A DNA stretch of 64,000 bases from Methylophilaceae bacterium 11 (GTDB taxonomy: Bacteria; Pseudomonadota; Gammaproteobacteria; Burkholderiales; Methylophilaceae), in contig JCKJ01000001.1 in assembly GCA_000525025.1 (NCBI GenBank), positions 1,302,001 through 1,366,000 of the forward strand, in the 5' to 3' direction. Numbering within the stretch: position 1 is the stretch's first letter; each line of letters begins with the position of its first letter. Positions 1 to 64,000 of this stretch are shown here, piece by piece. The translations under genes and the position numbers were made by a program. Below the pieces are notes generated by a model that worked only from the letters and a program-made list of their open reading frames with translations, ran no database searches and was not told the DNA's origin.

Positions 1-103
1 CATTCACATGGTCAAGAATAGTGCACTAATTATAATTAAATCAAAGAGCACTATCATCATTACTCAGCCCAGCCACCAGACGAGCCACCCAGAAGCGGAA
101 GCC

Positions 104-883
104 ATGCTAAGTGCCGAGCAGCGCTTAGTGTTTATGGAGGTGATTGAGGAATCGTTACGTTTAACGCAACGCACACACCTATTTAATTGGCTGCAACGGG
201 GCGTGCAATATTTAATTGGGCACGAAGTCATGCTGTTTGGCGTGCGTTCCTCGGATAGTGATTTATATGATTATGAGTACTTCACCTCATCGCGCTATTT
301 TGGTGAGTTGCAGTTTAATCAGGTGATTAAAAAAGACGAAGGTATCGTCAGAAAAGCATTGGCTACATGGAACAAAACCGGCACGCCAGTCTTTGTGACC
401 AACCAAATCATGCCGGTCGATTTTAATCATTATGGCGTGATGAGCGCCGAAGACGATGAGCTATTGGCTGCTGAGCTTAAAAACTTTGTAGTGCATGGGT
501 TTGGTGACAACCGTACACGCATTTCTACGGTAGTTGCATTTGGCCGCCTGTCTTCTCCTATTTCTGCGCATACCGCCTATTTGCTGGAACTGATCATGCC
601 GCATTTGCATTGCGCATTGATTAAAGTGACTGCGAATCGTAGCGGCGTCTCAATGATATTAAATACGCCGCACACCACTAAAAAAATCACGAAACGTGAG
701 TTTGAGATTTTGCAGTGGTTACATATGGGCAAAACCAATTGGGAGATTTCTTCTATTTTGGAAATTAGCCCGTTGACCGTCAAGAATCATGTCCAAAATA
801 TTCTGCGCAAATTAGATGTAGAGAATCGCGGTCAAGCGGCTGTCAAGGCTGCCAAGTTGGGTTTAGTCACCATCTCCAATTAG
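104..883 (+). CDS. epsA: EpsA-type LuxR-family transcriptional regulator (PEP-CTERM/exopolysaccharide associated)
   Basis: A DNA-binding regulator of about 259 residues. The N-terminal two thirds match the EpsA family seen beside exosortase and PEP-CTERM loci (it opens LSAEQRLVFMEVIEESL, with HLFNWLQ following). The last 65 residues form a GerE/LuxR helix-turn-helix: TKREFEILQWLHMGKTNWEI, then SPLTVKNHVQNILRKLDV. No phosphorylation-receiver or autoinducer domain is recognisable. The ATG at 104 is preferred because it follows GGAAGCC and fits the family N-terminus; an in-frame ATG at 8 would add 32 residues of unlikely sequence. It sits directly upstream of a PEP-CTERM gene and a surface-secretion locus, so control of that locus is a reasonable inference. 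The exosortase itself is outside this window. Confidence 0.85.
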   Translation: MLSAEQRLVFMEVIEESLRLTQRTHLFNWLQRGVQYLIGHEVMLFGVRSSDSDLYDYEYFTSSRYFGELQFNQVIKKDEGIVRKALATWNKTGTPVFVTNQIMPVDFNHYGVMSAEDDELLAAELKNFVVHGFGDNRTRISTVVAFGRLSSPISAHTAYLLELIMPHLHCALIKVTANRSGVSMILNTPHTTKKITKREFEILQWLHMGKTNWEISSILEISPLTVKNHVQNILRKLDVENRGQAAVKAAKLGLVTISN

Positions 884-1183
884 CTTTTCTAGCTGTGAAT
901 TTAATCGTCACAAAATCTGCATCATTCCTAGTTCTTTCGGACTAGTTTATCTCCAATAAATATCACACCGTCTTTTTATACTTTTAAGTGAGTAATAGGT
1001 TTGATTAAGCGCCATTACCAGTAGTCCAGACAGACTAGATGAAAAGTTAGGGATGTCATACGCGGTGATTAAAGTGGCGAAGTCGCTTAATTAGATGGCA
1101 TAAGCGAGATAGGTTGCCAAATAGCAGCACATATTGGCAAACAGTAGTGTTAAGTGTTTTTTTAATTTTTTTGGGAGAAAAGT
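884..1183. other. 300-bp intergenic region upstream of the PEP-CTERM gene
   Basis: There is no credible gene here. It holds one copy of the GGACTAGT element (939-969), preceded by a near-repeat (TTCCTAGTTCTTTC, 925-938), a small hairpin (GCGA-AGT-CGC type around 1077), and a T-rich stretch with a GGGAGAA ribosome binding site just before the ATG at 1184. I see no confident -35/-10 pair and no sigma-54 -24/-12 signature. Confidence 0.5.
939..969 (+). promoter_or_regulatory. Copy A of the GGACTAGT element
   Basis: GGACTAGT is followed after 8 bases by AATAAATATCACAC. This aligns with copy C (GGACTAGT, 8 bases, AATCAAACTGACACA) and less closely with copy B. It lies about 245 bases before the PEP-CTERM start codon, farther than the other two copies, so it may serve a longer leader or bind only the regulator. 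The palindromic core would suit a dimeric helix-turn-helix protein such as the EpsA-type regulator next door; that link is inference. Confidence 0.4.
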
Positions 1184-2008
1184 ATGAAATTTCAATTGAA
1201 AGCATTGGCAGCAGCAATGGTATTGGCAGCAGCTGTGCCAGCACAAGCGGCTATCGAATTTTCTAGTACAGGTAATGGCGGTTTGTCATTAGCAGTGTTC
1301 GATTCAGTAAATAACGTATCTGCATTGTTTGACTTAGGTAAAAACTACAGTGATTTTAGTGTTATCGGTGCTTCATTTGCTGATAGCAACATAGACGCTT
1401 TGGGTACAAATCTTTCATGGAATTTGACCTCTGGTGATTATGCCACTGCTTGGAATACATTCTTGTCTTCAGCAAACATTGCAAATTTACAATTTGCAGT
1501 AGTTGGTGGCGATAACAATGCAGGTACAGCGGGTAATAGAGGCTTTATCAGCACGTTAAATGCTGAAACAGCTGTTGGGTTAACTAATACTGCATTGTTT
1601 GCACAAATTGGTGTTTGGGACCAGTACTTGGCTGATGCTCAAACAGATAATGGTACTGTTTATCAAAATCATACGCTTGTAGAAAACGGTGCTAGCGTTG
1701 GTAATTCTGGTAAAGCGAATACGCAACAATATTTCGCCAATACTGGTAAAAATAATGCGGCAGGTAATGTTTCAGTTGGTAATATTGGTCAGTCGCTTGC
1801 AGTGTTTCAGCAAGTATCAGGTGCTAGCACACTTTCAATTGGTGCCTCTACTATTTTCGCAAACAATGCAACTTTCACATTAGGTACTAATGGCGTATTG
1901 ACTTACGCAACTGCACCTGTAGTTGAAGTGCCAGAAGCCGATACATGGGCCATGATGATGTTGGGTTTAGGCTTTATGGGCTTTGTAGCACGTCGTAAAC
2001 AAGCGTAA
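1184..2008 (+). CDS. PEP-CTERM sorting domain protein (variant VPEADT motif)
   Basis: A secreted 274-residue protein with a clean signal peptide (MKFQLKALAAAMVLAAAVPA, cut near AQA) and a C-terminal PEP-CTERM tail: VPEADT, a short hydrophobic helix (WAMMMLGLGFMGFV) and a basic end (ARRKQA). The tail is the exosortase recognition and processing signal, so the protein is expected to be exported and then cut and moved to the surface or matrix. The middle is rich in Asn, Gly, Ser and Thr, with no recognisable enzyme domain. The sorting motif carries Ala where most proteins have Pro (PEA instead of PEP), a variant I associate with Methylophilaceae. RBS GGGAGAA precedes the ATG. The function of the mature protein is unknown. 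Confidence 0.85.
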   Translation: MKFQLKALAAAMVLAAAVPAQAAIEFSSTGNGGLSLAVFDSVNNVSALFDLGKNYSDFSVIGASFADSNIDALGTNLSWNLTSGDYATAWNTFLSSANIANLQFAVVGGDNNAGTAGNRGFISTLNAETAVGLTNTALFAQIGVWDQYLADAQTDNGTVYQNHTLVENGASVGNSGKANTQQYFANTGKNNAAGNVSVGNIGQSLAVFQQVSGASTLSIGASTIFANNATFTLGTNGVLTYATAPVVEVPEADTWAMMMLGLGFMGFVARRKQA

Positions 2009-2028
2009 TTCGATTCAAACTCTGCCAC

Positions 2029-2086
2029 GGCGAAGCGCTCGCCATCTACTGAAATAAACGAGTAGACCCTGAAATTGCTTCAGGGT
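2029..2086 (+). promoter_or_regulatory. Two consecutive hairpins in the leader of the PstS-like gene
   Basis: Two stem-loops follow the PEP-CTERM gene. The first is GGCGA-AGCGC-TCGCC (2029-2043). The second is ACCCTGAA-ATTGC-TTCAGGGT (2066-2086), a perfect 8-bp stem. Neither is followed by a T-tract, so they do not look like plain intrinsic terminators. They could be mRNA-stabilising or attenuating elements between the two genes. Confidence 0.35.
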
Positions 2087-2123
2087 GGCGGACAACTTAC
2101 ACCTATTATTTGAGGGAACGATC

Positions 2124-3614
2124 ATGAAAATGAAACAAATCGCATTATTGGTGGCTGGCTTAGCGGCTTCAGCTTCTGTATTGGCAGCACCTGTGACTGT
2201 GGGCGAAATTGATGCTGCACGTTCAGCAGGTACATTGCAACAAGCTTGGATCTCTGGTGCATCTGCACCAACTAAATCAGTATACGAAGGCTGGGTAGGT
2301 TCTGGTACAGGCGTAGGCTGTGACTCTGGTACTAATACTATTTTTACTAACGCAACTGGCGCTTCAAACGTACCGGGTGGCTTAGGTAACTTTACTGCTT
2401 ATGCATGTAAACGCTCTGGTATCGTTTCTGTGTTGTATCACACATTAGACGGCGGTTCATTGAATGCCTATTCACCACACACTGTGGGTACACGTTTAGC
2501 ACGCCTTAAATTTGTAGGTACAGGTAACGGTTGTACATCAAACGCAAGTTATGTAGATGCAACCAATACTGAAAACAATGCAACCGTATGGAAGGGTTGT
2601 ACTCGCGTAGGTAATGTATTGCCAGGTACGGGTGCTACATCAGCATCAAACACAGCCAATGCAACTGCCGTTGCGGCTGATCCATTTGCACCACAATTGC
2701 CAGTAGGCGGTTTTTCTGATGTAGAAGCTGCGTTATTTTCACCATCCATTGGTGGTGGTAATGTGTCAGCACGTGGTATTGAATCTGATGCTAACGTAGG
2801 TCAAGTATTTGGTGTTGCAGTTAGTACGCATTTATACCGTGCATTACAAGCGGCACAAGGTTTATCAGATGTGAACTCAACGACATACGACCCAGTCAAT
2901 GCGCCAAATATTACACGTGCGCAGTATGTGGCTATTATTACTTCAGGTGGTGCGGCAAACGGTGATTGGACAGCTATTTTAGGTAGCAATCCAGGTAAAG
3001 TAAAACTAGAGCGCCGTGTAAATACCTCAGGTTCACAAGCTAGCTCAAATGCATTCTTCTTGGCTAGCCCGTGTGCTAGTGGCGCAGGTGCATCACTTAT
3101 CCCAGCAGCAACAGCTACAGACTCAACAACAGATTACGTTGTGACAGAAAATGCTGGTTCTGGTGATGTAAAAACACGTATTACTAGTGCAACTGCAGCA
3201 GGTGGCGTAGAAGGTTACGCAATTGGTGTGTTATCCACTGAGAATAACTGGCGCTTAGACAGTGGTACGCAAAACGGTTACCGCTATGTCAAAGTAGAAG
3301 GCGTACACCCAGAGTTAGGTGATACAGAAAATGCACGCGTCACAGCGACAAACGGCGACTACGCGTTCCACATGGAAATGAAGAACTTTGTACGTAGCAA
3401 CTACGCTGGTGTTCCTGCAAAAACTGCTTTTGAAAACGCTGTTGTTGGCCAAATCACTGCAGCATTGGCTAACCCACAAGCAGCAGCTTGTGCAGTATTG
3501 CCACGTGGCTTGACATTAAATCCACTGGCAGGCTCTGTATGTACAGTTGGCGCACAAGTAGCACGTGCAACTAACTTGGGTAAAAACTGCTCACCAGCAC
3601 AATTAGTACAATAA
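2124..3614 (+). CDS. Secreted protein resembling a PstS-type periplasmic binding protein, unknown ligand
   Basis: A 496-residue exported protein; the signal peptide is MKMKQIALLVAGLAASASVLA and the mature N-terminus APVTVGE. The ATG at 2124 follows GAGGGA; an earlier in-frame ATG at 2085 has no ribosome binding site. Several stretches recall phosphate-binding PstS-like proteins: an early GAS-APTKSVYEGW segment, FGVAVSTHLYRALQ, the serine-rich NTSGSQASSNAFF loop and YAIGVLSTENNW followed by YRYVKVEGVHPE. It is longer than PstS (about 330-350) and has several paired cysteines. No ABC transporter genes are nearby. Its place just before the TpsB/TpsA pair suggests it belongs to that surface system. 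The fold assignment is inference from pattern; the ligand is unknown. Confidence 0.6.
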   Translation: MKMKQIALLVAGLAASASVLAAPVTVGEIDAARSAGTLQQAWISGASAPTKSVYEGWVGSGTGVGCDSGTNTIFTNATGASNVPGGLGNFTAYACKRSGIVSVLYHTLDGGSLNAYSPHTVGTRLARLKFVGTGNGCTSNASYVDATNTENNATVWKGCTRVGNVLPGTGATSASNTANATAVAADPFAPQLPVGGFSDVEAALFSPSIGGGNVSARGIESDANVGQVFGVAVSTHLYRALQAAQGLSDVNSTTYDPVNAPNITRAQYVAIITSGGAANGDWTAILGSNPGKVKLERRVNTSGSQASSNAFFLASPCASGAGASLIPAATATDSTTDYVVTENAGSGDVKTRITSATAAGGVEGYAIGVLSTENNWRLDSGTQNGYRYVKVEGVHPELGDTENARVTATNGDYAFHMEMKNFVRSNYAGVPAKTAFENAVVGQITAALANPQAAACAVLPRGLTLNPLAGSVCTVGAQVARATNLGKNCSPAQLVQ

Positions 3615-3654
3615 TCTAACTTTCTCTGACACACACAGAGTAGCTAGTCAAAAG

Positions 3655-3684
3655 CACACACCTCACAAGGGTGTGTGTTTTTTT
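3655..3684 (+). terminator. Intrinsic terminator after the PstS-like gene
   Basis: The stem CACACACC pairs with GGTGTGTG around a 7-base loop and runs straight into seven T residues. It lies 40 bases after the stop codon and separates this unit from the TpsB promoter region. Confidence 0.85.
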
Positions 3685-3701
3685 ATGTGCAATAGATGTT
3701 G

Positions 3702-3735
3702 GTGCGGACTAGTCTTTTTCATCAACCTGAAACAT
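3702..3735 (+). promoter_or_regulatory. Copy B of the GGACTAGTC element, upstream of the TpsB gene
   Basis: GTGC, then GGACTAGTC, five T residues, C, ATCAA, CTGA and ACAT. The same series in the same order occurs upstream of the ExbB gene (15719-15756). The palindromic core starts 72 bases before the ATG here and 77 bases before the ATG there. A matched position relative to two start codons argues for a shared promoter or operator. Confidence 0.55.
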
Positions 3736-3777
3736 AGTTTTTTGATAATGATGGAGTTTTTATAAATTGAAGTTGGT

Positions 3778-5478
3778 ATGCAAACACCTCTCTTGCGAAA
3801 GCCCATAGCGAAACACAGATGGACTTACATATTGTTATTGCTGGCACCTTTACGTGTGCTTGCTGAGCATGCGGAGGCACCACCAGCGCCTAGCACCGAG
3901 CAAGATGGCCCAGCTCCATTTAGTCAATCCAATGGTTCTCCGGCTCCGGATAAGACCACGCAAGCACCTGAAAAAGAAACGCCTAAGTTTAATGTGTTTG
4001 AGTTTAAGGTGGATGGCAATACCGTGTTAGGCGCCAGCAAGATTGAAGAAGCGGTGTACCCGTTTATGGGTGAGGCCAAGACCATTGATGATGTAGAGAA
4101 GGCGCGTAGTGCGTTAGAAAAAACTTATCAAGATGCTGGCTACCTCACGGTATCTGTGAGCATTCCGCAACAAGAGGTAGATACCGGTGTAGTGCGCTTG
4201 TTAGTCACAGAAGGCACGGTAGAAGCATTACGTATCAAAGATGCGCAATATACTTCTTTGGCAGAAATCAAATCGCGTGTGGCGGAATTTCAGGAAGGCA
4301 AGGTACCGCATTTTCCTACTGCGCAACAACAATTGGGCACGGTCAACAAAGGTCAAAACCGCCAAGTGACGCCTGTGCTAAGGCCTGGAAAATCGCCCGG
4401 CAAAGTGGATGTGGATTTAAAGGTACAAGACAAACTGCCTTTGCATGGCAGCTTAGAATTGAATGATCGCTACTCGTCTAATACCACCGAAACACGGTTG
4501 AATGGCTCGATGCGCTATGAAAACCTTTGGCAAAAAGACCATAGCATTGGTTTGAGTTTTCAAGTCTCGCCAGAAGATTTGAACGAAGTGAAAGTGTTCT
4601 CTGGCACGTATGTGATTCCGCGCTTGAATGGTGATTACTTTGCTGCTTACGGCGTGATTTCAGACAGTGATATCAGTGCGGTGGGTGATGTGAGTGTGAT
4701 TGGTAAGGGCTACATTGCTGGCGCGCGCTATATCCATCCCTTGCCTTATAGTGAGAATTTTTATCAAGGTCTGACGCTGGGTGCTGATTACAAAACCTTT
4801 AAAGAAAGCGTTGTGTTGCTGGGCGCGGACGGGTTTAACACACCGATTTCTTATCTCGCCTTTATGGTGGGTTACGATGGCACGTATCAAACGTCAAGCT
4901 CGCAAACGCAACTCAACCTTGCCTTTAACTTTGCGCCACGTGGCTTGGGTAACAATGAGCGCGAATTTAATGATAAACGTGATGATGCCAAGCCTAACTA
5001 TGCATTTTTACGGGCGGATTTAAAACACACGCACAAACTGCCCATGGATTGGTCTGTGCAGGCAAAGTTGGGCGGCCAAATTGCGAGCGATAAATTGATC
5101 TCAGCTGAGCAATTTACCATTGGCGGCGTGGATTCCGTGCGTGGTTATCTTGAATCCAGCGAGTTAGGTGATAACGGTGTACTTGCTTCTTTAGAACTGC
5201 GCACGCCGCCACTCAAAAAATATATCAGCCAGCATTTATTTAGTGACTACATCAAAGACTTTTACGCCTTTGGGTTTGTAGATGCAGGTATCACAAAAAC
5301 ATACCTGTTATCAGGGAGCGATAGTACGCGTGAGCTCACTTCGGCCGGGTTGGGTTTCAAGATTAAAAGCAATGGTGGTGTATTTACCAACCTAGATTAT
5401 GCGCACGCTTACAAAGATGCGGTGCAGGTCGACAAGGGTGATGATCGCCTACATTTTAGAGTGGGCTACGAGTGGTAA
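3778..5478 (+). CDS. TpsB outer membrane transporter, ShlB/FhaC/HecB family
   Basis: This is the outer membrane pore of a two-partner secretion pair, exporting the TpsA protein encoded just downstream. A signal sequence (about 1-29) is followed by an unusually long Pro/Glu-rich linker (about 30-68). A POTRA region starts near residue 70 (FNVFEFKVDGNTVLG) and includes the DAGYLTVSVSIPQQEVDTG segment. The rest is a 16-strand Omp85-type barrel. The conserved L6 tip motif VRGY is at 454-457 within GGVDSVRGYLESSE. The length of 566 is normal for the family. The ribosome binding site is weak. The TpsA ORF begins 54 bases after the stop, so the two are co-transcribed. Confidence 0.92.
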   Translation: MQTPLLRKPIAKHRWTYILLLLAPLRVLAEHAEAPPAPSTEQDGPAPFSQSNGSPAPDKTTQAPEKETPKFNVFEFKVDGNTVLGASKIEEAVYPFMGEAKTIDDVEKARSALEKTYQDAGYLTVSVSIPQQEVDTGVVRLLVTEGTVEALRIKDAQYTSLAEIKSRVAEFQEGKVPHFPTAQQQLGTVNKGQNRQVTPVLRPGKSPGKVDVDLKVQDKLPLHGSLELNDRYSSNTTETRLNGSMRYENLWQKDHSIGLSFQVSPEDLNEVKVFSGTYVIPRLNGDYFAAYGVISDSDISAVGDVSVIGKGYIAGARYIHPLPYSENFYQGLTLGADYKTFKESVVLLGADGFNTPISYLAFMVGYDGTYQTSSSQTQLNLAFNFAPRGLGNNEREFNDKRDDAKPNYAFLRADLKHTHKLPMDWSVQAKLGGQIASDKLISAEQFTIGGVDSVRGYLESSELGDNGVLASLELRTPPLKKYISQHLFSDYIKDFYAFGFVDAGITKTYLLSGSDSTRELTSAGLGFKIKSNGGVFTNLDYAHAYKDAVQVDKGDDRLHFRVGYEW

Positions 5479-5532
5479 CCGTTAGTTAACGTAAATCCAT
5501 ATTGGCACGGCAGCAAAGAAAAGGAAAATACA

Positions 5533-8500
5533 ATGAATCAAGGCATATATAAACTAGTGTACAGCCGTGTGCTTCACATGATGGTGCCTGTCTCTGAGGC
5601 TGCCAAAGGACATGTGAGCAAGAGCGGTCGCCGTATCCGCAAACAAGTTGCACAGGCGCTGCAATATACCTTGATGCTGAGCTTTACGATGGTGGGGAAT
5701 GCGTGGGCAGAGACGGTATTGCCAGCAGGCGTGGTCATTCGCGATATTGTGAATAACTCTGCCACTTTGGTGAATTCCACAGCCAATAGCGTCACTTTCC
5801 AAAATAATGTAAACGCGGCCATTGTGAATTTTAATAAATTGAATATTCAGCGTGGTGAGAGCTTTAATGTATTGATGAATGCCAATCAAAGCTTTTTAGG
5901 GCGCATTCACGACGTTGACCCTAGCGTGCTGAATGGTACATTCAATGCGGCTGGTAACTTATATTTTCTGAATGCTAATGGCATCATTATTGGTAAGGAT
6001 GCACAGTTTAATGTGGGCTCTTTATATGCAGGCACGTTGAATATTACGGATGAGTTATTTCAATCCGGCTTTGTGAACGACCAAACCTTTACCAAAGCCT
6101 TTGAGCTTGTGGGTACATTGGACTTAACTGACGCAGCGCGCGCCAAGGTGGAAAACGCACAAGTGTTAGTGCAAGGCGGTGCCCAAATCACCACGGCTAA
6201 CAATGGCAAGGTGATGCTGTTTGCGCCCAATGTCAAAGTGGAAAAAGAAGGTGTGGTCACGGATATCAATGGTGTTGTACAAAAAGACGCCAACGGCAAC
6301 GCCATCATGCGCGAGACATTAATCCGCACACCAGAAGGCCAAACTATTTTGGCCGCCGGTAAAAAGATTTACTTAAAAGGCGCCACAGACCCGGCGGGTT
6401 TTTTGGTGGAAGTGGATGCCGGCGGTTCTGCCGTCAACTTAGGTAAGATTGTGGCAGAGCGTGGCAATATCACCATGATGGGCTTAGCCGTGAACCAAGG
6501 CGGCACCTTGACTGCCACCACATCGGTACGTGCCAATGGCTCGATTAAACTGATAGCGCAAGACCGTGCTACTGAAACCGGTGTGAGTGTCGTGGGGGCG
6601 CGTAATGGTAGTGTGACGCTCGCTAAAGGCAGCGTCACTGAAGTGAAGCCGGATTATGCGGATAAAGAAGAAACGATCGTATCGCAGCCATTTAAAACCT
6701 CGGATGTGACGATTGAGGCCAGCTTAATTAATATTGATGGCAAAGTCAGCGTGAAGGGCGGCAATGTGACCGCTAAGTCTGAGTTTGATGCTTCTAGCGC
6801 CCTCAAATTTGATAGCAATGGCAATGTGGATTTAAGCTTAGATCCAACCATTGCAAAAGCTGGTGTGAATAAGCGCCGTATCTATTTGGGTGAAAATGCC
6901 AGCATTGACGTTTCTGGGGTAGATGCTATTGCACCGATGTCACGTAATCAGCTGACAATTCAGTTGTTTTCAGACCAACTAAAAGATAATCCGATTCTGC
7001 GTAATAGCGGTTTGTTTAAACAAACCGTGTATGTGGATGCGCGTAAAGGCACGGATTTATTGGATATTCAGCCATTCTTGGATTTGGTTGGGGCAACCGT
7101 AGCAGAGAAAATGACCAATGCCGGTACGGTGACACTCTCAACCAATCAAGACTTAATTATTAGTAAAGGTGCCGTGATTGATGTATCTGGCGGTTCTACA
7201 ACATATACAGCCGGCACAGTAAAAGAATCTCAGTTGCTATATAACGGCAAGCTGGTGCCAATCTCCGAAGCCAAAACTGGTGTGGCTTATGACCAAGTGG
7301 CGGACAGCCAAAAAATTGTGGATGAAAAGTGGGGGACGGTAAAGACCTACACGCTTGGCGGTGCCACGCAACAGGTGAACACCTATTTTGAAGGTGCAAA
7401 TGCCGGTACGGTGAATTTGACTACGCCCGTTGAAGCTGAAAACACCCAAAATCTAGTCTTGGCAGGGCAACTGATTGCCAATACTAAAGTGAGCAAAGAG
7501 CAACTGCTCGCACATGAGGTGCCAAAGCAGGGTAGGCTGCTGGCCAGTGCAAACAAATTGACCATTGATAAACAGGCCAAGGCTTTGCCAAGTGATTTTA
7601 ACTTTAATCAGGCGCTAGCAGACAGTGCCAATTATCAGTCGGTAATTAGCAGTGACTTTTTAGCCAATGGGTTTAATGATGTTGATTTGTCCAAGGTGAC
7701 GCAGTTAACGGTCAATACACAACTGAATATCAATCCACATGGTCAACTCATATTGGGCAATAGCGGCGTTGGTACCATCACCAATATCAACGCGAGCATT
7801 TACGCACCTAACTCAGATATTTTGTTGCAATCATTGCGTACCAATATTGCTGATAATGTCACGCTCAGCACTGCGGGGATATTTACTAATGACCGGCCGG
7901 TGATTGCTGGCGCACAAACGCGAGAAGTAGCCGCTGATGGTGGCAACATTACCGCTGGTTTACTGTCGCTTGGCAAGAACGTTACTTTAGATGCTTCAGC
8001 AGGCGCGTGGGTAGACAGTGCTGGCACCTTGCATACCGGGGAAGCAGGCGATATCAGTTTTAAATCTAACCAAAATATCGACAGTAGCATTCGCTTGCAG
8101 TCTTACGGGTTTGACCATGGCGGTCGCTTAGCCATTAACTTTATTAATGTAGATGCGCAGGATGGGGAGCTAGCTGCTACCTTAAACATAGCCAATAATT
8201 TGAGTGGCGACTTTACTGTCAATAATGGTTTTTTCAGTCAAGGTGGCTTTTCCGAATACGCATTGTCCGCACACCAAGTGAATATTGGCGCGGCGGGCGG
8301 CACGGCGCAGCAAGTGTATGGCGTTGCGCAAAATTGGCAGATTAATGCCGGTTACCTCAATCAATCAGGTGGTCAGGCTATCTCAGCCATGGCTAAACCT
8401 GTCGTGCAGGCCGATTATTTACGTGAGGCAGTTTCTCTGGACTTTACTGCCAATCGTGTAGGCAACGATTTAGGTACTTTAACGCTGGCAGAAAACACCA

Positions 8501-11500
8501 CACTGCGTACGGATAGAGGCGGTAGCGTATCGCTAAGTGCTGGCAAGCAAGTCAATGTGTTGGGCGATATTACAACACCAAGCGGCCACATCAATATTCG
8601 TATTAACGATAAAGACATAGAACTGCCGAATGATGCTACGCAAGCTGTGTATATTGGCGAGAATGCTTACTTAAGTGCTGCTGGCAGCACAGTCACGCTG
8701 CCGGGTTCACGCGATAAGTTGCTAAAAACACAGGTGTTTGATGCCGGTACGATTGATATTAATAAGCCTGAGGATAGTTCAGACCCGAGAAAAGGCGCGA
8801 CGATTATCAAACAAGGTGCGGTGCTGGATGTGTCTGGCGCTTCTGTGGTGAACGATACCCAGACCACCAAAGGCTATGTCAGAGAAACCTTGTACGGAGA
8901 TGCTGGCACCATTTCACTCAACGGTACTGGTGCGTTATTGGTAGATGGTGATTTTAAAGCGAGCGCGAGTGGTACTGGCCGCGATGGCACACTGAATATG
9001 GTATATAACGCTAGGCTAACCAATGATTTTTCACCCGTTGTGTCTGGGACTGAAACCGTGGTGCTGACCAATGACAAACAGTTATCTGCGGCAGGGTTTA
9101 GCATGGGCGATGCCATTAAAGATGGCAGTGGTATTAGCGCGCCTTATGTTAAAGCGCAGTTGTCAGCTGACCAGATTGAGCAAGGCGGTTTTGCTAATGT
9201 AACTGTCAAATCATTTCTCAATACGCCTAATGCCAATGACAAGATTGAGTTGGCGAATAGGTTCTCGCTCAATATCGCCGGGAATCTCACGCTGGAAACC
9301 CCTATATTACATGTGCAGAATGATGGGATTGCCAACATCAATGCCGGGCATATTACTTTTAAAAGCCCTACTTTATTTTTAGATCCAAGTAGTGTGGTGG
9401 CGGGCAATGGCCAACTGACCACGCAATCTAAACAAGTGTATGTTGACGGGTTAATGGGCGTTTCTGGTACGCAGCAATTGGCCATTAATACAGATTTGGA
9501 TATTCATGGGCAGGGTACTAGAACCTATGTGCAGGATGGTGCTGAGGCGACAGAATCAGGCTTAACCGCTAATGGTGAAATCACACTGACCGCGCGTCAG
9601 ATTTACCCAGACTCCGGTGCAAAACTGAAGTTTGAAGCATTGGGCACTGCAAGTAAAGTCACCGTGAATAGCAATGGCAAAGCCGCTACGCCAGTGCTTT
9701 CCGCAGGGGGTGAGCTCACACTGAAAGCCGCAGATGTGGTGCAAAACGGCGTGTTGACTGCGCCGTTTGGTCGCATTAACTTGGTGGGCAGTAACTCTGT
9801 TACCCTCACCAGCAATAGTAAAACCAGTATTTCCGGTAGCGGGCAGAATATTCCGTTTGGGATTACGACTACCGGCGGTGAAGTATTTAACCCTAGTGGT
9901 GGTGCCACAAGGCCATTGGTAGAAAAAACCATTGATATCGATGGTAAAAATGTAGATTTGCAACAAGGCGCAGTATTGGATTTATCTGCCGGTGGCGATA
10001 TGTTTGCCTATGAATGGGTGCCTGGTATTGGTGGTAGCAAAGATATCCTAGCGCAGCCCAATACCTATGCGGTGATCCCTACCTTGAAAGGTGAGTTTGC
10101 ACCTACCGATTTAACTTACGCAGGCAGCTCTGCAGGGGTGGGTGTCGGTCAATCGGTATATCTAAGTGGTGTGCCTGGCTTGCCGCCTGGTATGTACACT
10201 TTATTGCCTGCGCGCTACGCACTAGTACCGGGCGCCTATGTGGTACAAACCCAATCTACCAATGTATTACCGGGCACTGCGGTCAAACAGCAAGATGGTA
10301 GCACCTTGACTGCAGGTTATTTTGGAGATGTCAGCACTGGTGCACGTGATGCTAACTGGTCTACATTTAAAGTGCTGGATGGCGCTATTTTCAGGCCAGC
10401 TACAGGCGCGGTGTCACAATCGCCATCGCAATATATCCTGACTAGCGCCAATACCTTCTTTAATAATCCACTCAAAACGAATGGTGCGGAAGTGAATACA
10501 CCTCTGGATGTGGGTAAGCTCAGTTTAAGTGCAAGCCAATTAGCATTAAATGCGCACGTCATTGCCAATACGCAAGTAGGCGGTAATGGCTTAGAGGTCG
10601 ATATCAGCTCAGGCAAGATTCGTGTAGTAGATGCGCAAGACAACAGTAACGATGGTAGTTTGCAACTCACCGCCGCCAGCTTGAATGCACTGAATGCAGA
10701 AAGCGTGTTATTGGGCGGTAAACGTCAATTGGTGAAAGGTGTCACGAATATCACCACAGTGGCGGATAGCGTAGTGATTGAAAATACTGGCGCACAAGTG
10801 TTACGTACCACAGAGTTTATCGCAACAGCGAACCAACAGGTGGTGGTGAATGCTAATGCAGTGATTAATACTGGCGCGGTAGCAGCCAAGCCCGGCGAAA
10901 AAGTCATCACTAGTAATGGTCAAGGCGCGGTGTTAGCGCTGTCATCCAAAAACAATATCACTTATAGCCGTAATGGTGGCTCTGCCAGCGCGACGCAAGG
11001 CGAGTTGATTGTGCATGAAGGTAGCCAGCTCATCGCAGGTAATTCAGCAGTATTGGATGCGACCAATAATGTAAGCTTAAAAGGGGATGTGAAGTTAAGT
11101 GATGGCGGTAAGGTAACGTTGGGCGCTAAACGTATATTGATTGGTGATGCACCGCAAGGCACAGCAGGATTAAATGTTACCGCTGCGTCTTTGGCAGCAT
11201 TGGGCCAGCTTAAAGCACTGACACTGAACAGTTATAGCAATATAGATACGTTTGGCGCAGTGAATGTGGGCAATAACAACTTAGACTTAACCTTTAATGC
11301 TGCTGGCATCGTCGGGCACTTAGCTGCGGGTGAAAGTGGTGCACCAAGTAGCAATGTTGCCAGCGTGATTACGGCCAACACTTTTACGCTTAAAAATAAC
11401 CAAGATGCTGTGTTGATTGGCACTGCGGACAACTCAGGCAGAGCATTGAGTATCAACGCGAACACGGTACGATTTGAAGGTGAGCAAGCGCCGGTCATGA

Positions 11501-14500
11501 CGAATGGTCAATTAGCCACGACGGATCAGACCACAGTGCAAGGGTATAGCCAGTTGAATATCAACGCTGGCGAAGTGCGTACGGCGGCTACTGGACAAAC
11601 TAATCTGAACGTTGCGCAGACCAATATCAACGCAGGGCGCATCACCAGTGAAACTGGTGGAAAATACACACTGAAAGCCAGCGATACGTTAAATACGCAA
11701 CAAAATACAACCGTGAACTTGGGCGCAAACACGCAGTTTGGTGGGCAATTGACCATTGCGGCTGATCGCCTGAATGTCGCGAGCAACATCGAGTCATTAT
11801 CTGGTCAGGTTACATTGCAGTCTAACCAAGATTTAACCTTGGCCTCGGGTGCAAGTATATCTGCAAACTCACAAACCATAGGCTATTACACCACTACCCA
11901 GCATTTGAATGCAGGTAAGGTGACTTTGAGTTCTGCTAACGGCAATGTGAATGTAGACACAGGCGCAGCGGTGAGTGTGACCAGTACCGGCGATGCGAAG
12001 GCCGGTATGGTGCAAGCCAATGCCACGCAAGGTACGCTTAACTTAAATGGTACGCTTAACGGTAAGGCCAATGGCACTGGGCTAGGTGGCCAGTTGGATG
12101 TAGACGTGAAGACATTGGCGAGCCTGACGGCGACAGACCAAAAAGCGACAGGCTTTAGCGAATCAAGGCATTACCGTGCGCGCACTGGTGATGTGGCGAT
12201 TACCGGTACAGGTGACCAAGCCTTGACCGCGCGTGATATTAGCGTGTCGGCAGATGCAGGCAATATCCGTGTGAGTGGCGATATTGTTGCCACAGCCCCA
12301 AAAAATAGTCGTGTAGGCTTATATGCCAATCAAAACCTTACCTTAGAAAGCACCGCCAATATTCAGGCCAATAGCACTAAGTCTGGAGAAGCAGGCGGTA
12401 AGGTGGAGTTGTTTACCCAACAGGGTACGCTAGCACTTGAGAATGGCTCCAAGATTAACGTAGTAGGCGGTACTGGCGGTGCCGGTGGCGATGTGCATTT
12501 ACGTGCGCCAAGAACAGGCGCAGGTGCTGGTAATGGCGTTGCTGTGAGCGCTTTAGCAACGGCGATTAATGGTGCAAAATCCACGGTGCTAGAAGCATTT
12601 AAAGTATTTACTGGCGTGACTACGGTGACTACAGGTAATAGCACAGGTGCAACGCTTGGGTTTAATACTGTAGCCAATGACGTGACGGATTTTATGGCCA
12701 ACAAAGATAATATTGTGGCGAGCTTAGGCAAGAGTGGTGACGATAGCTTCCATCTACGTGCAGGTACTGAAATTCAATCAAGCGGCAATTTAACTGTGGC
12801 CAGTGATTGGAATTTGTATAGCGAAACCCGTGCCGGTAATGAGCCCGGCGTATTGACCTTACGCGCGGCTGATAATTTGATGTTGAACGGCAGCATTAGC
12901 GATGGCTTTACCACGGCGCTACCTACAGGCCTGATTGGCAGTGGTGATGCATGGGCGTATCGTTTGGTGGCCGGTGCAGACTTTAATTCAGCCAGTCCTC
13001 TAGCCACGGTTGCCTCTGCCAAAGCAGGTGATGGTAGTTCTGTCACCGGCAATTTAACGTTAGCCAATAACAAACTGATTAGAACCGGTACGGGCGATAT
13101 TGATATTGCAACCGGTGGCGATGTCATCATGCGTAATGCCTCATCTGCTATTTATACGGTAGGTACACAAGCGCAAGCATTGGATGGTTTTGATGCGCCT
13201 ACAGCTGGAAACCCACTCTATTTAACCAATGGTGGCGATATACGTGTCACTGCTCAAGGCAATATTGTGGGTGCTGAACCAGCAAATGGCCGTCAGTTAA
13301 TTAACCAATGGTTGTTTAGACAGGGCGGTGGCAACAGTAATTTAGATACCACATGGTGGGTGCGCCCAGATCTGTTCAAGCAAAGCCTAGCGACACTTGG
13401 CGGCGGCGATATTGAATTGCGAGCAGGTGGTGATATTTCCAACTTCTCTGCTTCTGCGCCAACCACTGCGCGCTTTGATAATTTTGGTACAACGGGTGAC
13501 CTTGCGACCAATGTACAACGTATCGATGGTGGTGGCGATGTTACCGTGGTAGCAGGTAACAACATTAACGGCGGTGTGTATTTTGTTGCAAAAGGGGATG
13601 GCAACATCAATGCTGGTGGCGCTATTCAACCGCAAGAGGGCACCTTTGGTACCGTATTGGCATTGCAAGATGGTCAATGGAATGTCAACGCCGGGGGCAA
13701 TGTGCATATCGATGCGATTATCAACCCGACACTGGTGGCACAATCTACCACTAACGCACCCGTGCTAGATGCCACTGGCAGAAATAGCTACTTTAATACC
13801 TATGCACCACAGGCAAGCGTACATTTAGCGAGTGTGGTGGGCGATGTCAATCTAGCGGTACAAAATGCGATATTGACGCAAACAACTGGCCTAGATAATA
13901 GCATCACCAACAGTCTGTTATATGCGCCAGCAAACATCAGCATTGCTGCATATCAGGGTGATGTCAACGTGGGCGACCTTACTTTGATGCCAGCTGCATC
14001 TGGTAATTTGAATGTGTTTGCTGCGCAAAATGTTGGGCTTGGCAATGTCAGCATGTCTGATGCGGACCCTAATATCTTGGCAGGTATCAACACGCCGAGC
14101 TCAAGGTTTAAAGGGTTTACCAATACCATCTTTAGCCAACTACTCACCCATAGTCCTAGTTTACTGCATGGTGCAGATACACAGGCTTCGTATATCGTGG
14201 CTAAAGAAGGCGATATCTTTGCTAATGTGGCCAACGCAATTGTCAGCTTGCCCAAAGCCACCAAACTAGTTGCGGGCAATGATATTACTGGGCTTAATAT
14301 TGCATTACAAAATAACCGCACGACCGACATTAGCGTGATTAAAGCGGGTAATGATGTGAACACGCAAAACATTACGGTGGCAGGCCCTGGTGAGTTGTTG
14401 GTACAGGCAGGGCGCAATATTGATTTGATCTACCCTAATGTGACGACTATCACTACAACGGGTAACTCTGGTAGTACCAATCCGATTTTTAACAATACGT

Positions 14501-15621
14501 TTGCATCGCGTGCCAATACTGCGCTGCCAAATGAAGGCGCCTCTATTACTTTGCAAGCAGGTTTGGGGCAGGGCGCTGCGGTACAGGCTTATATTAACCA
14601 ATATGTATTGCCAACAGGCACTGGCCCTGTAACTTTGGCCGAAGACGCCAAACGCTTGGCCGAATATCGTAAAGCCACTGCGCAAGCAGTCACGGATTTT
14701 ATGCGTAAACGTAATGGTGACAACACGCTGAGTGATGACGAGGCATTGGCACAATTTAGCGCGCTGGATGTAGAAGCAAAGACGATATTTGCTAATCGCC
14801 ACCTCACTTCTGAATTGATTGGTTCCGCCAAAGACTTTGCCAAAGCAGGTAACCATGCACGTGGTGAAAATGCGATTGCCAGCTTGTTTCCAACGCTCAG
14901 TCAAGGTGATATCTTATTGTTTAACAGCAAAGTATCGACCAACAGTGGCGGTAGCATCGATCTGATTGCGCCGGGCGGCCTGATTAACGTCGGTGTGCCG
15001 GGTCGAGGCGGCGATATTGGCATCATCACGGAAAAAGGTGGGGAGATTCGCGCGATTGCTGATGGTGATTTCCAAGTCAATCAATCTAAAGTCATTACAC
15101 AGTTCGGCAGTGATATCGCTATCTGGTCTACGCACGGCACGATCGATGCGGGTCGTGGTTCCAAAACAGCGACTTCTGTGCCAGAACGCATTGTGCAAAC
15201 CGATGCTTTTGGTAACACTATCATTGAAGTACGTGGCGTAGCTGCCGGTAGTGGTATCCGCGCGCAGAGTTATGATCCGGATGGTCCGAATGGCCCGAAA
15301 GTAGAGCCGAAAAAAGGGACTGTCTATCTAACAGCGCCAACCATTGATGCAGGTGAGGCTGGGATTGAGGCAGGTGACCTTTTTGCAGTTACTCAAAACT
15401 TCCTCAATGCGATTAATGTGCAGATACAGGGCACGTCATCTGGCGTCCCAATTGCCGCAACTTCTAGCATTGCTGGTGTTGGGGCAGGCTTATCGCCAGA
15501 TGCAGTCAACTCTGCTACACAATCTGTAGTGAATAGCGTAGCCCAGTCTGCAAATAACAGTTTTGTGAAACCTACATTACCGTCCATTATTTCTGTCGAT
15601 GTGATTGGTTTTGGTAATTAA
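5533..15621 (+). CDS. Giant TpsA exoprotein, filamentous haemagglutinin family with DUF3739 C-terminus
   Basis: A 3362-residue secreted beta-helix protein. It starts with an extended signal peptide (about 60 residues: MNQGIYKLVYSRVLHMMVPVS, basic middle, hydrophobic core, cut near AWA-ETV). The TPS/haemagglutination activity domain follows: NFNKLNIQRGESFNVLMN, and NANGI where NPNGI is usual. Thousands of residues of Asn/Gly/Val/Thr-rich beta-helix repeats come next. From about residue 3120 there is a DUF3739-type module (GDILLFNSKV, GGLINVGVPGRGGDIGI, STHGTIDAGRGSKT). There is no toxin, cysteine pair, lipobox or PEP-CTERM tail at the C-terminus (ends VIGFGN). RBS AAGGAAA precedes the ATG. The role is probably adhesion or matrix/biofilm; the exact partner is unknown. 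Confidence 0.92.
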   Translation: MNQGIYKLVYSRVLHMMVPVSEAAKGHVSKSGRRIRKQVAQALQYTLMLSFTMVGNAWAETVLPAGVVIRDIVNNSATLVNSTANSVTFQNNVNAAIVNFNKLNIQRGESFNVLMNANQSFLGRIHDVDPSVLNGTFNAAGNLYFLNANGIIIGKDAQFNVGSLYAGTLNITDELFQSGFVNDQTFTKAFELVGTLDLTDAARAKVENAQVLVQGGAQITTANNGKVMLFAPNVKVEKEGVVTDINGVVQKDANGNAIMRETLIRTPEGQTILAAGKKIYLKGATDPAGFLVEVDAGGSAVNLGKIVAERGNITMMGLAVNQGGTLTATTSVRANGSIKLIAQDRATETGVSVVGARNGSVTLAKGSVTEVKPDYADKEETIVSQPFKTSDVTIEASLINIDGKVSVKGGNVTAKSEFDASSALKFDSNGNVDLSLDPTIAKAGVNKRRIYLGENASIDVSGVDAIAPMSRNQLTIQLFSDQLKDNPILRNSGLFKQTVYVDARKGTDLLDIQPFLDLVGATVAEKMTNAGTVTLSTNQDLIISKGAVIDVSGGSTTYTAGTVKESQLLYNGKLVPISEAKTGVAYDQVADSQKIVDEKWGTVKTYTLGGATQQVNTYFEGANAGTVNLTTPVEAENTQNLVLAGQLIANTKVSKEQLLAHEVPKQGRLLASANKLTIDKQAKALPSDFNFNQALADSANYQSVISSDFLANGFNDVDLSKVTQLTVNTQLNINPHGQLILGNSGVGTITNINASIYAPNSDILLQSLRTNIADNVTLSTAGIFTNDRPVIAGAQTREVAADGGNITAGLLSLGKNVTLDASAGAWVDSAGTLHTGEAGDISFKSNQNIDSSIRLQSYGFDHGGRLAINFINVDAQDGELAATLNIANNLSGDFTVNNGFFSQGGFSEYALSAHQVNIGAAGGTAQQVYGVAQNWQINAGYLNQSGGQAISAMAKPVVQADYLREAVSLDFTANRVGNDLGTLTLAENTTLRTDRGGSVSLSAGKQVNVLGDITTPSGHINIRINDKDIELPNDATQAVYIGENAYLSAAGSTVTLPGSRDKLLKTQVFDAGTIDINKPEDSSDPRKGATIIKQGAVLDVSGASVVNDTQTTKGYVRETLYGDAGTISLNGTGALLVDGDFKASASGTGRDGTLNMVYNARLTNDFSPVVSGTETVVLTNDKQLSAAGFSMGDAIKDGSGISAPYVKAQLSADQIEQGGFANVTVKSFLNTPNANDKIELANRFSLNIAGNLTLETPILHVQNDGIANINAGHITFKSPTLFLDPSSVVAGNGQLTTQSKQVYVDGLMGVSGTQQLAINTDLDIHGQGTRTYVQDGAEATESGLTANGEITLTARQIYPDSGAKLKFEALGTASKVTVNSNGKAATPVLSAGGELTLKAADVVQNGVLTAPFGRINLVGSNSVTLTSNSKTSISGSGQNIPFGITTTGGEVFNPSGGATRPLVEKTIDIDGKNVDLQQGAVLDLSAGGDMFAYEWVPGIGGSKDILAQPNTYAVIPTLKGEFAPTDLTYAGSSAGVGVGQSVYLSGVPGLPPGMYTLLPARYALVPGAYVVQTQSTNVLPGTAVKQQDGSTLTAGYFGDVSTGARDANWSTFKVLDGAIFRPATGAVSQSPSQYILTSANTFFNNPLKTNGAEVNTPLDVGKLSLSASQLALNAHVIANTQVGGNGLEVDISSGKIRVVDAQDNSNDGSLQLTAASLNALNAESVLLGGKRQLVKGVTNITTVADSVVIENTGAQVLRTTEFIATANQQVVVNANAVINTGAVAAKPGEKVITSNGQGAVLALSSKNNITYSRNGGSASATQGELIVHEGSQLIAGNSAVLDATNNVSLKGDVKLSDGGKVTLGAKRILIGDAPQGTAGLNVTAASLAALGQLKALTLNSYSNIDTFGAVNVGNNNLDLTFNAAGIVGHLAAGESGAPSSNVASVITANTFTLKNNQDAVLIGTADNSGRALSINANTVRFEGEQAPVMTNGQLATTDQTTVQGYSQLNINAGEVRTAATGQTNLNVAQTNINAGRITSETGGKYTLKASDTLNTQQNTTVNLGANTQFGGQLTIAADRLNVASNIESLSGQVTLQSNQDLTLASGASISANSQTIGYYTTTQHLNAGKVTLSSANGNVNVDTGAAVSVTSTGDAKAGMVQANATQGTLNLNGTLNGKANGTGLGGQLDVDVKTLASLTATDQKATGFSESRHYRARTGDVAITGTGDQALTARDISVSADAGNIRVSGDIVATAPKNSRVGLYANQNLTLESTANIQANSTKSGEAGGKVELFTQQGTLALENGSKINVVGGTGGAGGDVHLRAPRTGAGAGNGVAVSALATAINGAKSTVLEAFKVFTGVTTVTTGNSTGATLGFNTVANDVTDFMANKDNIVASLGKSGDDSFHLRAGTEIQSSGNLTVASDWNLYSETRAGNEPGVLTLRAADNLMLNGSISDGFTTALPTGLIGSGDAWAYRLVAGADFNSASPLATVASAKAGDGSSVTGNLTLANNKLIRTGTGDIDIATGGDVIMRNASSAIYTVGTQAQALDGFDAPTAGNPLYLTNGGDIRVTAQGNIVGAEPANGRQLINQWLFRQGGGNSNLDTTWWVRPDLFKQSLATLGGGDIELRAGGDISNFSASAPTTARFDNFGTTGDLATNVQRIDGGGDVTVVAGNNINGGVYFVAKGDGNINAGGAIQPQEGTFGTVLALQDGQWNVNAGGNVHIDAIINPTLVAQSTTNAPVLDATGRNSYFNTYAPQASVHLASVVGDVNLAVQNAILTQTTGLDNSITNSLLYAPANISIAAYQGDVNVGDLTLMPAASGNLNVFAAQNVGLGNVSMSDADPNILAGINTPSSRFKGFTNTIFSQLLTHSPSLLHGADTQASYIVAKEGDIFANVANAIVSLPKATKLVAGNDITGLNIALQNNRTTDISVIKAGNDVNTQNITVAGPGELLVQAGRNIDLIYPNVTTITTTGNSGSTNPIFNNTFASRANTALPNEGASITLQAGLGQGAAVQAYINQYVLPTGTGPVTLAEDAKRLAEYRKATAQAVTDFMRKRNGDNTLSDDEALAQFSALDVEAKTIFANRHLTSELIGSAKDFAKAGNHARGENAIASLFPTLSQGDILLFNSKVSTNSGGSIDLIAPGGLINVGVPGRGGDIGIITEKGGEIRAIADGDFQVNQSKVITQFGSDIAIWSTHGTIDAGRGSKTATSVPERIVQTDAFGNTIIEVRGVAAGSGIRAQSYDPDGPNGPKVEPKKGTVYLTAPTIDAGEAGIEAGDLFAVTQNFLNAINVQIQGTSSGVPIAATSSIAGVGAGLSPDAVNSATQSVVNSVAQSANNSFVKPTLPSIISVDVIGFGN

Positions 15622-15671
15622 TAAATAACATTAAAAAATATCAATAAATTACTGATTTATAATAAAAATAT

Positions 15672-15707
15672 AGCCTGTATCTTTATCAAGAGGTACAGGC
15701 TTTTTTT
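15672..15707 (+). terminator. Intrinsic terminator after the TpsA gene
   Basis: AGCCTGTA (15672-15679) pairs with TACAGGCT (15694-15701) around a 14-base loop and is followed by a run of T residues. It separates TpsB/TpsA from the Exb/Ton operon, which has its own upstream element. Confidence 0.85.
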
Positions 15708-15718
15708 ATAGGTAATTT

Positions 15719-15756
15719 GTGCAAGGACTAGTCCTTTTTTAATCAAACTGACACAT
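15719..15756 (+). promoter_or_regulatory. Copy C of the GGACTAGTC element, upstream of the ExbB operon
   Basis: GTGC, AA, the perfect palindrome GGACTAGTCC (15725-15734), a T-tract, AATCAA, CTGA and CACAT. It matches copy B before the TpsB gene in order, content and distance to the start codon. This implies that the secretion pair and the Exb/Ton operon are controlled together despite the terminator between them. Confidence 0.55.
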
Positions 15757-15801
15757 TACATTCATACAATGCCTGCAAGTCTAATTTTATAAGTACATGG
15801 C

Positions 15802-17502
15802 ATGTTCACCACAATTTTTGCATTTACCACACAACGTTTTACCAAGATTTTTGTTGCTGCGTTACTCACCATTCATGCTGGGCTTTCACACGCAGAGTGG
15901 AATGCAGACTGGCCTGTACGTAACAAAGTTAGCATTAACCCGCAGGCGTTGGGGGTAAGTGAGCCAGCCGTTGCTTTGATGCGCTTACATTCTGGTAACT
16001 TTGACTTTACCAGTGTCAATGTGGATGGCTCGGATATTCGCCTGATTGCGGCGGATGATAAAACAGAGCTCAAATTTTATATTGAAAAATTTGATGCAGT
16101 GAATGAGTTGGCAACCATTTGGGTGCAATTGCCCACCATTGCCGCCGGTGAGAAAGATGCACATATCTGGGTATATTCCGGCAACGAAAATGCAACTACC
16201 GCCAGTAACGAAAAAGCACTGGTAGCAGCCAGTACCACAGGCCTGTTCCATTTTGCCGAAAATGGCTTGTTAAAAGACAGTAGCGCAAACAATTTGACCG
16301 CAACTGGCGCAATCACTGCACAAAAAGCAGGGTTGATTGGTGAGTCTGCCGTATTTAATGGCGCTGCGCTCAGCATTGCCGCCAACCCAGCCATCACCTA
16401 TGCCAACGGCTTTACCTGGTCCGCTTGGATTAAACCTGCCAGCCTGCCGCAAACCGCAAGCTTATTTGCGCAAGCCGATGGCGCAACATTGACCATTGAT
16501 GCACAAACGCTGCAATTAAACATTGGCGATGCCGTGATTTCTGGGGGCGAGCTCAAAGCCACCACTTGGCAGCATGTTGCATTCACCATTAACAACGGTG
16601 CGGCCACGTTATATGTAAACGGTGCAGAAGTGGCTACAGGCGCAGCACCTGTGCTTACCCCAGCCGCTGCGATTAGCATTGGTGAAGCTTATCTCGGTGA
16701 GATGGATGAGATGCAATTGGTCAATACCGCGAGCAAAGCGCACATTCAACTCGCTGCAAGCAGCCAAGGTGTGGATAGCAAAATATTCGCAGTCGCTGCC
16801 GGAGAAGGGGGTGAAGGCGAAGAAGAAGGTGAAGCGAACTATATCGGCATCTTGATTGGCAGTTTGACGCTTGATGCCAAAATTGTGATTGCTATTTTGG
16901 CGGTGATGTTTGTTATCAGTGCGTGGGTCATGTGGACGAAAGCGCAACTGGTGGCCAAAACCGATAAAGACAATAAAAAGTTTTTAGCGCGCTTTCAAAA
17001 AGCCAGTGGCAAAGAATTGCTAGAGTTAGACAAAGGTGCTCACTTCCCCAACTCCAATCTATTTGGCTTGTACCAAGCTGGCTTACGTGAAATTAAAAAG
17101 CGTGAACATGATGGCCAACTATCCCTCAGCGGCGCCTCTATGGACGCCATTAAAGCAGCGATTGACGCAGACTTGGTACGCGAAACACAACGCCAAAATG
17201 CCGGCATGGTATTGCTGACGATTGCGATTTCCGGCGGGCCATTTTTAGGCCTATTAGGTACGGTAGTGGGCGTGATGATTACGTTTGCCGCGATTGCAGC
17301 AGCCGGGGATGTGAACGTAAACGCGATTGCGCCGGGTATTGCAGCAGCGTTGTTAGCGACTGTGGCTGGCTTGGGCGTGGCGATTCCAGCTTTATTTGGT
17401 TACAACTACTTAGCCAGCCGTATTAAGAACATCACCATTGCCATGCAAATTTTCGTCGATGAGTTTGTGACACGTACCGCAGAGCTGTTCGGTAAAGAAT
17501 AG
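15802..17502 (+). CDS. ExbB/TolQ proton-channel protein with periplasmic DUF2341 and LamG-like domains
   Basis: A fusion protein of 566 residues, over twice the usual ExbB length (about 240). In order: signal sequence (1-31), a DUF2341 domain (about 55-135, with VDGSDIRLIAADDKTELKFY and ELATIWVQLP), and a concanavalin/LamG-like domain (about 145-320, with TTGLFHF and TWSAWIKPASLPQTASLF). An acidic Gly/Glu linker follows, then TM1 (about 360-378), a cytoplasmic loop, and TM2 and TM3 (about 469-500 and 513-537, with GGPFLGLLGTVVGVMITF and ATVAGLGVAIPALFGYNYL). The last two segments are the MotA/TolQ/ExbB core. It should form the proton-driven motor with the two ExbDs downstream. The lectin-like part would sit in the periplasm, where it could sense or hold a glycan or exoprotein; that is inference. 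Confidence 0.88.
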   Translation: MFTTIFAFTTQRFTKIFVAALLTIHAGLSHAEWNADWPVRNKVSINPQALGVSEPAVALMRLHSGNFDFTSVNVDGSDIRLIAADDKTELKFYIEKFDAVNELATIWVQLPTIAAGEKDAHIWVYSGNENATTASNEKALVAASTTGLFHFAENGLLKDSSANNLTATGAITAQKAGLIGESAVFNGAALSIAANPAITYANGFTWSAWIKPASLPQTASLFAQADGATLTIDAQTLQLNIGDAVISGGELKATTWQHVAFTINNGAATLYVNGAEVATGAAPVLTPAAAISIGEAYLGEMDEMQLVNTASKAHIQLAASSQGVDSKIFAVAAGEGGEGEEEGEANYIGILIGSLTLDAKIVIAILAVMFVISAWVMWTKAQLVAKTDKDNKKFLARFQKASGKELLELDKGAHFPNSNLFGLYQAGLREIKKREHDGQLSLSGASMDAIKAAIDADLVRETQRQNAGMVLLTIAISGGPFLGLLGTVVGVMITFAAIAAAGDVNVNAIAPGIAAALLATVAGLGVAIPALFGYNYLASRIKNITIAMQIFVDEFVTRTAELFGKE

Positions 17503-17510
17503 GGCAGGCT

Positions 17511-17921
17511 ATGTCAGAAGGCGTCAAAGAAGAGAACCAGCTGTATGACGAAATCAATATCACGCCGATGCTGGATTTGGCCTATGTGTTACTGGTGATT
17601 TTTATCATCATGACCACGGCATCAGTACAAGGCGTGAAAGTTGAAACGCCACAAACGGTGAACTCCGCTGCGTTGGCAAAACCGCAAATGCGGGCCATTA
17701 CCATTACCAGTGATGGCGCAGTGTATTTGGATGCGTACCCAGTCGATATGGCGACCTTAGAGCAACGCTTGGCAGAGTACAAAAGTGGCAATCCGGAATT
17801 GCCAGTGGTGCTAAAAGGCGATGCTGCCGCCCATTATGAAAAGGTCTCAGAAGTGCTAGAGATTTGTAAAAAGTTAGATATTACTGAAGTCGGATTAGTG
17901 ACGAAAAAGGTGGCTGAATAA
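17511..17921 (+). CDS. exbD: ExbD/TolR family protein, first copy
   Basis: A 136-residue motor subunit: short cytoplasmic N-terminus, one TM helix (about 20-40) and a periplasmic domain. The essential proton-carrying Asp is present at D22 in NITPMLDLAYVLLVIFIIMT. It starts 8 bases after the ExbB stop and overlaps the second ExbD gene by one base (TAATG), so translation is probably coupled. The TM-coding stretch is close to identical to that of the next gene while the periplasmic parts differ. Confidence 0.93.
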   Translation: MSEGVKEENQLYDEINITPMLDLAYVLLVIFIIMTTASVQGVKVETPQTVNSAALAKPQMRAITITSDGAVYLDAYPVDMATLEQRLAEYKSGNPELPVVLKGDAAAHYEKVSEVLEICKKLDITEVGLVTKKVAE

Positions 17922-18325
17922 TGCAGGTTCAAAACGACGCTCAACCTTACGACACCATCAACATCACGCCGATGCTGGATTTGGCTTATGTATTGCTGGT
18001 GATCTTTATTTTGATGACCACGGCCGGTGTGCAGGGGCTGACGATGAACCTGCCCAAACCGTCTAACAAACCAAGTACAGAGAAGCACGACGTGAAAATT
18101 GTTCAGGTGCAGCAAGGTGGCTCCGTCACCATCAACGGTGCAGGTGTGAGCATGGCGGAATTGGAAAGCCAGCTTAATAGCGCTAAAGCCGCAGACCCTA
18201 AATTTAACGTGATGATTAAAGGCGATGCCAAAGTGCCTTATGCAGGCGTAGTCAGCGTGATTGATTTGGTGAACAGACTAGAAATAGAAAACGTGGGTTT
18301 GGTCACCGGACGTATTGGAACTTAA
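17921..18325 (+). CDS. exbD: ExbD/TolR family protein, second copy
   Basis: A 134-residue paralogue of the preceding protein. It keeps the TM helix and the key Asp (D20, NITPMLDLAYVLLVIFILMT), with a different periplasmic domain (LPKPSNKPSTEKHDVKIVQV onward). Two ExbD genes with one ExbB suggest a hetero-dimeric ExbD pair inside the ExbB pentamer. Only 2 bases separate it from the TonB-like gene. Confidence 0.93.
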   Translation: MQVQNDAQPYDTINITPMLDLAYVLLVIFILMTTAGVQGLTMNLPKPSNKPSTEKHDVKIVQVQQGGSVTINGAGVSMAELESQLNSAKAADPKFNVMIKGDAKVPYAGVVSVIDLVNRLEIENVGLVTGRIGT

Positions 18326-18327
18326 GG

Positions 18328-19029
18328 ATGCAAGTGACTCACGATCCGATGATTGATGGCGAAGACGCAAATACCATGCAATTGTGGTTGAAGCGTATTG
18401 CCATTGGGCTACTCGCGCTACTGGTGCTGGGTGCCATTGGCTACGGAATTAGCAAATTGATGTCTGGTGGGGCAACACACAAAAAACAAGTGACCACCAT
18501 TAAGTTATTACCAGATACGCCGCCACCGCCACCGCCGCCACCCCCAAAGGAGCCGCCAAAAGAACAGCCTAAGGAGCAACCCAAAGAAGCGCCTAAAGCC
18601 CCTGAGCCTAAGCCAGCAGAAACGCCACCGGCTGAAAACTTGAAGATGGAAGGTGCGGCAGGTGATGGCCCTAGCCCGTTTGCTGCAGGGGCGGTGAGCA
18701 ATGACTATAAAGGTGGCGATGTGAAAACCATCGGCTCGGATGGTGGTGCCAAATTCAATTGGTATGCGGGTTTGGTCAAATCGCAAATTGAAAATGCGCT
18801 GGAAAAAGATAAGAACATCACCCAAGGGCAGTACAAATTAGTGGTGAATGTGTGGATTAAATCTAACGGTGATGTAGAGAGACTGGACTTGGTGCAATCC
18901 GATGCCAAAGATGACGTAGAGCAAGCTGTGAAGGCAGCGTTGAACAGCATGCCACGCATACGAGAAGCGCCACCTGAAGGTATGCCGCAGCCCATTAAGT
19001 TACGTATTTCTGCAAGAAAGCTTGGCTAA
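18328..19029 (+). CDS. tonB: TonB-like energy transducer
   Basis: A 233-residue protein with one TM helix near the N-terminus (about 20-45, IAIGLLALLVLGAIGYGI). A Pro-rich and Pro/Lys/Glu-rich periplasm-spanning stretch follows (nine prolines in a row, then repeated KEQP/KEAPKAP units). The C-terminus is a TonB_C-like domain (about 145-233, with YAGLVKSQIENALEKDK and QYKLVVNVWIKSNGDVERL). It carries mechanical energy from the ExbB/ExbD motor to an outer membrane receptor. Here the outer membrane proteins within reach are the TpsB transporter and the porin encoded next. The window has no classical TonB-dependent siderophore-type receptor. Confidence 0.9.
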   Translation: MQVTHDPMIDGEDANTMQLWLKRIAIGLLALLVLGAIGYGISKLMSGGATHKKQVTTIKLLPDTPPPPPPPPPKEPPKEQPKEQPKEAPKAPEPKPAETPPAENLKMEGAAGDGPSPFAAGAVSNDYKGGDVKTIGSDGGAKFNWYAGLVKSQIENALEKDKNITQGQYKLVVNVWIKSNGDVERLDLVQSDAKDDVEQAVKAALNSMPRIREAPPEGMPQPIKLRISARKLG

Positions 19030-19063
19030 CAAGCAGTAAATGAATAGATGAGAGAACAATAGA

Positions 19064-20680
19064 ATGATTAAACACTTGCCGATGAAAAAGATATCCCTTG
19101 CGATTTCCATCATGATGGGCTTAGGCATGACTGCGACACAAGTCCAAGCGGATGAACGTGAATCACTGGAGCAGTTAAAAGCCACCACGACCAACTTGAT
19201 TGATCTGTTAGTTAAAGAAGGCGTATTGCCTAAAGACAAAGCAGATGCTTTGGTGAAAAAAGCGACAGAAGATGCCGCCAGACAAGTCAAACAGCAACAG
19301 GCGTTGGATGCGCTTGTAGCAAAACCAAACGAAACGGCTGTTGTGGATGAGAAATCGGTACGCGTGCAATATGTGCCAGAGCACGTGAAAAAAGAAATGC
19401 GCGCCGAAATTGAAAAAGAAGTAATGACCAAACTCAACTATAAAGCAGGTGAGCGCTTGGGCTTGCCTGGCTGGCTGGACCGTATTGAGTTTTACGGCGA
19501 TATTCGTTTACGTGCACAAGAGGATAGCTTTGCGTCTGATAACGCAGACATCGCTCGTTTAAACGATCCAGAGCAGGATATGAATCTTAAAAATTCCACA
19601 GTAGATAGAGATCGCTTGCGTGTACGTGCTCGTTTGGGTGCAGATATCAAAGTGAATGACTGGCTCACGGGTGGCTTGCAGTTTGTAACAGGCTTGCAAA
19701 CAACACCCGTCACGCCTAACCAGACCGAAGGGATTGCACAAGGTAAATATATTTTTGGTTTAGACCGCGCATTTTTAAAAGCCACACCAAGACCTTGGTT
19801 GATGGTAGAGGGTGGGCGCTTTGCTAACCCGTTTCTGTACACAGATATTATGTTTGACCCCGATTTGGCGTTTGATGGCGTGGCGGCAACATTTTCGCCT
19901 AAATTAACCGATACACTCACCTCGTTCACGACAGTTGGCGCCTTTCCTATTGAAGAAGTCGAATCGTCTGAAGATAATAAGGCAAAAGACAAATGGTTGT
20001 ACTCATTGCAAACTGGGCTGAAATGGCAAGCACCGAATAAATCTACGGTGAAGTTGGCAGTGGCTTACCATGATTACAAAAATGTAGAAGGACAGTCTAA
20101 TTCGGTTGGTTTAAATGACTACAGCGGCACTGCACCTGCCTTCAGACAGCGTGGCAATAGTACTTTTGATATCAATGCGGCGAACCTTCCAGGCCAAGCA
20201 TCCATTATTGGTCTGGCCTCCAAGTTTGAGCAAATCAATATTATCGGTCAAATCGATTTTCTCAATTTTGACCCGGTACATGTCACCCTCACTGGCGATT
20301 ACATCAAGAATATTGGTTTTGATAAAAACGAGATCCTGAGAAGAACAGGCAATCTCTATAAAGAGGAAACTGATGCATACCAAGTAAAAATGGATGTAGG
20401 CACCAAAACGTTTAGCGGGCTACGCTCTGAGGCGATTGAAAAAGATGATTGGCAAGTATCGTTGGCCTATAAACGCATAGAAGCCGACGCTGTATTAGAT
20501 GGCTTAAACGACTCCAACTTTAGGTTAGGCGGCAGCGATGCTAAAGGTTGGGCTTTAGTGGGTAATTATGCGATTGATAAAAATACATGGGTAGGCGCAC
20601 GCTACTTATCTGCTGATACGGTAAGCGGCTTGGATTATTCGGTCGATGTATTTTTATTGGATTTAAATGCCAAGTTCTAA
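19064..20680 (+). CDS. Putative porin (Porin_5 type) with coiled-coil periplasmic N-terminus
   Basis: A 538-residue outer membrane protein. It has a signal sequence and a helical, charged N-terminal region (about 30-140: LEQLKATTTNLIDLLVKEG, then LPKDKADALVKKATEDAARQ). A long barrel follows, starting around IEFYGDIRLRAQED and ending in an aromatic residue (LDLNAKF), as barrel proteins do. ATG 19064 follows GAGAGAA; ATG 19082 is an alternative that gives a tidier signal peptide. The N-terminal part contains NETAVVDE, which resembles a TonB box (ETxVV); with a tonB gene directly upstream this is suggestive but unproven. It is the fifth gene of the Exb/Ton operon. Confidence 0.8.
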   Translation: MIKHLPMKKISLAISIMMGLGMTATQVQADERESLEQLKATTTNLIDLLVKEGVLPKDKADALVKKATEDAARQVKQQQALDALVAKPNETAVVDEKSVRVQYVPEHVKKEMRAEIEKEVMTKLNYKAGERLGLPGWLDRIEFYGDIRLRAQEDSFASDNADIARLNDPEQDMNLKNSTVDRDRLRVRARLGADIKVNDWLTGGLQFVTGLQTTPVTPNQTEGIAQGKYIFGLDRAFLKATPRPWLMVEGGRFANPFLYTDIMFDPDLAFDGVAATFSPKLTDTLTSFTTVGAFPIEEVESSEDNKAKDKWLYSLQTGLKWQAPNKSTVKLAVAYHDYKNVEGQSNSVGLNDYSGTAPAFRQRGNSTFDINAANLPGQASIIGLASKFEQINIIGQIDFLNFDPVHVTLTGDYIKNIGFDKNEILRRTGNLYKEETDAYQVKMDVGTKTFSGLRSEAIEKDDWQVSLAYKRIEADAVLDGLNDSNFRLGGSDAKGWALVGNYAIDKNTWVGARYLSADTVSGLDYSVDVFLLDLNAKF

Positions 20681-20713
20681 TATGCCCAGTTCTAACATGC
20701 ACAGTTCTAATAT
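20669..20713 (+). repeat. Three tandem 15-bp units spanning the porin stop codon
   Basis: Units GCCAAGTTCTAATAT, GCCCAGTTCTAACAT and GCACAGTTCTAATAT follow each other exactly. The first contains the stop codon of the porin. Read in the next gene's frame, each unit encodes a five-residue Met-x-Ser-Ser-Asn repeat, so an open frame runs from ATG 20667 into the next gene. It looks like slippage-type duplication in the intercistronic junction. Confidence 0.8.
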
Positions 20714-20750
20714 GACAAATTTTCATGCAGATAGTGATAGGAGAGGCGAT

Positions 20751-21437
20751 ATGCGTATCTATTCCAAGTTAATTGCACTGATCATCATTCCATTTTTATT
20801 TGGCCTGTTTGCCGACCCAAGCTTTGCTGCGGAAAAGAAAGATAAAGCTGCGCGCAAGGCTGCATTAATGATGCAGAAAATGAAACAAGACATGGAAGCT
20901 GAAAAAGCAACGCTACAGGCACAGTTTGCAACAGAAAAGAAAACGCTGGAAGACCAACTCAAAGCAGAAACAGAAGCCAAAGATCTGGCACAAAAAAAAC
21001 TCAGTACGGCTGAATCTAAAGTGCGCAGCCTGGGTGCAGAACTCACAAAAGCAAACACTGAAAAAACAGCACTAGACACACAGCTGACGCAGACAAAAGC
21101 CGATTTGGAAACGACACAAAACAATTTGGCTGAGTTAAAAACACAGCACCAAAAAGCACTGGGCGATTTGGCGTTTAATGATGGTCAGCGTAAAACTTTA
21201 TCCACCAACTTGGCGGAGACCACCAAATCACTCAATACCTGTGAAGATAAAAACGGCAAGCTCTATACCTACGGCAAAGAGCTAGTGCAGATTTATGATA
21301 ATCCTAGCTTGTATGAATCGGTGATGCGTAAAGAAAAGTTTTTTCAACTAAAACGCGTGGAGCTGGAAAATATTTTGCAGAGTCAGCAAGATAAATTGGA
21401 CGAAGCGCGGTACGTGCACATCACTAAGCCATACTGA
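20751..21437 (+). CDS. Periplasmic coiled-coil protein, function unknown
   Basis: An exported protein of 228 residues: signal peptide MRIYSKLIALIIIPFLFGLF, cut near SFA-AEK. A long coiled coil (about 35-160) is rich in Lys, Glu, Ala, Gln and Leu heptads, and the C-terminal region is less regular (CEDKNGKLYTYGKELVQIYD, ending VHITKPY). The ATG at 20751 follows TAGGAGAGG and gives a proper signal peptide; the in-frame ATG at 20667 would add 28 residues encoded by the tandem repeat. It is the last gene of the Exb/Ton operon. A structural or scaffold role between membranes is possible; I do not recognise a family. Confidence 0.75.
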   Translation: MRIYSKLIALIIIPFLFGLFADPSFAAEKKDKAARKAALMMQKMKQDMEAEKATLQAQFATEKKTLEDQLKAETEAKDLAQKKLSTAESKVRSLGAELTKANTEKTALDTQLTQTKADLETTQNNLAELKTQHQKALGDLAFNDGQRKTLSTNLAETTKSLNTCEDKNGKLYTYGKELVQIYDNPSLYESVMRKEKFFQLKRVELENILQSQQDKLDEARYVHITKPY

Positions 21438-21448
21438 GTGGGTATGAA

Positions 21449-21485
21449 GGTTGGCTATATCGATGGTTTATCTAAATAGCCAACC
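21449..21485. terminator. Perfect 10-bp stem hairpin between convergent genes
   Basis: GGTTGGCTAT and ATAGCCAACC pair perfectly around a 17-base loop, 12 bases after the coiled-coil gene. No T-tract follows on either strand, so termination would need Rho or another factor. It may serve both convergent genes. Confidence 0.4.
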
Positions 21486-21510
21486 AGTAATTAATCACGC
21501 AGTAAGCGCG

Positions 21511-21744
21511 TTATTTCTTTTTAGATGATTTTGTTAACATTTGCGCACGCTTTTCACGCCATTCTTTCAATTCTTCGTCTTCAATTTCCAGTTGGATGGC
21601 GAGTGCCTCTTGTAACGTTAGCTTTTGGTCTTCAGCACGGCGATAGAGCTTGCCGCGCATTCTGTACTGCAGCTTGTCAATTTCATCGTCTGAGAGATCT
21701 TGTGCTTTTGCTAGGTATTCATCTTTGGCGGTTTTAATTTTCAC
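21511..21744 (-). CDS. Small charged conserved-type protein, unknown function
   Basis: A 77-residue, probably cytosolic, highly charged helical protein (LSDDEIDKLQYRMRGKLYRR, then EALAIQLEIEDEELKEWREK, ending KSSKKK). It has no signal peptide, TM segment or known motif. The composition and length look like a real small gene rather than a chance frame: even charge pattern, no rare-residue clusters. It is transcribed against the preceding operon. Confidence 0.6.
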   Translation of the reverse strand: MKIKTAKDEYLAKAQDLSDDEIDKLQYRMRGKLYRRAEDQKLTLQEALAIQLEIEDEELKEWREKRAQMLTKSSKKK

Positions 21745-21860
21745 TTGATATCCTTAAGTCAACGCATACGGGCGTAGGCCGTGCCTGCGCAGATTATAAA
21801 ACGGATGTAATAGCTGCTATGTTAAATATTTATGAAATAAATGATACACCTCAGTGTAAA

Positions 21861-21880
21861 GCATAGTCTGCATAGACTAT
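21861..21880 (+). promoter_or_regulatory. Compact repeat upstream of the second PEP-CTERM gene
   Basis: GCATAGTCT is directly repeated as GCATAGACT, and the same stretch contains the inverted arms ATAGTC and GACTAT with 6 bases between. It lies about 100 bases before the start codon, in the otherwise empty region 21745-21978. It is a plausible operator; no binding protein can be named. Confidence 0.35.
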
Positions 21881-21978
21881 ATTTTATAGGCACGCCGTCA
21901 TCACTGCGTCACGCCATTTTCATACGCTAGTTAGGTTTTAATTTGTATCATCAAAACTACTATTTAGAGGGAAGAGCA

Positions 21979-23475
21979 ATGAAAAAAAGTATGATTACTG
22001 CGCTGGTCGCTGCGCTATTTTTGCCACATATGGCAATGGCCGATAGCCCATTTACCAGCATCACGAAAGCGTGGACATACAGCCATGCCAACACGGGCGT
22101 TACATCAGAGATCAGCGCTTACGACAGTATCAGCAACACCATTTGGGTGGCGGGTGTGGTCGGTGTAGATGTCTTGAATATGAGTAACGGTAGCTTAGTG
22201 CAACATATCGATACCACCAGTTTTGGCTCTATTAATAGTATTGCCATCAATAATGGCGTGGCTGCATTTGCCATCGAATCTAGCACTAAAACCAACCCTG
22301 GTATTGTTCAACTCTACAATACAACCACGCGCGCTCTGACGAGCGGCACCAATACCATTACGGTAGGTGCGTTGCCAGACATGCTGACATTTACTGCAGA
22401 TGGCTCTAAATTGCTAGTAGCTAACGAGGGTACGCCAAGTACTTATGGCGCAAGAATCGGCAGCACAATCCCACGCGTGTTTGGCGCGGCAGCGGTAGAC
22501 CCAGCGGGCAGTGTCAGTGTGATTGATATGAATACACGTACTGTAGCGGCAACCGCAGGTTTGAATGGCGTAGCGCAATCTGGTAGCTATATCCGTACCA
22601 ATACTGGTATGGATTTTGAGCCTGAGTACATTGCTGTGAATGCTGCAGGCACTAAAGCCTATGTGACACTACAAGAGGCGAATGCGATTGGCGTGTTAAA
22701 TTTGAACACCAATCAATTTGATCAAGTGATTGGTTTAGGCGTTAAAGATTTTAGTTTGCCAGGTAACACGATCGACCCATCCAACAATGGTACCGTCAAT
22801 TTTGTGTCTGCCAATGTAAAAGGCTTTTACATGCCGGATGGTATTGCAGCCTATCAAGCCAATGGTCAAGATTACTTGGTCATGGCGAATGAAGGCGATT
22901 TCCGTGAGGATGATGGTGACCGCTCTGCAGCTAGTTCAGTAGGTGCAACAGGCGACCTCACCAATCTGCGCGTGACCAATACAGACTCATCTGTTGGTAA
23001 CTTATTTGCAGCAGGTGCAAGATCGTTCTCTATTCGTGATGCCAGTGGCAATATCGTATTTGATAGTGGTGACTTTTTAGACAAAAAAGCGGCCGAATTA
23101 GGCATTTACGATGATGCAAGAAGCCGCGACAAAGGCGTGGAGCCAGAAGGCGTGGAGTTATTTACCATCAATGGCAGAACGATTGCTGCGATTGGTTTAG
23201 AGCGCACACTAAAATCAGCAGTAGCGTTGTATGACGTGACGGATCCAACCCAAGCCAGCTTTATTGACATGATTGTGACCGATGGTGACTTAGCACCAGA
23301 AGGCATTGAAGCGTTTACATTCAATGGCTTGACTTACTTGAGCGTGACTAACGAGACATCTAACACTACTTCGCTATATAACCTTGCTGCTGTGCCAGAA
23401 CCTGAGACTTATGCCATGTTACTTGCTGGCTTAGGGTTAATGGGTGTGAGCGCACGTCGCAAAGCAAACAAATAA
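21979..23475 (+). CDS. Choice-of-anchor I domain protein with PEP-CTERM tail
   Basis: A secreted 498-residue beta-propeller-like protein. After a signal peptide (MKKSMITALVAALFLPHMAMA) the body follows the choice-of-anchor I pattern: LPDMLTFTADGSKLLVANEG, DPAGSVSVIDMNTR, FEPEYIAVNAAGTKAYVTLQ, GFYMPDGIAAYQANGQDYLV and NEGDFREDDGD. It ends in a standard PEP-CTERM tail (VPEPET, YAMLLAGLGLMGVS, ARRKANK), so the anchor here is the exosortase type. The ATG at 21979 follows GAGGGAAGAGC; an earlier ATG (21943) lacks this. Family members are predicted surface or periplasmic proteins related to phytase or phosphatase propellers; activity is not established. It stands alone, with its own terminator. Confidence 0.87.
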   Translation: MKKSMITALVAALFLPHMAMADSPFTSITKAWTYSHANTGVTSEISAYDSISNTIWVAGVVGVDVLNMSNGSLVQHIDTTSFGSINSIAINNGVAAFAIESSTKTNPGIVQLYNTTTRALTSGTNTITVGALPDMLTFTADGSKLLVANEGTPSTYGARIGSTIPRVFGAAAVDPAGSVSVIDMNTRTVAATAGLNGVAQSGSYIRTNTGMDFEPEYIAVNAAGTKAYVTLQEANAIGVLNLNTNQFDQVIGLGVKDFSLPGNTIDPSNNGTVNFVSANVKGFYMPDGIAAYQANGQDYLVMANEGDFREDDGDRSAASSVGATGDLTNLRVTNTDSSVGNLFAAGARSFSIRDASGNIVFDSGDFLDKKAAELGIYDDARSRDKGVEPEGVELFTINGRTIAAIGLERTLKSAVALYDVTDPTQASFIDMIVTDGDLAPEGIEAFTFNGLTYLSVTNETSNTTSLYNLAAVPEPETYAMLLAGLGLMGVSARRKANK

Positions 23476-23492
23476 ACTGTATTGATGCTGTT

Positions 23493-23523
23493 AAAAAAGC
23501 CTCGTATTTGCGAGGCTTTTTTA
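23493..23523 (+). terminator. Intrinsic terminator after the choice-of-anchor I gene
   Basis: AAAAAAGCCTCG pairs with CGAGGCTTTTTT around a short loop and ends in T residues. Confidence 0.9.
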
Positions 23524-23620
23524 TTGTTGAAATGCAGCTTGTGCCAGTGGTTGAAAGTAATCAGCCATCTTGGACTAAAGATAGATTGTCATTGCAATCA
23601 AAGTTTGTTAGATTAGGCTC

Positions 23621-24025
23621 ATGGCTTTAAATAACACTAGATGGGTTACGTTAGCGGTTGCTATTTGCTTTGCAATTTTGCAAGCATTGCAACCGTTTAT
23701 TCACGCGCATCTAGATACTGAGCACCCCATTCAACACACTGGTTTTCATGTGGGCGATGAGCACGAAGAAGCTTATAGTGTGGAGCATTCAGCAGACCAT
23801 GCCGTATCAAATATTCCGCATGCTACGCACACAATTTCAGTTGCTTCTGGCATTAAGCAAGATGTTGATGTTAAGTTGCTTATTAATATCCTTGCTGTGG
23901 TATTCAGTGTTTGCTTTTTACTCAAGTTACAAGCCACTCAAAAACTCAACCCCGCACTTTTATCAAACCCCAAAGAGTCTCTCAAGCGACGGCTGCCTGC
24001 CGCACGCGCTCCACCCCAACGCTAA
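23621..24025 (+). CDS. Small His-rich membrane protein leading the metal-efflux operon
   Basis: A 134-residue protein with an N-terminal hydrophobic segment (about 8-25, WVTLAVAICFAILQALQPF). A His/Asp/Glu-rich middle follows (HAHLDTEHPIQHTGFHVGDE and further His), then a second TM segment (about 88-106, LLINILAVVFSVCFLLKL) and a basic, Pro/Ala-rich tail. The loop between the membrane segments would be periplasmic and could bind metal. It is directly upstream of czcC-czcB-czcA. The position recalls CzcI of Cupriavidus, but I see no clear sequence likeness, so the name is not used. Confidence 0.65.
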   Translation: MALNNTRWVTLAVAICFAILQALQPFIHAHLDTEHPIQHTGFHVGDEHEEAYSVEHSADHAVSNIPHATHTISVASGIKQDVDVKLLINILAVVFSVCFLLKLQATQKLNPALLSNPKESLKRRLPAARAPPQR

Positions 24026-24108
24026 ATTCAATTCGTTGATAGCTACTCATTTCTAAGTCATTACTTAGATGGTAGTTATCGGATTTGTATTAGATTTGGG
24101 AGAGCATC

Positions 24109-25389
24109 TTGCTATTCACACTGAAATATTTTATTAAGCCAGTCAGCACAGCGCTTTTGATGATGGCCTTTACCAGCCATTTGGCAAACAGCGCCGAGCA
24201 TGTAGAACCAGCTTATCCATTAACGCTAGCAGCGGCAATAGACTTAGCGATGCGCGCTAATCCTAGCATTGCAGTTGCAAAGCGTGAGCTTGAAGCGATT
24301 GAAGGCGTGAGAACGCAAGCTGCGGTTCGGCCTAACCCTACCATTTCTACTTCGATGCAAGACACCCGTAGCGACACCCGCCAAATCTATCTGCAACTCA
24401 ATCAAGAAATTGAAATGGGAAATAAGCGTGAAGCCAGAATAGAGGCTGCGGATGCTTTCTACCAAAAAGCACTAGCGGCGCTTGAGAGTAGAAAAGCAGA
24501 GGTGCATGCCAATATAACCAATGCATTTTATGAGGTGTTAGCAGCGCAGGAACGATTAAAGCTAAGCAAGTCCTCTCTGGATATTGCAAATCTAGCATTG
24601 GATGCGGCTGCCAAACGCGTGAAAGCAGGTAAAAGCGCACCGGTCGAAGAGACCAAATCCAAGATAGCTGAAGTTGGCGCCAAGATAGAGTTTAATCAAG
24701 CCACCAGCCAACTCAACAGCGCACGCAAACGCTTAAGTGCGTTGTGGGGCAATCCATTGCCGGTGTTTGAGCGTGCGCAAGGCAATGTTGAGGAAATTCC
24801 GCCTGTTGCGACTTCCGCAGAGCTATCCGCCTTGTTAGAAAATGCACCAGCCATTAGCCTAGCCAAGCTAGAGATAAGCACGCGCGATGGAATGACCAAG
24901 ATTGAGCGTAGCAAAGCCACGCCCAATATCACACTTAGCGCCGGTGTCATCAATAACCAAGAGCTAGGTGGGCTGAATCAAGCATTGCTTGGATTAACTG
25001 TGCCCATACCGTTGTTTGACCGCAATCAAGGCAATCTGCAAGAGGCGGTCAGCCGCCAGTATAAGGCGCAAGATGAGCTCGTTGCATTAAGAGCACAGTT
25101 GGAAGCCAACCTTGCAACCCATTATGAGCGGCTAAGCGCATCAAGACAAAGTGCGGAATCGTTACGTAGCGAAATACTGCCTAGTGCTCAAAGTGCATTT
25201 GATGCGGCAAGTAAGGGGTTTAGTGCGGGTAAGTTTAGCTTTTTAGATGTGCTAGATGCCCAGCGCACCTTATTTCAAGCCAAATCTCAATATATTCAGG
25301 CCTTGTTAGAGGCACATCAGGCTGTTGCTGAAATCGAACGTATTTTAGGTAATCGGGTGATAAATCCAACCCAACGGACACAGGAGTAA
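24109..25389 (+). CDS. czcC: TolC-family outer membrane channel of the metal efflux pump (CzcC type)
   Basis: The 426-residue outer membrane exit duct of a tripartite RND pump. The start is TTG at 24109, chosen because GGGAGAG lies just upstream and because the frame then opens with a signal sequence (LFTLKYFIKPVSTALLMMAF, cut near ANS-AEH). Two OEP/TolC repeats follow: the first around PLTLAAAIDLAMRANPSIAV, the second around ISLAKLEISTRDGMTKIERS and GLTVPIPLFDRNQGNLQEA. It lies 3 bases before czcB. Confidence 0.88.
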   Translation: MLFTLKYFIKPVSTALLMMAFTSHLANSAEHVEPAYPLTLAAAIDLAMRANPSIAVAKRELEAIEGVRTQAAVRPNPTISTSMQDTRSDTRQIYLQLNQEIEMGNKREARIEAADAFYQKALAALESRKAEVHANITNAFYEVLAAQERLKLSKSSLDIANLALDAAAKRVKAGKSAPVEETKSKIAEVGAKIEFNQATSQLNSARKRLSALWGNPLPVFERAQGNVEEIPPVATSAELSALLENAPAISLAKLEISTRDGMTKIERSKATPNITLSAGVINNQELGGLNQALLGLTVPIPLFDRNQGNLQEAVSRQYKAQDELVALRAQLEANLATHYERLSASRQSAESLRSEILPSAQSAFDAASKGFSAGKFSFLDVLDAQRTLFQAKSQYIQALLEAHQAVAEIERILGNRVINPTQRTQE

Positions 25390-25392
25390 CAC

Positions 25393-27003
25393 ATGCGATT
25401 CATACACAAAAACAAACAAATCGTAGCCATTTTTACGGTGATTGCCATTGGCGTGATATTGGCAATATGGATACTAAGCACTGAAAAACCTAAAGCTATG
25501 GATGAAGAGCACGGGCATACAAATGAAAGCATGTCTTCAGCGCCGGATACCAGACCCCAACATGGTGCGCCGGGACACAACCATGAAAAAGACCATTTGC
25601 CTTTGCCTACAAGTGATAGCGTGCCACACGATGCGCATGAACATCAGGCACAACCGCATGAAATATTAAAGGGGCCACATGGCGGCAAACTCTTTACGCA
25701 AGCAGGCTATGGCTTGGAAGTGACTATTTTTGAACAAAACGTACCACCAGAATTCAGGATATATGCCTATCAAGATGGTCAAGCACTCGCGCCGGAAGCC
25801 TCTACCGTCAGCATTGAATTGGACCGATTGGGGCGTAAGCCAGAAGTGTTTAAGTTTGAGAAAGAGAATGACTACCTCAAAAGTAATGCGGTGGTTAAAG
25901 AGCCACATTCTTTTAAGGTCAATATCACTGCGCAATACAACAACCAACACTATCAGTTTGCTTACGATCAAGTGGAGGCAAGAGTGCAAGTGAGTGATAA
26001 GCAACTTACGTTGAATAGTATCGAGGTGCTGACAGCAGGGCCTGCAAGCATTAAGTCTGTATTAAATTTACTGGGCGAAATCAAGCGCAATGCAGACAAA
26101 AGCGTACAAGTAGTATCACGCGCCAGCGGTATTGTGGAATCGGTCAATGTGAACGCTGGCGACAACGTGCATAAAGGCCAAGTGCTGGCCAGCGTATCTA
26201 GCCAAGCCGTTGCAGATATGCGTAGTGATTTATTTGCAGGACAAAAACGGATGGAGTTAGCGCGTACAACCTACATCAGAGAGAAGCAACTTTGGGAGGA
26301 AAAAGTCTCTGCTCAGCAAGATTATCTGCAAGCGCAGAATGACTTGCATGAGGCAGAAATTACTGTGCAACGCTTACAGCAAAGGCTGGTAGCCATAGGC
26401 GCGAGTGCCAGCAGCAAAGGACTAACACGCTATGATATCCGCTCCCCAATTGATGGTGTGGTGACCAATAAGCAAATCAGCCAAGGTCAAGTAGTCAGTG
26501 AGACAGATGGGCTCTATGAAATTTCAGACCTATCTACCGTGTGGGCCGAGATGGTGATTTATGCCAAAGACATCAACACGGTAAAGGTCGGCCAAACCGT
26601 TACCATTAAAGCAACCGCCTTTGCCGCAGAAACTACGGGCAAGATTGCTTACGTCAGTGCTTTGGTTGGCGAGCAGTCTCGTACTGCGATGGCACGTGTT
26701 GTATTAAATAATGCCAATCGTACTTGGCTACCTGGGTTGCCAGTCAATGTCGTACTTGTTTCCGATGAAGTAAAGGTGCCGCTGGCCGTATCTGTAGAGG
26801 GCATACAAACGTTTCGAGATTGGTCTGTGGTGTTTGGCCGTTATGGTGAATATTTTGAAGCCAGACCTCTGGTGCTCGGTCGGCGAGATGATAAGTACGT
26901 TGAGGTGTTGGAGGGTATGCAAGCGGGCGATAAGTATGCGGCAGGTAACAGCTTTTTGATTAAAGCGGATATTGGTAAGGCAGGGGCTAGTCATGATCAT
27001 TAA
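25393..27003 (+). CDS. czcB: Periplasmic adaptor of the metal efflux pump (CzcB type)
   Basis: A membrane-fusion protein of 536 residues, anchored by an N-terminal TM segment (about 10-30). The next 80 residues are His-rich (DEEHGHTN, HGAPGHNHEKDH, HDAHEHQAQPHE), as expected for metal capture. A domain specific to CzcB-like adaptors comes next (GPHGGKLFTQAGYGLEVTIF), then the barrel-sandwich lipoyl hybrid (VNAGDNVHKGQVLASVSSQA), hairpin and beta-barrel. RBS AGGAG is 7 bases from the ATG. It links CzcA to CzcC. Confidence 0.9.
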   Translation: MRFIHKNKQIVAIFTVIAIGVILAIWILSTEKPKAMDEEHGHTNESMSSAPDTRPQHGAPGHNHEKDHLPLPTSDSVPHDAHEHQAQPHEILKGPHGGKLFTQAGYGLEVTIFEQNVPPEFRIYAYQDGQALAPEASTVSIELDRLGRKPEVFKFEKENDYLKSNAVVKEPHSFKVNITAQYNNQHYQFAYDQVEARVQVSDKQLTLNSIEVLTAGPASIKSVLNLLGEIKRNADKSVQVVSRASGIVESVNVNAGDNVHKGQVLASVSSQAVADMRSDLFAGQKRMELARTTYIREKQLWEEKVSAQQDYLQAQNDLHEAEITVQRLQQRLVAIGASASSKGLTRYDIRSPIDGVVTNKQISQGQVVSETDGLYEISDLSTVWAEMVIYAKDINTVKVGQTVTIKATAFAAETTGKIAYVSALVGEQSRTAMARVVLNNANRTWLPGLPVNVVLVSDEVKVPLAVSVEGIQTFRDWSVVFGRYGEYFEARPLVLGRRDDKYVEVLEGMQAGDKYAAGNSFLIKADIGKAGASHDH

Positions 27004-27050
27004 ATTAGCCACCTTGACGCAAGAAACTAACCAATCGAAGGAGTGCTGCT

Positions 27051-30000
27051 ATGTTTGAAAAGCTGATTCGTTTTGCCATTGATCAGCGTTGGCTCATCAT
27101 GCTGATTGCATTGGCTATCGCCATAGTGGGTTTCTTTAGTTACAAAGCGCTGCCTATTGATGCTGTCCCCGACATTACTAATATTCAAGTGCAAATAAAC
27201 ACCGCAGCCCCTGGCTATGCACCGCTGGAGGCTGAGCAAAGAGTGACCTACCCAATTGAGACAGCAATGGCGGGGTTGCCTAGATTAGAACAAACGCGTT
27301 CAGTTTCACGCTTTGGCTTATCGCAAGTCACCGTTGTGTTTGAAGAGGGTATGGATATTTACTTTGCACGCCAACTCGTCAACGAGCGGATACAACAGGC
27401 GAAAGAGAAGTTGCCCGCTGGTATTTTGCCTGTAATGGGGCCCACGTCGACTGGCCTTGGTGAAATATTTATGTGGACGGTTGAAGCGAAAGAGGGTGCT
27501 TTAAAAGCAGATGGCACACCGTATACGCCTATGGATTTACGTGAAATTCAAGACTGGATTATTAAGCCGCAATTGCGCAATGTGCCCGGCGTCAATGAAA
27601 TCAATACGGTCGGCGGTTTCGTCAAGCAATACCAAGTGGCACCTTACACAGACCGTTTAATGGCCAGAGGGTTGACACTGAATCACTTGGTGGCGGCACT
27701 GGAAAATAACAATGCCAATATTGGCGCAGGGTATATCGAAAAATCAGGTGAGCAGTACTTGATTCGTGTGCCTGGCCAAGTCAGCAGTTTAGAAGACATT
27801 GGTAACATTGTGGTGGATACGCAAGCAGGTGTTCCGGTACGTATCCAAGATGTGGCTGACGTGGTGATTGGAAGTGAGTTACGCAATGGCGCTGCCACTG
27901 AAAATGGCCAAGAAGTAGTGTTAGGTACGGTGTTTATGCTCACAGGGGAAAACAGCCGCAAAGTATCTGCCGCTGTAGATGCCAGACTCACGCAAATCAA
28001 CCAAACCTTACCAATGGGGATTGTTGCAAAAACAGTTTATGACCGCACGACTTTGATCGATAAAGCGATTAATACCGTCAAAACCAACCTATTGGAAGGC
28101 GCGTTATTGGTGATTGTGGTGCTGTTTATTTTTCTAGGTAATATGCGTGCAGCCGTGATTACCATGCTCGTCATCCCACTGGCCATGCTCTTTACATTCA
28201 CTGGTATGGCGGCAGGCAAGGTCAGTGCAAACTTGATGAGTTTAGGCGCATTGGACTTCGGCATTATCATCGATGGTGCGGTGGTGATTGTAGAAAACTG
28301 CATGCGACGGCTTGCGCATGCGCAAACCAGTTTGGGCCGCCCACTGACTAAGCAAGAGCGCTTTGCCGAGGTATTTACTGCTGCGCAAGAAGCCAGAAAA
28401 CCATTGGTGTACGGCCAGCTGATTATTATGGCCGTGTACTTGCCCATCTTTGCACTGACGGGCATAGAGGGCAAGATGTTCCATCCGATGGCATTTACGG
28501 TCGTCATTGCATTGATTGGTGCGATGCTGCTTTCAGTGACGTTTATCCCGGCAGCCGTTGCCATTTTTATCACGGGTAAAGTCGAAGAAAAAGAGCAGGT
28601 GCTGATTCGCTGGTCTAAAAAGCGTTACTTAACGTTGTTGACATGGGCAATGGTCAATAAGGCCTTGGTGCTGACAATCGCTGTGGTATCCGTGCTATTA
28701 AGTGGCTTGTTAGCCAGCCGCATGGGCAGCGAGTTTATCCCCAGTTTAAATGAAGGCGATATTGCGTTACATGCACTGCGTATCCCGGGCACCAGCCTGA
28801 CACAAGCTGTTGAAATGCAAAAGGAACTGGAGCACACGATTAAAGGCTTCCCGCAAGTGGATCGCATATTTGCCAAATTAGGTACTGCAGAAATCGCCAC
28901 TGACCCAATGCCACCGAGCGTTGCAGATAACTTTATTATGCTCAAGCCCACATCAGAATGGCCTGACCCTAGCTTGACCAAAAGCGCGCTGATTGCACAA
29001 ATGCAAGAAGCTGTGCAACAGGTGCCTGGCAATAACTATGAGTTTACGCAACCCATTCAAATGCGTTTTAATGAGCTGATATCAGGCGTGCGCAGCGATG
29101 TAGCCGTCAAAGTGTATGGTGATGATATGCAAGTGATGCATGCGACAGCAGAAGAAATTTCCAAAGTGTTATCTAGTATTCAAGGTGGTGAAGATGTCAA
29201 AGTGGAGCAGACAACGGGCCTGCCCATGCTAACCGTGAATATTGACCGCCAAAAGATTGCAAGGTTGGGGGTCAATATTGCGGACGTACAAGATGCCATC
29301 TCTATTGCAATGAATGGTCGCGAAGCCGGCACCCTATTTCAGGGGGATAGGCGATTTGAAATTGTGGTTCGACTACCAGAAGAGGCTAGGGCGGATATAG
29401 AAGCGTTCAAACGGCTACCGATTAACATCAACGGCAAAACGGAGACACCTGTTTACTTGCAGCTTGGCGAGGTAGCCAGTATTGACATTGCGCCTGGTGC
29501 AAACCAATTTAGTCGCGAAAATGGAAAACGTAATGTGGTGATTACCGCCAATGTGCGTGACCGCGACATTGGCTCTTACGTGGCAGAGGCACAGCAACGT
29601 GTGCAGCAGGAAATAAAAATCCCCACGGGATATTGGATGCACTGGGGCGGGACTTTTGAGCAATTGCAGTCTGCAAGCCAGCGCTTGCAAGTGGTAGTGC
29701 CGTTGGCATTGTTATTGGTATTTGTATTGCTTTATGCCATGTTTAATAACTTTAGAGATGGCCTGATTGTATTTACCGGTATTCCATTTGCGCTTACAGG
29801 CGGTGTGCTTATGCTGTGGTTAAGAGATATTCCCCTATCCATTTCTGCCGGCGTTGGTTTTATTGCCTTATCTGGCGTGGCGGTACTGAATGGCTTAGTC
29901 ATGATCAGTTTTATTCGCCAGTTATTAGCAGAAGGGAAATCACTAGACACGGCCATCGAAGAGGGTAGCTTGAGTCGTTTAAGGCCTATTTTAATTACGG

Positions 30001-30182
30001 CGCTGGTAGCGTCACTCGGCTTTATCCCGATGGCGATTGCGACCGGAACGGGTGCCGAAGTGCAAAGGCCGCTGGCAACTGTCGTCATAGGCGGTATATG
30101 GTCTTCCACATTACTGACGCTGTTAGTGCTACCTTTACTTTATCGATTGGTTTACCACCGAAGTAAACTTAATTTTAGCTAG
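27051..30182 (+). CDS. czcA: Heavy-metal RND efflux permease (CzcA type)
   Basis: The proton-driven inner membrane pump, 1043 residues, normal for the family. It has 12 TM segments in two halves and two large periplasmic loops. The TM4 motif DFGIIIDGAVVIVEN fits the HME class exporting divalent cations (Co, Zn, Cd), not the Cu/Ag CusA class. It opens FEKLIRFAIDQRWLIMLIAL. RBS GAAGGAG precedes the ATG. The gene ends by overlapping the convergent diguanylate cyclase gene by 8 bases. The precise metal cannot be read from the sequence. Confidence 0.92.
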   Translation: MFEKLIRFAIDQRWLIMLIALAIAIVGFFSYKALPIDAVPDITNIQVQINTAAPGYAPLEAEQRVTYPIETAMAGLPRLEQTRSVSRFGLSQVTVVFEEGMDIYFARQLVNERIQQAKEKLPAGILPVMGPTSTGLGEIFMWTVEAKEGALKADGTPYTPMDLREIQDWIIKPQLRNVPGVNEINTVGGFVKQYQVAPYTDRLMARGLTLNHLVAALENNNANIGAGYIEKSGEQYLIRVPGQVSSLEDIGNIVVDTQAGVPVRIQDVADVVIGSELRNGAATENGQEVVLGTVFMLTGENSRKVSAAVDARLTQINQTLPMGIVAKTVYDRTTLIDKAINTVKTNLLEGALLVIVVLFIFLGNMRAAVITMLVIPLAMLFTFTGMAAGKVSANLMSLGALDFGIIIDGAVVIVENCMRRLAHAQTSLGRPLTKQERFAEVFTAAQEARKPLVYGQLIIMAVYLPIFALTGIEGKMFHPMAFTVVIALIGAMLLSVTFIPAAVAIFITGKVEEKEQVLIRWSKKRYLTLLTWAMVNKALVLTIAVVSVLLSGLLASRMGSEFIPSLNEGDIALHALRIPGTSLTQAVEMQKELEHTIKGFPQVDRIFAKLGTAEIATDPMPPSVADNFIMLKPTSEWPDPSLTKSALIAQMQEAVQQVPGNNYEFTQPIQMRFNELISGVRSDVAVKVYGDDMQVMHATAEEISKVLSSIQGGEDVKVEQTTGLPMLTVNIDRQKIARLGVNIADVQDAISIAMNGREAGTLFQGDRRFEIVVRLPEEARADIEAFKRLPININGKTETPVYLQLGEVASIDIAPGANQFSRENGKRNVVITANVRDRDIGSYVAEAQQRVQQEIKIPTGYWMHWGGTFEQLQSASQRLQVVVPLALLLVFVLLYAMFNNFRDGLIVFTGIPFALTGGVLMLWLRDIPLSISAGVGFIALSGVAVLNGLVMISFIRQLLAEGKSLDTAIEEGSLSRLRPILITALVASLGFIPMAIATGTGAEVQRPLATVVIGGIWSSTLLTLLVLPLLYRLVYHRSKLNFS

Positions 30183-31140
30183 GCTGGGGAGTGAGCGCTG
30201 TGATGGCTGGAAATATTTGGTTTCTCCCTAAAGTTTTGGCCTGGTACAAGCGCATATCAGATTCATGCCATAGCTTTTCAAAGTTTTGTGCTACTTCTGT
30301 GGAACTGGCTATACCAATGGAAACTGTCAGTGCAATCGGGGTGTCGTGTAACAACCTAAAGGAATATTCCTGAACTGCTAGCCTTAATCGTTCGGCAATC
30401 GCTAGCGCAGCTTCTAAATCTGTTTCTGGTAATAGCACGGCAAACTCCTCACCACCGATACGCCCAACCAAATCATGCTCACGTAATATGTATTGCATTA
30501 CTTGGCTTAATTGTTTTAATACGTTATCGCCTGATAGGTGTCCGTATTGGTCATTCACCGCTTTAAAATGGTCTATGTCTAGCATAAACAGTGATAGTGG
30601 ATATTGATAACGTTTAGCACGCGCTAATTCCAAATGGGCTTGCTTCATCAAAAAACGTCGATTAGCCAGCCCGGTCAGATCATCATGGTTGGCTTGCTGT
30701 GATAGCTTGTCGATTAAATCAAGACGATCTGTCACATCACGCGCAATACCAACAAACTCAATTAATTCACCCTGTGCGTTAGTTAAGCCTTTTCCCGTCC
30801 ATTCCAAACGGCGTATACCTCGCGCAGTATTCTCTCGATGTGTAAAGTTGACCGCATAAGGGGGAGTGAATAATTGATTAAAAAACACATCAACCATGGC
30901 TCGATCATCTTCTACTACATCCTCTGAGTAGTGCCGTCCTAGCAAGTTGTTAGCTTCAATACCGTATAGTGCACAAAATGCAGGATTCACATAGGTGTAA
31001 TGGCCGCTTAAACTCACTTTGATAATGAGGTCTAAGCTATTTTCAACCATGCAACGAAAATCATGTGCTTGCTGACGGGGGGTGGGGTGTGCAGAGGAGG
31101 CTGTTGCTGTTTGATGATTTTCCATCTTGGGTAGATCCAT
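30175..31140 (-). CDS. Diguanylate cyclase with PAS sensor domain
   Basis: It makes c-di-GMP from GTP. The protein has 321 residues, no signal peptide and no TM segments, so it is cytosolic. A PAS domain (about 25-140, SLDLIIKVSLSGHYTYVNPA, with FVGIARDVTDR at its end) is followed by a GGDEF domain (about 155-315). The active motif is GGEEF and an I-site REHD lies five residues before it, so product inhibition is likely. The PAS ligand is unknown. Its 3' end overlaps that of czcA by 8 bases. Confidence 0.92.
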   Translation of the reverse strand: MDLPKMENHQTATASSAHPTPRQQAHDFRCMVENSLDLIIKVSLSGHYTYVNPAFCALYGIEANNLLGRHYSEDVVEDDRAMVDVFFNQLFTPPYAVNFTHRENTARGIRRLEWTGKGLTNAQGELIEFVGIARDVTDRLDLIDKLSQQANHDDLTGLANRRFLMKQAHLELARAKRYQYPLSLFMLDIDHFKAVNDQYGHLSGDNVLKQLSQVMQYILREHDLVGRIGGEEFAVLLPETDLEAALAIAERLRLAVQEYSFRLLHDTPIALTVSIGIASSTEVAQNFEKLWHESDMRLYQAKTLGRNQIFPAITALTPQPS

Positions 31141-31290
31141 ATTTCTTCATGTTGTTGGTAAATATCGGCAAGCTTAGCCTATATCTTAAGCCCAACTCAT
31201 GGTATCAAACTTGTATGTGTAGCTTATTTCAGCAATATCAATCAATTTCAATTTGATATTTGCTTTATATTGCAAGTATGAATATCTGGC

Positions 31291-31317
31291 AAAAAAGCCC
31301 TGCGAAAAGGGCTTTTC
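31291..31317 (-). terminator. Intrinsic terminator of the HU gene
   Basis: On the minus strand AAAAGCCC pairs with GGGCTTTT and the stem ends in T residues. It begins about 15 bases after the HU stop codon. Confidence 0.85.
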
Positions 31318-31331
31318 AACCTGTATAATGC

Positions 31332-31631
31332 TTATTTATTAACTGCAGATTTAAGTGAAGCACCTACTGAAAAGCTTACGCGGTTACTTGCAGCAATTTT
31401 CAATGTTTCGCCATTTGCAGGATTACGGCCATCGTAAGCAGGTTTATGCGTTACTTTGAATTTACCGAAGCCGATGATGTTCACATCATTGCCTTTTGCT
31501 AAGGCATCAGTAATCACAGCCAACACATCGTTTAACGCTTCTTGAGCCTCTTTTTTGTTGCGGCCATTGGTTGCCAATAAGTCCACTAATTCTGATTTTC
31601 CAATAATTACTTTTTTTTCTGTTGTAGCCAT
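31332..31631 (-). CDS. hup: HU-family DNA-binding protein
   Basis: A 99-residue nucleoid protein of the HU/IHF family. It opens MATTEKKVIIGKSELVDLLA and carries the typical arm and saddle (NIIGFGKFKVTHKPAYDGRN, NPANGETLKIAASNRVSFSV). The start at 31631 is set by GAGGAAAT nine bases upstream and by family length; the frame stays open further upstream, but that sequence is not HU-like. It is a single gene divergent from the next one. Confidence 0.95.
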   Translation of the reverse strand: MATTEKKVIIGKSELVDLLATNGRNKKEAQEALNDVLAVITDALAKGNDVNIIGFGKFKVTHKPAYDGRNPANGETLKIAASNRVSFSVGASLKSAVNK

Positions 31632-31789
31632 CTGTATTTCCTCTACTTGGTAGTTAGTCGTATGAAACCCTATCAAACGGGGTGATGCGACAATAAAGCA
31701 CAAGTTAGTTAAGGTCAAATAGAAAACTGCATAACAGGGCGCATTTACATAGTTTGCGCATTTATTTACACATTTAAGGAGCATTTCCC

Positions 31790-32326
31790 GTGACCAACGC
31801 ACAACGCAGAGCGCTAGCCAGAATGGCTGAATTGAACTCAGCAAGTAACGGCAGCAAGCCTGCGCCAACCCTCAGTAGTGCGTTTAGCCCACATGCACTG
31901 GGCGCGTATTATGTTATTTCGGTGGCAACGGTTGGCAAAATCATCAATTTACTAGCCAATGAAATCGAACCGCCCGTTTATACGTATGGAATTACCACCA
32001 TTCACTTTGAACGGGATGCGGATACCGGCCAATGGTTCTGGTTTGATGGTAAGGAAAAGTTATCCCCACGCAAAAACCAGAGCAACTGGCGCTTAGGTAG
32101 CAAGATAATATATGACACGCGCGAAGCTGCAGAAGCTGAACTTCAGCGAGTGATGGCAAAAAACGGTGACCGCGTAACCAAAGTACATGATTTGCCAGAT
32201 GATTTAACGCAATTGAAAAAAATCCGTAGTGCAAATCATCCAGACCGCAACAATCCTGATTCCGACCATGATCTCTATCAAGCAGTGGTCGAGAAAATTG
32301 ACAGAATGCGTTTGGCGAGTGTTTGA
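31790..32326 (+). CDS. Uncharacterised protein with a J-domain-like C-terminus
   Basis: A cytosolic 178-residue protein starting at GTG 31790, with AAGGAG 9 bases upstream. The middle is an unknown aromatic-rich segment (TIHFERDADTGQWFWFDGKE). The C-terminal 35 residues (LKKIRSANHPDRNNPDSDHD and following) resemble the HPD loop and third helix of a J-domain; the first helices are not obvious. HPD is the motif that stimulates DnaK, so chaperone co-action is possible. I do not recognise a named family. Confidence 0.6.
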   Translation: MTNAQRRALARMAELNSASNGSKPAPTLSSAFSPHALGAYYVISVATVGKIINLLANEIEPPVYTYGITTIHFERDADTGQWFWFDGKEKLSPRKNQSNWRLGSKIIYDTREAAEAELQRVMAKNGDRVTKVHDLPDDLTQLKKIRSANHPDRNNPDSDHDLYQAVVEKIDRMRLASV

Positions 32327-32420
32327 AGCGTGTAGTGAATGTCATCTATATCCTATCCGGCAGAATCCCCTAAGCAGACCTAACAATGACTTCCTCCATC
32401 ACTAAACCAACCAACTTAAA

Positions 32421-33551
32421 TTAAAAATTAAAAATCACTGCTGTAGTCGCGGTTAGACTTTCATCAGAAAGCCCGTCATTATCTTCAAAGATTTTGTCCT
32501 GACTGTGAAATTTCCTCAGCTCTGCTCTAATCGCAATATTATTGGATAGCCTGTAATCAAGATTAGTTGAATAGCTGAATGTTCTAAAGCCATTAGGTGT
32601 GTCAGTGGTGACAATCACACCATCTTTGTCTTGGTAATATTCTGCTCTTACAGCCAGACTCAACTTATCCGAGTAGGTATATTTTGCAATCACAATAGGC
32701 GTCAACCACACGTTGTAGCGTTTGCTGTTTCTCTCAGTTTGCTCAGCACCAATATCAAACCCTGTAATGAGACCCCATCGATCATTTAATTGATATTGGC
32801 CATAAAAATTGTGGAAATAACGCATTCTTCTATCGTTATCTGACTTATCGTTACCAATGAATGAACTGCTATTAAGGGTAATGTTTGCGTTGGGTTTGTA
32901 AGTGAGTTGATGGCCGATTGCTGGTGTTGTATTGCCATCTGGCCTTTGAATGCGTTGCCAGCCATTCAATACTAAGCCACTGGCATACCATTTGCCATCG
33001 TCTGAGGTATAAGAAAGCCTTACGCCTGTTTCAAAATAAGGCGAGTTATCCGCCAGCATGCTTCTGGTCAGCGTCCAATTGTCTAAGCCAATGGCACTTT
33101 CAAATCCAATGTGTGAGGGCATCACACCTGCATCCAGCCACACGTTATCAGTAAGCTTTAACCCAACATTCGCTTCGAATATCTTTTGTAAGTCTCTAGG
33201 CTCTAATGCGTAATTAGCGCGCATGTAAGTGCCTGAACCTAAAGCCAAATTGGCTCGCATGCGCTCAGTATTTACACTCGCTTTAATAAGCCCTAGATTA
33301 ATACTGGGTTTGTCTGTGACATTGTGGCTATAAGTAAAGCCAGGCCGAATATCACCTGTTGGGCGATTAAAATCATGCAGATAGTAGGTTTCCAGATAAC
33401 CACTTATACGAACATCAATAGGTGCTTGTTGAGTGGCGCCTTGAAATTGCGGCGTTTGTATTGCCCCATCCTCTTCACTGGCTTGCGCTATCGTGTGGTA
33501 AGTGCAGCTGACTATGCCAATCATGACGCTAATTTTTGTTAACAGTTTCAT
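32421..33551 (-). CDS. OmpL-like outer membrane beta-barrel porin (BBP2 type), Kdp-associated
   Basis: A 376-residue barrel protein with an N-terminal signal (MKLLTKISVMIGIVSCTYHT, cut near AQA-SEE) and alternating beta strands ending in VIFNF. Segments such as VRISGYLETYYLHDFNRP and PSHIGFESAIGLDNWTLTRS match the bbp2/OmpL-like porins often found in Kdp loci. It is divergent from kdpF across a 290-bp promoter region, so it probably serves ion passage under the same conditions. ATG 33551 is chosen (AAGGGA 11 bases upstream); TTG 33560 is possible. Confidence 0.82.
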   Translation of the reverse strand: MKLLTKISVMIGIVSCTYHTIAQASEEDGAIQTPQFQGATQQAPIDVRISGYLETYYLHDFNRPTGDIRPGFTYSHNVTDKPSINLGLIKASVNTERMRANLALGSGTYMRANYALEPRDLQKIFEANVGLKLTDNVWLDAGVMPSHIGFESAIGLDNWTLTRSMLADNSPYFETGVRLSYTSDDGKWYASGLVLNGWQRIQRPDGNTTPAIGHQLTYKPNANITLNSSSFIGNDKSDNDRRMRYFHNFYGQYQLNDRWGLITGFDIGAEQTERNSKRYNVWLTPIVIAKYTYSDKLSLAVRAEYYQDKDGVIVTTDTPNGFRTFSYSTNLDYRLSNNIAIRAELRKFHSQDKIFEDNDGLSDESLTATTAVIFNF

Positions 33552-33756
33552 ACTTTCCAAAATCCCTTTTGTTTAACTTTCATGCTAGCAATGGTGCTGA
33601 TTCAGAGCACTTGCAATGCATGCGTAGCTTATCTTGTCAGGTGTTAAACAGTTGTAAAACTATGGTGACTCGATATAAAAAAACTGTAAATATCGAGCAC
33701 TACTGCATTGGTTGGTGTGCAATACATTGCAATCAGTCAGTGCGCTACATTTAATC

Positions 33757-33780
33757 TTTACACTTTTTTTACACCACTGC
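33757..33780 (+). promoter_or_regulatory. KdpE-box upstream of the kdp operon
   Basis: TTTACAC-TTTT-TTTACACC is a direct repeat of TTTACAC on a T-rich bridge, followed by ACTGC. From memory, the Escherichia coli KdpE site reads TTTATAC-TTTT-TTTACACC, a one-base difference. It is 96 bases before the small ORF and 185 before kdpF, and a KdpDE pair is encoded downstream. I did not find a convincing -35/-10 pair after it. Confidence 0.75.
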
Positions 33781-33852
33781 GCAGACTTATTACGACATTT
33801 TTACTGCGCGAAGCCTACCATTCGCTCATCACAAACTTCATCACATAATCAA

Positions 33853-33945
33853 ATGTATTTTTACAACGCTCTCTTGATTTGTATTTATCTCATTTGTTGT
33901 TATGGGGTGATCTATTTATTGTTGAATTGGGTGGATGAAAAATGA
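33853..33945 (+). CDS. Small single-span membrane protein overlapping kdpF
   Basis: An ORF of 30 residues starting MYFYNALLICIYLICCYGVI: one hydrophobic segment followed by the short charged end NWVDEK. Its stop codon overlaps the kdpF start as ATGA, the classic coupling arrangement. Short one-helix proteins of this layout occur before kdpF in other genomes as I recall, usually unnamed. It has no strong ribosome binding site. It would lie just inside the transcript made from the KdpE-box promoter. Confidence 0.5.
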   Translation: MYFYNALLICIYLICCYGVIYLLLNWVDEK

Positions 33946-34031
33946 ATGTCATGCTTTGGGTCAGTGGTGCATTGGCTTTGCTTGTGCTGATTTACTTGTT
34001 ATACGTATTGTTTAATCCGGAGAACTTCTAA
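33942..34031 (+). CDS. kdpF: Potassium-transporting ATPase small subunit KdpF
   Basis: A 29-residue single-TM peptide (opening [20 protein letters not shown], ending LFNPENF), which stabilises the KdpFABC complex in the inner membrane. The stop codon shares one base with the kdpA start (TAATG). Length and sequence are normal for KdpF. Confidence 0.9.
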
Positions 34032-35818
34032 TGCTCTCAAATATGGTTGTTCAAGTGGGTTTGTTTTTTATAACGCTTTTGGTACTCACCAAGCCCATGG
34101 GTTTGTGGTTATCAGCCGTAATGCATGGTGAATGTAAATTTATCAATAAAGTAGGTGGGCCAGTTGAACGGGCAATCTACCGGCTCATTGGTACATCACC
34201 AGAAGGTGAGATGGGTTGGCGGCAATACGCAGTTGCAGTAATGATTTTTAATGTAGTAGGCGCAATCTTCATCTATTTTTTACAGCGCTGGCAATTAAAT
34301 TTACCTCTCAATCCACAACAGTTCCCGGCTGTCAGTGTGGATTCATCAATCAATACGGCCATTAGTTTTGTCACCAACACTAACTGGCAGGGTTACGCTG
34401 GTGAGGCAACCATGAGTTACCTCACGCAAATGTTGGGATTAACCGTACAGAACTTTTTATCTGCGGCTACAGGTATTGCTGTGTTGTTCGCGCTGATTAG
34501 AGGCTTTGCCCGACATACGTCTAAAACAATCGGTAACTTTTGGGTCGATGCCACACGCTCGACCTTATATGTCTTATTACCCTTATCTTTTTTGCTGGCG
34601 GTTGCGCTCATTGGGCAGGGCGTCATTCAAAATTTTGATGCCTATCAAGAAGTGACAACGATCAATCCAACCAGCTACATTACAAAAGATGCAGCGGGTA
34701 AAGACATTACCCAAACGACTAATACGCAAACCATTGCTATGGGGCCGGTGGCATCTCAAGAGGCGATTAAAATGTTGGGGACCAATGGTGGTGGCTTTTT
34801 TAATGCCAACTCAGCACATCCGTTTGAAAACCCGACGCCGCTATCAAACTTTCTGGAAATGCTCGCCATCTTTTTAATCCCAGCAGGATTGTGCTTTGCA
34901 TTCGGCAAAATGGTCGGTGATAAGCGGCAAGGTTGGACAATTTTTAGCGCGATGTTCATCATTTTTATCGTGATGGTAGCTGCGACGCTATGGGCAGAGC
35001 AATCAGGCAATCCAGTGCTTACTGCAAATGGTGCAGATCAAACTGCGGTGGTTACTGAATCAGGTTTCGCACTTCAATCTGGCGGCAACATGGAGGGTAA
35101 AGAAACGCGTTTTGGTATCGTTAGTTCTGCATTATTTGCCACCATTACCACAGCAGCTTCATGCGGTGCAGTCAATGCAATGCATGACTCACTGACGCCC
35201 ATTGGTGGATTAGTGACGATGTGGCAAATGCAGCTAGGAGAAGTTGTTTTCGGAGGGGTTGGTTCTGGTCTTTACACCATGTTGATTTATGCTGTACTCG
35301 CGGTATTTATTGCAGGATTAATGATAGGACGTACACCCGAATATTTAGGTAAGAAAATCGAAACCTATGAGATGCAAATGACCGCGCTCATTATATTGGT
35401 CACTCCGTTGCTGGTGTTGATAGGTACCGCCCTTGCAGTAAGCGTTGCTGATGGCGTTGTCGGTATTGCCAATCCTGGCGCACATGGCTTTAGTGAGGTG
35501 CTCTACGCTTTATCATCGGCTGCAAACAACAACGGTAGTGCTTTTGCAGGCCTATCTGCCAACACACCATTCTACAACTCATTGTTGGCGGTAGCGATGT
35601 TCTTTGGTCGCTTCGGCATCATTATTCCTGTGTTGGCAATAGCAGGTTCTATGGCGGCAAAAAAACGTATTCCAGTGAGTGTGGGCACTATGCCAACACA
35701 CGGGCCATTGTTTGTCATTTTATTGATAGGGGCGGTCATTCTGGTAGGGGCATTAACTTATATACCAGCGCTTGCACTTGGCCCTGTGGTTGAACAATTA
35801 CAGATGCTTAATATTTAA
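34031..35818 (+). CDS. kdpA: Potassium-transporting ATPase subunit KdpA
   Basis: The K+-selective channel-like subunit of the P-type ATPase, 595 residues (E. coli 557), inner membrane. Four pore-loop repeats are visible, including the filter regions [19 protein letters not shown] and [14 protein letters not shown]. It opens with hydrophobic segments ([20 protein letters not shown]). The start overlaps the end of kdpF. It takes up K+ at very low outside concentrations, with KdpB supplying ATP-driven energy. Confidence 0.97.
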
Positions 35819-35841
35819 AAGATACATTTTAGGATAACACC

Positions 35842-37923
35842 ATGTCTAGTCCCGCAATCAAATCATTGTTAGACCCTACGCTAGTCAAACCCGCTATTGT
35901 AGATTCATTTAAAAAATTGGCACCTCAAATACAGTGGCGCAATCCTGTCATGTTCGTTGTATATCTTGGTAGCTTGCTGACAACCGCTTTGCTCATTCAG
36001 GCCTTGCTTAGTCATTCAGAAGCATCGTTAGGCTTTATTGCCTCCGTGGCCATTTGGTTATGGTTTACTGTGTTGTTTGCCAACTTTGCAGAAGCGATGG
36101 CCGAAGGACGTAGCAAAGCGCAAGCAGCCTCTCTCAGAAGTGCTAAAAAGAATGTCGTCGTCAAAAAACTGGCGAATGAATCCAGAGATGCTGCGGTCAC
36201 CATTACAGACAGCAATAGCATACAAAAAGGAGATATTCTCTTGATTGAGGCCGGTGATATGATACCGGCGGATGGCGAGGTGATTGAGGGAATAGCGTCC
36301 GTGAACGAGGCCGCAATTACTGGTGAGTCTGCACCCGTCATTCGAGAATCTGGCGGAGACTTTAGTGCTGTGACTGGCGGTACACAAGTACTATCTGATT
36401 GGATAGTTATGCGTGTCACGGTTAATCCAGGTGAAGCATTTTTAGATCGCATGATTGCCATGGTTGAAGGGGCAAAACGTCAGAAAACGCCAAACGAGAT
36501 TGCACTCACTATTTTACTGGTGACATTAACTATTGTGTTTCTGTTGGTAACAGTCACGCTAATGCCATTTTCTTTATTTAGTGTAAACGCTGCAGGTGCC
36601 GGGAGTCCGCCAAGCGTGACAGTACTTATCTCTTTATTAATCTGCTTAATTCCCACAACAATTGCTGGTTTATTATCAGCTATAGGTGTGGCTGGCATGA
36701 GTCGTATGATGCAGGCCAATGTGATTGCGACATCTGGCCGCGCAGTAGAAGCGGCGGGGGATGTCAATGTACTGCTGTTAGATAAAACTGGCACCATTAC
36801 TTTAGGTAATCGCCAAGCGTCTATTTTTATTCCTGCTGCGGGCATTGCTGAGCAAACGTTAGCAGATGCAGCACAACTCGCATCCATGATGGATGAAACC
36901 CCAGAAGGTCGAAGTATCGTTGTACTAGCGAAAAATCGTTTTAATATCCGTGAGCGCGATGTGATGTCACTTGGTGCAAGCTTTGTGCCATTCACAGCGC
37001 AAACGAGAATGAGTGGCGTTAATTTACAAGAGGGTGAACATCAACGTCAGATTCGTAAAGGTGCAGCCAGCGCTATTCAATCACACGTGGAAAGTTTAGG
37101 CGGCGAATTTTCAAACGATATTACTCAAAAAGTGGATGAGGTAGCGCGTCGAGGCAGCACACCATTGGTTGTTAGCGATGGTAGTCAAGTATTAGGAGTG
37201 GTTGAACTTAAAGACATTGTAAAAGGCGGTATTAAAGAGCGTTTTGCAGAGCTGCGACGCATGGGCATTTCTACCATTATGATTACTGGCGACAATCGTC
37301 TCACGGCTGCGGCGATTGCAGCAGAGGCAGGTGTGGATGACTTTCTAGCGGAAGCAACGCCAGAAGCTAAATTGAAGTTAATCCGCGACCATCAGGCAGA
37401 AGGTAAGTTGGTCGCCATGACCGGTGATGGTACGAACGATGCGCCTGCACTGGCACAAGCGGATGTGGCGGTAGCCATGAATACAGGTACGCAAGCGGCA
37501 AAAGAGGCCGGCAATATGGTGGATTTGGACTCAAACCCGACTAAATTAATTGAAATCGTAGAAATTGGTAAGCAAATGCTGATGACCCGAGGCTCATTAA
37601 CTACATTCAGTATCGCCAATGATGTCGCTAAATACTTTGCCATTATTCCAGCTGCGTTTGCCAGCACCTATCCACAGTTAGATACGTTGAATATCATGCA
37701 GCTGACCAGTCCGAATTCGGCCATTTTATCGGCGGTGATATTCAATGCGCTTATTATTATTGTGTTGATTCCATTGGCACTTAAAGGCATAAGCTATACC
37801 GCGATTGGTGCGCAACAATTGCTGCGTAAAAACTTGGTAATTTATGGCTTAGGGGGGTTAATTGTTCCTTTTATTGGGATCAAAATCATTGATATGTTGT
37901 TAACGGCTTTAGGTTTAGCCTAG
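35842..37923 (+). CDS. kdpB: Potassium-transporting P-type ATPase catalytic subunit KdpB
   Basis: The ATP-hydrolysing subunit, 693 residues. The phosphorylated Asp is D314 in [10 protein letters not shown]. The TGES-type actuator motif ([13 protein letters not shown]) and the hinge [20 protein letters not shown] are intact. TM segments include [31 protein letters not shown] precedes the ATG. No disrupted motifs. Confidence 0.97.
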
Positions 37924-37956
37924 TTTATTCATAGTGAGCAAAGTGAAGGAAAAATC

Positions 37957-38583
37957 ATGCAAGAAACATTAAGCGGTCATAGCGATACATTGAGTTTCAA
38001 GTTGGCACTTAAAGCACTAAGGCCAGCACTCATGCTGTTTGTGATATTGACCATCATCACGGGTGTCATATACCCACTGGTAACAACAGTGGTTGGACAG
38101 TGGTGGATGCCATTTCAGGCCAATGGCTCTCTTATCGAAAAAGGTGGGATCGTTGTCGGGTCTTCATTCATCGGACAGAATTTCACGGAAGCAAAATACT
38201 TTTGGAGTAGGCCGTCTGCCACAGGGCCTTATAGTTACAACGCAGCCGCATCCTCTGGTGCTAATCAAGGACCACTTAACCCAGCGCTTGCAGATGCAAT
38301 CAAAATCCGCATAGCTGCTTTAAGAGAGGCGGATACTGATAACAAATTGCCAATTCCTGTAGATCTAGTGACGGCCTCGGCAAGTGGGTTAGACCCACAT
38401 ATCAGTCCCGCAGCCGCGCAATATCAGCTAACCAGAGTTGCAAAGGCAAGAGGCTTGAGCGCGGAAAGCATTCAACAGATGATTGATAACCATACAGAAT
38501 CGAGGCAACTAAGCATTTTGGGAGAGCCTAGAGTGAATGTATTACAATTAAATTTAGCTTTAGATAGCATGGTGCAACCATAG
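37957..38583 (+). CDS. kdpC: Potassium-transporting ATPase subunit KdpC
   Basis: A 208-residue accessory subunit with one N-terminal TM helix (about 20-45, [20 protein letters not shown]). The periplasmic domain carries the conserved [40 protein letters not shown] and [29 protein letters not shown] precedes the ATG. Confidence 0.96.
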
Positions 38584-38625
38584 TACGCTGCTGTAATTTA
38601 TAAATATGTGATAGCAATTACACCT

Positions 38626-41373
38626 ATGACAAATGATGAACGACCAGATCCAGACCAGTTACTAGAAAAAATCAATAAGGAGGCTGAGCGTGAAAAACGA
38701 GGTCAACTTAAAATATTTTTTGGTGCTTGTGCTGGCGTGGGTAAAACCTTTGCCATGCTGTCAGCAGCAAGGACAATCAAGCAAGACGGCACAGATGTCA
38801 TCATCGGTATTGTAGAGACGCATGGTAGAGCTGAAACAGCAGCCCAGCTTGGTGATCTAGAAGTGTTGCCATTGAAGAAGGTGGCTTATCGAGAGAAAGA
38901 CTTAACAGAATTTGATTTAGATGCGGCATTAGCACGCAAACCATCGCTTATTCTAGTGGATGAGTTAGCACACTCCAACGTTGAGGGTTCACGCCACCCT
39001 AAACGCTGGCAAGATGTGGAGGAGCTGTTATCCGTAGGCATTGATGTGTTTACCACGTTAAATGTGCAACATATCGAAAGCCTCAACGATGTGGTTGGTC
39101 AAATAACAGGGATTCGCGTCAATGAGACTATTCCGGATAAAGTGTTTGATATGGCGGATGAGGTTACATTGGTTGACCTCCCTGCAGATGAACTACTGCG
39201 GAGGCTACAAGAAGGCAAGGTGTATCAAGCGCAACAAGCAGAACGTGCCGGTAAAAGCTTTTTTCGCAAAGGTAATTTAATAGCTTTGCGTGAAATGGCA
39301 TTAAGAAGAACTGCCGATCGTGTGGACTCACAAATGCGTGAGTACCGCAATGACAGTGCAATTAGCCAAGTGTGGCAGACTAAAGATCGTTTGTTAGTAT
39401 GTGTGGGCACGGATGCAGAAGCAGAAAGACTTGTCAGAGTGGCGGCAAGGCTAGCGCAGAGTTTAAAGTCCGATTGGCTGGCTGTGTACGTTGAGACACC
39501 CAAGTTGCAACGGCTGCCAGAAACGCAGCGCAGTATTATTGCAAAAACACTTAAACTTGCTGAGACATTAGGCGCTGAAGCTGCATCGCTAAGTGGTACC
39601 AATGTTGCAGAAGTCATACTTAACTACGCTAGAAACAAAAACGTCACCAAACTTGTGGTTGGAAAATCGAATCGCTCTGCTATCGAGCGACTGATTTACC
39701 CCGGGGTTGTAGACGATATCACTCACCTAGCCACCGACATCGACATTCACGTTGTGTCGCGAGAACGCACATTAGCAGAAAAATATACCGATTCAAAAAA
39801 CGCATCCCAAGCTGAAGTTTCAACTCACGAGGTTGCTTATACTGGTTATTATGTTTCGGCAATGGTATGTGTAGCAACTGTATTGATTGCGACGCTACTT
39901 ATGCAGTATTTTGAATTGGCCAATGTAGTGATGTTGTATCTGTTAGGTGTGATTTTAATCTCATCTAGATACGGCAGAGGACCAGGTATTTTCTCATCCT
40001 TTATAAGTGTCGCTACGTTTGATTTTATTTTCGTGCCACCCAGATTTTCATTCAGTGTATCCGATACCCAATACCTACTCACTTTTGGCGTCATGCTGAC
40101 TGTTGCTCTAGTGGTGAGTAATTTGACTGCGAACTTACGTTATCAGGCGATGGTAGCCATGCACCGAGAGCGGCGAAGCCAAACACTCTATGATTTAGGA
40201 AAGGCTTTGGCTTCTGCATTGACAGCAAACCATATCATTGAAATTAGCACGCATCAACTAACTGGTATTTTTAAATCTAAAGTATGCATATTGCTTCCTA
40301 ATAGCGATGAAAAAGTAGTCATGCCACTTCAAAACAAGCAAGATCCACCTCATGAAATACAAGACCAAAATCATCAGCTGGCTGTCGATTTGGGAATAGC
40401 ACAGTGGGTATATGACCACCAGCAACAAGCTGGTCTGGGCACTGATACCTTACCTTCTACACCAGCGCTATATATTCCCCTGCAAGCCCCAATGAGAACA
40501 CGCGGTGTTTTAGTGATTTTTCCGAGTAATGTTTTGTTTAAAGGCAGCAGGACAAGCATTTTGCTAGAGCAAAGACAATTGCTGCAGACGTTTGCCTCAC
40601 AAATTGCCATTGCTATTGAACGCGTGCATTATGTAGAGGTTGCACAGCAAGCGCTTGTTTCAATGGAATCGGAGCGTTTGAGAAACTCCGTGCTCAGCGC
40701 AATTTCACACGATTTAAACACGCCACTTACCACAATTGTGGCAGCAGCTAGCTGGCTCAAGCAAGAAACGCCATTGAAAGACAAGCGATACGAGTATATT
40801 TCGATGTTATATAGTCAGTCTATTCGCATGAAAAATCTAGTCATCAACTTACTTGATATGGCAAGGTTGCAGTCTGGTAAAGTGAGGTTGAATAAACAAT
40901 GGCAAGTATTGGAAGAAGTTGTAGGGACATCGCTTCGTACGATGAAAGAAATCTTAGGTAAACGAAATGTAGTGATTGATTTGCCCGTTGACTTACCTTT
41001 GGTTGAATACGACGCAATTCTAATAGATAGAGTGTTGTGTAATTTATTAGATAACGCCGCTAAATACACAAGCGCGGACAGCAAAATTTACATCAGCGCT
41101 AGAACAAATAAACACGATATGTTGATCTCAGTGGCTGATGATGGTGCAGGGCTACCTAAGCACGCTGAAATTCAAATATTTGAGAAGTTTACCCGTGGCG
41201 AGAAGGAATCTTCGAATACAGGCGTTGGATTGGGATTGTCTATTTGCAAAAGTATTGTAGAAGCGCATCAAGGAAAAATATGGGCATCGAACAAACTGCC
41301 GCAGGGTGCAATATTCACATTCTCGCTACCTTTAGGTACACCGCCAGCATTGCCACAGATTGAGGAACATTGA
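38626..41373 (+). CDS. kdpD: Osmosensitive K+ channel histidine kinase KdpD
   Basis: The sensor kinase of the Kdp system, 915 residues. In order: the KdpD N-terminal domain with a Walker-A loop (FFGACAGVGKTFAMLSAART), a USP-like domain, four TM segments (DUF4118, around VCVATVLIATLLMQYFELA), GAF, HisKA and HATPase. The phosphoacceptor is H695 in AISHDLNTPLTTI; the ATP-binding boxes DNAAKY, DDGAGL and GVGLGLSICKSIVEAHQGKI are intact. ATG 38626 fits the family N-terminus (MTNDERPDPDQLLEKI); GTG 38608 is an alternative. It overlaps nothing and ends 7 bases before kdpE. Confidence 0.96.
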   Translation: MTNDERPDPDQLLEKINKEAEREKRGQLKIFFGACAGVGKTFAMLSAARTIKQDGTDVIIGIVETHGRAETAAQLGDLEVLPLKKVAYREKDLTEFDLDAALARKPSLILVDELAHSNVEGSRHPKRWQDVEELLSVGIDVFTTLNVQHIESLNDVVGQITGIRVNETIPDKVFDMADEVTLVDLPADELLRRLQEGKVYQAQQAERAGKSFFRKGNLIALREMALRRTADRVDSQMREYRNDSAISQVWQTKDRLLVCVGTDAEAERLVRVAARLAQSLKSDWLAVYVETPKLQRLPETQRSIIAKTLKLAETLGAEAASLSGTNVAEVILNYARNKNVTKLVVGKSNRSAIERLIYPGVVDDITHLATDIDIHVVSRERTLAEKYTDSKNASQAEVSTHEVAYTGYYVSAMVCVATVLIATLLMQYFELANVVMLYLLGVILISSRYGRGPGIFSSFISVATFDFIFVPPRFSFSVSDTQYLLTFGVMLTVALVVSNLTANLRYQAMVAMHRERRSQTLYDLGKALASALTANHIIEISTHQLTGIFKSKVCILLPNSDEKVVMPLQNKQDPPHEIQDQNHQLAVDLGIAQWVYDHQQQAGLGTDTLPSTPALYIPLQAPMRTRGVLVIFPSNVLFKGSRTSILLEQRQLLQTFASQIAIAIERVHYVEVAQQALVSMESERLRNSVLSAISHDLNTPLTTIVAAASWLKQETPLKDKRYEYISMLYSQSIRMKNLVINLLDMARLQSGKVRLNKQWQVLEEVVGTSLRTMKEILGKRNVVIDLPVDLPLVEYDAILIDRVLCNLLDNAAKYTSADSKIYISARTNKHDMLISVADDGAGLPKHAEIQIFEKFTRGEKESSNTGVGLGLSICKSIVEAHQGKIWASNKLPQGAIFTFSLPLGTPPALPQIEEH

Positions 41374-41380
41374 GGTATCC

Positions 41381-42073
41381 ATGACTAATCACTCGGGAAA
41401 TATTGTTTTAATCGAGGATGATGCGCAGATTCGTCGCTTCGTCTCCTCTGCCTTAGAAAGTGAATGTTTCACTGTTTACTCTAGTGAGACTGGTAAAAAG
41501 GGGTTGATTGAGATCGGCACAAGAAAACCAGATGCCGTTATTTTGGATTTAGGTTTGCCAGATATTGATGGTTTAGAGGTCATCCGAGAAACCAGAAATT
41601 GGAGCAATATCCCCATCATTATTTTATCGGCCCGCACACAAGAGCAAGAAAAAGTTGCCGCGTTGGACGCTGGCGCAGATGATTTTTTATCCAAACCGTT
41701 TGGTACGCAAGAGCTAATTGCAAGACTACGTGCGCAGTTGAGGCGCAGTAACATGGTGGGTGAAGTAAGTCATCACGGTATTTATGATTTTGGTAATATT
41801 AATGTGGATTTACCAAAAAGGCTCGTGACTAAGAATAATCAGCTCGTGCACCTTACCCCTATAGAGTTTCGGCTATTTTCAGAATTAATTAAAAATGCTG
41901 GTCGCGTAGTCACGCAACGACAGTTATTAAAAGAAGTTTGGGGTCCAAGCTATGTTGAGAATGAGCACTACCTTAGAATTTACATGAGTCACTTAAGACA
42001 AAAGTTAGAGGACGACCCAACGCAACCGGAACATTTCATTACTGAAATAGGCATCGGATTTAGATTCGTTTAA
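41381..42073 (+). CDS. kdpE: KdpE response regulator, OmpR family
   Basis: A 230-residue activator of the kdp promoter. The receiver domain has acidic pair EDD, phosphoacceptor D56 in VILDLGLPDIDGLEVIRE, Thr/Ser and Lys (SKPFGTQELIARL). The C-terminal winged helix contains HLTPIEFRLFSELIKNAGRV and YVENEHYLRIYMSHLRQKLE. The start at 41381 follows GAGGT within the kdpD stop region. Its predicted target is the box at 33757-33780. Confidence 0.96.
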   Translation: MTNHSGNIVLIEDDAQIRRFVSSALESECFTVYSSETGKKGLIEIGTRKPDAVILDLGLPDIDGLEVIRETRNWSNIPIIILSARTQEQEKVAALDAGADDFLSKPFGTQELIARLRAQLRRSNMVGEVSHHGIYDFGNINVDLPKRLVTKNNQLVHLTPIEFRLFSELIKNAGRVVTQRQLLKEVWGPSYVENEHYLRIYMSHLRQKLEDDPTQPEHFITEIGIGFRFV

Positions 42074-42084
42074 TCGATCAAAAG

Positions 42085-42102
42085 GAGAGTCTGTTGACTC
42101 TC
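42085..42102. other. Short hairpin after kdpE
   Basis: GAGAGTC-TGTT-GACTCTC is a perfect 7-bp stem just after the kdpE stop, in the gap between convergent kdpE and the AraC gene. No T-tract follows; a weak terminator at best. Confidence 0.35.
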
Positions 42103-42154
42103 ACAGTTAATGATTAGTTAAGTCCGCTTTGTCCCCAAGCAGCCACTTAATTGA

Positions 42155-43081
42155 CTAATTGACAGTCACGTACTTAGCTGAGTTTTCTGAAGGCATTGCA
42201 ATTAACGATACTTTCATTTCAGCGACTTCATCCATCGGTGTCCGCCCAAAGAAACGTTTAAATTCTCGGCTGAACTGAGAAATGCTTTCGTAGCCGACTT
42301 TTCGAGATGCGGTGGATGCGCTCATGCCGTCTTGTAACATATGTAGTCTAGCCTTATGAAGACGGGTTGTTTTGAGGTACTGTATCGGCGTTGTTGCTGT
42401 TAGGGCTTTAAAATGCGCATGGAATGCTGCTATGCTCATATTGGCATCTTCAGCCAAAGCAGATACGTTTAAGTCGCCTGCAAAATCGCTATGTATGCGT
42501 TTCAACGCTTTGCCTATCTTGCTGAAATGACTTTGTTGCATTAACACTTCTCGAATAGCTGCGCCTTGTTGCCCTGTGAGTACACGATAATAAATTTCCC
42601 GCATGATCGATGCGCCTAGAATTTCAGACTCTTGCTGCGAGGACAGCACTTCAAGTAGCCTTAAGATGGCATCTGATAGTTTGTCGTCCAATGCGGTGGA
42701 AACCATCCCTAATTGCGGAAACCCTAATTCTGAATTACCGGAATCTAGCGACAGTACTAATTCGGCAACCACAGCGAGATTAATGCGAATGGAGATTGCC
42801 AGCATAGGTTCTTCTATCGTGCCTATGGTTTCGCTTTCAAAAGGCAGGGGTAGAGATAGCACTAAAAATTGTTGCGGGTCATACTGAAACACCTGATCGC
42901 CAAGATATCCCAGTTTTTTTCCTTGTAATACAACGACAATGCTAGGTTCGTATAGCACCGGCATTCTAGCGATGTATCGATTAGCGCGCATAAACTTTAC
43001 GCCATTCAAAATAGATAAGGTGTAGCCCTCGTTAGGCGCAAGTTTTAGTAGAAGGTCTATCATGGACTGCTGGCGTGTCAT
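42155..43081 (-). CDS. AraC-family transcriptional regulator (AraC_N type)
   Basis: A 308-residue regulator with an AraC_N cupin-like ligand domain (about 15-175, YEPSIVVVLQGKKLGYLGDQ) and a C-terminal pair of helix-turn-helix motifs (ISALAEDANMSIAAFHAHFK-like first motif, and ASRKVGYESISQFSREFKRF in the second). RBS GGAG precedes the ATG. It is divergent from the sorbosone dehydrogenase/RND operon, so it most likely controls that operon; the inducer is unknown. Confidence 0.9.
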   Translation of the reverse strand: MTRQQSMIDLLLKLAPNEGYTLSILNGVKFMRANRYIARMPVLYEPSIVVVLQGKKLGYLGDQVFQYDPQQFLVLSLPLPFESETIGTIEEPMLAISIRINLAVVAELVLSLDSGNSELGFPQLGMVSTALDDKLSDAILRLLEVLSSQQESEILGASIMREIYYRVLTGQQGAAIREVLMQQSHFSKIGKALKRIHSDFAGDLNVSALAEDANMSIAAFHAHFKALTATTPIQYLKTTRLHKARLHMLQDGMSASTASRKVGYESISQFSREFKRFFGRTPMDEVAEMKVSLIAMPSENSAKYVTVN

Positions 43082-43121
43082 GGTTTACTCCAATTTGTCC
43101 TGTCATAAATGTGCAGTATAT

Positions 43122-43191
43122 TAGGCATTAATTTATATTTAATGTCCATATTAGAATAGGAATAGGCAATATATAAAGAATTTTAGGCATT
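43122..43191 (+). promoter_or_regulatory. Repeated TTAGGCATT half-sites in the AraC/sorbosone dehydrogenase gap
   Basis: TTAGGCATT at 43122-43130 and at 43183-43191, with a degenerate ATAGGCAAT at 43162-43170. The last two start 21 bases apart, two helical turns, the spacing expected for AraC-family half-sites on one face of DNA. The gap between divergent genes is 219 bp and AT-rich. Confidence 0.45.
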
Positions 43192-43300
43192 TTGTTCTTA
43201 ATGGCGGAAATCTACACTTGCTGTTAGCTTCTTAAGCTACTGACACATGTGGAAAGTGACATTGGCAATGAACATTCGATTCGTTTTTTGAAAAGAGGGC

Positions 43301-45262
43301 ATGATGCAAATCAGATACAAAGTATTGAGTGCGGTAATTCTTGCAACATTAGGTTTACATGCGGTTTCCAGTATGGCTGGCGCTGCAGATGTCGAGGCGA
43401 ATTTAAGTAAACTCCATATGCCACCGGGTTTTAAAGTGGAGATCTATGCTGAGGTACCAGGTGCGCGACAAATGGCGCTTGGTACGAATGGCAATGTATA
43501 TGTTGGCACGCGCGGAAATAACGTTTACGCCGTTGTCGATAAAAACAAGGACCACAAGGCAGATAAGGTTGTAGTGATGATGGATGACCTTAAAGTTGCG
43601 AATGGTGTCGCGATGTACAATGGCAATTTATATGTAGCAGAGCAAAGCAGAATCACACGTTATGCAGCGCCAGACTTTGACTTGAGCCTGCCATTTAAGC
43701 AAATGCGTGAAGTGATTTACGATAAACTTCCAGACAAGGCGCATCATGGCTGGCGCTATATTACATTTGGACCAGACAGTAAGCTTTACGTCACGGTTGG
43801 GGCCCCATGCAATATTTGTAATCCTGAAGGGGTTGAAGCCAGTATTATTCGCATGAATCCGGATGGCAGCAATGTAGAAACGTTTGCTAAAGGGGTTAGA
43901 AACTCTGTTGGCATGGATTTTCAACCGGGCACCAATGTCTTGCACTTTACCGACAATGGGGTGGATATGATGGGAGATGATATCCCCCATGATGAATTGA
44001 ATGCAGCGCCCAAAAAAGACATGCACTTTGGCTTCCCATTCTTTGCGGGTGGAGAGGCTAGGCAGGCAGAGTGGAAAGACAAAACGCCGCCTAAAAATGT
44101 CGCTTTCCCAGCCACTGAGTTCCAAGCACATAGCGCTAATTTAGGGTTTAAATTTTATACTGGTAAACAGTTTCCAACTGAATATCAAAACAATGCCATC
44201 ATTGCGCAGCATGGTTCATGGAATCGTTCTAAACCAGTAGGCTACCAGCTTATGCGTGTTACTTTTGATGACAAGCATCAAGTAAAAAGTAGCGAAGTCT
44301 TTATTGATGGCTGGTTAGCCAATGGTGAAATATGGGGACGCCCAAATGATGTATTGCAAATGCCAGATGGCTCGCTGCTTGTCTCTGATGATTATAATGA
44401 CATCATTTACCGTGTCAGCTATGGTGAGCAATCCGCACCAGTTGCTAAGGCAGTAAATGGCTCAACCAAGACATTAACCGGTTTGCAAATGCCTGAGTCA
44501 TCCATTGCCCACCCGGATGGTCGTGTGTTTATCACCGAAATTGGTGAGTTTGGTAAGAATGGTGATGGTAAAGTAACCATACTGAATACCGATGGCTCTA
44601 CCAAGACACTTGCGGATGGTCTAGATGACCCCAAAGGCATTGATCTATTTAACAATCAGCTATACGTGGCCGATGTGAATCAGGTAGTGCGTGTTGGCTT
44701 AGATGGTAAAAAGACAGTCATCGCGAAACCAACTGACTTTCAGGATGCTCCAATCTTCCTGAACGATATTGAAATTGATGGTGTAGGTAATGTCTATGTC
44801 TCAGACAGTGGCGACGACAATGGCAAGCATGGGGCGATCTATAAAATCACGCCTGCTGGAAAAGTCATTCAAATCATCAATGATAAGTCAGGTATCAAAC
44901 GCCCTAACGGCTTACTGATGGATGGCCCTAATAAACTATTGGTTGCCGATTTTGGTACTGGCAAGTTGTTTCAGGTTACCTTTGATGGTGCGTCCAACAA
45001 ACCAAAAGCAAAAGTCACGTTGCTGAATAGTGGATTTGGCGGTGCAGATGGGTTGATTCGCGATACAAATGGTGTTTTATATGTCAGCGATTGGGCAAGC
45101 GGTAAGGTTTGGCAATTGAGCGAACCTAAAGCGACACCACAATTACTCACAGAAGGTCATCAATCTGCAGCAGATATTTCATTGTCTATCGATGGGCAAT
45201 TTATCCTGATGCCGGATATGAAAGCAGGGCAACTGGTGGTATTACCCATATCAAGCAAATAA
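43301..45262 (+). CDS. Sorbosone dehydrogenase-like secreted protein with a second propeller domain
   Basis: An exported protein of 653 residues: signal peptide about 1-28 (MMQIRYKVLSAVILATLGLH). The N-terminal half is the six-bladed propeller of PQQ-dependent sugar/sorbosone dehydrogenases (MPPGFKVEIYAEVPGARQMA, HHGWRYITFGPDSKLYVTVG, FAKGVRNSVGMDFQPG, IAQHGSWNRSKPVGY). The C-terminal half is an NHL/SMP-30-like propeller (GLDDPKGIDLFNNQLYVADV and ISLSIDGQFILMPDMKAGQL). PQQ binding and substrate are not proven; methylotrophs make PQQ. The RND permease starts 12 bases after the stop. Confidence 0.82.
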   Translation: MMQIRYKVLSAVILATLGLHAVSSMAGAADVEANLSKLHMPPGFKVEIYAEVPGARQMALGTNGNVYVGTRGNNVYAVVDKNKDHKADKVVVMMDDLKVANGVAMYNGNLYVAEQSRITRYAAPDFDLSLPFKQMREVIYDKLPDKAHHGWRYITFGPDSKLYVTVGAPCNICNPEGVEASIIRMNPDGSNVETFAKGVRNSVGMDFQPGTNVLHFTDNGVDMMGDDIPHDELNAAPKKDMHFGFPFFAGGEARQAEWKDKTPPKNVAFPATEFQAHSANLGFKFYTGKQFPTEYQNNAIIAQHGSWNRSKPVGYQLMRVTFDDKHQVKSSEVFIDGWLANGEIWGRPNDVLQMPDGSLLVSDDYNDIIYRVSYGEQSAPVAKAVNGSTKTLTGLQMPESSIAHPDGRVFITEIGEFGKNGDGKVTILNTDGSTKTLADGLDDPKGIDLFNNQLYVADVNQVVRVGLDGKKTVIAKPTDFQDAPIFLNDIEIDGVGNVYVSDSGDDNGKHGAIYKITPAGKVIQIINDKSGIKRPNGLLMDGPNKLLVADFGTGKLFQVTFDGASNKPKAKVTLLNSGFGGADGLIRDTNGVLYVSDWASGKVWQLSEPKATPQLLTEGHQSAADISLSIDGQFILMPDMKAGQLVVLPISSK

Positions 45263-45274
45263 AAAAAGGTAAGC

Positions 45275-48200
45275 ATGTTTAATGTAGTTGGTATAGCTTT
45301 AAAACGTCCATACACGTTTGTGGTCATGGCCTTGTTGCTGCTCATTGCTGGCATACTGTCTGCGCTACGTAGTCCGGTAGATATCTTTCCGGAGATTCGT
45401 ATTCCAGTGATTGCGGTGGCATGGCAATATGCTGGCTTACCGCCAGATGACATGGCAGGGCGTATTACTACGCTATACCAACGCAGCCTCACTACTACAG
45501 TGAATGACATCGAACATATTGAAGCCAACTCTTATACTGGCTTTGGTATCGTTAAAATTTTCTTCCAACCAGGTGTAGATATTGCCACGGCAAATGCACA
45601 AGTAACGGCTATTTCACAAGTTGCGACACGCCAAATGCCAACGGGGACGACACCGCCCCTTATCATGAATTATAATGCGTCAACCGTCCCTATCTTGCAG
45701 ATTGCTTTGTCTGGCAAAGGCCTCACTGAGCAGAATCTGGCTGACTTAGGGTTGAATGCGGTTCGTTTACGTTTAGTCACCGTGCCAGGGGCTGGGGTGC
45801 CGTTCCCTTATGGAGGCAAAAGCCGCCAGGTTCAAATTGATCTTGACCCATCAGCGATTCAAGCGCGCGGCCTTTCTGCACAAGATGTCTCTAACGCCTT
45901 GGCCGCGCATAACCTGATATTGCCTGTGGGCACACAAAAGATCGGCAGCATTGAGTACACGTTAAACCTCAATAACTCAGCAGTTGAAATTGATGACTTG
46001 GGAAGTTTGCCCGTCAAAGTCGTCAATGGTGCAACTGTGTATATCCGTGATGTTGCGCAGGTGCGTGATGGTAATCCACCTCAAACCAATATCGTGCATG
46101 TGGATGGCGGACGCTCGGTATTGATGACCATTCTTAAAAATGGTGCCACCTCTACACTGTCTATCGTGTCTGGCATTAAAGACAAGCTCGAAGAAATCAA
46201 ACCCACCTTGCCAGAGAATTTAATTGTTACGCCGATTAATGACCAATCGTTATTTGTACGTGCAGCCATCAAAGGTGTTGTGTTTGAAGGTGTGCTTGCA
46301 GCTGTCCTCACTAGCTTAATGGTATTGTTGTTTTTGGGGAGCTGGCGCTCTTCATTGATTATTGCAACTTCTATCCCGCTTTCAATATTGGGTGCCATCA
46401 TTGCGCTTTCTGCCATTGGCGAAACGCTCAATATTATGACGCTGGGTGGTTTGGCGCTGGCAGTGGGTATATTGGTCGATGAAGCCACCGTGACGATTGA
46501 GAATATCAACTGGCACTTAGAGCAGGGCAAAGAGGTTGAAGCCTCTATCTTAGATGGCGCAGCACAAATCGTGACCCCGGCATTTGTGTCTCTATTGTGT
46601 ATTTGTATCGTATTCGTCCCAATGTTTTTCTTAGAAGGCGTATCACGCTTCTTGTTTGTGCCAATGGCAGAAGCAGTGATGTTTGCAATGGTGACTTCGT
46701 TCATTTTGTCGCGAACGTTAGTACCAACGATGGCCAATTACTTACTTAAAAAGCATGCACCGCATACCGATCAAGATGGCACCGTAACATTACCAACCAG
46801 AAACCCTTTAGTACATTTTCAACGTGGTTTTGAAGCGCGCTTTGAGCGTTTCCGCGCAGGTTATAAAGGCATATTAGAGCTGGCTGTCTCGCATCGCCGC
46901 ATCTTTGTAATGGGCTTTCTGGCTGTCATCATGCTTTCATTTTTACTGATTCCATTTCTTGGCCAAAACTTTTTCCCTACGGTAGATAGTGGGCAGATAT
47001 TGATGCACGCACGCGTGCCTGTGGGTACCCGCGTGGAAGACACCGCCATGCGATTCGCAAATATACAATCTGCAATAAAGAAAGTGATTCCAGCCGATGA
47101 GATCCTGACGATTGTAGACAATATTGGCATTCCGATTAGTAGTATCAATATGACCTATAACAACACAGGGCTGATAGGTGCGCAGGATGGCGATATACAG
47201 ATTGCGCTTAAAGAACACCATGCGCCGACAGCCGACTATGTGCGTAAATTACGTGAAATATTACCTAAGCAATTCCCGGACACTACATTCTCTTTTCCGC
47301 CGGCAGATATCGTCAGCCAAATATTGAATTTTGGTTCGCCAGCGCCGATTGATTTACAGATTCGCGGGGGTAAGCTCGCCGATAATTTTGATTATGCCAA
47401 CAAGCTATTGACCAAAATTAAACTTGTGCCAGGCGTTGTTGATGCACGCATTCAACAGTCACACACTCGGCCTGTATTTGATATCAATCTTGATCGAACG
47501 CGCTCACAAGAGGTGGGCATTAGCACCAGAGACGTGACCAATAGTTTGGTCATTAATTTAGCGGGGAGCTCGCAGGTATCGCCCACATTTTGGCTAAATC
47601 CAACCAATGGCGTGTCTTATCCTATTGTGTTACAAACCCCGCAATATCATCTAGATAGCCTAAATGCTTTAGCTAATTTACCTATTAGTAGCGTAGGCGG
47701 TGCTCCACAGACATTAGGGGCGTTGGCAACGTTTAAGCGTAATACCGGTAATGCGGTTGTCAGCCAATATGATATTCAAGCCATGGTCCAGATCAATGCC
47801 ACTACACAAGACCGTGATTTAGGTGCCGTGGCGAAAGATATTCGGCAAATCATTGCTGATTCAGCAGACCACGTGCCTAAAGGTGCAACGGTCGCGTTAT
47901 TGGGTCAAGTCAAAACCATGGATAGTGCGTTTTCTGGCTTGTTATATGGTTTGCTTGGTGCCATCGTATTGATTTACTTGCTGATTGTGGTGAATTTCCA
48001 ATCATGGAGCGACCCATTTGTGATTATTACCGCGTTGCCAGCAGCACTGGCTGGTATTGTCTGGATGTTGTTTGTAACCTACACACCATTATCTGTACCG
48101 GCTTTAACTGGCGCCATTATGTGTATGGGGGTAGCTACTGCCAACAGCGTGCTGGTCATTAGCTTTGCGCGCGAACGACTCATGCAATTAGGGGATGCTA

Positions 48201-48481
48201 CTGCAGCAGCGATTGACGCAGGTTTTGTGCGTTTTAGGCCTGTATTGATGACAGCGCTCGCAATGATTATTGGGATGGCGCCAATGGCATTAGGTTTAGG
48301 CGAAGGAGGGGAGCAGAACGCCCCCTTGGGTCGTGCAGTGATTGGTGGCTTGATTTTTGCCACGGTTGCCACGCTGTTTTTTGTACCTGTTGTATTCAGC
48401 ATTGTGCACAGGCGCTATAACAATCAACTTAGTCACAAACAATCTGTACCCAATTCAACTGGAGAATTTCATGCAGTCTAA
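45275..48481 (+). CDS. RND efflux permease (HAE-type)
   Basis: An inner membrane drug/proton antiporter of 1068 residues with the usual two-fold 12-TM layout. It opens MFNVVGIALKRPYTFVVMAL and has TM4 LALAVGILVDEATVTIENIN with the charged pair and DEATVTIEN. It is not an HME protein (no DFG-DGA motif). RBS AAAGGTAAGC precedes the ATG. Its end overlaps the adaptor gene by 11 bases. The substrate is unknown. Confidence 0.92.
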   Translation: MFNVVGIALKRPYTFVVMALLLLIAGILSALRSPVDIFPEIRIPVIAVAWQYAGLPPDDMAGRITTLYQRSLTTTVNDIEHIEANSYTGFGIVKIFFQPGVDIATANAQVTAISQVATRQMPTGTTPPLIMNYNASTVPILQIALSGKGLTEQNLADLGLNAVRLRLVTVPGAGVPFPYGGKSRQVQIDLDPSAIQARGLSAQDVSNALAAHNLILPVGTQKIGSIEYTLNLNNSAVEIDDLGSLPVKVVNGATVYIRDVAQVRDGNPPQTNIVHVDGGRSVLMTILKNGATSTLSIVSGIKDKLEEIKPTLPENLIVTPINDQSLFVRAAIKGVVFEGVLAAVLTSLMVLLFLGSWRSSLIIATSIPLSILGAIIALSAIGETLNIMTLGGLALAVGILVDEATVTIENINWHLEQGKEVEASILDGAAQIVTPAFVSLLCICIVFVPMFFLEGVSRFLFVPMAEAVMFAMVTSFILSRTLVPTMANYLLKKHAPHTDQDGTVTLPTRNPLVHFQRGFEARFERFRAGYKGILELAVSHRRIFVMGFLAVIMLSFLLIPFLGQNFFPTVDSGQILMHARVPVGTRVEDTAMRFANIQSAIKKVIPADEILTIVDNIGIPISSINMTYNNTGLIGAQDGDIQIALKEHHAPTADYVRKLREILPKQFPDTTFSFPPADIVSQILNFGSPAPIDLQIRGGKLADNFDYANKLLTKIKLVPGVVDARIQQSHTRPVFDINLDRTRSQEVGISTRDVTNSLVINLAGSSQVSPTFWLNPTNGVSYPIVLQTPQYHLDSLNALANLPISSVGGAPQTLGALATFKRNTGNAVVSQYDIQAMVQINATTQDRDLGAVAKDIRQIIADSADHVPKGATVALLGQVKTMDSAFSGLLYGLLGAIVLIYLLIVVNFQSWSDPFVIITALPAALAGIVWMLFVTYTPLSVPALTGAIMCMGVATANSVLVISFARERLMQLGDATAAAIDAGFVRFRPVLMTALAMIIGMAPMALGLGEGGEQNAPLGRAVIGGLIFATVATLFFVPVVFSIVHRRYNNQLSHKQSVPNSTGEFHAV

Positions 48482-49634
48482 TCACAAAGCCTCTGGTAGC
48501 AAGTTATCAAATAGGACTTTGCGCATGAGCGCTGTGCTCGTGGCGATTGTTGCAATAGCACTTGTCGTTGTCGGCGTGACGACTCGCGCTAACCACTACG
48601 ACAACCTGAAAGCGCAGACGGATAAGCAAGCAGTGCCTACGGTGAGTGTCGCTTTGCCAGTAAATACCAGTGAAGGGGCGTCTACGCTAGCATTGCCAGG
48701 CAGGTTTGAAGCTTATGCGCGCGCGCCTATTTATGCGCGTGTGGGTGGCTATTTAAAAAACTGGAAGGCTGATATTGGTGCGACAGTCAAGACTGGGCAA
48801 TTATTAGGTGAAATCGAAACGCCGGATTTAGACCAAGAGTTACTGCAAGCCAGAGCTGATTTAGCCAGTGCACAAGCGAATGTTAGCCTAGCCGAAACGA
48901 CAGCCAAACGCTGGCAAGAAATGTTAACCACACAGTCTATTGCTAAGCAGGAAGTGGACGAAAAAGTAGGGGATTACATCAGCAAACAAGCCATAGTAAA
49001 AGCAGCAGAGGCAAACGTGAACCGTTTGGTGGCGTTAAAAGGATTTGCGCGCATCGTTGCACCATTTGATGGCTCAGTGACTGCACGAAATACGGATACT
49101 GGCGCATTGATCAATGCTGGCAGCAGTACGGCACTTCCGTTGTTTGAGATTTCTGACACGCGTAAATTACGCTTGTATGTCAATATCCCGCAAAACTATG
49201 TCGCCAGTATTAAAGTGGGCACGCAGGCAAAAATTACCGTTCCTGAACACCAAGGAAAAACTTACACTGCAATCATTAACTCTACTTCAGGGTCTATTGA
49301 TGCTGCCTCTGGCACTACTTTAGTACAGCTTTCTGTAAACAACGCTGCAGGTGAGTTATTGCCAGGCGGGTTTGCCAATGTCAATTTGGATTTGCCGAGC
49401 AATACAAGCTTGCTGAGTGTGTCCGCAAGCGCATTGATCTTTGATCAAGCCGGGTTACGCGTTGCGACTGTAGGCCCAGATAATAAGGTGATACTAAAAG
49501 CGATTACTATTTCACGCGATTTTGGTAAAACCATCGAGCTGTATTCTGGTGTGGCGGCCAATGATCGTGTGATAGAAAATCCACCGGACGGTATTTCGAA
49601 TGGCGATCTAGTTAATGTTGCAAAGACAATCTAA
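48471..49634 (+). CDS. RND efflux periplasmic adaptor
   Basis: A 387-residue membrane-fusion protein with an N-terminal TM anchor (about 18-38, AVLVAIVAIALVVVGVTTRA), lipoyl/barrel-sandwich (ADIGATVKTGQLLGEIETPD), alpha hairpin and beta-barrel. The ATG at 48471 follows CTGGAGAA and overlaps the permease end; a longer frame from 48357 would lie inside the permease gene and is rejected. No TolC-type gene follows, so the pump must borrow an outer membrane channel. Confidence 0.9.
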   Translation: MQSNHKASGSKLSNRTLRMSAVLVAIVAIALVVVGVTTRANHYDNLKAQTDKQAVPTVSVALPVNTSEGASTLALPGRFEAYARAPIYARVGGYLKNWKADIGATVKTGQLLGEIETPDLDQELLQARADLASAQANVSLAETTAKRWQEMLTTQSIAKQEVDEKVGDYISKQAIVKAAEANVNRLVALKGFARIVAPFDGSVTARNTDTGALINAGSSTALPLFEISDTRKLRLYVNIPQNYVASIKVGTQAKITVPEHQGKTYTAIINSTSGSIDAASGTTLVQLSVNNAAGELLPGGFANVNLDLPSNTSLLSVSASALIFDQAGLRVATVGPDNKVILKAITISRDFGKTIELYSGVAANDRVIENPPDGISNGDLVNVAKTI

Positions 49635-49672
49635 AACCATCTAGCGCATTATGCCTGATGAACAACCGCCAT

Positions 49673-50269
49673 TTAGAGTGTTAAATGGTGGCCTAATTTG
49701 TTCTTTTTAGTCGCGAGATACCCTTGGTTTGAATCATTCAACTGCGTTTGAATCGGAATGAGTTGATTGACCAAAATGCCAAGTGATGCGAGCGACTCAC
49801 TTTTAGTTGGGTTGTTAGTCATCAATTTTATGGATTGGATATGCAATAACTTAAGTATGTTAGCTGCAACATCATAGCTTCGATTGTCTATTGGAAGTCC
49901 TAGCGCCAAATTCGCATCTACAGTATCTAAGCCTTTATCTTGCAACGCATATGCGCGGATTTTATTGGGTAGGCCAATGGCTCTGCCTTCATGACCACGC
50001 AAGTAAATGATGATGCCGGCGCCTTCATCATGAATGCGCTGCTGGGCTAGTTTTAATTGGTCGCCGCAATCGCAGCGCGTAGATGAAAAAACATCCCCAG
50101 TCACGCATTCGGAATGGACTCTAGTCAGCACATCTTGTTTGCCTTCTAGGTCACCCATGACCAGTGCAATATGTTCTAAATCGGTGTCCGCGTCTTGATA
50201 TACATGAATTTTGTAATTGCCAAACGCAGTAGGTAAATCAGAGGTTGAGAGTTGAATGATGTCGCTCAT
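49673..50269 (-). CDS. ribA: GTP cyclohydrolase II
   Basis: The first step of riboflavin synthesis: GTP to 2,5-diamino-6-ribosylamino-pyrimidinone phosphate, cytosolic. At 198 residues it is a single-domain RibA without the dihydroxybutanone phosphate synthase part. The zinc cysteines are in VHSECVTGDVFSSTRCDCGD, and the catalytic Asp/Arg region is IIYLRGHEGRAIGLPNKIRA. Only 38 bases separate its start from the sigma-54 activator remnant upstream; I see no FMN riboswitch there. Confidence 0.95.
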   Translation of the reverse strand: MSDIIQLSTSDLPTAFGNYKIHVYQDADTDLEHIALVMGDLEGKQDVLTRVHSECVTGDVFSSTRCDCGDQLKLAQQRIHDEGAGIIIYLRGHEGRAIGLPNKIRAYALQDKGLDTVDANLALGLPIDNRSYDVAANILKLLHIQSIKLMTNNPTKSESLASLGILVNQLIPIQTQLNDSNQGYLATKKNKLGHHLTL

Positions 50270-50307
50270 TATTTCGTTTTAATATGCTATCCAGTTGATT
50301 TGTCAGA

Positions 50308-50562
50308 TTATCTGAGAGCGCTGATTGCCCCCATTTTAATTAATTTCGCTCTAATAATATTTCGGCTCACACCAAGTAGTTTTGCTGTTTGCACTTGATT
50401 ATTGTGGCAATGATTATAAGCTGCTCTGACCAATGTGTCCTCAAAATGCTCATATAAATTACTTGAGTAGCTTGATGAAGGTGTTGTTGAGTAGTGACCT
50501 AGCGCTCTATGCTTGAGTTCAGTTTGGGTTAATCTAAAGGAATATCTCTAGGAAAGTAGTGC
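50308..50562 (-). pseudogene. C-terminal remnant of a Fis-type (sigma-54 activator) regulator
   Basis: On the minus strand an open stretch ends at TAA 50308-50310. Its last 50 codons encode a perfect Fis-type helix-turn-helix: YEHFEDTLVRAAYNHCHNN then QVQTAKLLGVSRNIIRAKLI and KMGAISALR. Upstream is a short Ser/Thr linker (HYSTTPSSSYSSN); the frame meets a stop near 50563 and has no proper start, AAA+ domain or sensor domain. It is the tail of a NtrC/NorR-like activator whose body has been lost. A free small Fis-like protein started from an internal TTG is the less likely alternative. Confidence 0.75.
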
Positions 50563-50718
50563 AAACCATTTCGCTACATTAGATATATTTATATCGATAT
50601 ACTTGAGATGTATTAATTAGACGAGTTTATACTTCGGTACGCAGCCATGTGTGACGCTTTGAAGTTTAAACTATTAATTTATTGGATTATTACTGCGAAT
50701 TAATCATTTAAGATTAAC
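50563..50718. other. AT-rich spacer between the regulator remnant and tRNA-Glu
   Basis: No gene, repeat or terminator with a T-tract could be supported. It may contain the downstream end of the tRNA transcript. Confidence 0.5.
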
Positions 50719-50794
50719 TGGCGTCCCCACGGGGATTCGAACCCCGGTCGCCTCCGTGAAAGGGAGGTGTCCTAGGCCTCTAGACGATGGGGAC
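50719..50794 (-). tRNA. tRNA-Glu (anticodon TTC)
   Basis: Minus-strand cloverleaf beginning GTCCCCATCGTCTAGAGGCC, with anticodon arm CTCCC-TTTCACG-GGAG type giving TTC. The T-arm is GGGGTTCGAATCCCC, the acceptor end GGGGAC, discriminator G, and CCA is encoded. It is very close to the E. coli tRNA-Glu. Confidence 0.97.
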
Positions 50795-50861
50795 CTAAGA
50801 AATTACAACAACCGCATTTTACTATAAATCGTTCAATTCTGACACGATTTATTCAAATTTA

Positions 50862-50937
<76 letters not shown>

Positions 50938-51054
50938 GATTACCCTATTTGGTACCACTAAATTTGGGTTCTTTGAAACTGCTTCAAATCAAAGAAGGCG
51001 CAATATTAAAGACGGGCAGAGTAGTTGTCAATGATTTTCTGCGATTAATATTAA

Positions 51055-51501
51055 TTAACCACGAATGTTGGATTGCGCGGAAAATTGCAACAGATCTACT
51101 AGTGGCTGAGGTTGCCAACCTTCTTTGCGATGCTCTGTCACTACGTTGGTGAAAATGCCGCCACGTACATAGAATTTAGCAGTTACCCGCATGAATTTTG
51201 GTTGAGTCGCGGCAACGAGGTCATCCAACATGCTGTTGGTCACGGCTTCATGAAAACAGCCTTCATCACGGAATGACCACATATATAACTTGAGGCTCTT
51301 TAATTCAACACACAACTGATCAGGAATGTAGTCTAGATAAATAATGGCAAAGTCAGGTTGACCGGTCTTAGGGCACAAGCAGGTAAACTCTGGGATCTCC
51401 ATGTGGATATGGAAGTCCCTACCTGAGTTTGGGTTGGGGAAAGTCTCCAGCTGTTTGCTAGGTTGCGCGGTAGGTTTAGCGCCTAAAGATTCGTTGTGCA
51501 T
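51055..51501 (-). CDS. queF: NADPH-dependent 7-cyano-7-deazaguanine reductase QueF
   Basis: Reduces preQ0 to preQ1 in queuosine synthesis, cytosolic. At 148 residues it is the unimodular (YkvM-like) type, not the 280-residue E. coli form. The catalytic Cys lies in [20 protein letters not shown]; the substrate-binding part is [22 protein letters not shown] 51501 is chosen; a frame to 51573 adds unlikely residues that would also cover the promoter. TATAAT on the minus strand (51535-51540) could be the -10. Divergent from smc. Confidence 0.95.
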
Positions 51502-51576
51502 AATGAAGAGCAGTTTTTGCGTTAAAAAAACGTTATTATAACGCTTAAAAATTAAACCATATTCATCAATCACGCT

Positions 51577-54500
51577 TTGCGCTTAACTCATTTAAAACTT
51601 GCCGGTTTCAAATCCTTTGTGGATCCAACGACCATTCACTTGCACGGCCAACGTGTCGGTGTGGTGGGGCCGAATGGTTGCGGGAAATCCAATGTCATGG
51701 AATCTGTGCGCTGGGTATTGGGCGAGTCTTCTGCCAAGGAAATGCGCGCAGATGCCATGGATGCCGTGATTTTTAATGGCTCATCTAATCGCAAACCTAT
51801 TTCTCGCGCAAGTGTGGAGCTGATTTTCGATAATAGCTTAGGTGGCGCCAGCGGTGAGTGGAATCAATATGCTGAAATCTCAGTCAAACGTGTGATTGAG
51901 CGCGAAAAAGGCTCCAGTTACTACATCAACAATACCGCGGTGCGCAGGCGCGATGTAGCAGATCTGTTTCTTGGTACTGGGCTGGGTGGGCGTGCCTATG
52001 CGATTATCGGCCAAAATACAATTTCACGGATTGTTGAAGCCAAGCCAGAAGAGCTGCGTATCTTTTTGGAAGAAGCGGCTGGTATCAGCAAATACAAAGA
52101 GCGTAGACGTGAGACTGAGCTGCGCTTGCGTGATACCCGTGAGAACCTGACACGTGTGGAAGACATTTGCCGCGAGTTGCAAAAGCAAATCAATAAGCTA
52201 GAAGTGCAGGCGGTAGTGGCGGAGCAGTTCCATCAGCTGCAAACTGCGCTAAAGCATGCAGACGGCCAGTTGTGGTTGCTTAAAAAACGTGATGCAGGGC
52301 GTGATTGGGATAAAGCAAAAACCAAAGTAGAGACTTTGGTGAATCAACTAGAAGCACAAATGGCCGCATTGCGTACCAGTGAGAGTCAGCTGGAAACTAC
52401 GCGCCAAGCGCATTATTCTGCCAGTGAAGGCATTAACCAAGCGCAGGCAACCTATTACGAATCGAACGCCGAAGTAGCCAGCCTTGAAAATCAACTCAAG
52501 CAGACCGAAGAAGCGCGTGAACGCATGCGCTTACAGTTGCAGCAGCTACAATCTACACTTGAACGTAACGCACAGCAATATCAGGCATTGCAAGGGCAGC
52601 TCAGCCAAAAAATGTCAGAGCTGACGCAAGCAGAGCAATTGGCTAAGCAGGCAGATGAGGCATGGCGGCTGTTAACGCAAGGGTTGCCCGCCAAAGAGCA
52701 AGCGCTTAAGCAGGGCAACGAGCATGCAAATACAAGTCAACATACACTTGGGCAGGCTAGGCAGCGTATTCAGATTGAACAAAACAATGTGCAACATCTG
52801 ACGCAAAGCCAGCAAGAGATTAAGCAGCGTATTGCGCAGTATCAACATACGCTGGCCAATCTGGTGAAACCAGATTTAACTGAACTGACGACGCATGAGA
52901 CGCAGCAACAAGCTTTACAGAGCGACATCCATGCGCGTGAGCAACTGATTCAGCAACTGGCGCAATCTGAGCTTGAGCATCAAGCAGCCTTGCAGCAGCA
53001 ACGTCAGGCATTGTTAGAAGCAGAGCGTACGTTACATCAGGCCGAAGCAGAAGCGCGCTCGTTAGAAAAGTTACAGCAATCGCTGAATCAGGAATCCAAG
53101 CTATCGCAATGGTTGGCGCAAGCCGGCTTGCAGCAGCAAGCGCGCTTGTGGCAGAAAATTCAGGTGGATCCAGCTTGGAGCACTGCGCTGGAATCCGTAC
53201 TTGGCGCTAAATTAAATGCGCTCATGACTGATAAAGCCGCGCAACAGCGTCCGCCAGGTGCTTTGGTGCTTGGTTTTGCAGCTAACGAGCAAGCAAAACC
53301 TTATGCGCACCAATCAGGATTAACGCCGTTGTTGTCATTGGTTACCAGCAAAGACGCCATGGTGATGGGCGTATTAAGTGATTGGCTGGCAGGTGTGTAT
53401 GTACTTGATCAAGCTGCATCAATCAATCAGGCATTAGCGTTGTTAACTTCGGGAGAGTCGCTAGTGAATGCATCTGGCGATATTTATACGCCACATAGCG
53501 TGACCTATCATGGTGTACAAAACCAATTGCAAGGCGTGTTGGAGCGGCAACAGCAACTGGAAACGATTCAACATGCGTTACCTCGTTTGCGTGAAACAGT
53601 TGAAAGCGCAAAGCAAACGTTAATTGTTCAAGAGCAAAAAATTCAGAGTCTCAAGCTAGAGCATCAGCAAGAGAATACACGCTTACGCCAATTTACTACG
53701 GAGCTACATACCACGCAATTAGCGGTATCGCGCTTAAAACAAGCGCATGAGAATGCTGTGCAGCGCGAATCCGCCGTCTTGCAGGACATGCAAGCAGCGC
53801 AAGCTAAGCAAACGGAATTGGTTGCTCAGATTGAGGCCAAGCAACAAGCTTTAAATCAACTCCGTGCGGAGATTCCACAACTTGAGCAACAGGCAGCATC
53901 GCAGTCGGAAGCCAAGCAACTTGCCGAGAGTACGTATTTTGCTTTGCGTGATGAGATTCAGCGTGCAGAGAAAAAACATCAAGAATGTGCATTCAATTTA
54001 AAATTATTAAATAATTTAATCAATGATTTAAATGATAAATTGAAAGTTAACTCAGAAGAAAAACAAGCGAGTTTACACCGCCAGACCGAAACGGAGTCGA
54101 CATTGGCGTTGACGCCCATGGAAACGCTTAAAACCAATTTATTGGCGGCAGTGAATCAAAAGCAAGTAGCCGAGGTCGCATTGGCTAATGCGCGTAATCA
54201 TTTAGCAGAGCAAGAACAAACATTACAAGCGCAGGAAAGATTGCGCATGCAAAATGAGCAGCAATTGCACCCCATGCGTGATGCGTTGGAACAAAGCCGG
54301 CTTAAAGAGCAAGAGGCGCGCCTATATTTTGAGCAATGCATGACCGGGTTACAAGAAAATGGCTTAGCAGAAGCGAATTTGGCCGAGGGGCTCGCGGAGC
54401 AAACAAAAGCCAGCGAGCTTGCCAATAAAACCATGCAATTGCAACGCGACATTGACGCTTTAGGCGCTGTCAATTTGGCTGCCATTCATGAGTTAGCCAC

Positions 54501-55074
54501 AGAAAAAGAGCGCAAAGTATATTTGGATAGCCAAATGCAGGATTTGCTACAAGCCAGTGAAACGTTGGATGATGCGATTCGCAAAATTGATAAAGAAACG
54601 CGCGGTAAGCTGCAAGCCACGTTTGATGAGGCAAACCGCAATTTTAATGAGTTATTTAATGTGCTGTTTGGCGGTGGTCAAGCCAAGTTGGAGTTGTTGG
54701 GCGAAGAAATTCTCGACACGGGCATTCAAGTGTTTGCGCAACCGCCCGGTAAAAAAAATACGACGATTCAATTGCTTTCCGGTGGTGAAAAAGCACTGAC
54801 AGCCATGGCCTTGGTGTTTGCATTGTTTAGACTCAATCCGGCGCCATTCTGCTTGATGGATGAGGTAGATGCGCCACTGGACGATAGTAATACCGAGCGT
54901 TTTTGTAGTTTGGTCAAAAAGATGTCCGAGCGCACACAGTTTTTATTTGTGTCACACAATAAAATCACCATGGAAATGGCGCAGCAACTGATTGGTGTGA
55001 CAATGCAAGAGTCCGGTGTTTCTAGAGTTGTAGACGTGGATATTGATGCTGCCATGCGCATGCAAGCTGCGTAG
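51577..55074 (+). CDS. smc: Chromosome segregation protein SMC
   Basis: The chromosome-organising ATPase, 1165 residues. The N-terminal head has a Walker A ([20 protein letters not shown]). Long coiled coils flank a hinge around 520-640 ([20 protein letters not shown]). The C-terminal head has the ABC signature [18 protein letters not shown] and Walker [17 protein letters not shown]. It starts at TTG 51577; the sequence [20 protein letters not shown] is the family N-terminus, so no later start is right. No ScpAB genes are adjacent. Confidence 0.97.
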
Positions 55075-55129
55075 TCTAGGCTTTTAGGAGTATCATATGG
55101 GTAGTTTAATGGTTAGGTATAAATAGTAG

Positions 55130-58575
<3,446 letters not shown>

Positions 58576-58577
58576 AA

Positions 58578-59489
58578 ATGACAAAACTACAAACAACATT
58601 AAATTTAAGTGTTATCACATTGTTATTATTGACTTTTAATGTCAATTCCGCAGAGGTGGATCCGCAAATCATTGCCTGTAATAGCGCATTGAATAATCAA
58701 CAATATGAGTCTGCTATTACAAAAGCAAACATCGCGATCAAACAAAAAAACTTAGCGGCACAAGGCATGATGTGTAAAGGGCGAGCTTTGTTGGCGATGG
58801 GTAAAACAGAGGAAGCAAAAGCCGAATTTACATTGGCGGATAAAAAAGCATCGAATGATTTTGACAAAACAGTTGCCAATTTATTGTTAGGCAATTTGCA
58901 CAAAAACCAGCAGCAGTATCAAGAAGCCATCAAGCTATACGAAGCCAGTTTGGCATTCGCACAAAAAGACGATAATCGTAATTACACACGCGTTAGCTAC
59001 AATCTTATAGGTGAAACCTACGGCTTATTAGCCAATCATGAGATGGCTTTAAAATACCTTGAAGAGGGTGAAAAGCTTGCAATGAATGATAATGAGCGTG
59101 CGGATAGTTATGAGCGTCTTGCCGCAAACTACCAAGCGCAGCAGCAGTTTGATCAGGCGATTGCGTACCAAATTAAAGGCATTACCATGCAGAAAAAAGC
59201 TGGTACATTAGACCAATATGCAGAAGCCAATCTTACCTTGGGTCAGTTGTATACACAAAATAAAGATTTTATTAACGCAGAAGCAACCTTCGCCAAACTC
59301 ATTCAGTTTAGCCAAGAAAATGGTGGTGCTTATTACGAAGCTAAAACCAACATTTATTTGGCACAAGCCAAATTAGCGCAAGGTGATAGCGCAACTGCCA
59401 AACAGCTATTTGAGCAAGCAAAGACTATCGCAGACAAGATCCAAGCGACTGATTTAACAGCGCTTATCGAAACATCACAAAAAAAATGA
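58578..59489 (+). CDS. TPR-repeat periplasmic protein
   Basis: A 303-residue protein with a signal peptide (about 1-24, TKLQTTLNLSVITLLLLTFN) followed by six or seven tetratricopeptide repeats (for example ANLLLGNLHKNQQQYQEAIK, then YNLIGETYGLLANHEMALKY and YERLAANYQAQQQFDQAIAY). TPRs are protein-binding scaffolds; no enzyme domain is present. It starts 3 bases after ligA, so it is co-transcribed. The partner is unknown. Confidence 0.85.
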   Translation: MTKLQTTLNLSVITLLLLTFNVNSAEVDPQIIACNSALNNQQYESAITKANIAIKQKNLAAQGMMCKGRALLAMGKTEEAKAEFTLADKKASNDFDKTVANLLLGNLHKNQQQYQEAIKLYEASLAFAQKDDNRNYTRVSYNLIGETYGLLANHEMALKYLEEGEKLAMNDNERADSYERLAANYQAQQQFDQAIAYQIKGITMQKKAGTLDQYAEANLTLGQLYTQNKDFINAEATFAKLIQFSQENGGAYYEAKTNIYLAQAKLAQGDSATAKQLFEQAKTIADKIQATDLTALIETSQKK

Positions 59490-59561
59490 TTATCAGCCCG
59501 TAAGTCTGCTCTGTAAATCACGACTAAGGTGTAAGCACATTAACATTTAAGGTGATTTAGC

Positions 59562-60578
59562 ATGATTCTAGACAACAACAAACGTAACCCAAGTCAGATA
59601 CAACCATCGGAAATCACACCACGCGAAGTGTTTGAGGATCGCCGCCACTTTATTAAAGCCGCTGGTGCTGGGCTGATCGCTGGTGCAATTGCCAGCACAC
59701 AAGCCACCAAAGCGATTGCAGGTGAAATCAAAACAGATGCTAACGCTAAAAAGCCAGCAGCCAAAACTGGCGCCACACAAAAGACACTCACATTTAAGAA
59801 AACCGCTTATGGAGAGGGTGAGAAGCTCACCAAGTTTGAAGACGTCACCACCTACAACAATTACTATGAGTTTGGCACAGACAAGTCAGACCCAGCCACT
59901 CACTCCACGTTATTTAAACCACGCCCTTGGAGCATCAGCATTGAAGGGGCGGTTAAAAAAGCCAAAACCATCTCTATAGAAGACTTATTGAAACTTGCAC
60001 CACTTGAAGAGCGCATCTACAGAATGCGCTGTGTAGAGGGGTGGTCTATGGTGATTCCCTGGGTGGGTTTGCCGCTGGCCAGTCTAATTAAATGGGCAGA
60101 ACCCACTGGCAATGCCAAGTATATCGAATTTATTTCTGCTAACGATGCATTAACGATGCCAGGGGTGCGTGTACCGGTGTTGGATTGGCCCTATGTGGAA
60201 GGGTTGCGTATGGATGAAGCCAATCATCCGCTGACGCTGCTGGCCGTTGGTTTGTATGGCGAGGTGCTGCCCAACCAAAATGGCGCGCCAGTGCGCTTAG
60301 TAACTCCTTGGAAGTATGGATTTAAGGGCGCTAAAGCCATTGTCAAAATCCGCTTTGTAGAAAAAATGCCGGTCACCACTTGGGTAAAAACTGGTCCCAG
60401 TGAGTATGGATTTTATGCCAATGTAAATCCATTTGTAGATCACCCGCGTTGGACACAATCCTCTGAAAAGCGCATTGGCGCTGGCCTGTTTGCTGGCCGC
60501 ATTAAAACAGAAATGTTTAATGGGTATCCGGAAGTAGGGCAGATGTACGCTGGCATGGACCTTAGAAAGTACTTTTAG
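59562..60578 (+). CDS. msrP: Methionine sulfoxide reductase catalytic subunit MsrP
   Basis: A periplasmic molybdoenzyme that repairs oxidised methionines in envelope proteins. 338 residues with a Tat signal ([17 protein letters not shown]). The Mo-binding Cys is in [20 protein letters not shown]; other family marks are [20 protein letters not shown] and [22 protein letters not shown] precedes the ATG. msrQ starts 3 bases after the stop. Confidence 0.95.
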
Positions 60579-60580
60579 TC

Positions 60581-61180
60581 ATGTATGCGCAACGTGTCTT
60601 TTACGCCAAGTGTTTGATTTGGGTATTTGCCTTTATACCCATCCTTCGCTTAGTTTGGTTGGGCGTAAACGATGATTTAACGGCTAACCCAGTTGAATTT
60701 GTAGAGCGTTCCACAGGTACTTGGGCATTGGTATTTTTACTGCTGAGTTTAAGCATGACGCCAATTCGACTGCTCACTAAACAGGTCTGGCAAATTCAAT
60801 TGCGTCGCTTATTGGGCTTATGGATGTTTGCTTATGCCTGCTTGCATATCACCACCTATGTTTGGCTGGATTACGGCTTTGTTTGGGCGGATATCGCCAA
60901 AGACATTATTAAACATCCCTACGTAATTGTTGGATTTACTGCGTATTTGCTGACCATACCACTGGCGCTGACTTCTAACAGCGCTATGATTAAACGCTTG
61001 AAAAGTAAGTGGAAGACACTGCATCAAGCGGTTTACCTGATTAGCATATTGGTTATATTGCATTTCTGGTGGTTGGTTAAAAAAGATGTCACAGAGCCCT
61101 TTTACTATGCAGCCGTTCTGTGCATATTGCTGGGTATCCGCGTTTATTACAAAGCCATCGCTTCAAAAAATAAGTTGTAA
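60581..61180 (+). CDS. msrQ: MsrPQ haem-binding membrane subunit MsrQ
   Basis: An inner membrane haem b protein that passes electrons from the quinone pool to MsrP. 199 residues with about six TM helices; the candidate haem His residues are in YACLHITTYVWLDYG and LHQAVYLISILVILHFWWLV. It starts with MYAQRVFYAKCLIW. Length is normal. Confidence 0.94.
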   Translation: MYAQRVFYAKCLIWVFAFIPILRLVWLGVNDDLTANPVEFVERSTGTWALVFLLLSLSMTPIRLLTKQVWQIQLRRLLGLWMFAYACLHITTYVWLDYGFVWADIAKDIIKHPYVIVGFTAYLLTIPLALTSNSAMIKRLKSKWKTLHQAVYLISILVILHFWWLVKKDVTEPFYYAAVLCILLGIRVYYKAIASKNKL

Positions 61181-61231
61181 GGTTTGGCGCAGTGTTGCGA
61201 CCAATCAATACATTATTGATTAGGAGCCAAC

Positions 61232-61753
61232 ATGCAAGCCATCACAAAACTATCTGCGTTCTATCAAGCAGTCACCCAAGTGCTTAATGGCATCGGCACA
61301 TGGTTACCCCAAACCATTTTGAGGCTGTTTATCGCTTGGGAATTTTCAGAAGCGGGCTTTGAAAAACTGCATGGTACGAATTGGTTTGCTGATATTGCAT
61401 TCCCGTTTCCGTTTAACTTATTACCACCAGATATCAGTTGGGCTGTTGCCACTTTTTTTGAAATTATTGGCGCCGCTGCGATTGCATTTGGTCTAGCAAC
61501 ACGTTTCTTTGCTGTTTCATTATTCATATTAACCATCGTGGCGATTGCTAGTGTGCATTGGCCGAGTGAGTGGCATTCATTAGGTGAGCTGCTGATGGGG
61601 TATCGATTTTCTGACAAAGCAGGGGATGGCTTGGGCAACTACAAATTACCGCTGATTTATCTGATTGCATTGGTGCCATTGATTTTTAGTGGCGCAGGAA
61701 AATTCAGTGTTGATTATTTGCTACATAAATATGTGTACAAACAACGCACATAA
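61232..61753 (+). CDS. DoxX-family membrane protein
   Basis: A 173-residue inner membrane protein with four TM segments, DoxX family (ILRLFIAWEFSEAGFEKLHG, TFFEIIGAAAIAFGLATRFF). The role is unsettled; related proteins take part in thiosulfate oxidation or redox stress. It follows msrPQ with a TAGGAGCC ribosome binding site, so it is probably in the same operon. Confidence 0.88.
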   Translation: MQAITKLSAFYQAVTQVLNGIGTWLPQTILRLFIAWEFSEAGFEKLHGTNWFADIAFPFPFNLLPPDISWAVATFFEIIGAAAIAFGLATRFFAVSLFILTIVAIASVHWPSEWHSLGELLMGYRFSDKAGDGLGNYKLPLIYLIALVPLIFSGAGKFSVDYLLHKYVYKQRT

Positions 61754-61785
61754 GCGGTTATCTGATTTCAAGCGTTGAATAGAAG

Positions 61786-61816
61786 GGGGCGTTGATGAAA
61801 ACGCCCCTAATTTTTT
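61786..61816 (+). terminator. Intrinsic terminator after the DoxX gene
   Basis: GGGGCGT (61786-61792) pairs with ACGCCCC (61801-61807), followed by TAA and six T residues. It closes the msrPQ-DoxX unit just before the convergent diguanylate cyclase gene. Confidence 0.87.
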
Positions 61817-61838
61817 CACTCTAACACTCTTATTGAAC

Positions 61839-62840
61839 TCATTCTGTTATAGATAGTTGGCTAAAAAGCTTAGCCTGATTGCGCCCATTCAGCTTTGCCG
61901 AATAAAGCGCTTTGTCTGCTTCTGCCATCAACGATTCTGTAATAGAAATGCCCCAACGATCAAATGAATCATCTGTTGAGGTGCTCCAGTAGTCAGTAAT
62001 CCCAAAGCTGCAGCTTAGTTGAATGGGCTGATCATTGTGCATAAGTGCTATCTGCCCAATATTCAGACGCACTCGTTCCACTAGGTTAAACGCATTAAGT
62101 TCATCACAATCCGGAAGCACAATCACAAACTCCTCACCGCCAATCCTGAAAAGCTGATCCGTCTCTCTAATTTCTGACTGTATCGTATTTGCAATCTCAA
62201 TCAGCGCTTCATCACCCTTGGAATGCCCATACAAGTCATTCACCTTTTTAAACTCGTCCACGTCTACCATCACAAGGCTAAGTGTGTGATTGTGGTGTTT
62301 GAGGTGCGCAAGCCGTTTAGACATATATTCGTAAAACGCACGGCGATTGTATACTTTGGTGAGAGGGTCGACCCTTGCCAACGCTTCTGCTTCTTTGTAC
62401 ATCGTTTCTAGCTTTTGTTGAGCTAGCTTATTTTCAGTGATATCCACAGCGATTTCCAATCTTACATAGCGGCCATCCACCCATTTAACGGCTTGATCTC
62501 GGCACTGATACCAGCGTTGCGTCACCGTATTTTGAAACTCCCAAATATGCACGCCTGTTGGCTTGCCTTCTTCGTTAAGTAGCTTGGAGTTGTTACAAAA
62601 GCTGCAAGGTTGCTCCTGGCCAAATTGGAGATACTGATAACACTTGCGGCCTAAAGGCACCCCCCAGCTTTTCTGACCGTAATTATTGACGAAAATTAGC
62701 TCGTACGTCTTAAAGTCAGACACGTATACCAAGGCATCCAGGCTATTTAAAATTGTCGCAATACAATCAAATTCAAACTGCAAAGATTGCGCGTTGGCAT
62801 CGATATTTCGATTAAAGAATTTCAAGATATGTTCTTTCAC
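61839..62840 (-). CDS. Diguanylate cyclase with N-terminal PAS domain
   Basis: A second c-di-GMP synthase, 333 residues, cytosolic. The PAS domain (about 25-140) has the unusual FGQEQPCSFCNNSKLL segment with three Cys and VTQRWYQCRDQAVKWVDGRY; a GGDEF domain follows (about 165-325). GGEEF and an upstream I-site (RETD five residues before it) are intact, so it should be active and product-inhibited. The Cys cluster might sense metal or redox state; that is inference. Upstream is a perfect inverted repeat. Confidence 0.92.
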   Translation of the reverse strand: MKEHILKFFNRNIDANAQSLQFEFDCIATILNSLDALVYVSDFKTYELIFVNNYGQKSWGVPLGRKCYQYLQFGQEQPCSFCNNSKLLNEEGKPTGVHIWEFQNTVTQRWYQCRDQAVKWVDGRYVRLEIAVDITENKLAQQKLETMYKEAEALARVDPLTKVYNRRAFYEYMSKRLAHLKHHNHTLSLVMVDVDEFKKVNDLYGHSKGDEALIEIANTIQSEIRETDQLFRIGGEEFVIVLPDCDELNAFNLVERVRLNIGQIALMHNDQPIQLSCSFGITDYWSTSTDDSFDRWGISITESLMAEADKALYSAKLNGRNQAKLFSQLSITE

Positions 62841-63204
62841 TACTCAGCCTCAATTCATTTAGAAAAGTTCTAAATGCCTGGTTTCTAGGCTATTTAGAGT
62901 AAGCCTGCTGGCAAAGTTGTGTGGTACTACAAGGTGCTGCTAGCGCCTAGTTACTTACAAAAGTAGGCTAAATTAATTATATGTAAAATACAGTTAACCC
63001 ATCTGTAAACTATTGTTAACTGATAAATTCGATAGATACTGAATGAAGATAAGGCGCAAGTTTTATGTGCTTGTTGTCTTGGGATTTCAGAAAACACTCA
63101 GAAGCTGAGTAGTCTTAATCTTACAAAACTTTGTGAATCTGCTGACAGCAATATGCGAACAGAGTAACTAAACTAAGCATACAAATTAATAATATTCAGA
63201 AGAG
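62841..63204. other. 364-bp intergenic region between divergent genes
   Basis: No gene is supported. It contains the 21-bp inverted repeat before the diguanylate cyclase, several partial repeats of a GGCTA/TAGGC type (62887-62985) and AT-rich promoters on both sides. The small-protein start at 63214 has AGAAGAG upstream. Confidence 0.5.
62856..62876. promoter_or_regulatory. Perfect 21-bp inverted repeat upstream of the diguanylate cyclase
   Basis: CATTTAGAA-AAG-TTCTAAATG: two exact 9-base arms around a 3-base centre, ending 16 bases before the ATG at 62840. The size and symmetry fit an operator for a dimeric repressor overlapping the ribosome binding region or early transcript; a transcript hairpin is the alternative. 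Confidence 0.5.
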
Positions 63205-63213
63205 ATGGTCTAT

Positions 63214-63489
63214 ATGCTTAAATTTGCACACATGATGAATAAAAAGTCAGTAAATGGCTCAATTGTAGAGCTAGCGTTGGAATTTCCTTCTGAACCTCAA
63301 CTAGCACCAAAAAAAGGTGATCCCGTGCATATCAAGTTACCAGAGAACGATGTTGATGGTGTCATTGCTTCAGTCATCGGTCAGGATTTGCTAATTGATG
63401 TCGAGGGACTGATATCTTATTGGGTTTTTAATAAGGCTGAAGCTTTGTCTGCAACAATAGGTTTCAAGCATACGTATAGCGTGTTGTAA
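63214..63489 (+). CDS. Small unknown protein
   Basis: A 91-residue protein, acidic and probably cytosolic, with short beta-like segments (NGSIVELALEFPSEPQLAPK and DPVHIKLPENDVDGVIASVI, then GLISYWVFNKAEAL). No signal, TM or family is recognised; it lacks the Arg-rich motif needed for a PilZ call. ATG 63214 is 10 bases from GAG; ATG 63205 sits too close to the ribosome binding site. Coding likelihood is moderate. Confidence 0.5.
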   Translation: MLKFAHMMNKKSVNGSIVELALEFPSEPQLAPKKGDPVHIKLPENDVDGVIASVIGQDLLIDVEGLISYWVFNKAEALSATIGFKHTYSVL

Positions 63490-63604
63490 AAGCTTAAATC
63501 TAGATTGTTGATAGCGAACTTATTTTAAAAGCATTCAAAATCGCCAATATTCAAATAATCAATAATTTCCTCGTAGGGCACATTATTGCCATTCCATTAC
63601 TTCG

Positions 63605-63620
63605 CATAATGTATATTATG
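63605..63620. promoter_or_regulatory. Small inverted repeat in the 63490-63716 gap
   Basis: CATAAT-GTAT-ATTATG is an exact 6-base inverted repeat in an AT-rich gap between convergent genes. It could be a weak terminator or an accidental AT palindrome; nothing else stands out in the gap. Confidence 0.2.
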
Positions 63621-63716
63621 TTAAATTAAGTTTATATCCAGATTCGGCTATCTCAGCACTTGGCAAATACAAAAACCACAACAAAACATGCTAAATAACT
63701 CTTCTTGCTAATTAGT

Positions 63717-63950
63717 CTATTTTTTTGAGTTTAGATATTCTCTAATTTTTTGAGCGTCTAGATCGTCGGTATCTAATAATGGATTCCATTTGAAGTCATC
63801 AATATTATCTGCAACCGCATTTCTCTTGGCTAATAGCTTTTGGTACCTGCGCTGCCAATACTTATCTCGCAAACCCACATAGACAATACGTAGGCAATAA
63901 AGAAATGCAATAAAGATGATTGCTACAATTACATGTACATAAACAGGCAT
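63717..63950 (-). CDS. Small single-TM protein, unknown function
   Basis: A 77-residue protein with one N-terminal TM helix (VYVHVIVAIIFIAFLYCLRI) and a charged cytoplasmic part (RYQKLLAKRNAVADNIDDFK, ending IREYLNSKK). GAGACTG lies 7 bases before the ATG. No family is recognised. Confidence 0.55.
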   Translation of the reverse strand: MPVYVHVIVAIIFIAFLYCLRIVYVGLRDKYWQRRYQKLLAKRNAVADNIDDFKWNPLLDTDDLDAQKIREYLNSKK

Positions 63951-64000
63951 TTACAGTCTCAAGAAATCATTCACGTTTGAATTATAAAGTGACTTATTTT

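Follow-up and report, generated by a model that had tools for sequence, protein, structure and literature searches.

Two-partner secretion (TPS) is described as energy-free, yet one class of these systems is nearly always accompanied by a dedicated proton motor and a porin and carries a conserved tail motif. According to the account in PMC5422565, type V translocation has been reconstituted in liposomes without external energy. A dedicated motor is an odd companion of this TPS class because export of this kind is regarded as energy-independent. The locus studied here lies in a 64,000-nucleotide stretch of DNA ("the window") of Methylophilaceae bacterium 11, a relative of Methylobacillus.

A two-partner secretion locus with Exb/Ton genes

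The gene set originally predicted for positions 1184-21437 was recovered in full by open reading frame listing and Pfam scans, at the expected positions and on a single strand. Together with an upstream regulator gene and the domains and motifs discussed below, it comprises the following features (coordinates of the whole stretch):

8-883, + strand: EpsA, LuxR-type regulator associated with XrtB/PEP-CTERM (TIGR03020, 224 bits, cut-off 170)
1184-2008, + strand: PEP-CTERM protein, accessory (PF07589)
2085-3614, + strand: PstS-like secreted protein, accessory (profile match to phosphate-binding protein 4n13)
3778-5478, + strand: TpsB, POTRA_2 and ShlB/Omp85 barrel (PF08479, PF03865 and PF01103 above cut-off)
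5533-15621, + strand: TpsA, 3362 aa, with ESPR signal and TPS domain and no cysteine (domain scans)
15106-15453, + strand: DUF3739 at the TpsA end, residues 3192-3307 (domain match; folded in the AF2 model)
15586-15615, + strand: tail motif IISVDVIGFG in the predicted disordered C-terminal tail of TpsA (motif search and model)
15802-17502, + strand: ExbB/TolQ-type motor protein with N-terminal extension (MotA_ExbB, Laminin_G_3, DUF2341)
17511-17921, + strand: ExbD 1, membrane Asp in NITPMLD (Pfam ExbD)
17921-18325, + strand: ExbD 2, membrane Asp in NITPMLD (Pfam ExbD)
18328-19029, + strand: TonB/TolA-like protein with Pro-rich spacer (TonB_2, PF13103, 27.4 bits, cut-off 22)
19064-20680, + strand: Porin_5 with N-terminal periplasmic helices and no receptor plug (Pfam, 511 bits)
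19358-19387, + strand: porin N-terminal motif VRVQYVPEHV (motif search)
20667-21437, + strand: coiled-coil protein in the position of PA0697 (weak coiled-coil matches, below cut-off)

The TPS half has the make-up of a type Vb system, i.e. a TpsB with POTRA domain and ShlB/FhaC-type barrel, whose mature chain has a Pro-rich start, and an adjacent large TpsA with ESPR and TPS domain. The TPS domain was not listed when the whole 3362-residue TpsA was scanned at E 0.01, and was found in a scan of the first 400 residues (PF05860, 41.7 bits, cut-off 33.5; TIGR01901, 40.6 bits, cut-off 29.1). The end region of TpsA is modelled mostly as beta strands, and its C-terminal region gave no match to PDB folds at E 0.001. 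The motor half contains all parts of a Ton system: an ExbB with MotA_ExbB domain, ExbDs with the membrane Asp and, at a modest score, a TonB-type C-terminus, for which a profile search of the PDB matched the C-termini of TonB, HasB and TolA only at E 0.01-0.6. In ExbB, a signal peptide was read by eye, and DUF2341 (residues 75-140) and LamG (191-310) precede MotA_ExbB (441-549). By Plug domain, the window holds no TonB-dependent receptor, as the genome's 23 matches all lie outside it. A Pfam scan of the 20667-21437 protein gave nothing above cut-off. For the locus as a whole, PHROGs yielded no useful match.

Comparison with the Pdt locus of Pseudomonas

The pairing of TPS genes with an Exb/Ton system is real; as a novelty it does not stand, since P. 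aeruginosa and its relatives have been described with it before. The arrangement pdtA-phdA-pdtB-exbB2-exbD2-tonB4-PA0696-PA0697 has been published since 2009 and belongs to the PUMA3/VreI and PhoB regulon; in PAO1, a single promoter serves phdA, pdtB, exbB2D2, tonB4 and PA0696-PA0701. By its published description, the pdt locus shares with the window the order TpsB-ExbB-ExbD-TonB-porin and a giant TpsA beside it, and two Pseudomonas loci in our collection (L173 and L178) have the same order plus the coiled-coil gene, as has a third (L184), without TpsA in reach. The window thus has a Pdt-type locus arrangement, with TpsB, ExbB, ExbD, TonB and porin clustered with a giant TpsA, and the linkage is not new. 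It differs from the pdt locus in that its TpsA lies between TpsB and ExbB, in having two ExbDs and in its EpsA, PEP-CTERM and PstS-like neighbours; PA0697 was published as resembling channel-forming colicins, whereas the protein in its position in the window is called a coiled-coil protein here. Insertions in the PAO1 tpsA, tpsB, tonB homologue PA0695 and PA0696 did not lower VreI-induced virulence in zebrafish embryos. In 2020 the motor of the P. aeruginosa locus was called uncharacterised, and the locus described here points to a function for it.

Co-occurrence and gene order across genomes

Among 398 genomes of the window's phylum, DUF3739 and full-length Porin_5 were found in the identical 14, 13 of which also have DUF2341; this co-occurrence of DUF3739 and Porin_5 exceeds chance. 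Partial Porin_5 matches were present in 6 more genomes of the phylum, with no other part of the system in the 5 of these loci that were read. All 10 porin-bearing genomes selected for closer reading hold DUF3739, including four picked for lacking TPS genes near the porin. Near-obligate co-occurrence was also seen in a second phylum, where 8 of the 11 DUF2341-bearing genomes have DUF2341 without DUF3739. One genome (G537) has a full-length Porin_5, located at a contig end, without DUF3739 or DUF2341.

Gene order was taken from a scan of named loci in which the best 80 of 502 porin relatives were kept, so that the counts apply to the nearest relatives of the porin encoded in the window. Among these best 80 of 502, the porin is preceded by ExbB in 56 of the 57 loci that were judged and by TPS genes in 51 of 55, and the coiled-coil gene adjoins the porin in 69 of 77 loci and is missing in 8. 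The TPS and motor halves are re-ordered between loci and can invert (L176, L182). In G268 and L164, TpsB, TpsA and porin are together and the ExbB fusion is on a separate contig, therefore the porin goes with TpsB. Several genomes have multiple DUF3739 TpsAs with one Porin_5 (three TpsAs in G379, three in G200 and two in G284), and G379 and G200 have one DUF2341 each despite their three TpsAs. These data show that TpsB, DUF3739-TpsA, DUF2341-ExbB, ExbD, the TonB-like protein and Porin_5 co-occur and usually share a locus. The view that both halves form one system is thereby strongly supported: they are not apart in most genomes, and their order is conserved. In the literature searched, the near-obligate co-occurrence in two phyla, the modular re-ordering and the conserved tail motif appear to be new.

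A conserved motif in the TpsA tail

Behind DUF3739, the TpsAs carry a conserved ten-residue motif, (I/F)(L/I)(S/T)V(E/D)V(L/I)GFG. Out of 72 TpsA open reading frames, 66 with a DUF3739-like region and a tail were used (6, fragments included, were dropped) and thinned at 0.7 similarity to 56, among which relatives remain. The motif likelihood was 731 compared to 125 +/- 7 for 30 shuffled sets, for which the search was run with fewer starts and fewer rounds. With sites picked by the full matrix, the tail was the site of the best whole-protein leave-one-out match in 54 of 56 proteins, the other 2 lacking it as best match. All eight TpsAs of the three genomes with multiple copies carry the motif. 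In the AF2 model of the TpsA end region, DUF3739 is folded and the tail disordered; because the model leaves the tail disordered, its assignment as the last DUF3739 strand is disfavoured.

By our own reading, the V.V.G pattern of the tail resembles TonB boxes, and the tail was considered as such a box. This was rejected, as the tail matrix scored best on the box in only 2 of this genome's 23 Plug proteins, three of which showed no candidate box. The mean score on TonB boxes was -12.4; shuffles averaged -11.6, with 380 of the 500 reaching or exceeding the real mean, and random TpsA slices gave -9.8. A SusC-type box, VDEVVV of Bt1763, is given in PMC7782687.

The porin motif VRVPYVPE was likewise rejected as a system-wide TonB site: even a looser pattern did not find it in 23 of 94 porin-bearing loci, a total from which the duplicate L107 and five porins from outside were excluded; some of the motif-less porins are truncated or mis-started. 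The strict pattern was found in 55 of 80 named porins (best 80 of 502 relatives). The association of the porin motif with the GFG of the tail (58 loci holding both) looks clade-driven.

Shared promoter element and inverted repeat

A promoter element shared by both halves had been proposed and was borne out by a genome-wide search, in which the pattern GGACTAGTCNTTTTN{1,3}ATCAA had exactly 2 matches in 2.79 Mb, one before tpsB and one before exbB, and the reversed control 0. The elements of the window are:

929-944, + strand: inverted repeat TAGTTC-TTTC-GGACTA, upstream of the PEP-CTERM gene (pattern search)
3706-3725, + strand: shared element GGACTAGTCTTTTTCATCAA before tpsB (one of 2 genomic copies)
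15725-15746, + strand: shared element GGACTAGTCCTTTTTTAATCAA before exbB (one of 2 genomic copies)

The inverted repeat had 7 matches in 2.14 Mb, two of them near-identical (L163, L176), and each match precedes either an exbB or a PEP-CTERM gene. Permuted half-sites gave a mean of 1.2 and a maximum of 10 matches compared to the 7 real ones, and the weight of this evidence is in the positions of the matches, not in their number. The tpsB and exbB elements of the window do not fit the inverted-repeat pattern, the common part being GGACTAGT only.

Proposed mechanism and alternatives

That TpsA, TpsB or the porin is the target of the motor is plausible. As the best explanation, held with slightly less than even confidence, we propose a Pdt-type TPS with a dedicated proton-driven Exb/Ton motor that would act on an assembly of TpsB, tail and porin. 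Export of TpsA by TpsB would begin at the N-terminus and require no energy; the C-terminal end of TpsA would be retained in the pore of TpsB, and the tail would remain in the periplasm. The tail may then serve as an address by which one common apparatus recognises every DUF3739 TpsA in the cell. The motor would pull the outer-membrane assembly via the TonB-like protein, steadied by the porin and the coiled-coil protein, and the fibre would be anchored, tensioned or released according to the proton gradient. The narrower version, in which the motor grips the TpsA tail seated in TpsB and pulls, so that a fibre is held, tensioned, retracted or let go and several fibres are served, is rather doubtful. 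A Ton system driving export, not import, is described for Myxococcus PopC via Oar (PMC11658791); Oar is a plugged TonB-dependent transporter, whereas in the window export is assigned to TpsB, and the additional barrel is a porin. On the proposed reading, energy coupling at the outer membrane would extend beyond nutrient receptors, and the locus allows this to be tested.

Alternatively, the locus could encode an uptake machine in which TpsA collects a ligand at the cell surface and the motor powers the passage of this ligand through the porin; in some species the PstS-like protein would serve as a binder. Such a function would agree with the induction of the PAO1 homologues by phosphate limitation through PhoB, with the PstS-like gene accompanying the TPS half in some beta-proteobacteria and with the HxuCBA haem system of Haemophilus, where TPS and a TonB-linked function share one operon and HxuA/HxuC form a TPS-linked uptake system (PMC5422565); HxuC, however, is a TonB-dependent transporter, and the operon as described in that account is without dedicated ExbBD/TonB or Porin_5. 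The porin of the window, in contrast, resembles an ordinary porin to which N-terminal helices have been added (model mean pLDDT only 66; best match OmpM1, best folds of the OmpM1, OprB and OmpF type), with no plugged receptor among the 50 structural matches listed. Moreover, in 11 of the 14 genomes of the phylum the stretches that were read showed no PstS-like gene, and the 5 PhoB-box matches in the window, compared to 5.8 expected, are not above chance, so that we regard uptake as unlikely. The motor and porin might also do another envelope job, e.g. for exopolysaccharide or a PEP-CTERM surface layer, so that locus and regulator would be all they have in common with the TPS genes. The inverted repeat common to exbB and PEP-CTERM genes and the re-ordering and inversion of the halves fit this explanation, but the near-obligate co-occurrence with DUF3739, which includes loci without detected EpsA/PEP-CTERM genes and extends to the second phylum, makes it improbable. 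Gliding motors such as AglRQS-Glt of Myxococcus and GldLM/SprB of Flavobacterium resemble our proposal in that, as generally described, a proton motor works on a surface adhesin, and their part lists are alike: ExbB-type stator, one or two ExbDs, TonB-like link, outer-membrane barrel and giant adhesin. That the locus itself moves an anchored giant adhesin for adhesion or gliding is nevertheless very improbable, given that domain scans recognised no motility genes in the cluster and that the GltJ match is weak (24.6 bits compared to a cut-off of 450, residues 19-111 around a Pro-rich stretch).

Genes adjoining the core

The label "PstS-like" is tentative: a five-sequence profile had one match in the PDB (4n13, E 3.5e-4, profile positions 206-297), and neither a single-sequence search nor Pfam gave a match. 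The likelier start of the gene is the methionine at 2124, where two homologues begin. The expectation that PstS-like and PEP-CTERM genes accompany the TPS half holds for a subset and not as a general rule. The PstS-like gene adjoins the locus in 3 of the 14 genomes of the phylum and, among the best 80 of 502 porin relatives, in L176 and L182, most loci being too short to reach it. Both genes were excluded from the core because they are present beside the TPS genes only in a subset. EpsA is a candidate regulator outside the core, and a homologue of it adjoins the locus in G360 and G019.

The two halves of the locus form one system

The locus under study (window positions 1184-21437) encodes, on one strand and in this order, a PEP-CTERM protein, a PstS-like protein, TpsB, TpsA, ExbB, two ExbDs, a TonB-like protein, a porin and a coiled-coil protein, so that all genes named in the original prediction were recovered. 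TpsA has 3362 residues and carries an ESPR signal and a TPS domain, the motor domain of ExbB is preceded by DUF2341 and a LamG domain, and the membrane aspartate is kept in both ExbDs; a motif matching this aspartate was found in 90 of 95 collected ExbD ORFs (truncated ORFs counted). Since the source genome (2.79 Mb, single contig) contains seven further MotA_ExbB matches and 23 Plug matches, the motor of the locus is not the only one of the genome. Among the best 80 of 502 relatives, the nearest porins came from a Methylophilaceae MAG (53% identical), a Methylopumilus MAG (51%) and Methylobacillus arboreus (48%). Directly behind the locus, positions 21943-23475 encode a choice-of-anchor I protein with PEP-CTERM signal (PF22494, PF07589), and the adjoining positions 24109-30182 hold RND efflux genes of the TolC-HlyD-AcrB type.

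In a survey of the phylum, DUF3739 was detected in 14 of 398 genomes (12 of 213 genera), and the genomes with full-length Porin_5 were these 14 and no others; the chance of two sets of 14 genomes coinciding is about 4e-26 if kinship is ignored. DUF2341 was present in 13 of them, and in the fourteenth, G284, a contig end cuts ExbB. TpsB and the motor genes lie in one cluster in 12 of these genomes, are split over two contigs in G268, and could not be judged in G284, which is too broken. In a second phylum, 198 genomes contained three with DUF3739, each of which also has DUF2341 and a near-full-length Porin_5; in one further genome, G537, a full-length porin lies at the end of a contig, and neither DUF3739 nor DUF2341 is present. 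The TPS half and the motor half are thus one system, as originally proposed, and their near-obligate co-occurrence over two phyla is new within the literature searched.

The neighbourhood of the porin was counted in 80 loci (best 80 of 502 relatives), restricted for each gene to loci with enough flank. Adjacent to the porin were TonB in 63/64, ExbD in 62/63, ExbB in 56/57, the coiled-coil gene in 69/77 and TPS genes in 51/55 loci; two ExbDs were found in 14/56. DUF3739 was present in all ten genomes examined for it, namely those of the four loci that lack TPS genes nearby and of six further, chosen loci.

Gene order and copy number vary. PEP-CTERM, PstS-like, TpsB and TpsA genes come before the motor half in the window, come after it in a Methyloversatilis locus (L176) and are oriented away from it in an Aquabacterium locus (L182). 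In G268 and at locus L164, the porin is kept with TpsB while ExbB is located elsewhere (L164 has no motor at the locus, and a 603-aa ExbB fusion is encoded on a different contig), so that the porin seems to be part of the secretion half. Three genomes with one Porin_5 each encode several DUF3739 TpsAs (three in G379, three in G200, two in G284). In genome G155 the system occurs twice, on contigs C4 and C5 (L048, L054, L055); each copy comprises TpsB, ExbB, ExbD, TonB, porin and TpsA, with TpsA downstream of the porin.

Relation to published systems

The system is real and conserved, and its outline is already known from Pseudomonas; the window locus is most likely its Methylophilaceae variant. 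According to PMC2729926, TPS, ExbBD and PA0696 homologues co-occur in Pseudomonas, Burkholderia, Rhodopseudomonas and Janthinobacterium, and the P. aeruginosa counterparts are under PUMA3/VreI and PhoB control. Other papers describe one promoter serving phdA to PA0701 (PMC4971064), report that PA0696 and PdtA rank with the most strongly enriched proteins when phosphate is limiting (PMC9769906), regard PA0696 as a putative porin and the Ton genes as uncharacterised (PMC7035377), and mention DUF2341 on ExbB-type subunits as of unknown function (PMC12505986). No paper on DUF3739 and no test of the role of the motor in TpsA display were found in the open-access literature searched.

Porin, TpsB and the TpsA tail

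A model of the porin built from 11 sequences (mean pLDDT 66) matches OmpM1, OprB and OmpF-type porins; the 50 structural matches listed include no plugged receptor. In the 22 TpsBs read, the stretch before POTRA is short and often Pro/Ala-rich, and occupies the position at which FhaC has its plug helix and linker.

Behind DUF3739, TpsA continues with a tail of about 50-110 residues containing (I/F)(L/I)(S/T)V(E/D)V(L/I)GFG or a variant, frequently as the extreme C-terminal end. In 56 tails of <0.7 similarity, the motif reached a likelihood of 731, compared with 125 +/- 7 and at most 145 for 30 shuffled sets. When whole proteins were scanned in leave-one-out fashion, the top match fell in the tail for 54/56. 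In a model of the last 463 TpsA residues (36 sequences, mean pLDDT 83), a beta-rich part with a helical insert is confident and the tail is disordered. We read the motif, new within the literature searched, as a short linear address and not as part of the fold; its identification as a TonB box was rejected after failing a test. The modelled insertion in the window TpsA (residues 3017-3118) is mostly helical and comprises about 100 residues. In several TpsAs, the tail motif is followed by a second V-V-G-type stretch (e.g. NPDSPVQVLGAG) and then by a stretch like LT-EER:

Second V-V-G-type stretch: TpsA tails of loci L173 and L178 and of genomes G130, G200, G379 and G284

Possible role of the motor

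Because type V export is described in PMC5422565 as lacking an energy source and was rebuilt in liposomes, the motor is more likely to act at a step that follows or accompanies translocation. It might act on an assembly of TpsB, tail and porin, by which the fibre would be anchored, put under tension or released, and this mechanism is directly testable. Oar/PopC (PMC11658791) provides a precedent for a Ton system driving secretion, and in Flavobacterium type IX secretion and gliding are powered by proton-dependent motors (PMC8986121).

Regulatory elements and VreA-like genes

The sequence element proposed to be shared by both halves is indeed present, genome-wide, before tpsB and exbB only. It has a half-site, GGACTAGT or GGACTA, in common with an inverted repeat, TAGTYC-N3..5-GGACTA, a pattern that the tpsB and exbB elements of the window do not match. 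The repeat has seven matches in 2.14 Mb of collected loci, all of them 32-255 bases upstream of an exbB (four) or a PEP-CTERM gene (three, including one in the window):

Inverted repeat, upstream of exbB or PEP-CTERM genes: loci L145, L161, L163 and L176, genome G360 (L046, L047), and window positions 929-944

Its sharing by exbB and PEP-CTERM genes is new within the literature searched. EpsA, a LuxR-type regulator, adjoins the locus and possibly reads the TAGTYC/GGACTA site, which would make the inverted repeat a candidate EpsA operator.

Several TpsAs of G379, G200 and G284 sit behind genes that have a TonB-like end and, as judged by eye, an STN-like start, and that resemble the published description of VreA. 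Their TonB-like ends might recognise the outer-membrane partner of the motor TonB and thereby report on TpsA. By eye, VreA-like genes near TpsAs were seen as follows:

Genomes: G200, G379, G284, G324, G255
Loci: L098, L042, L053, L037, L039, L044, L030, L031, L040, L097
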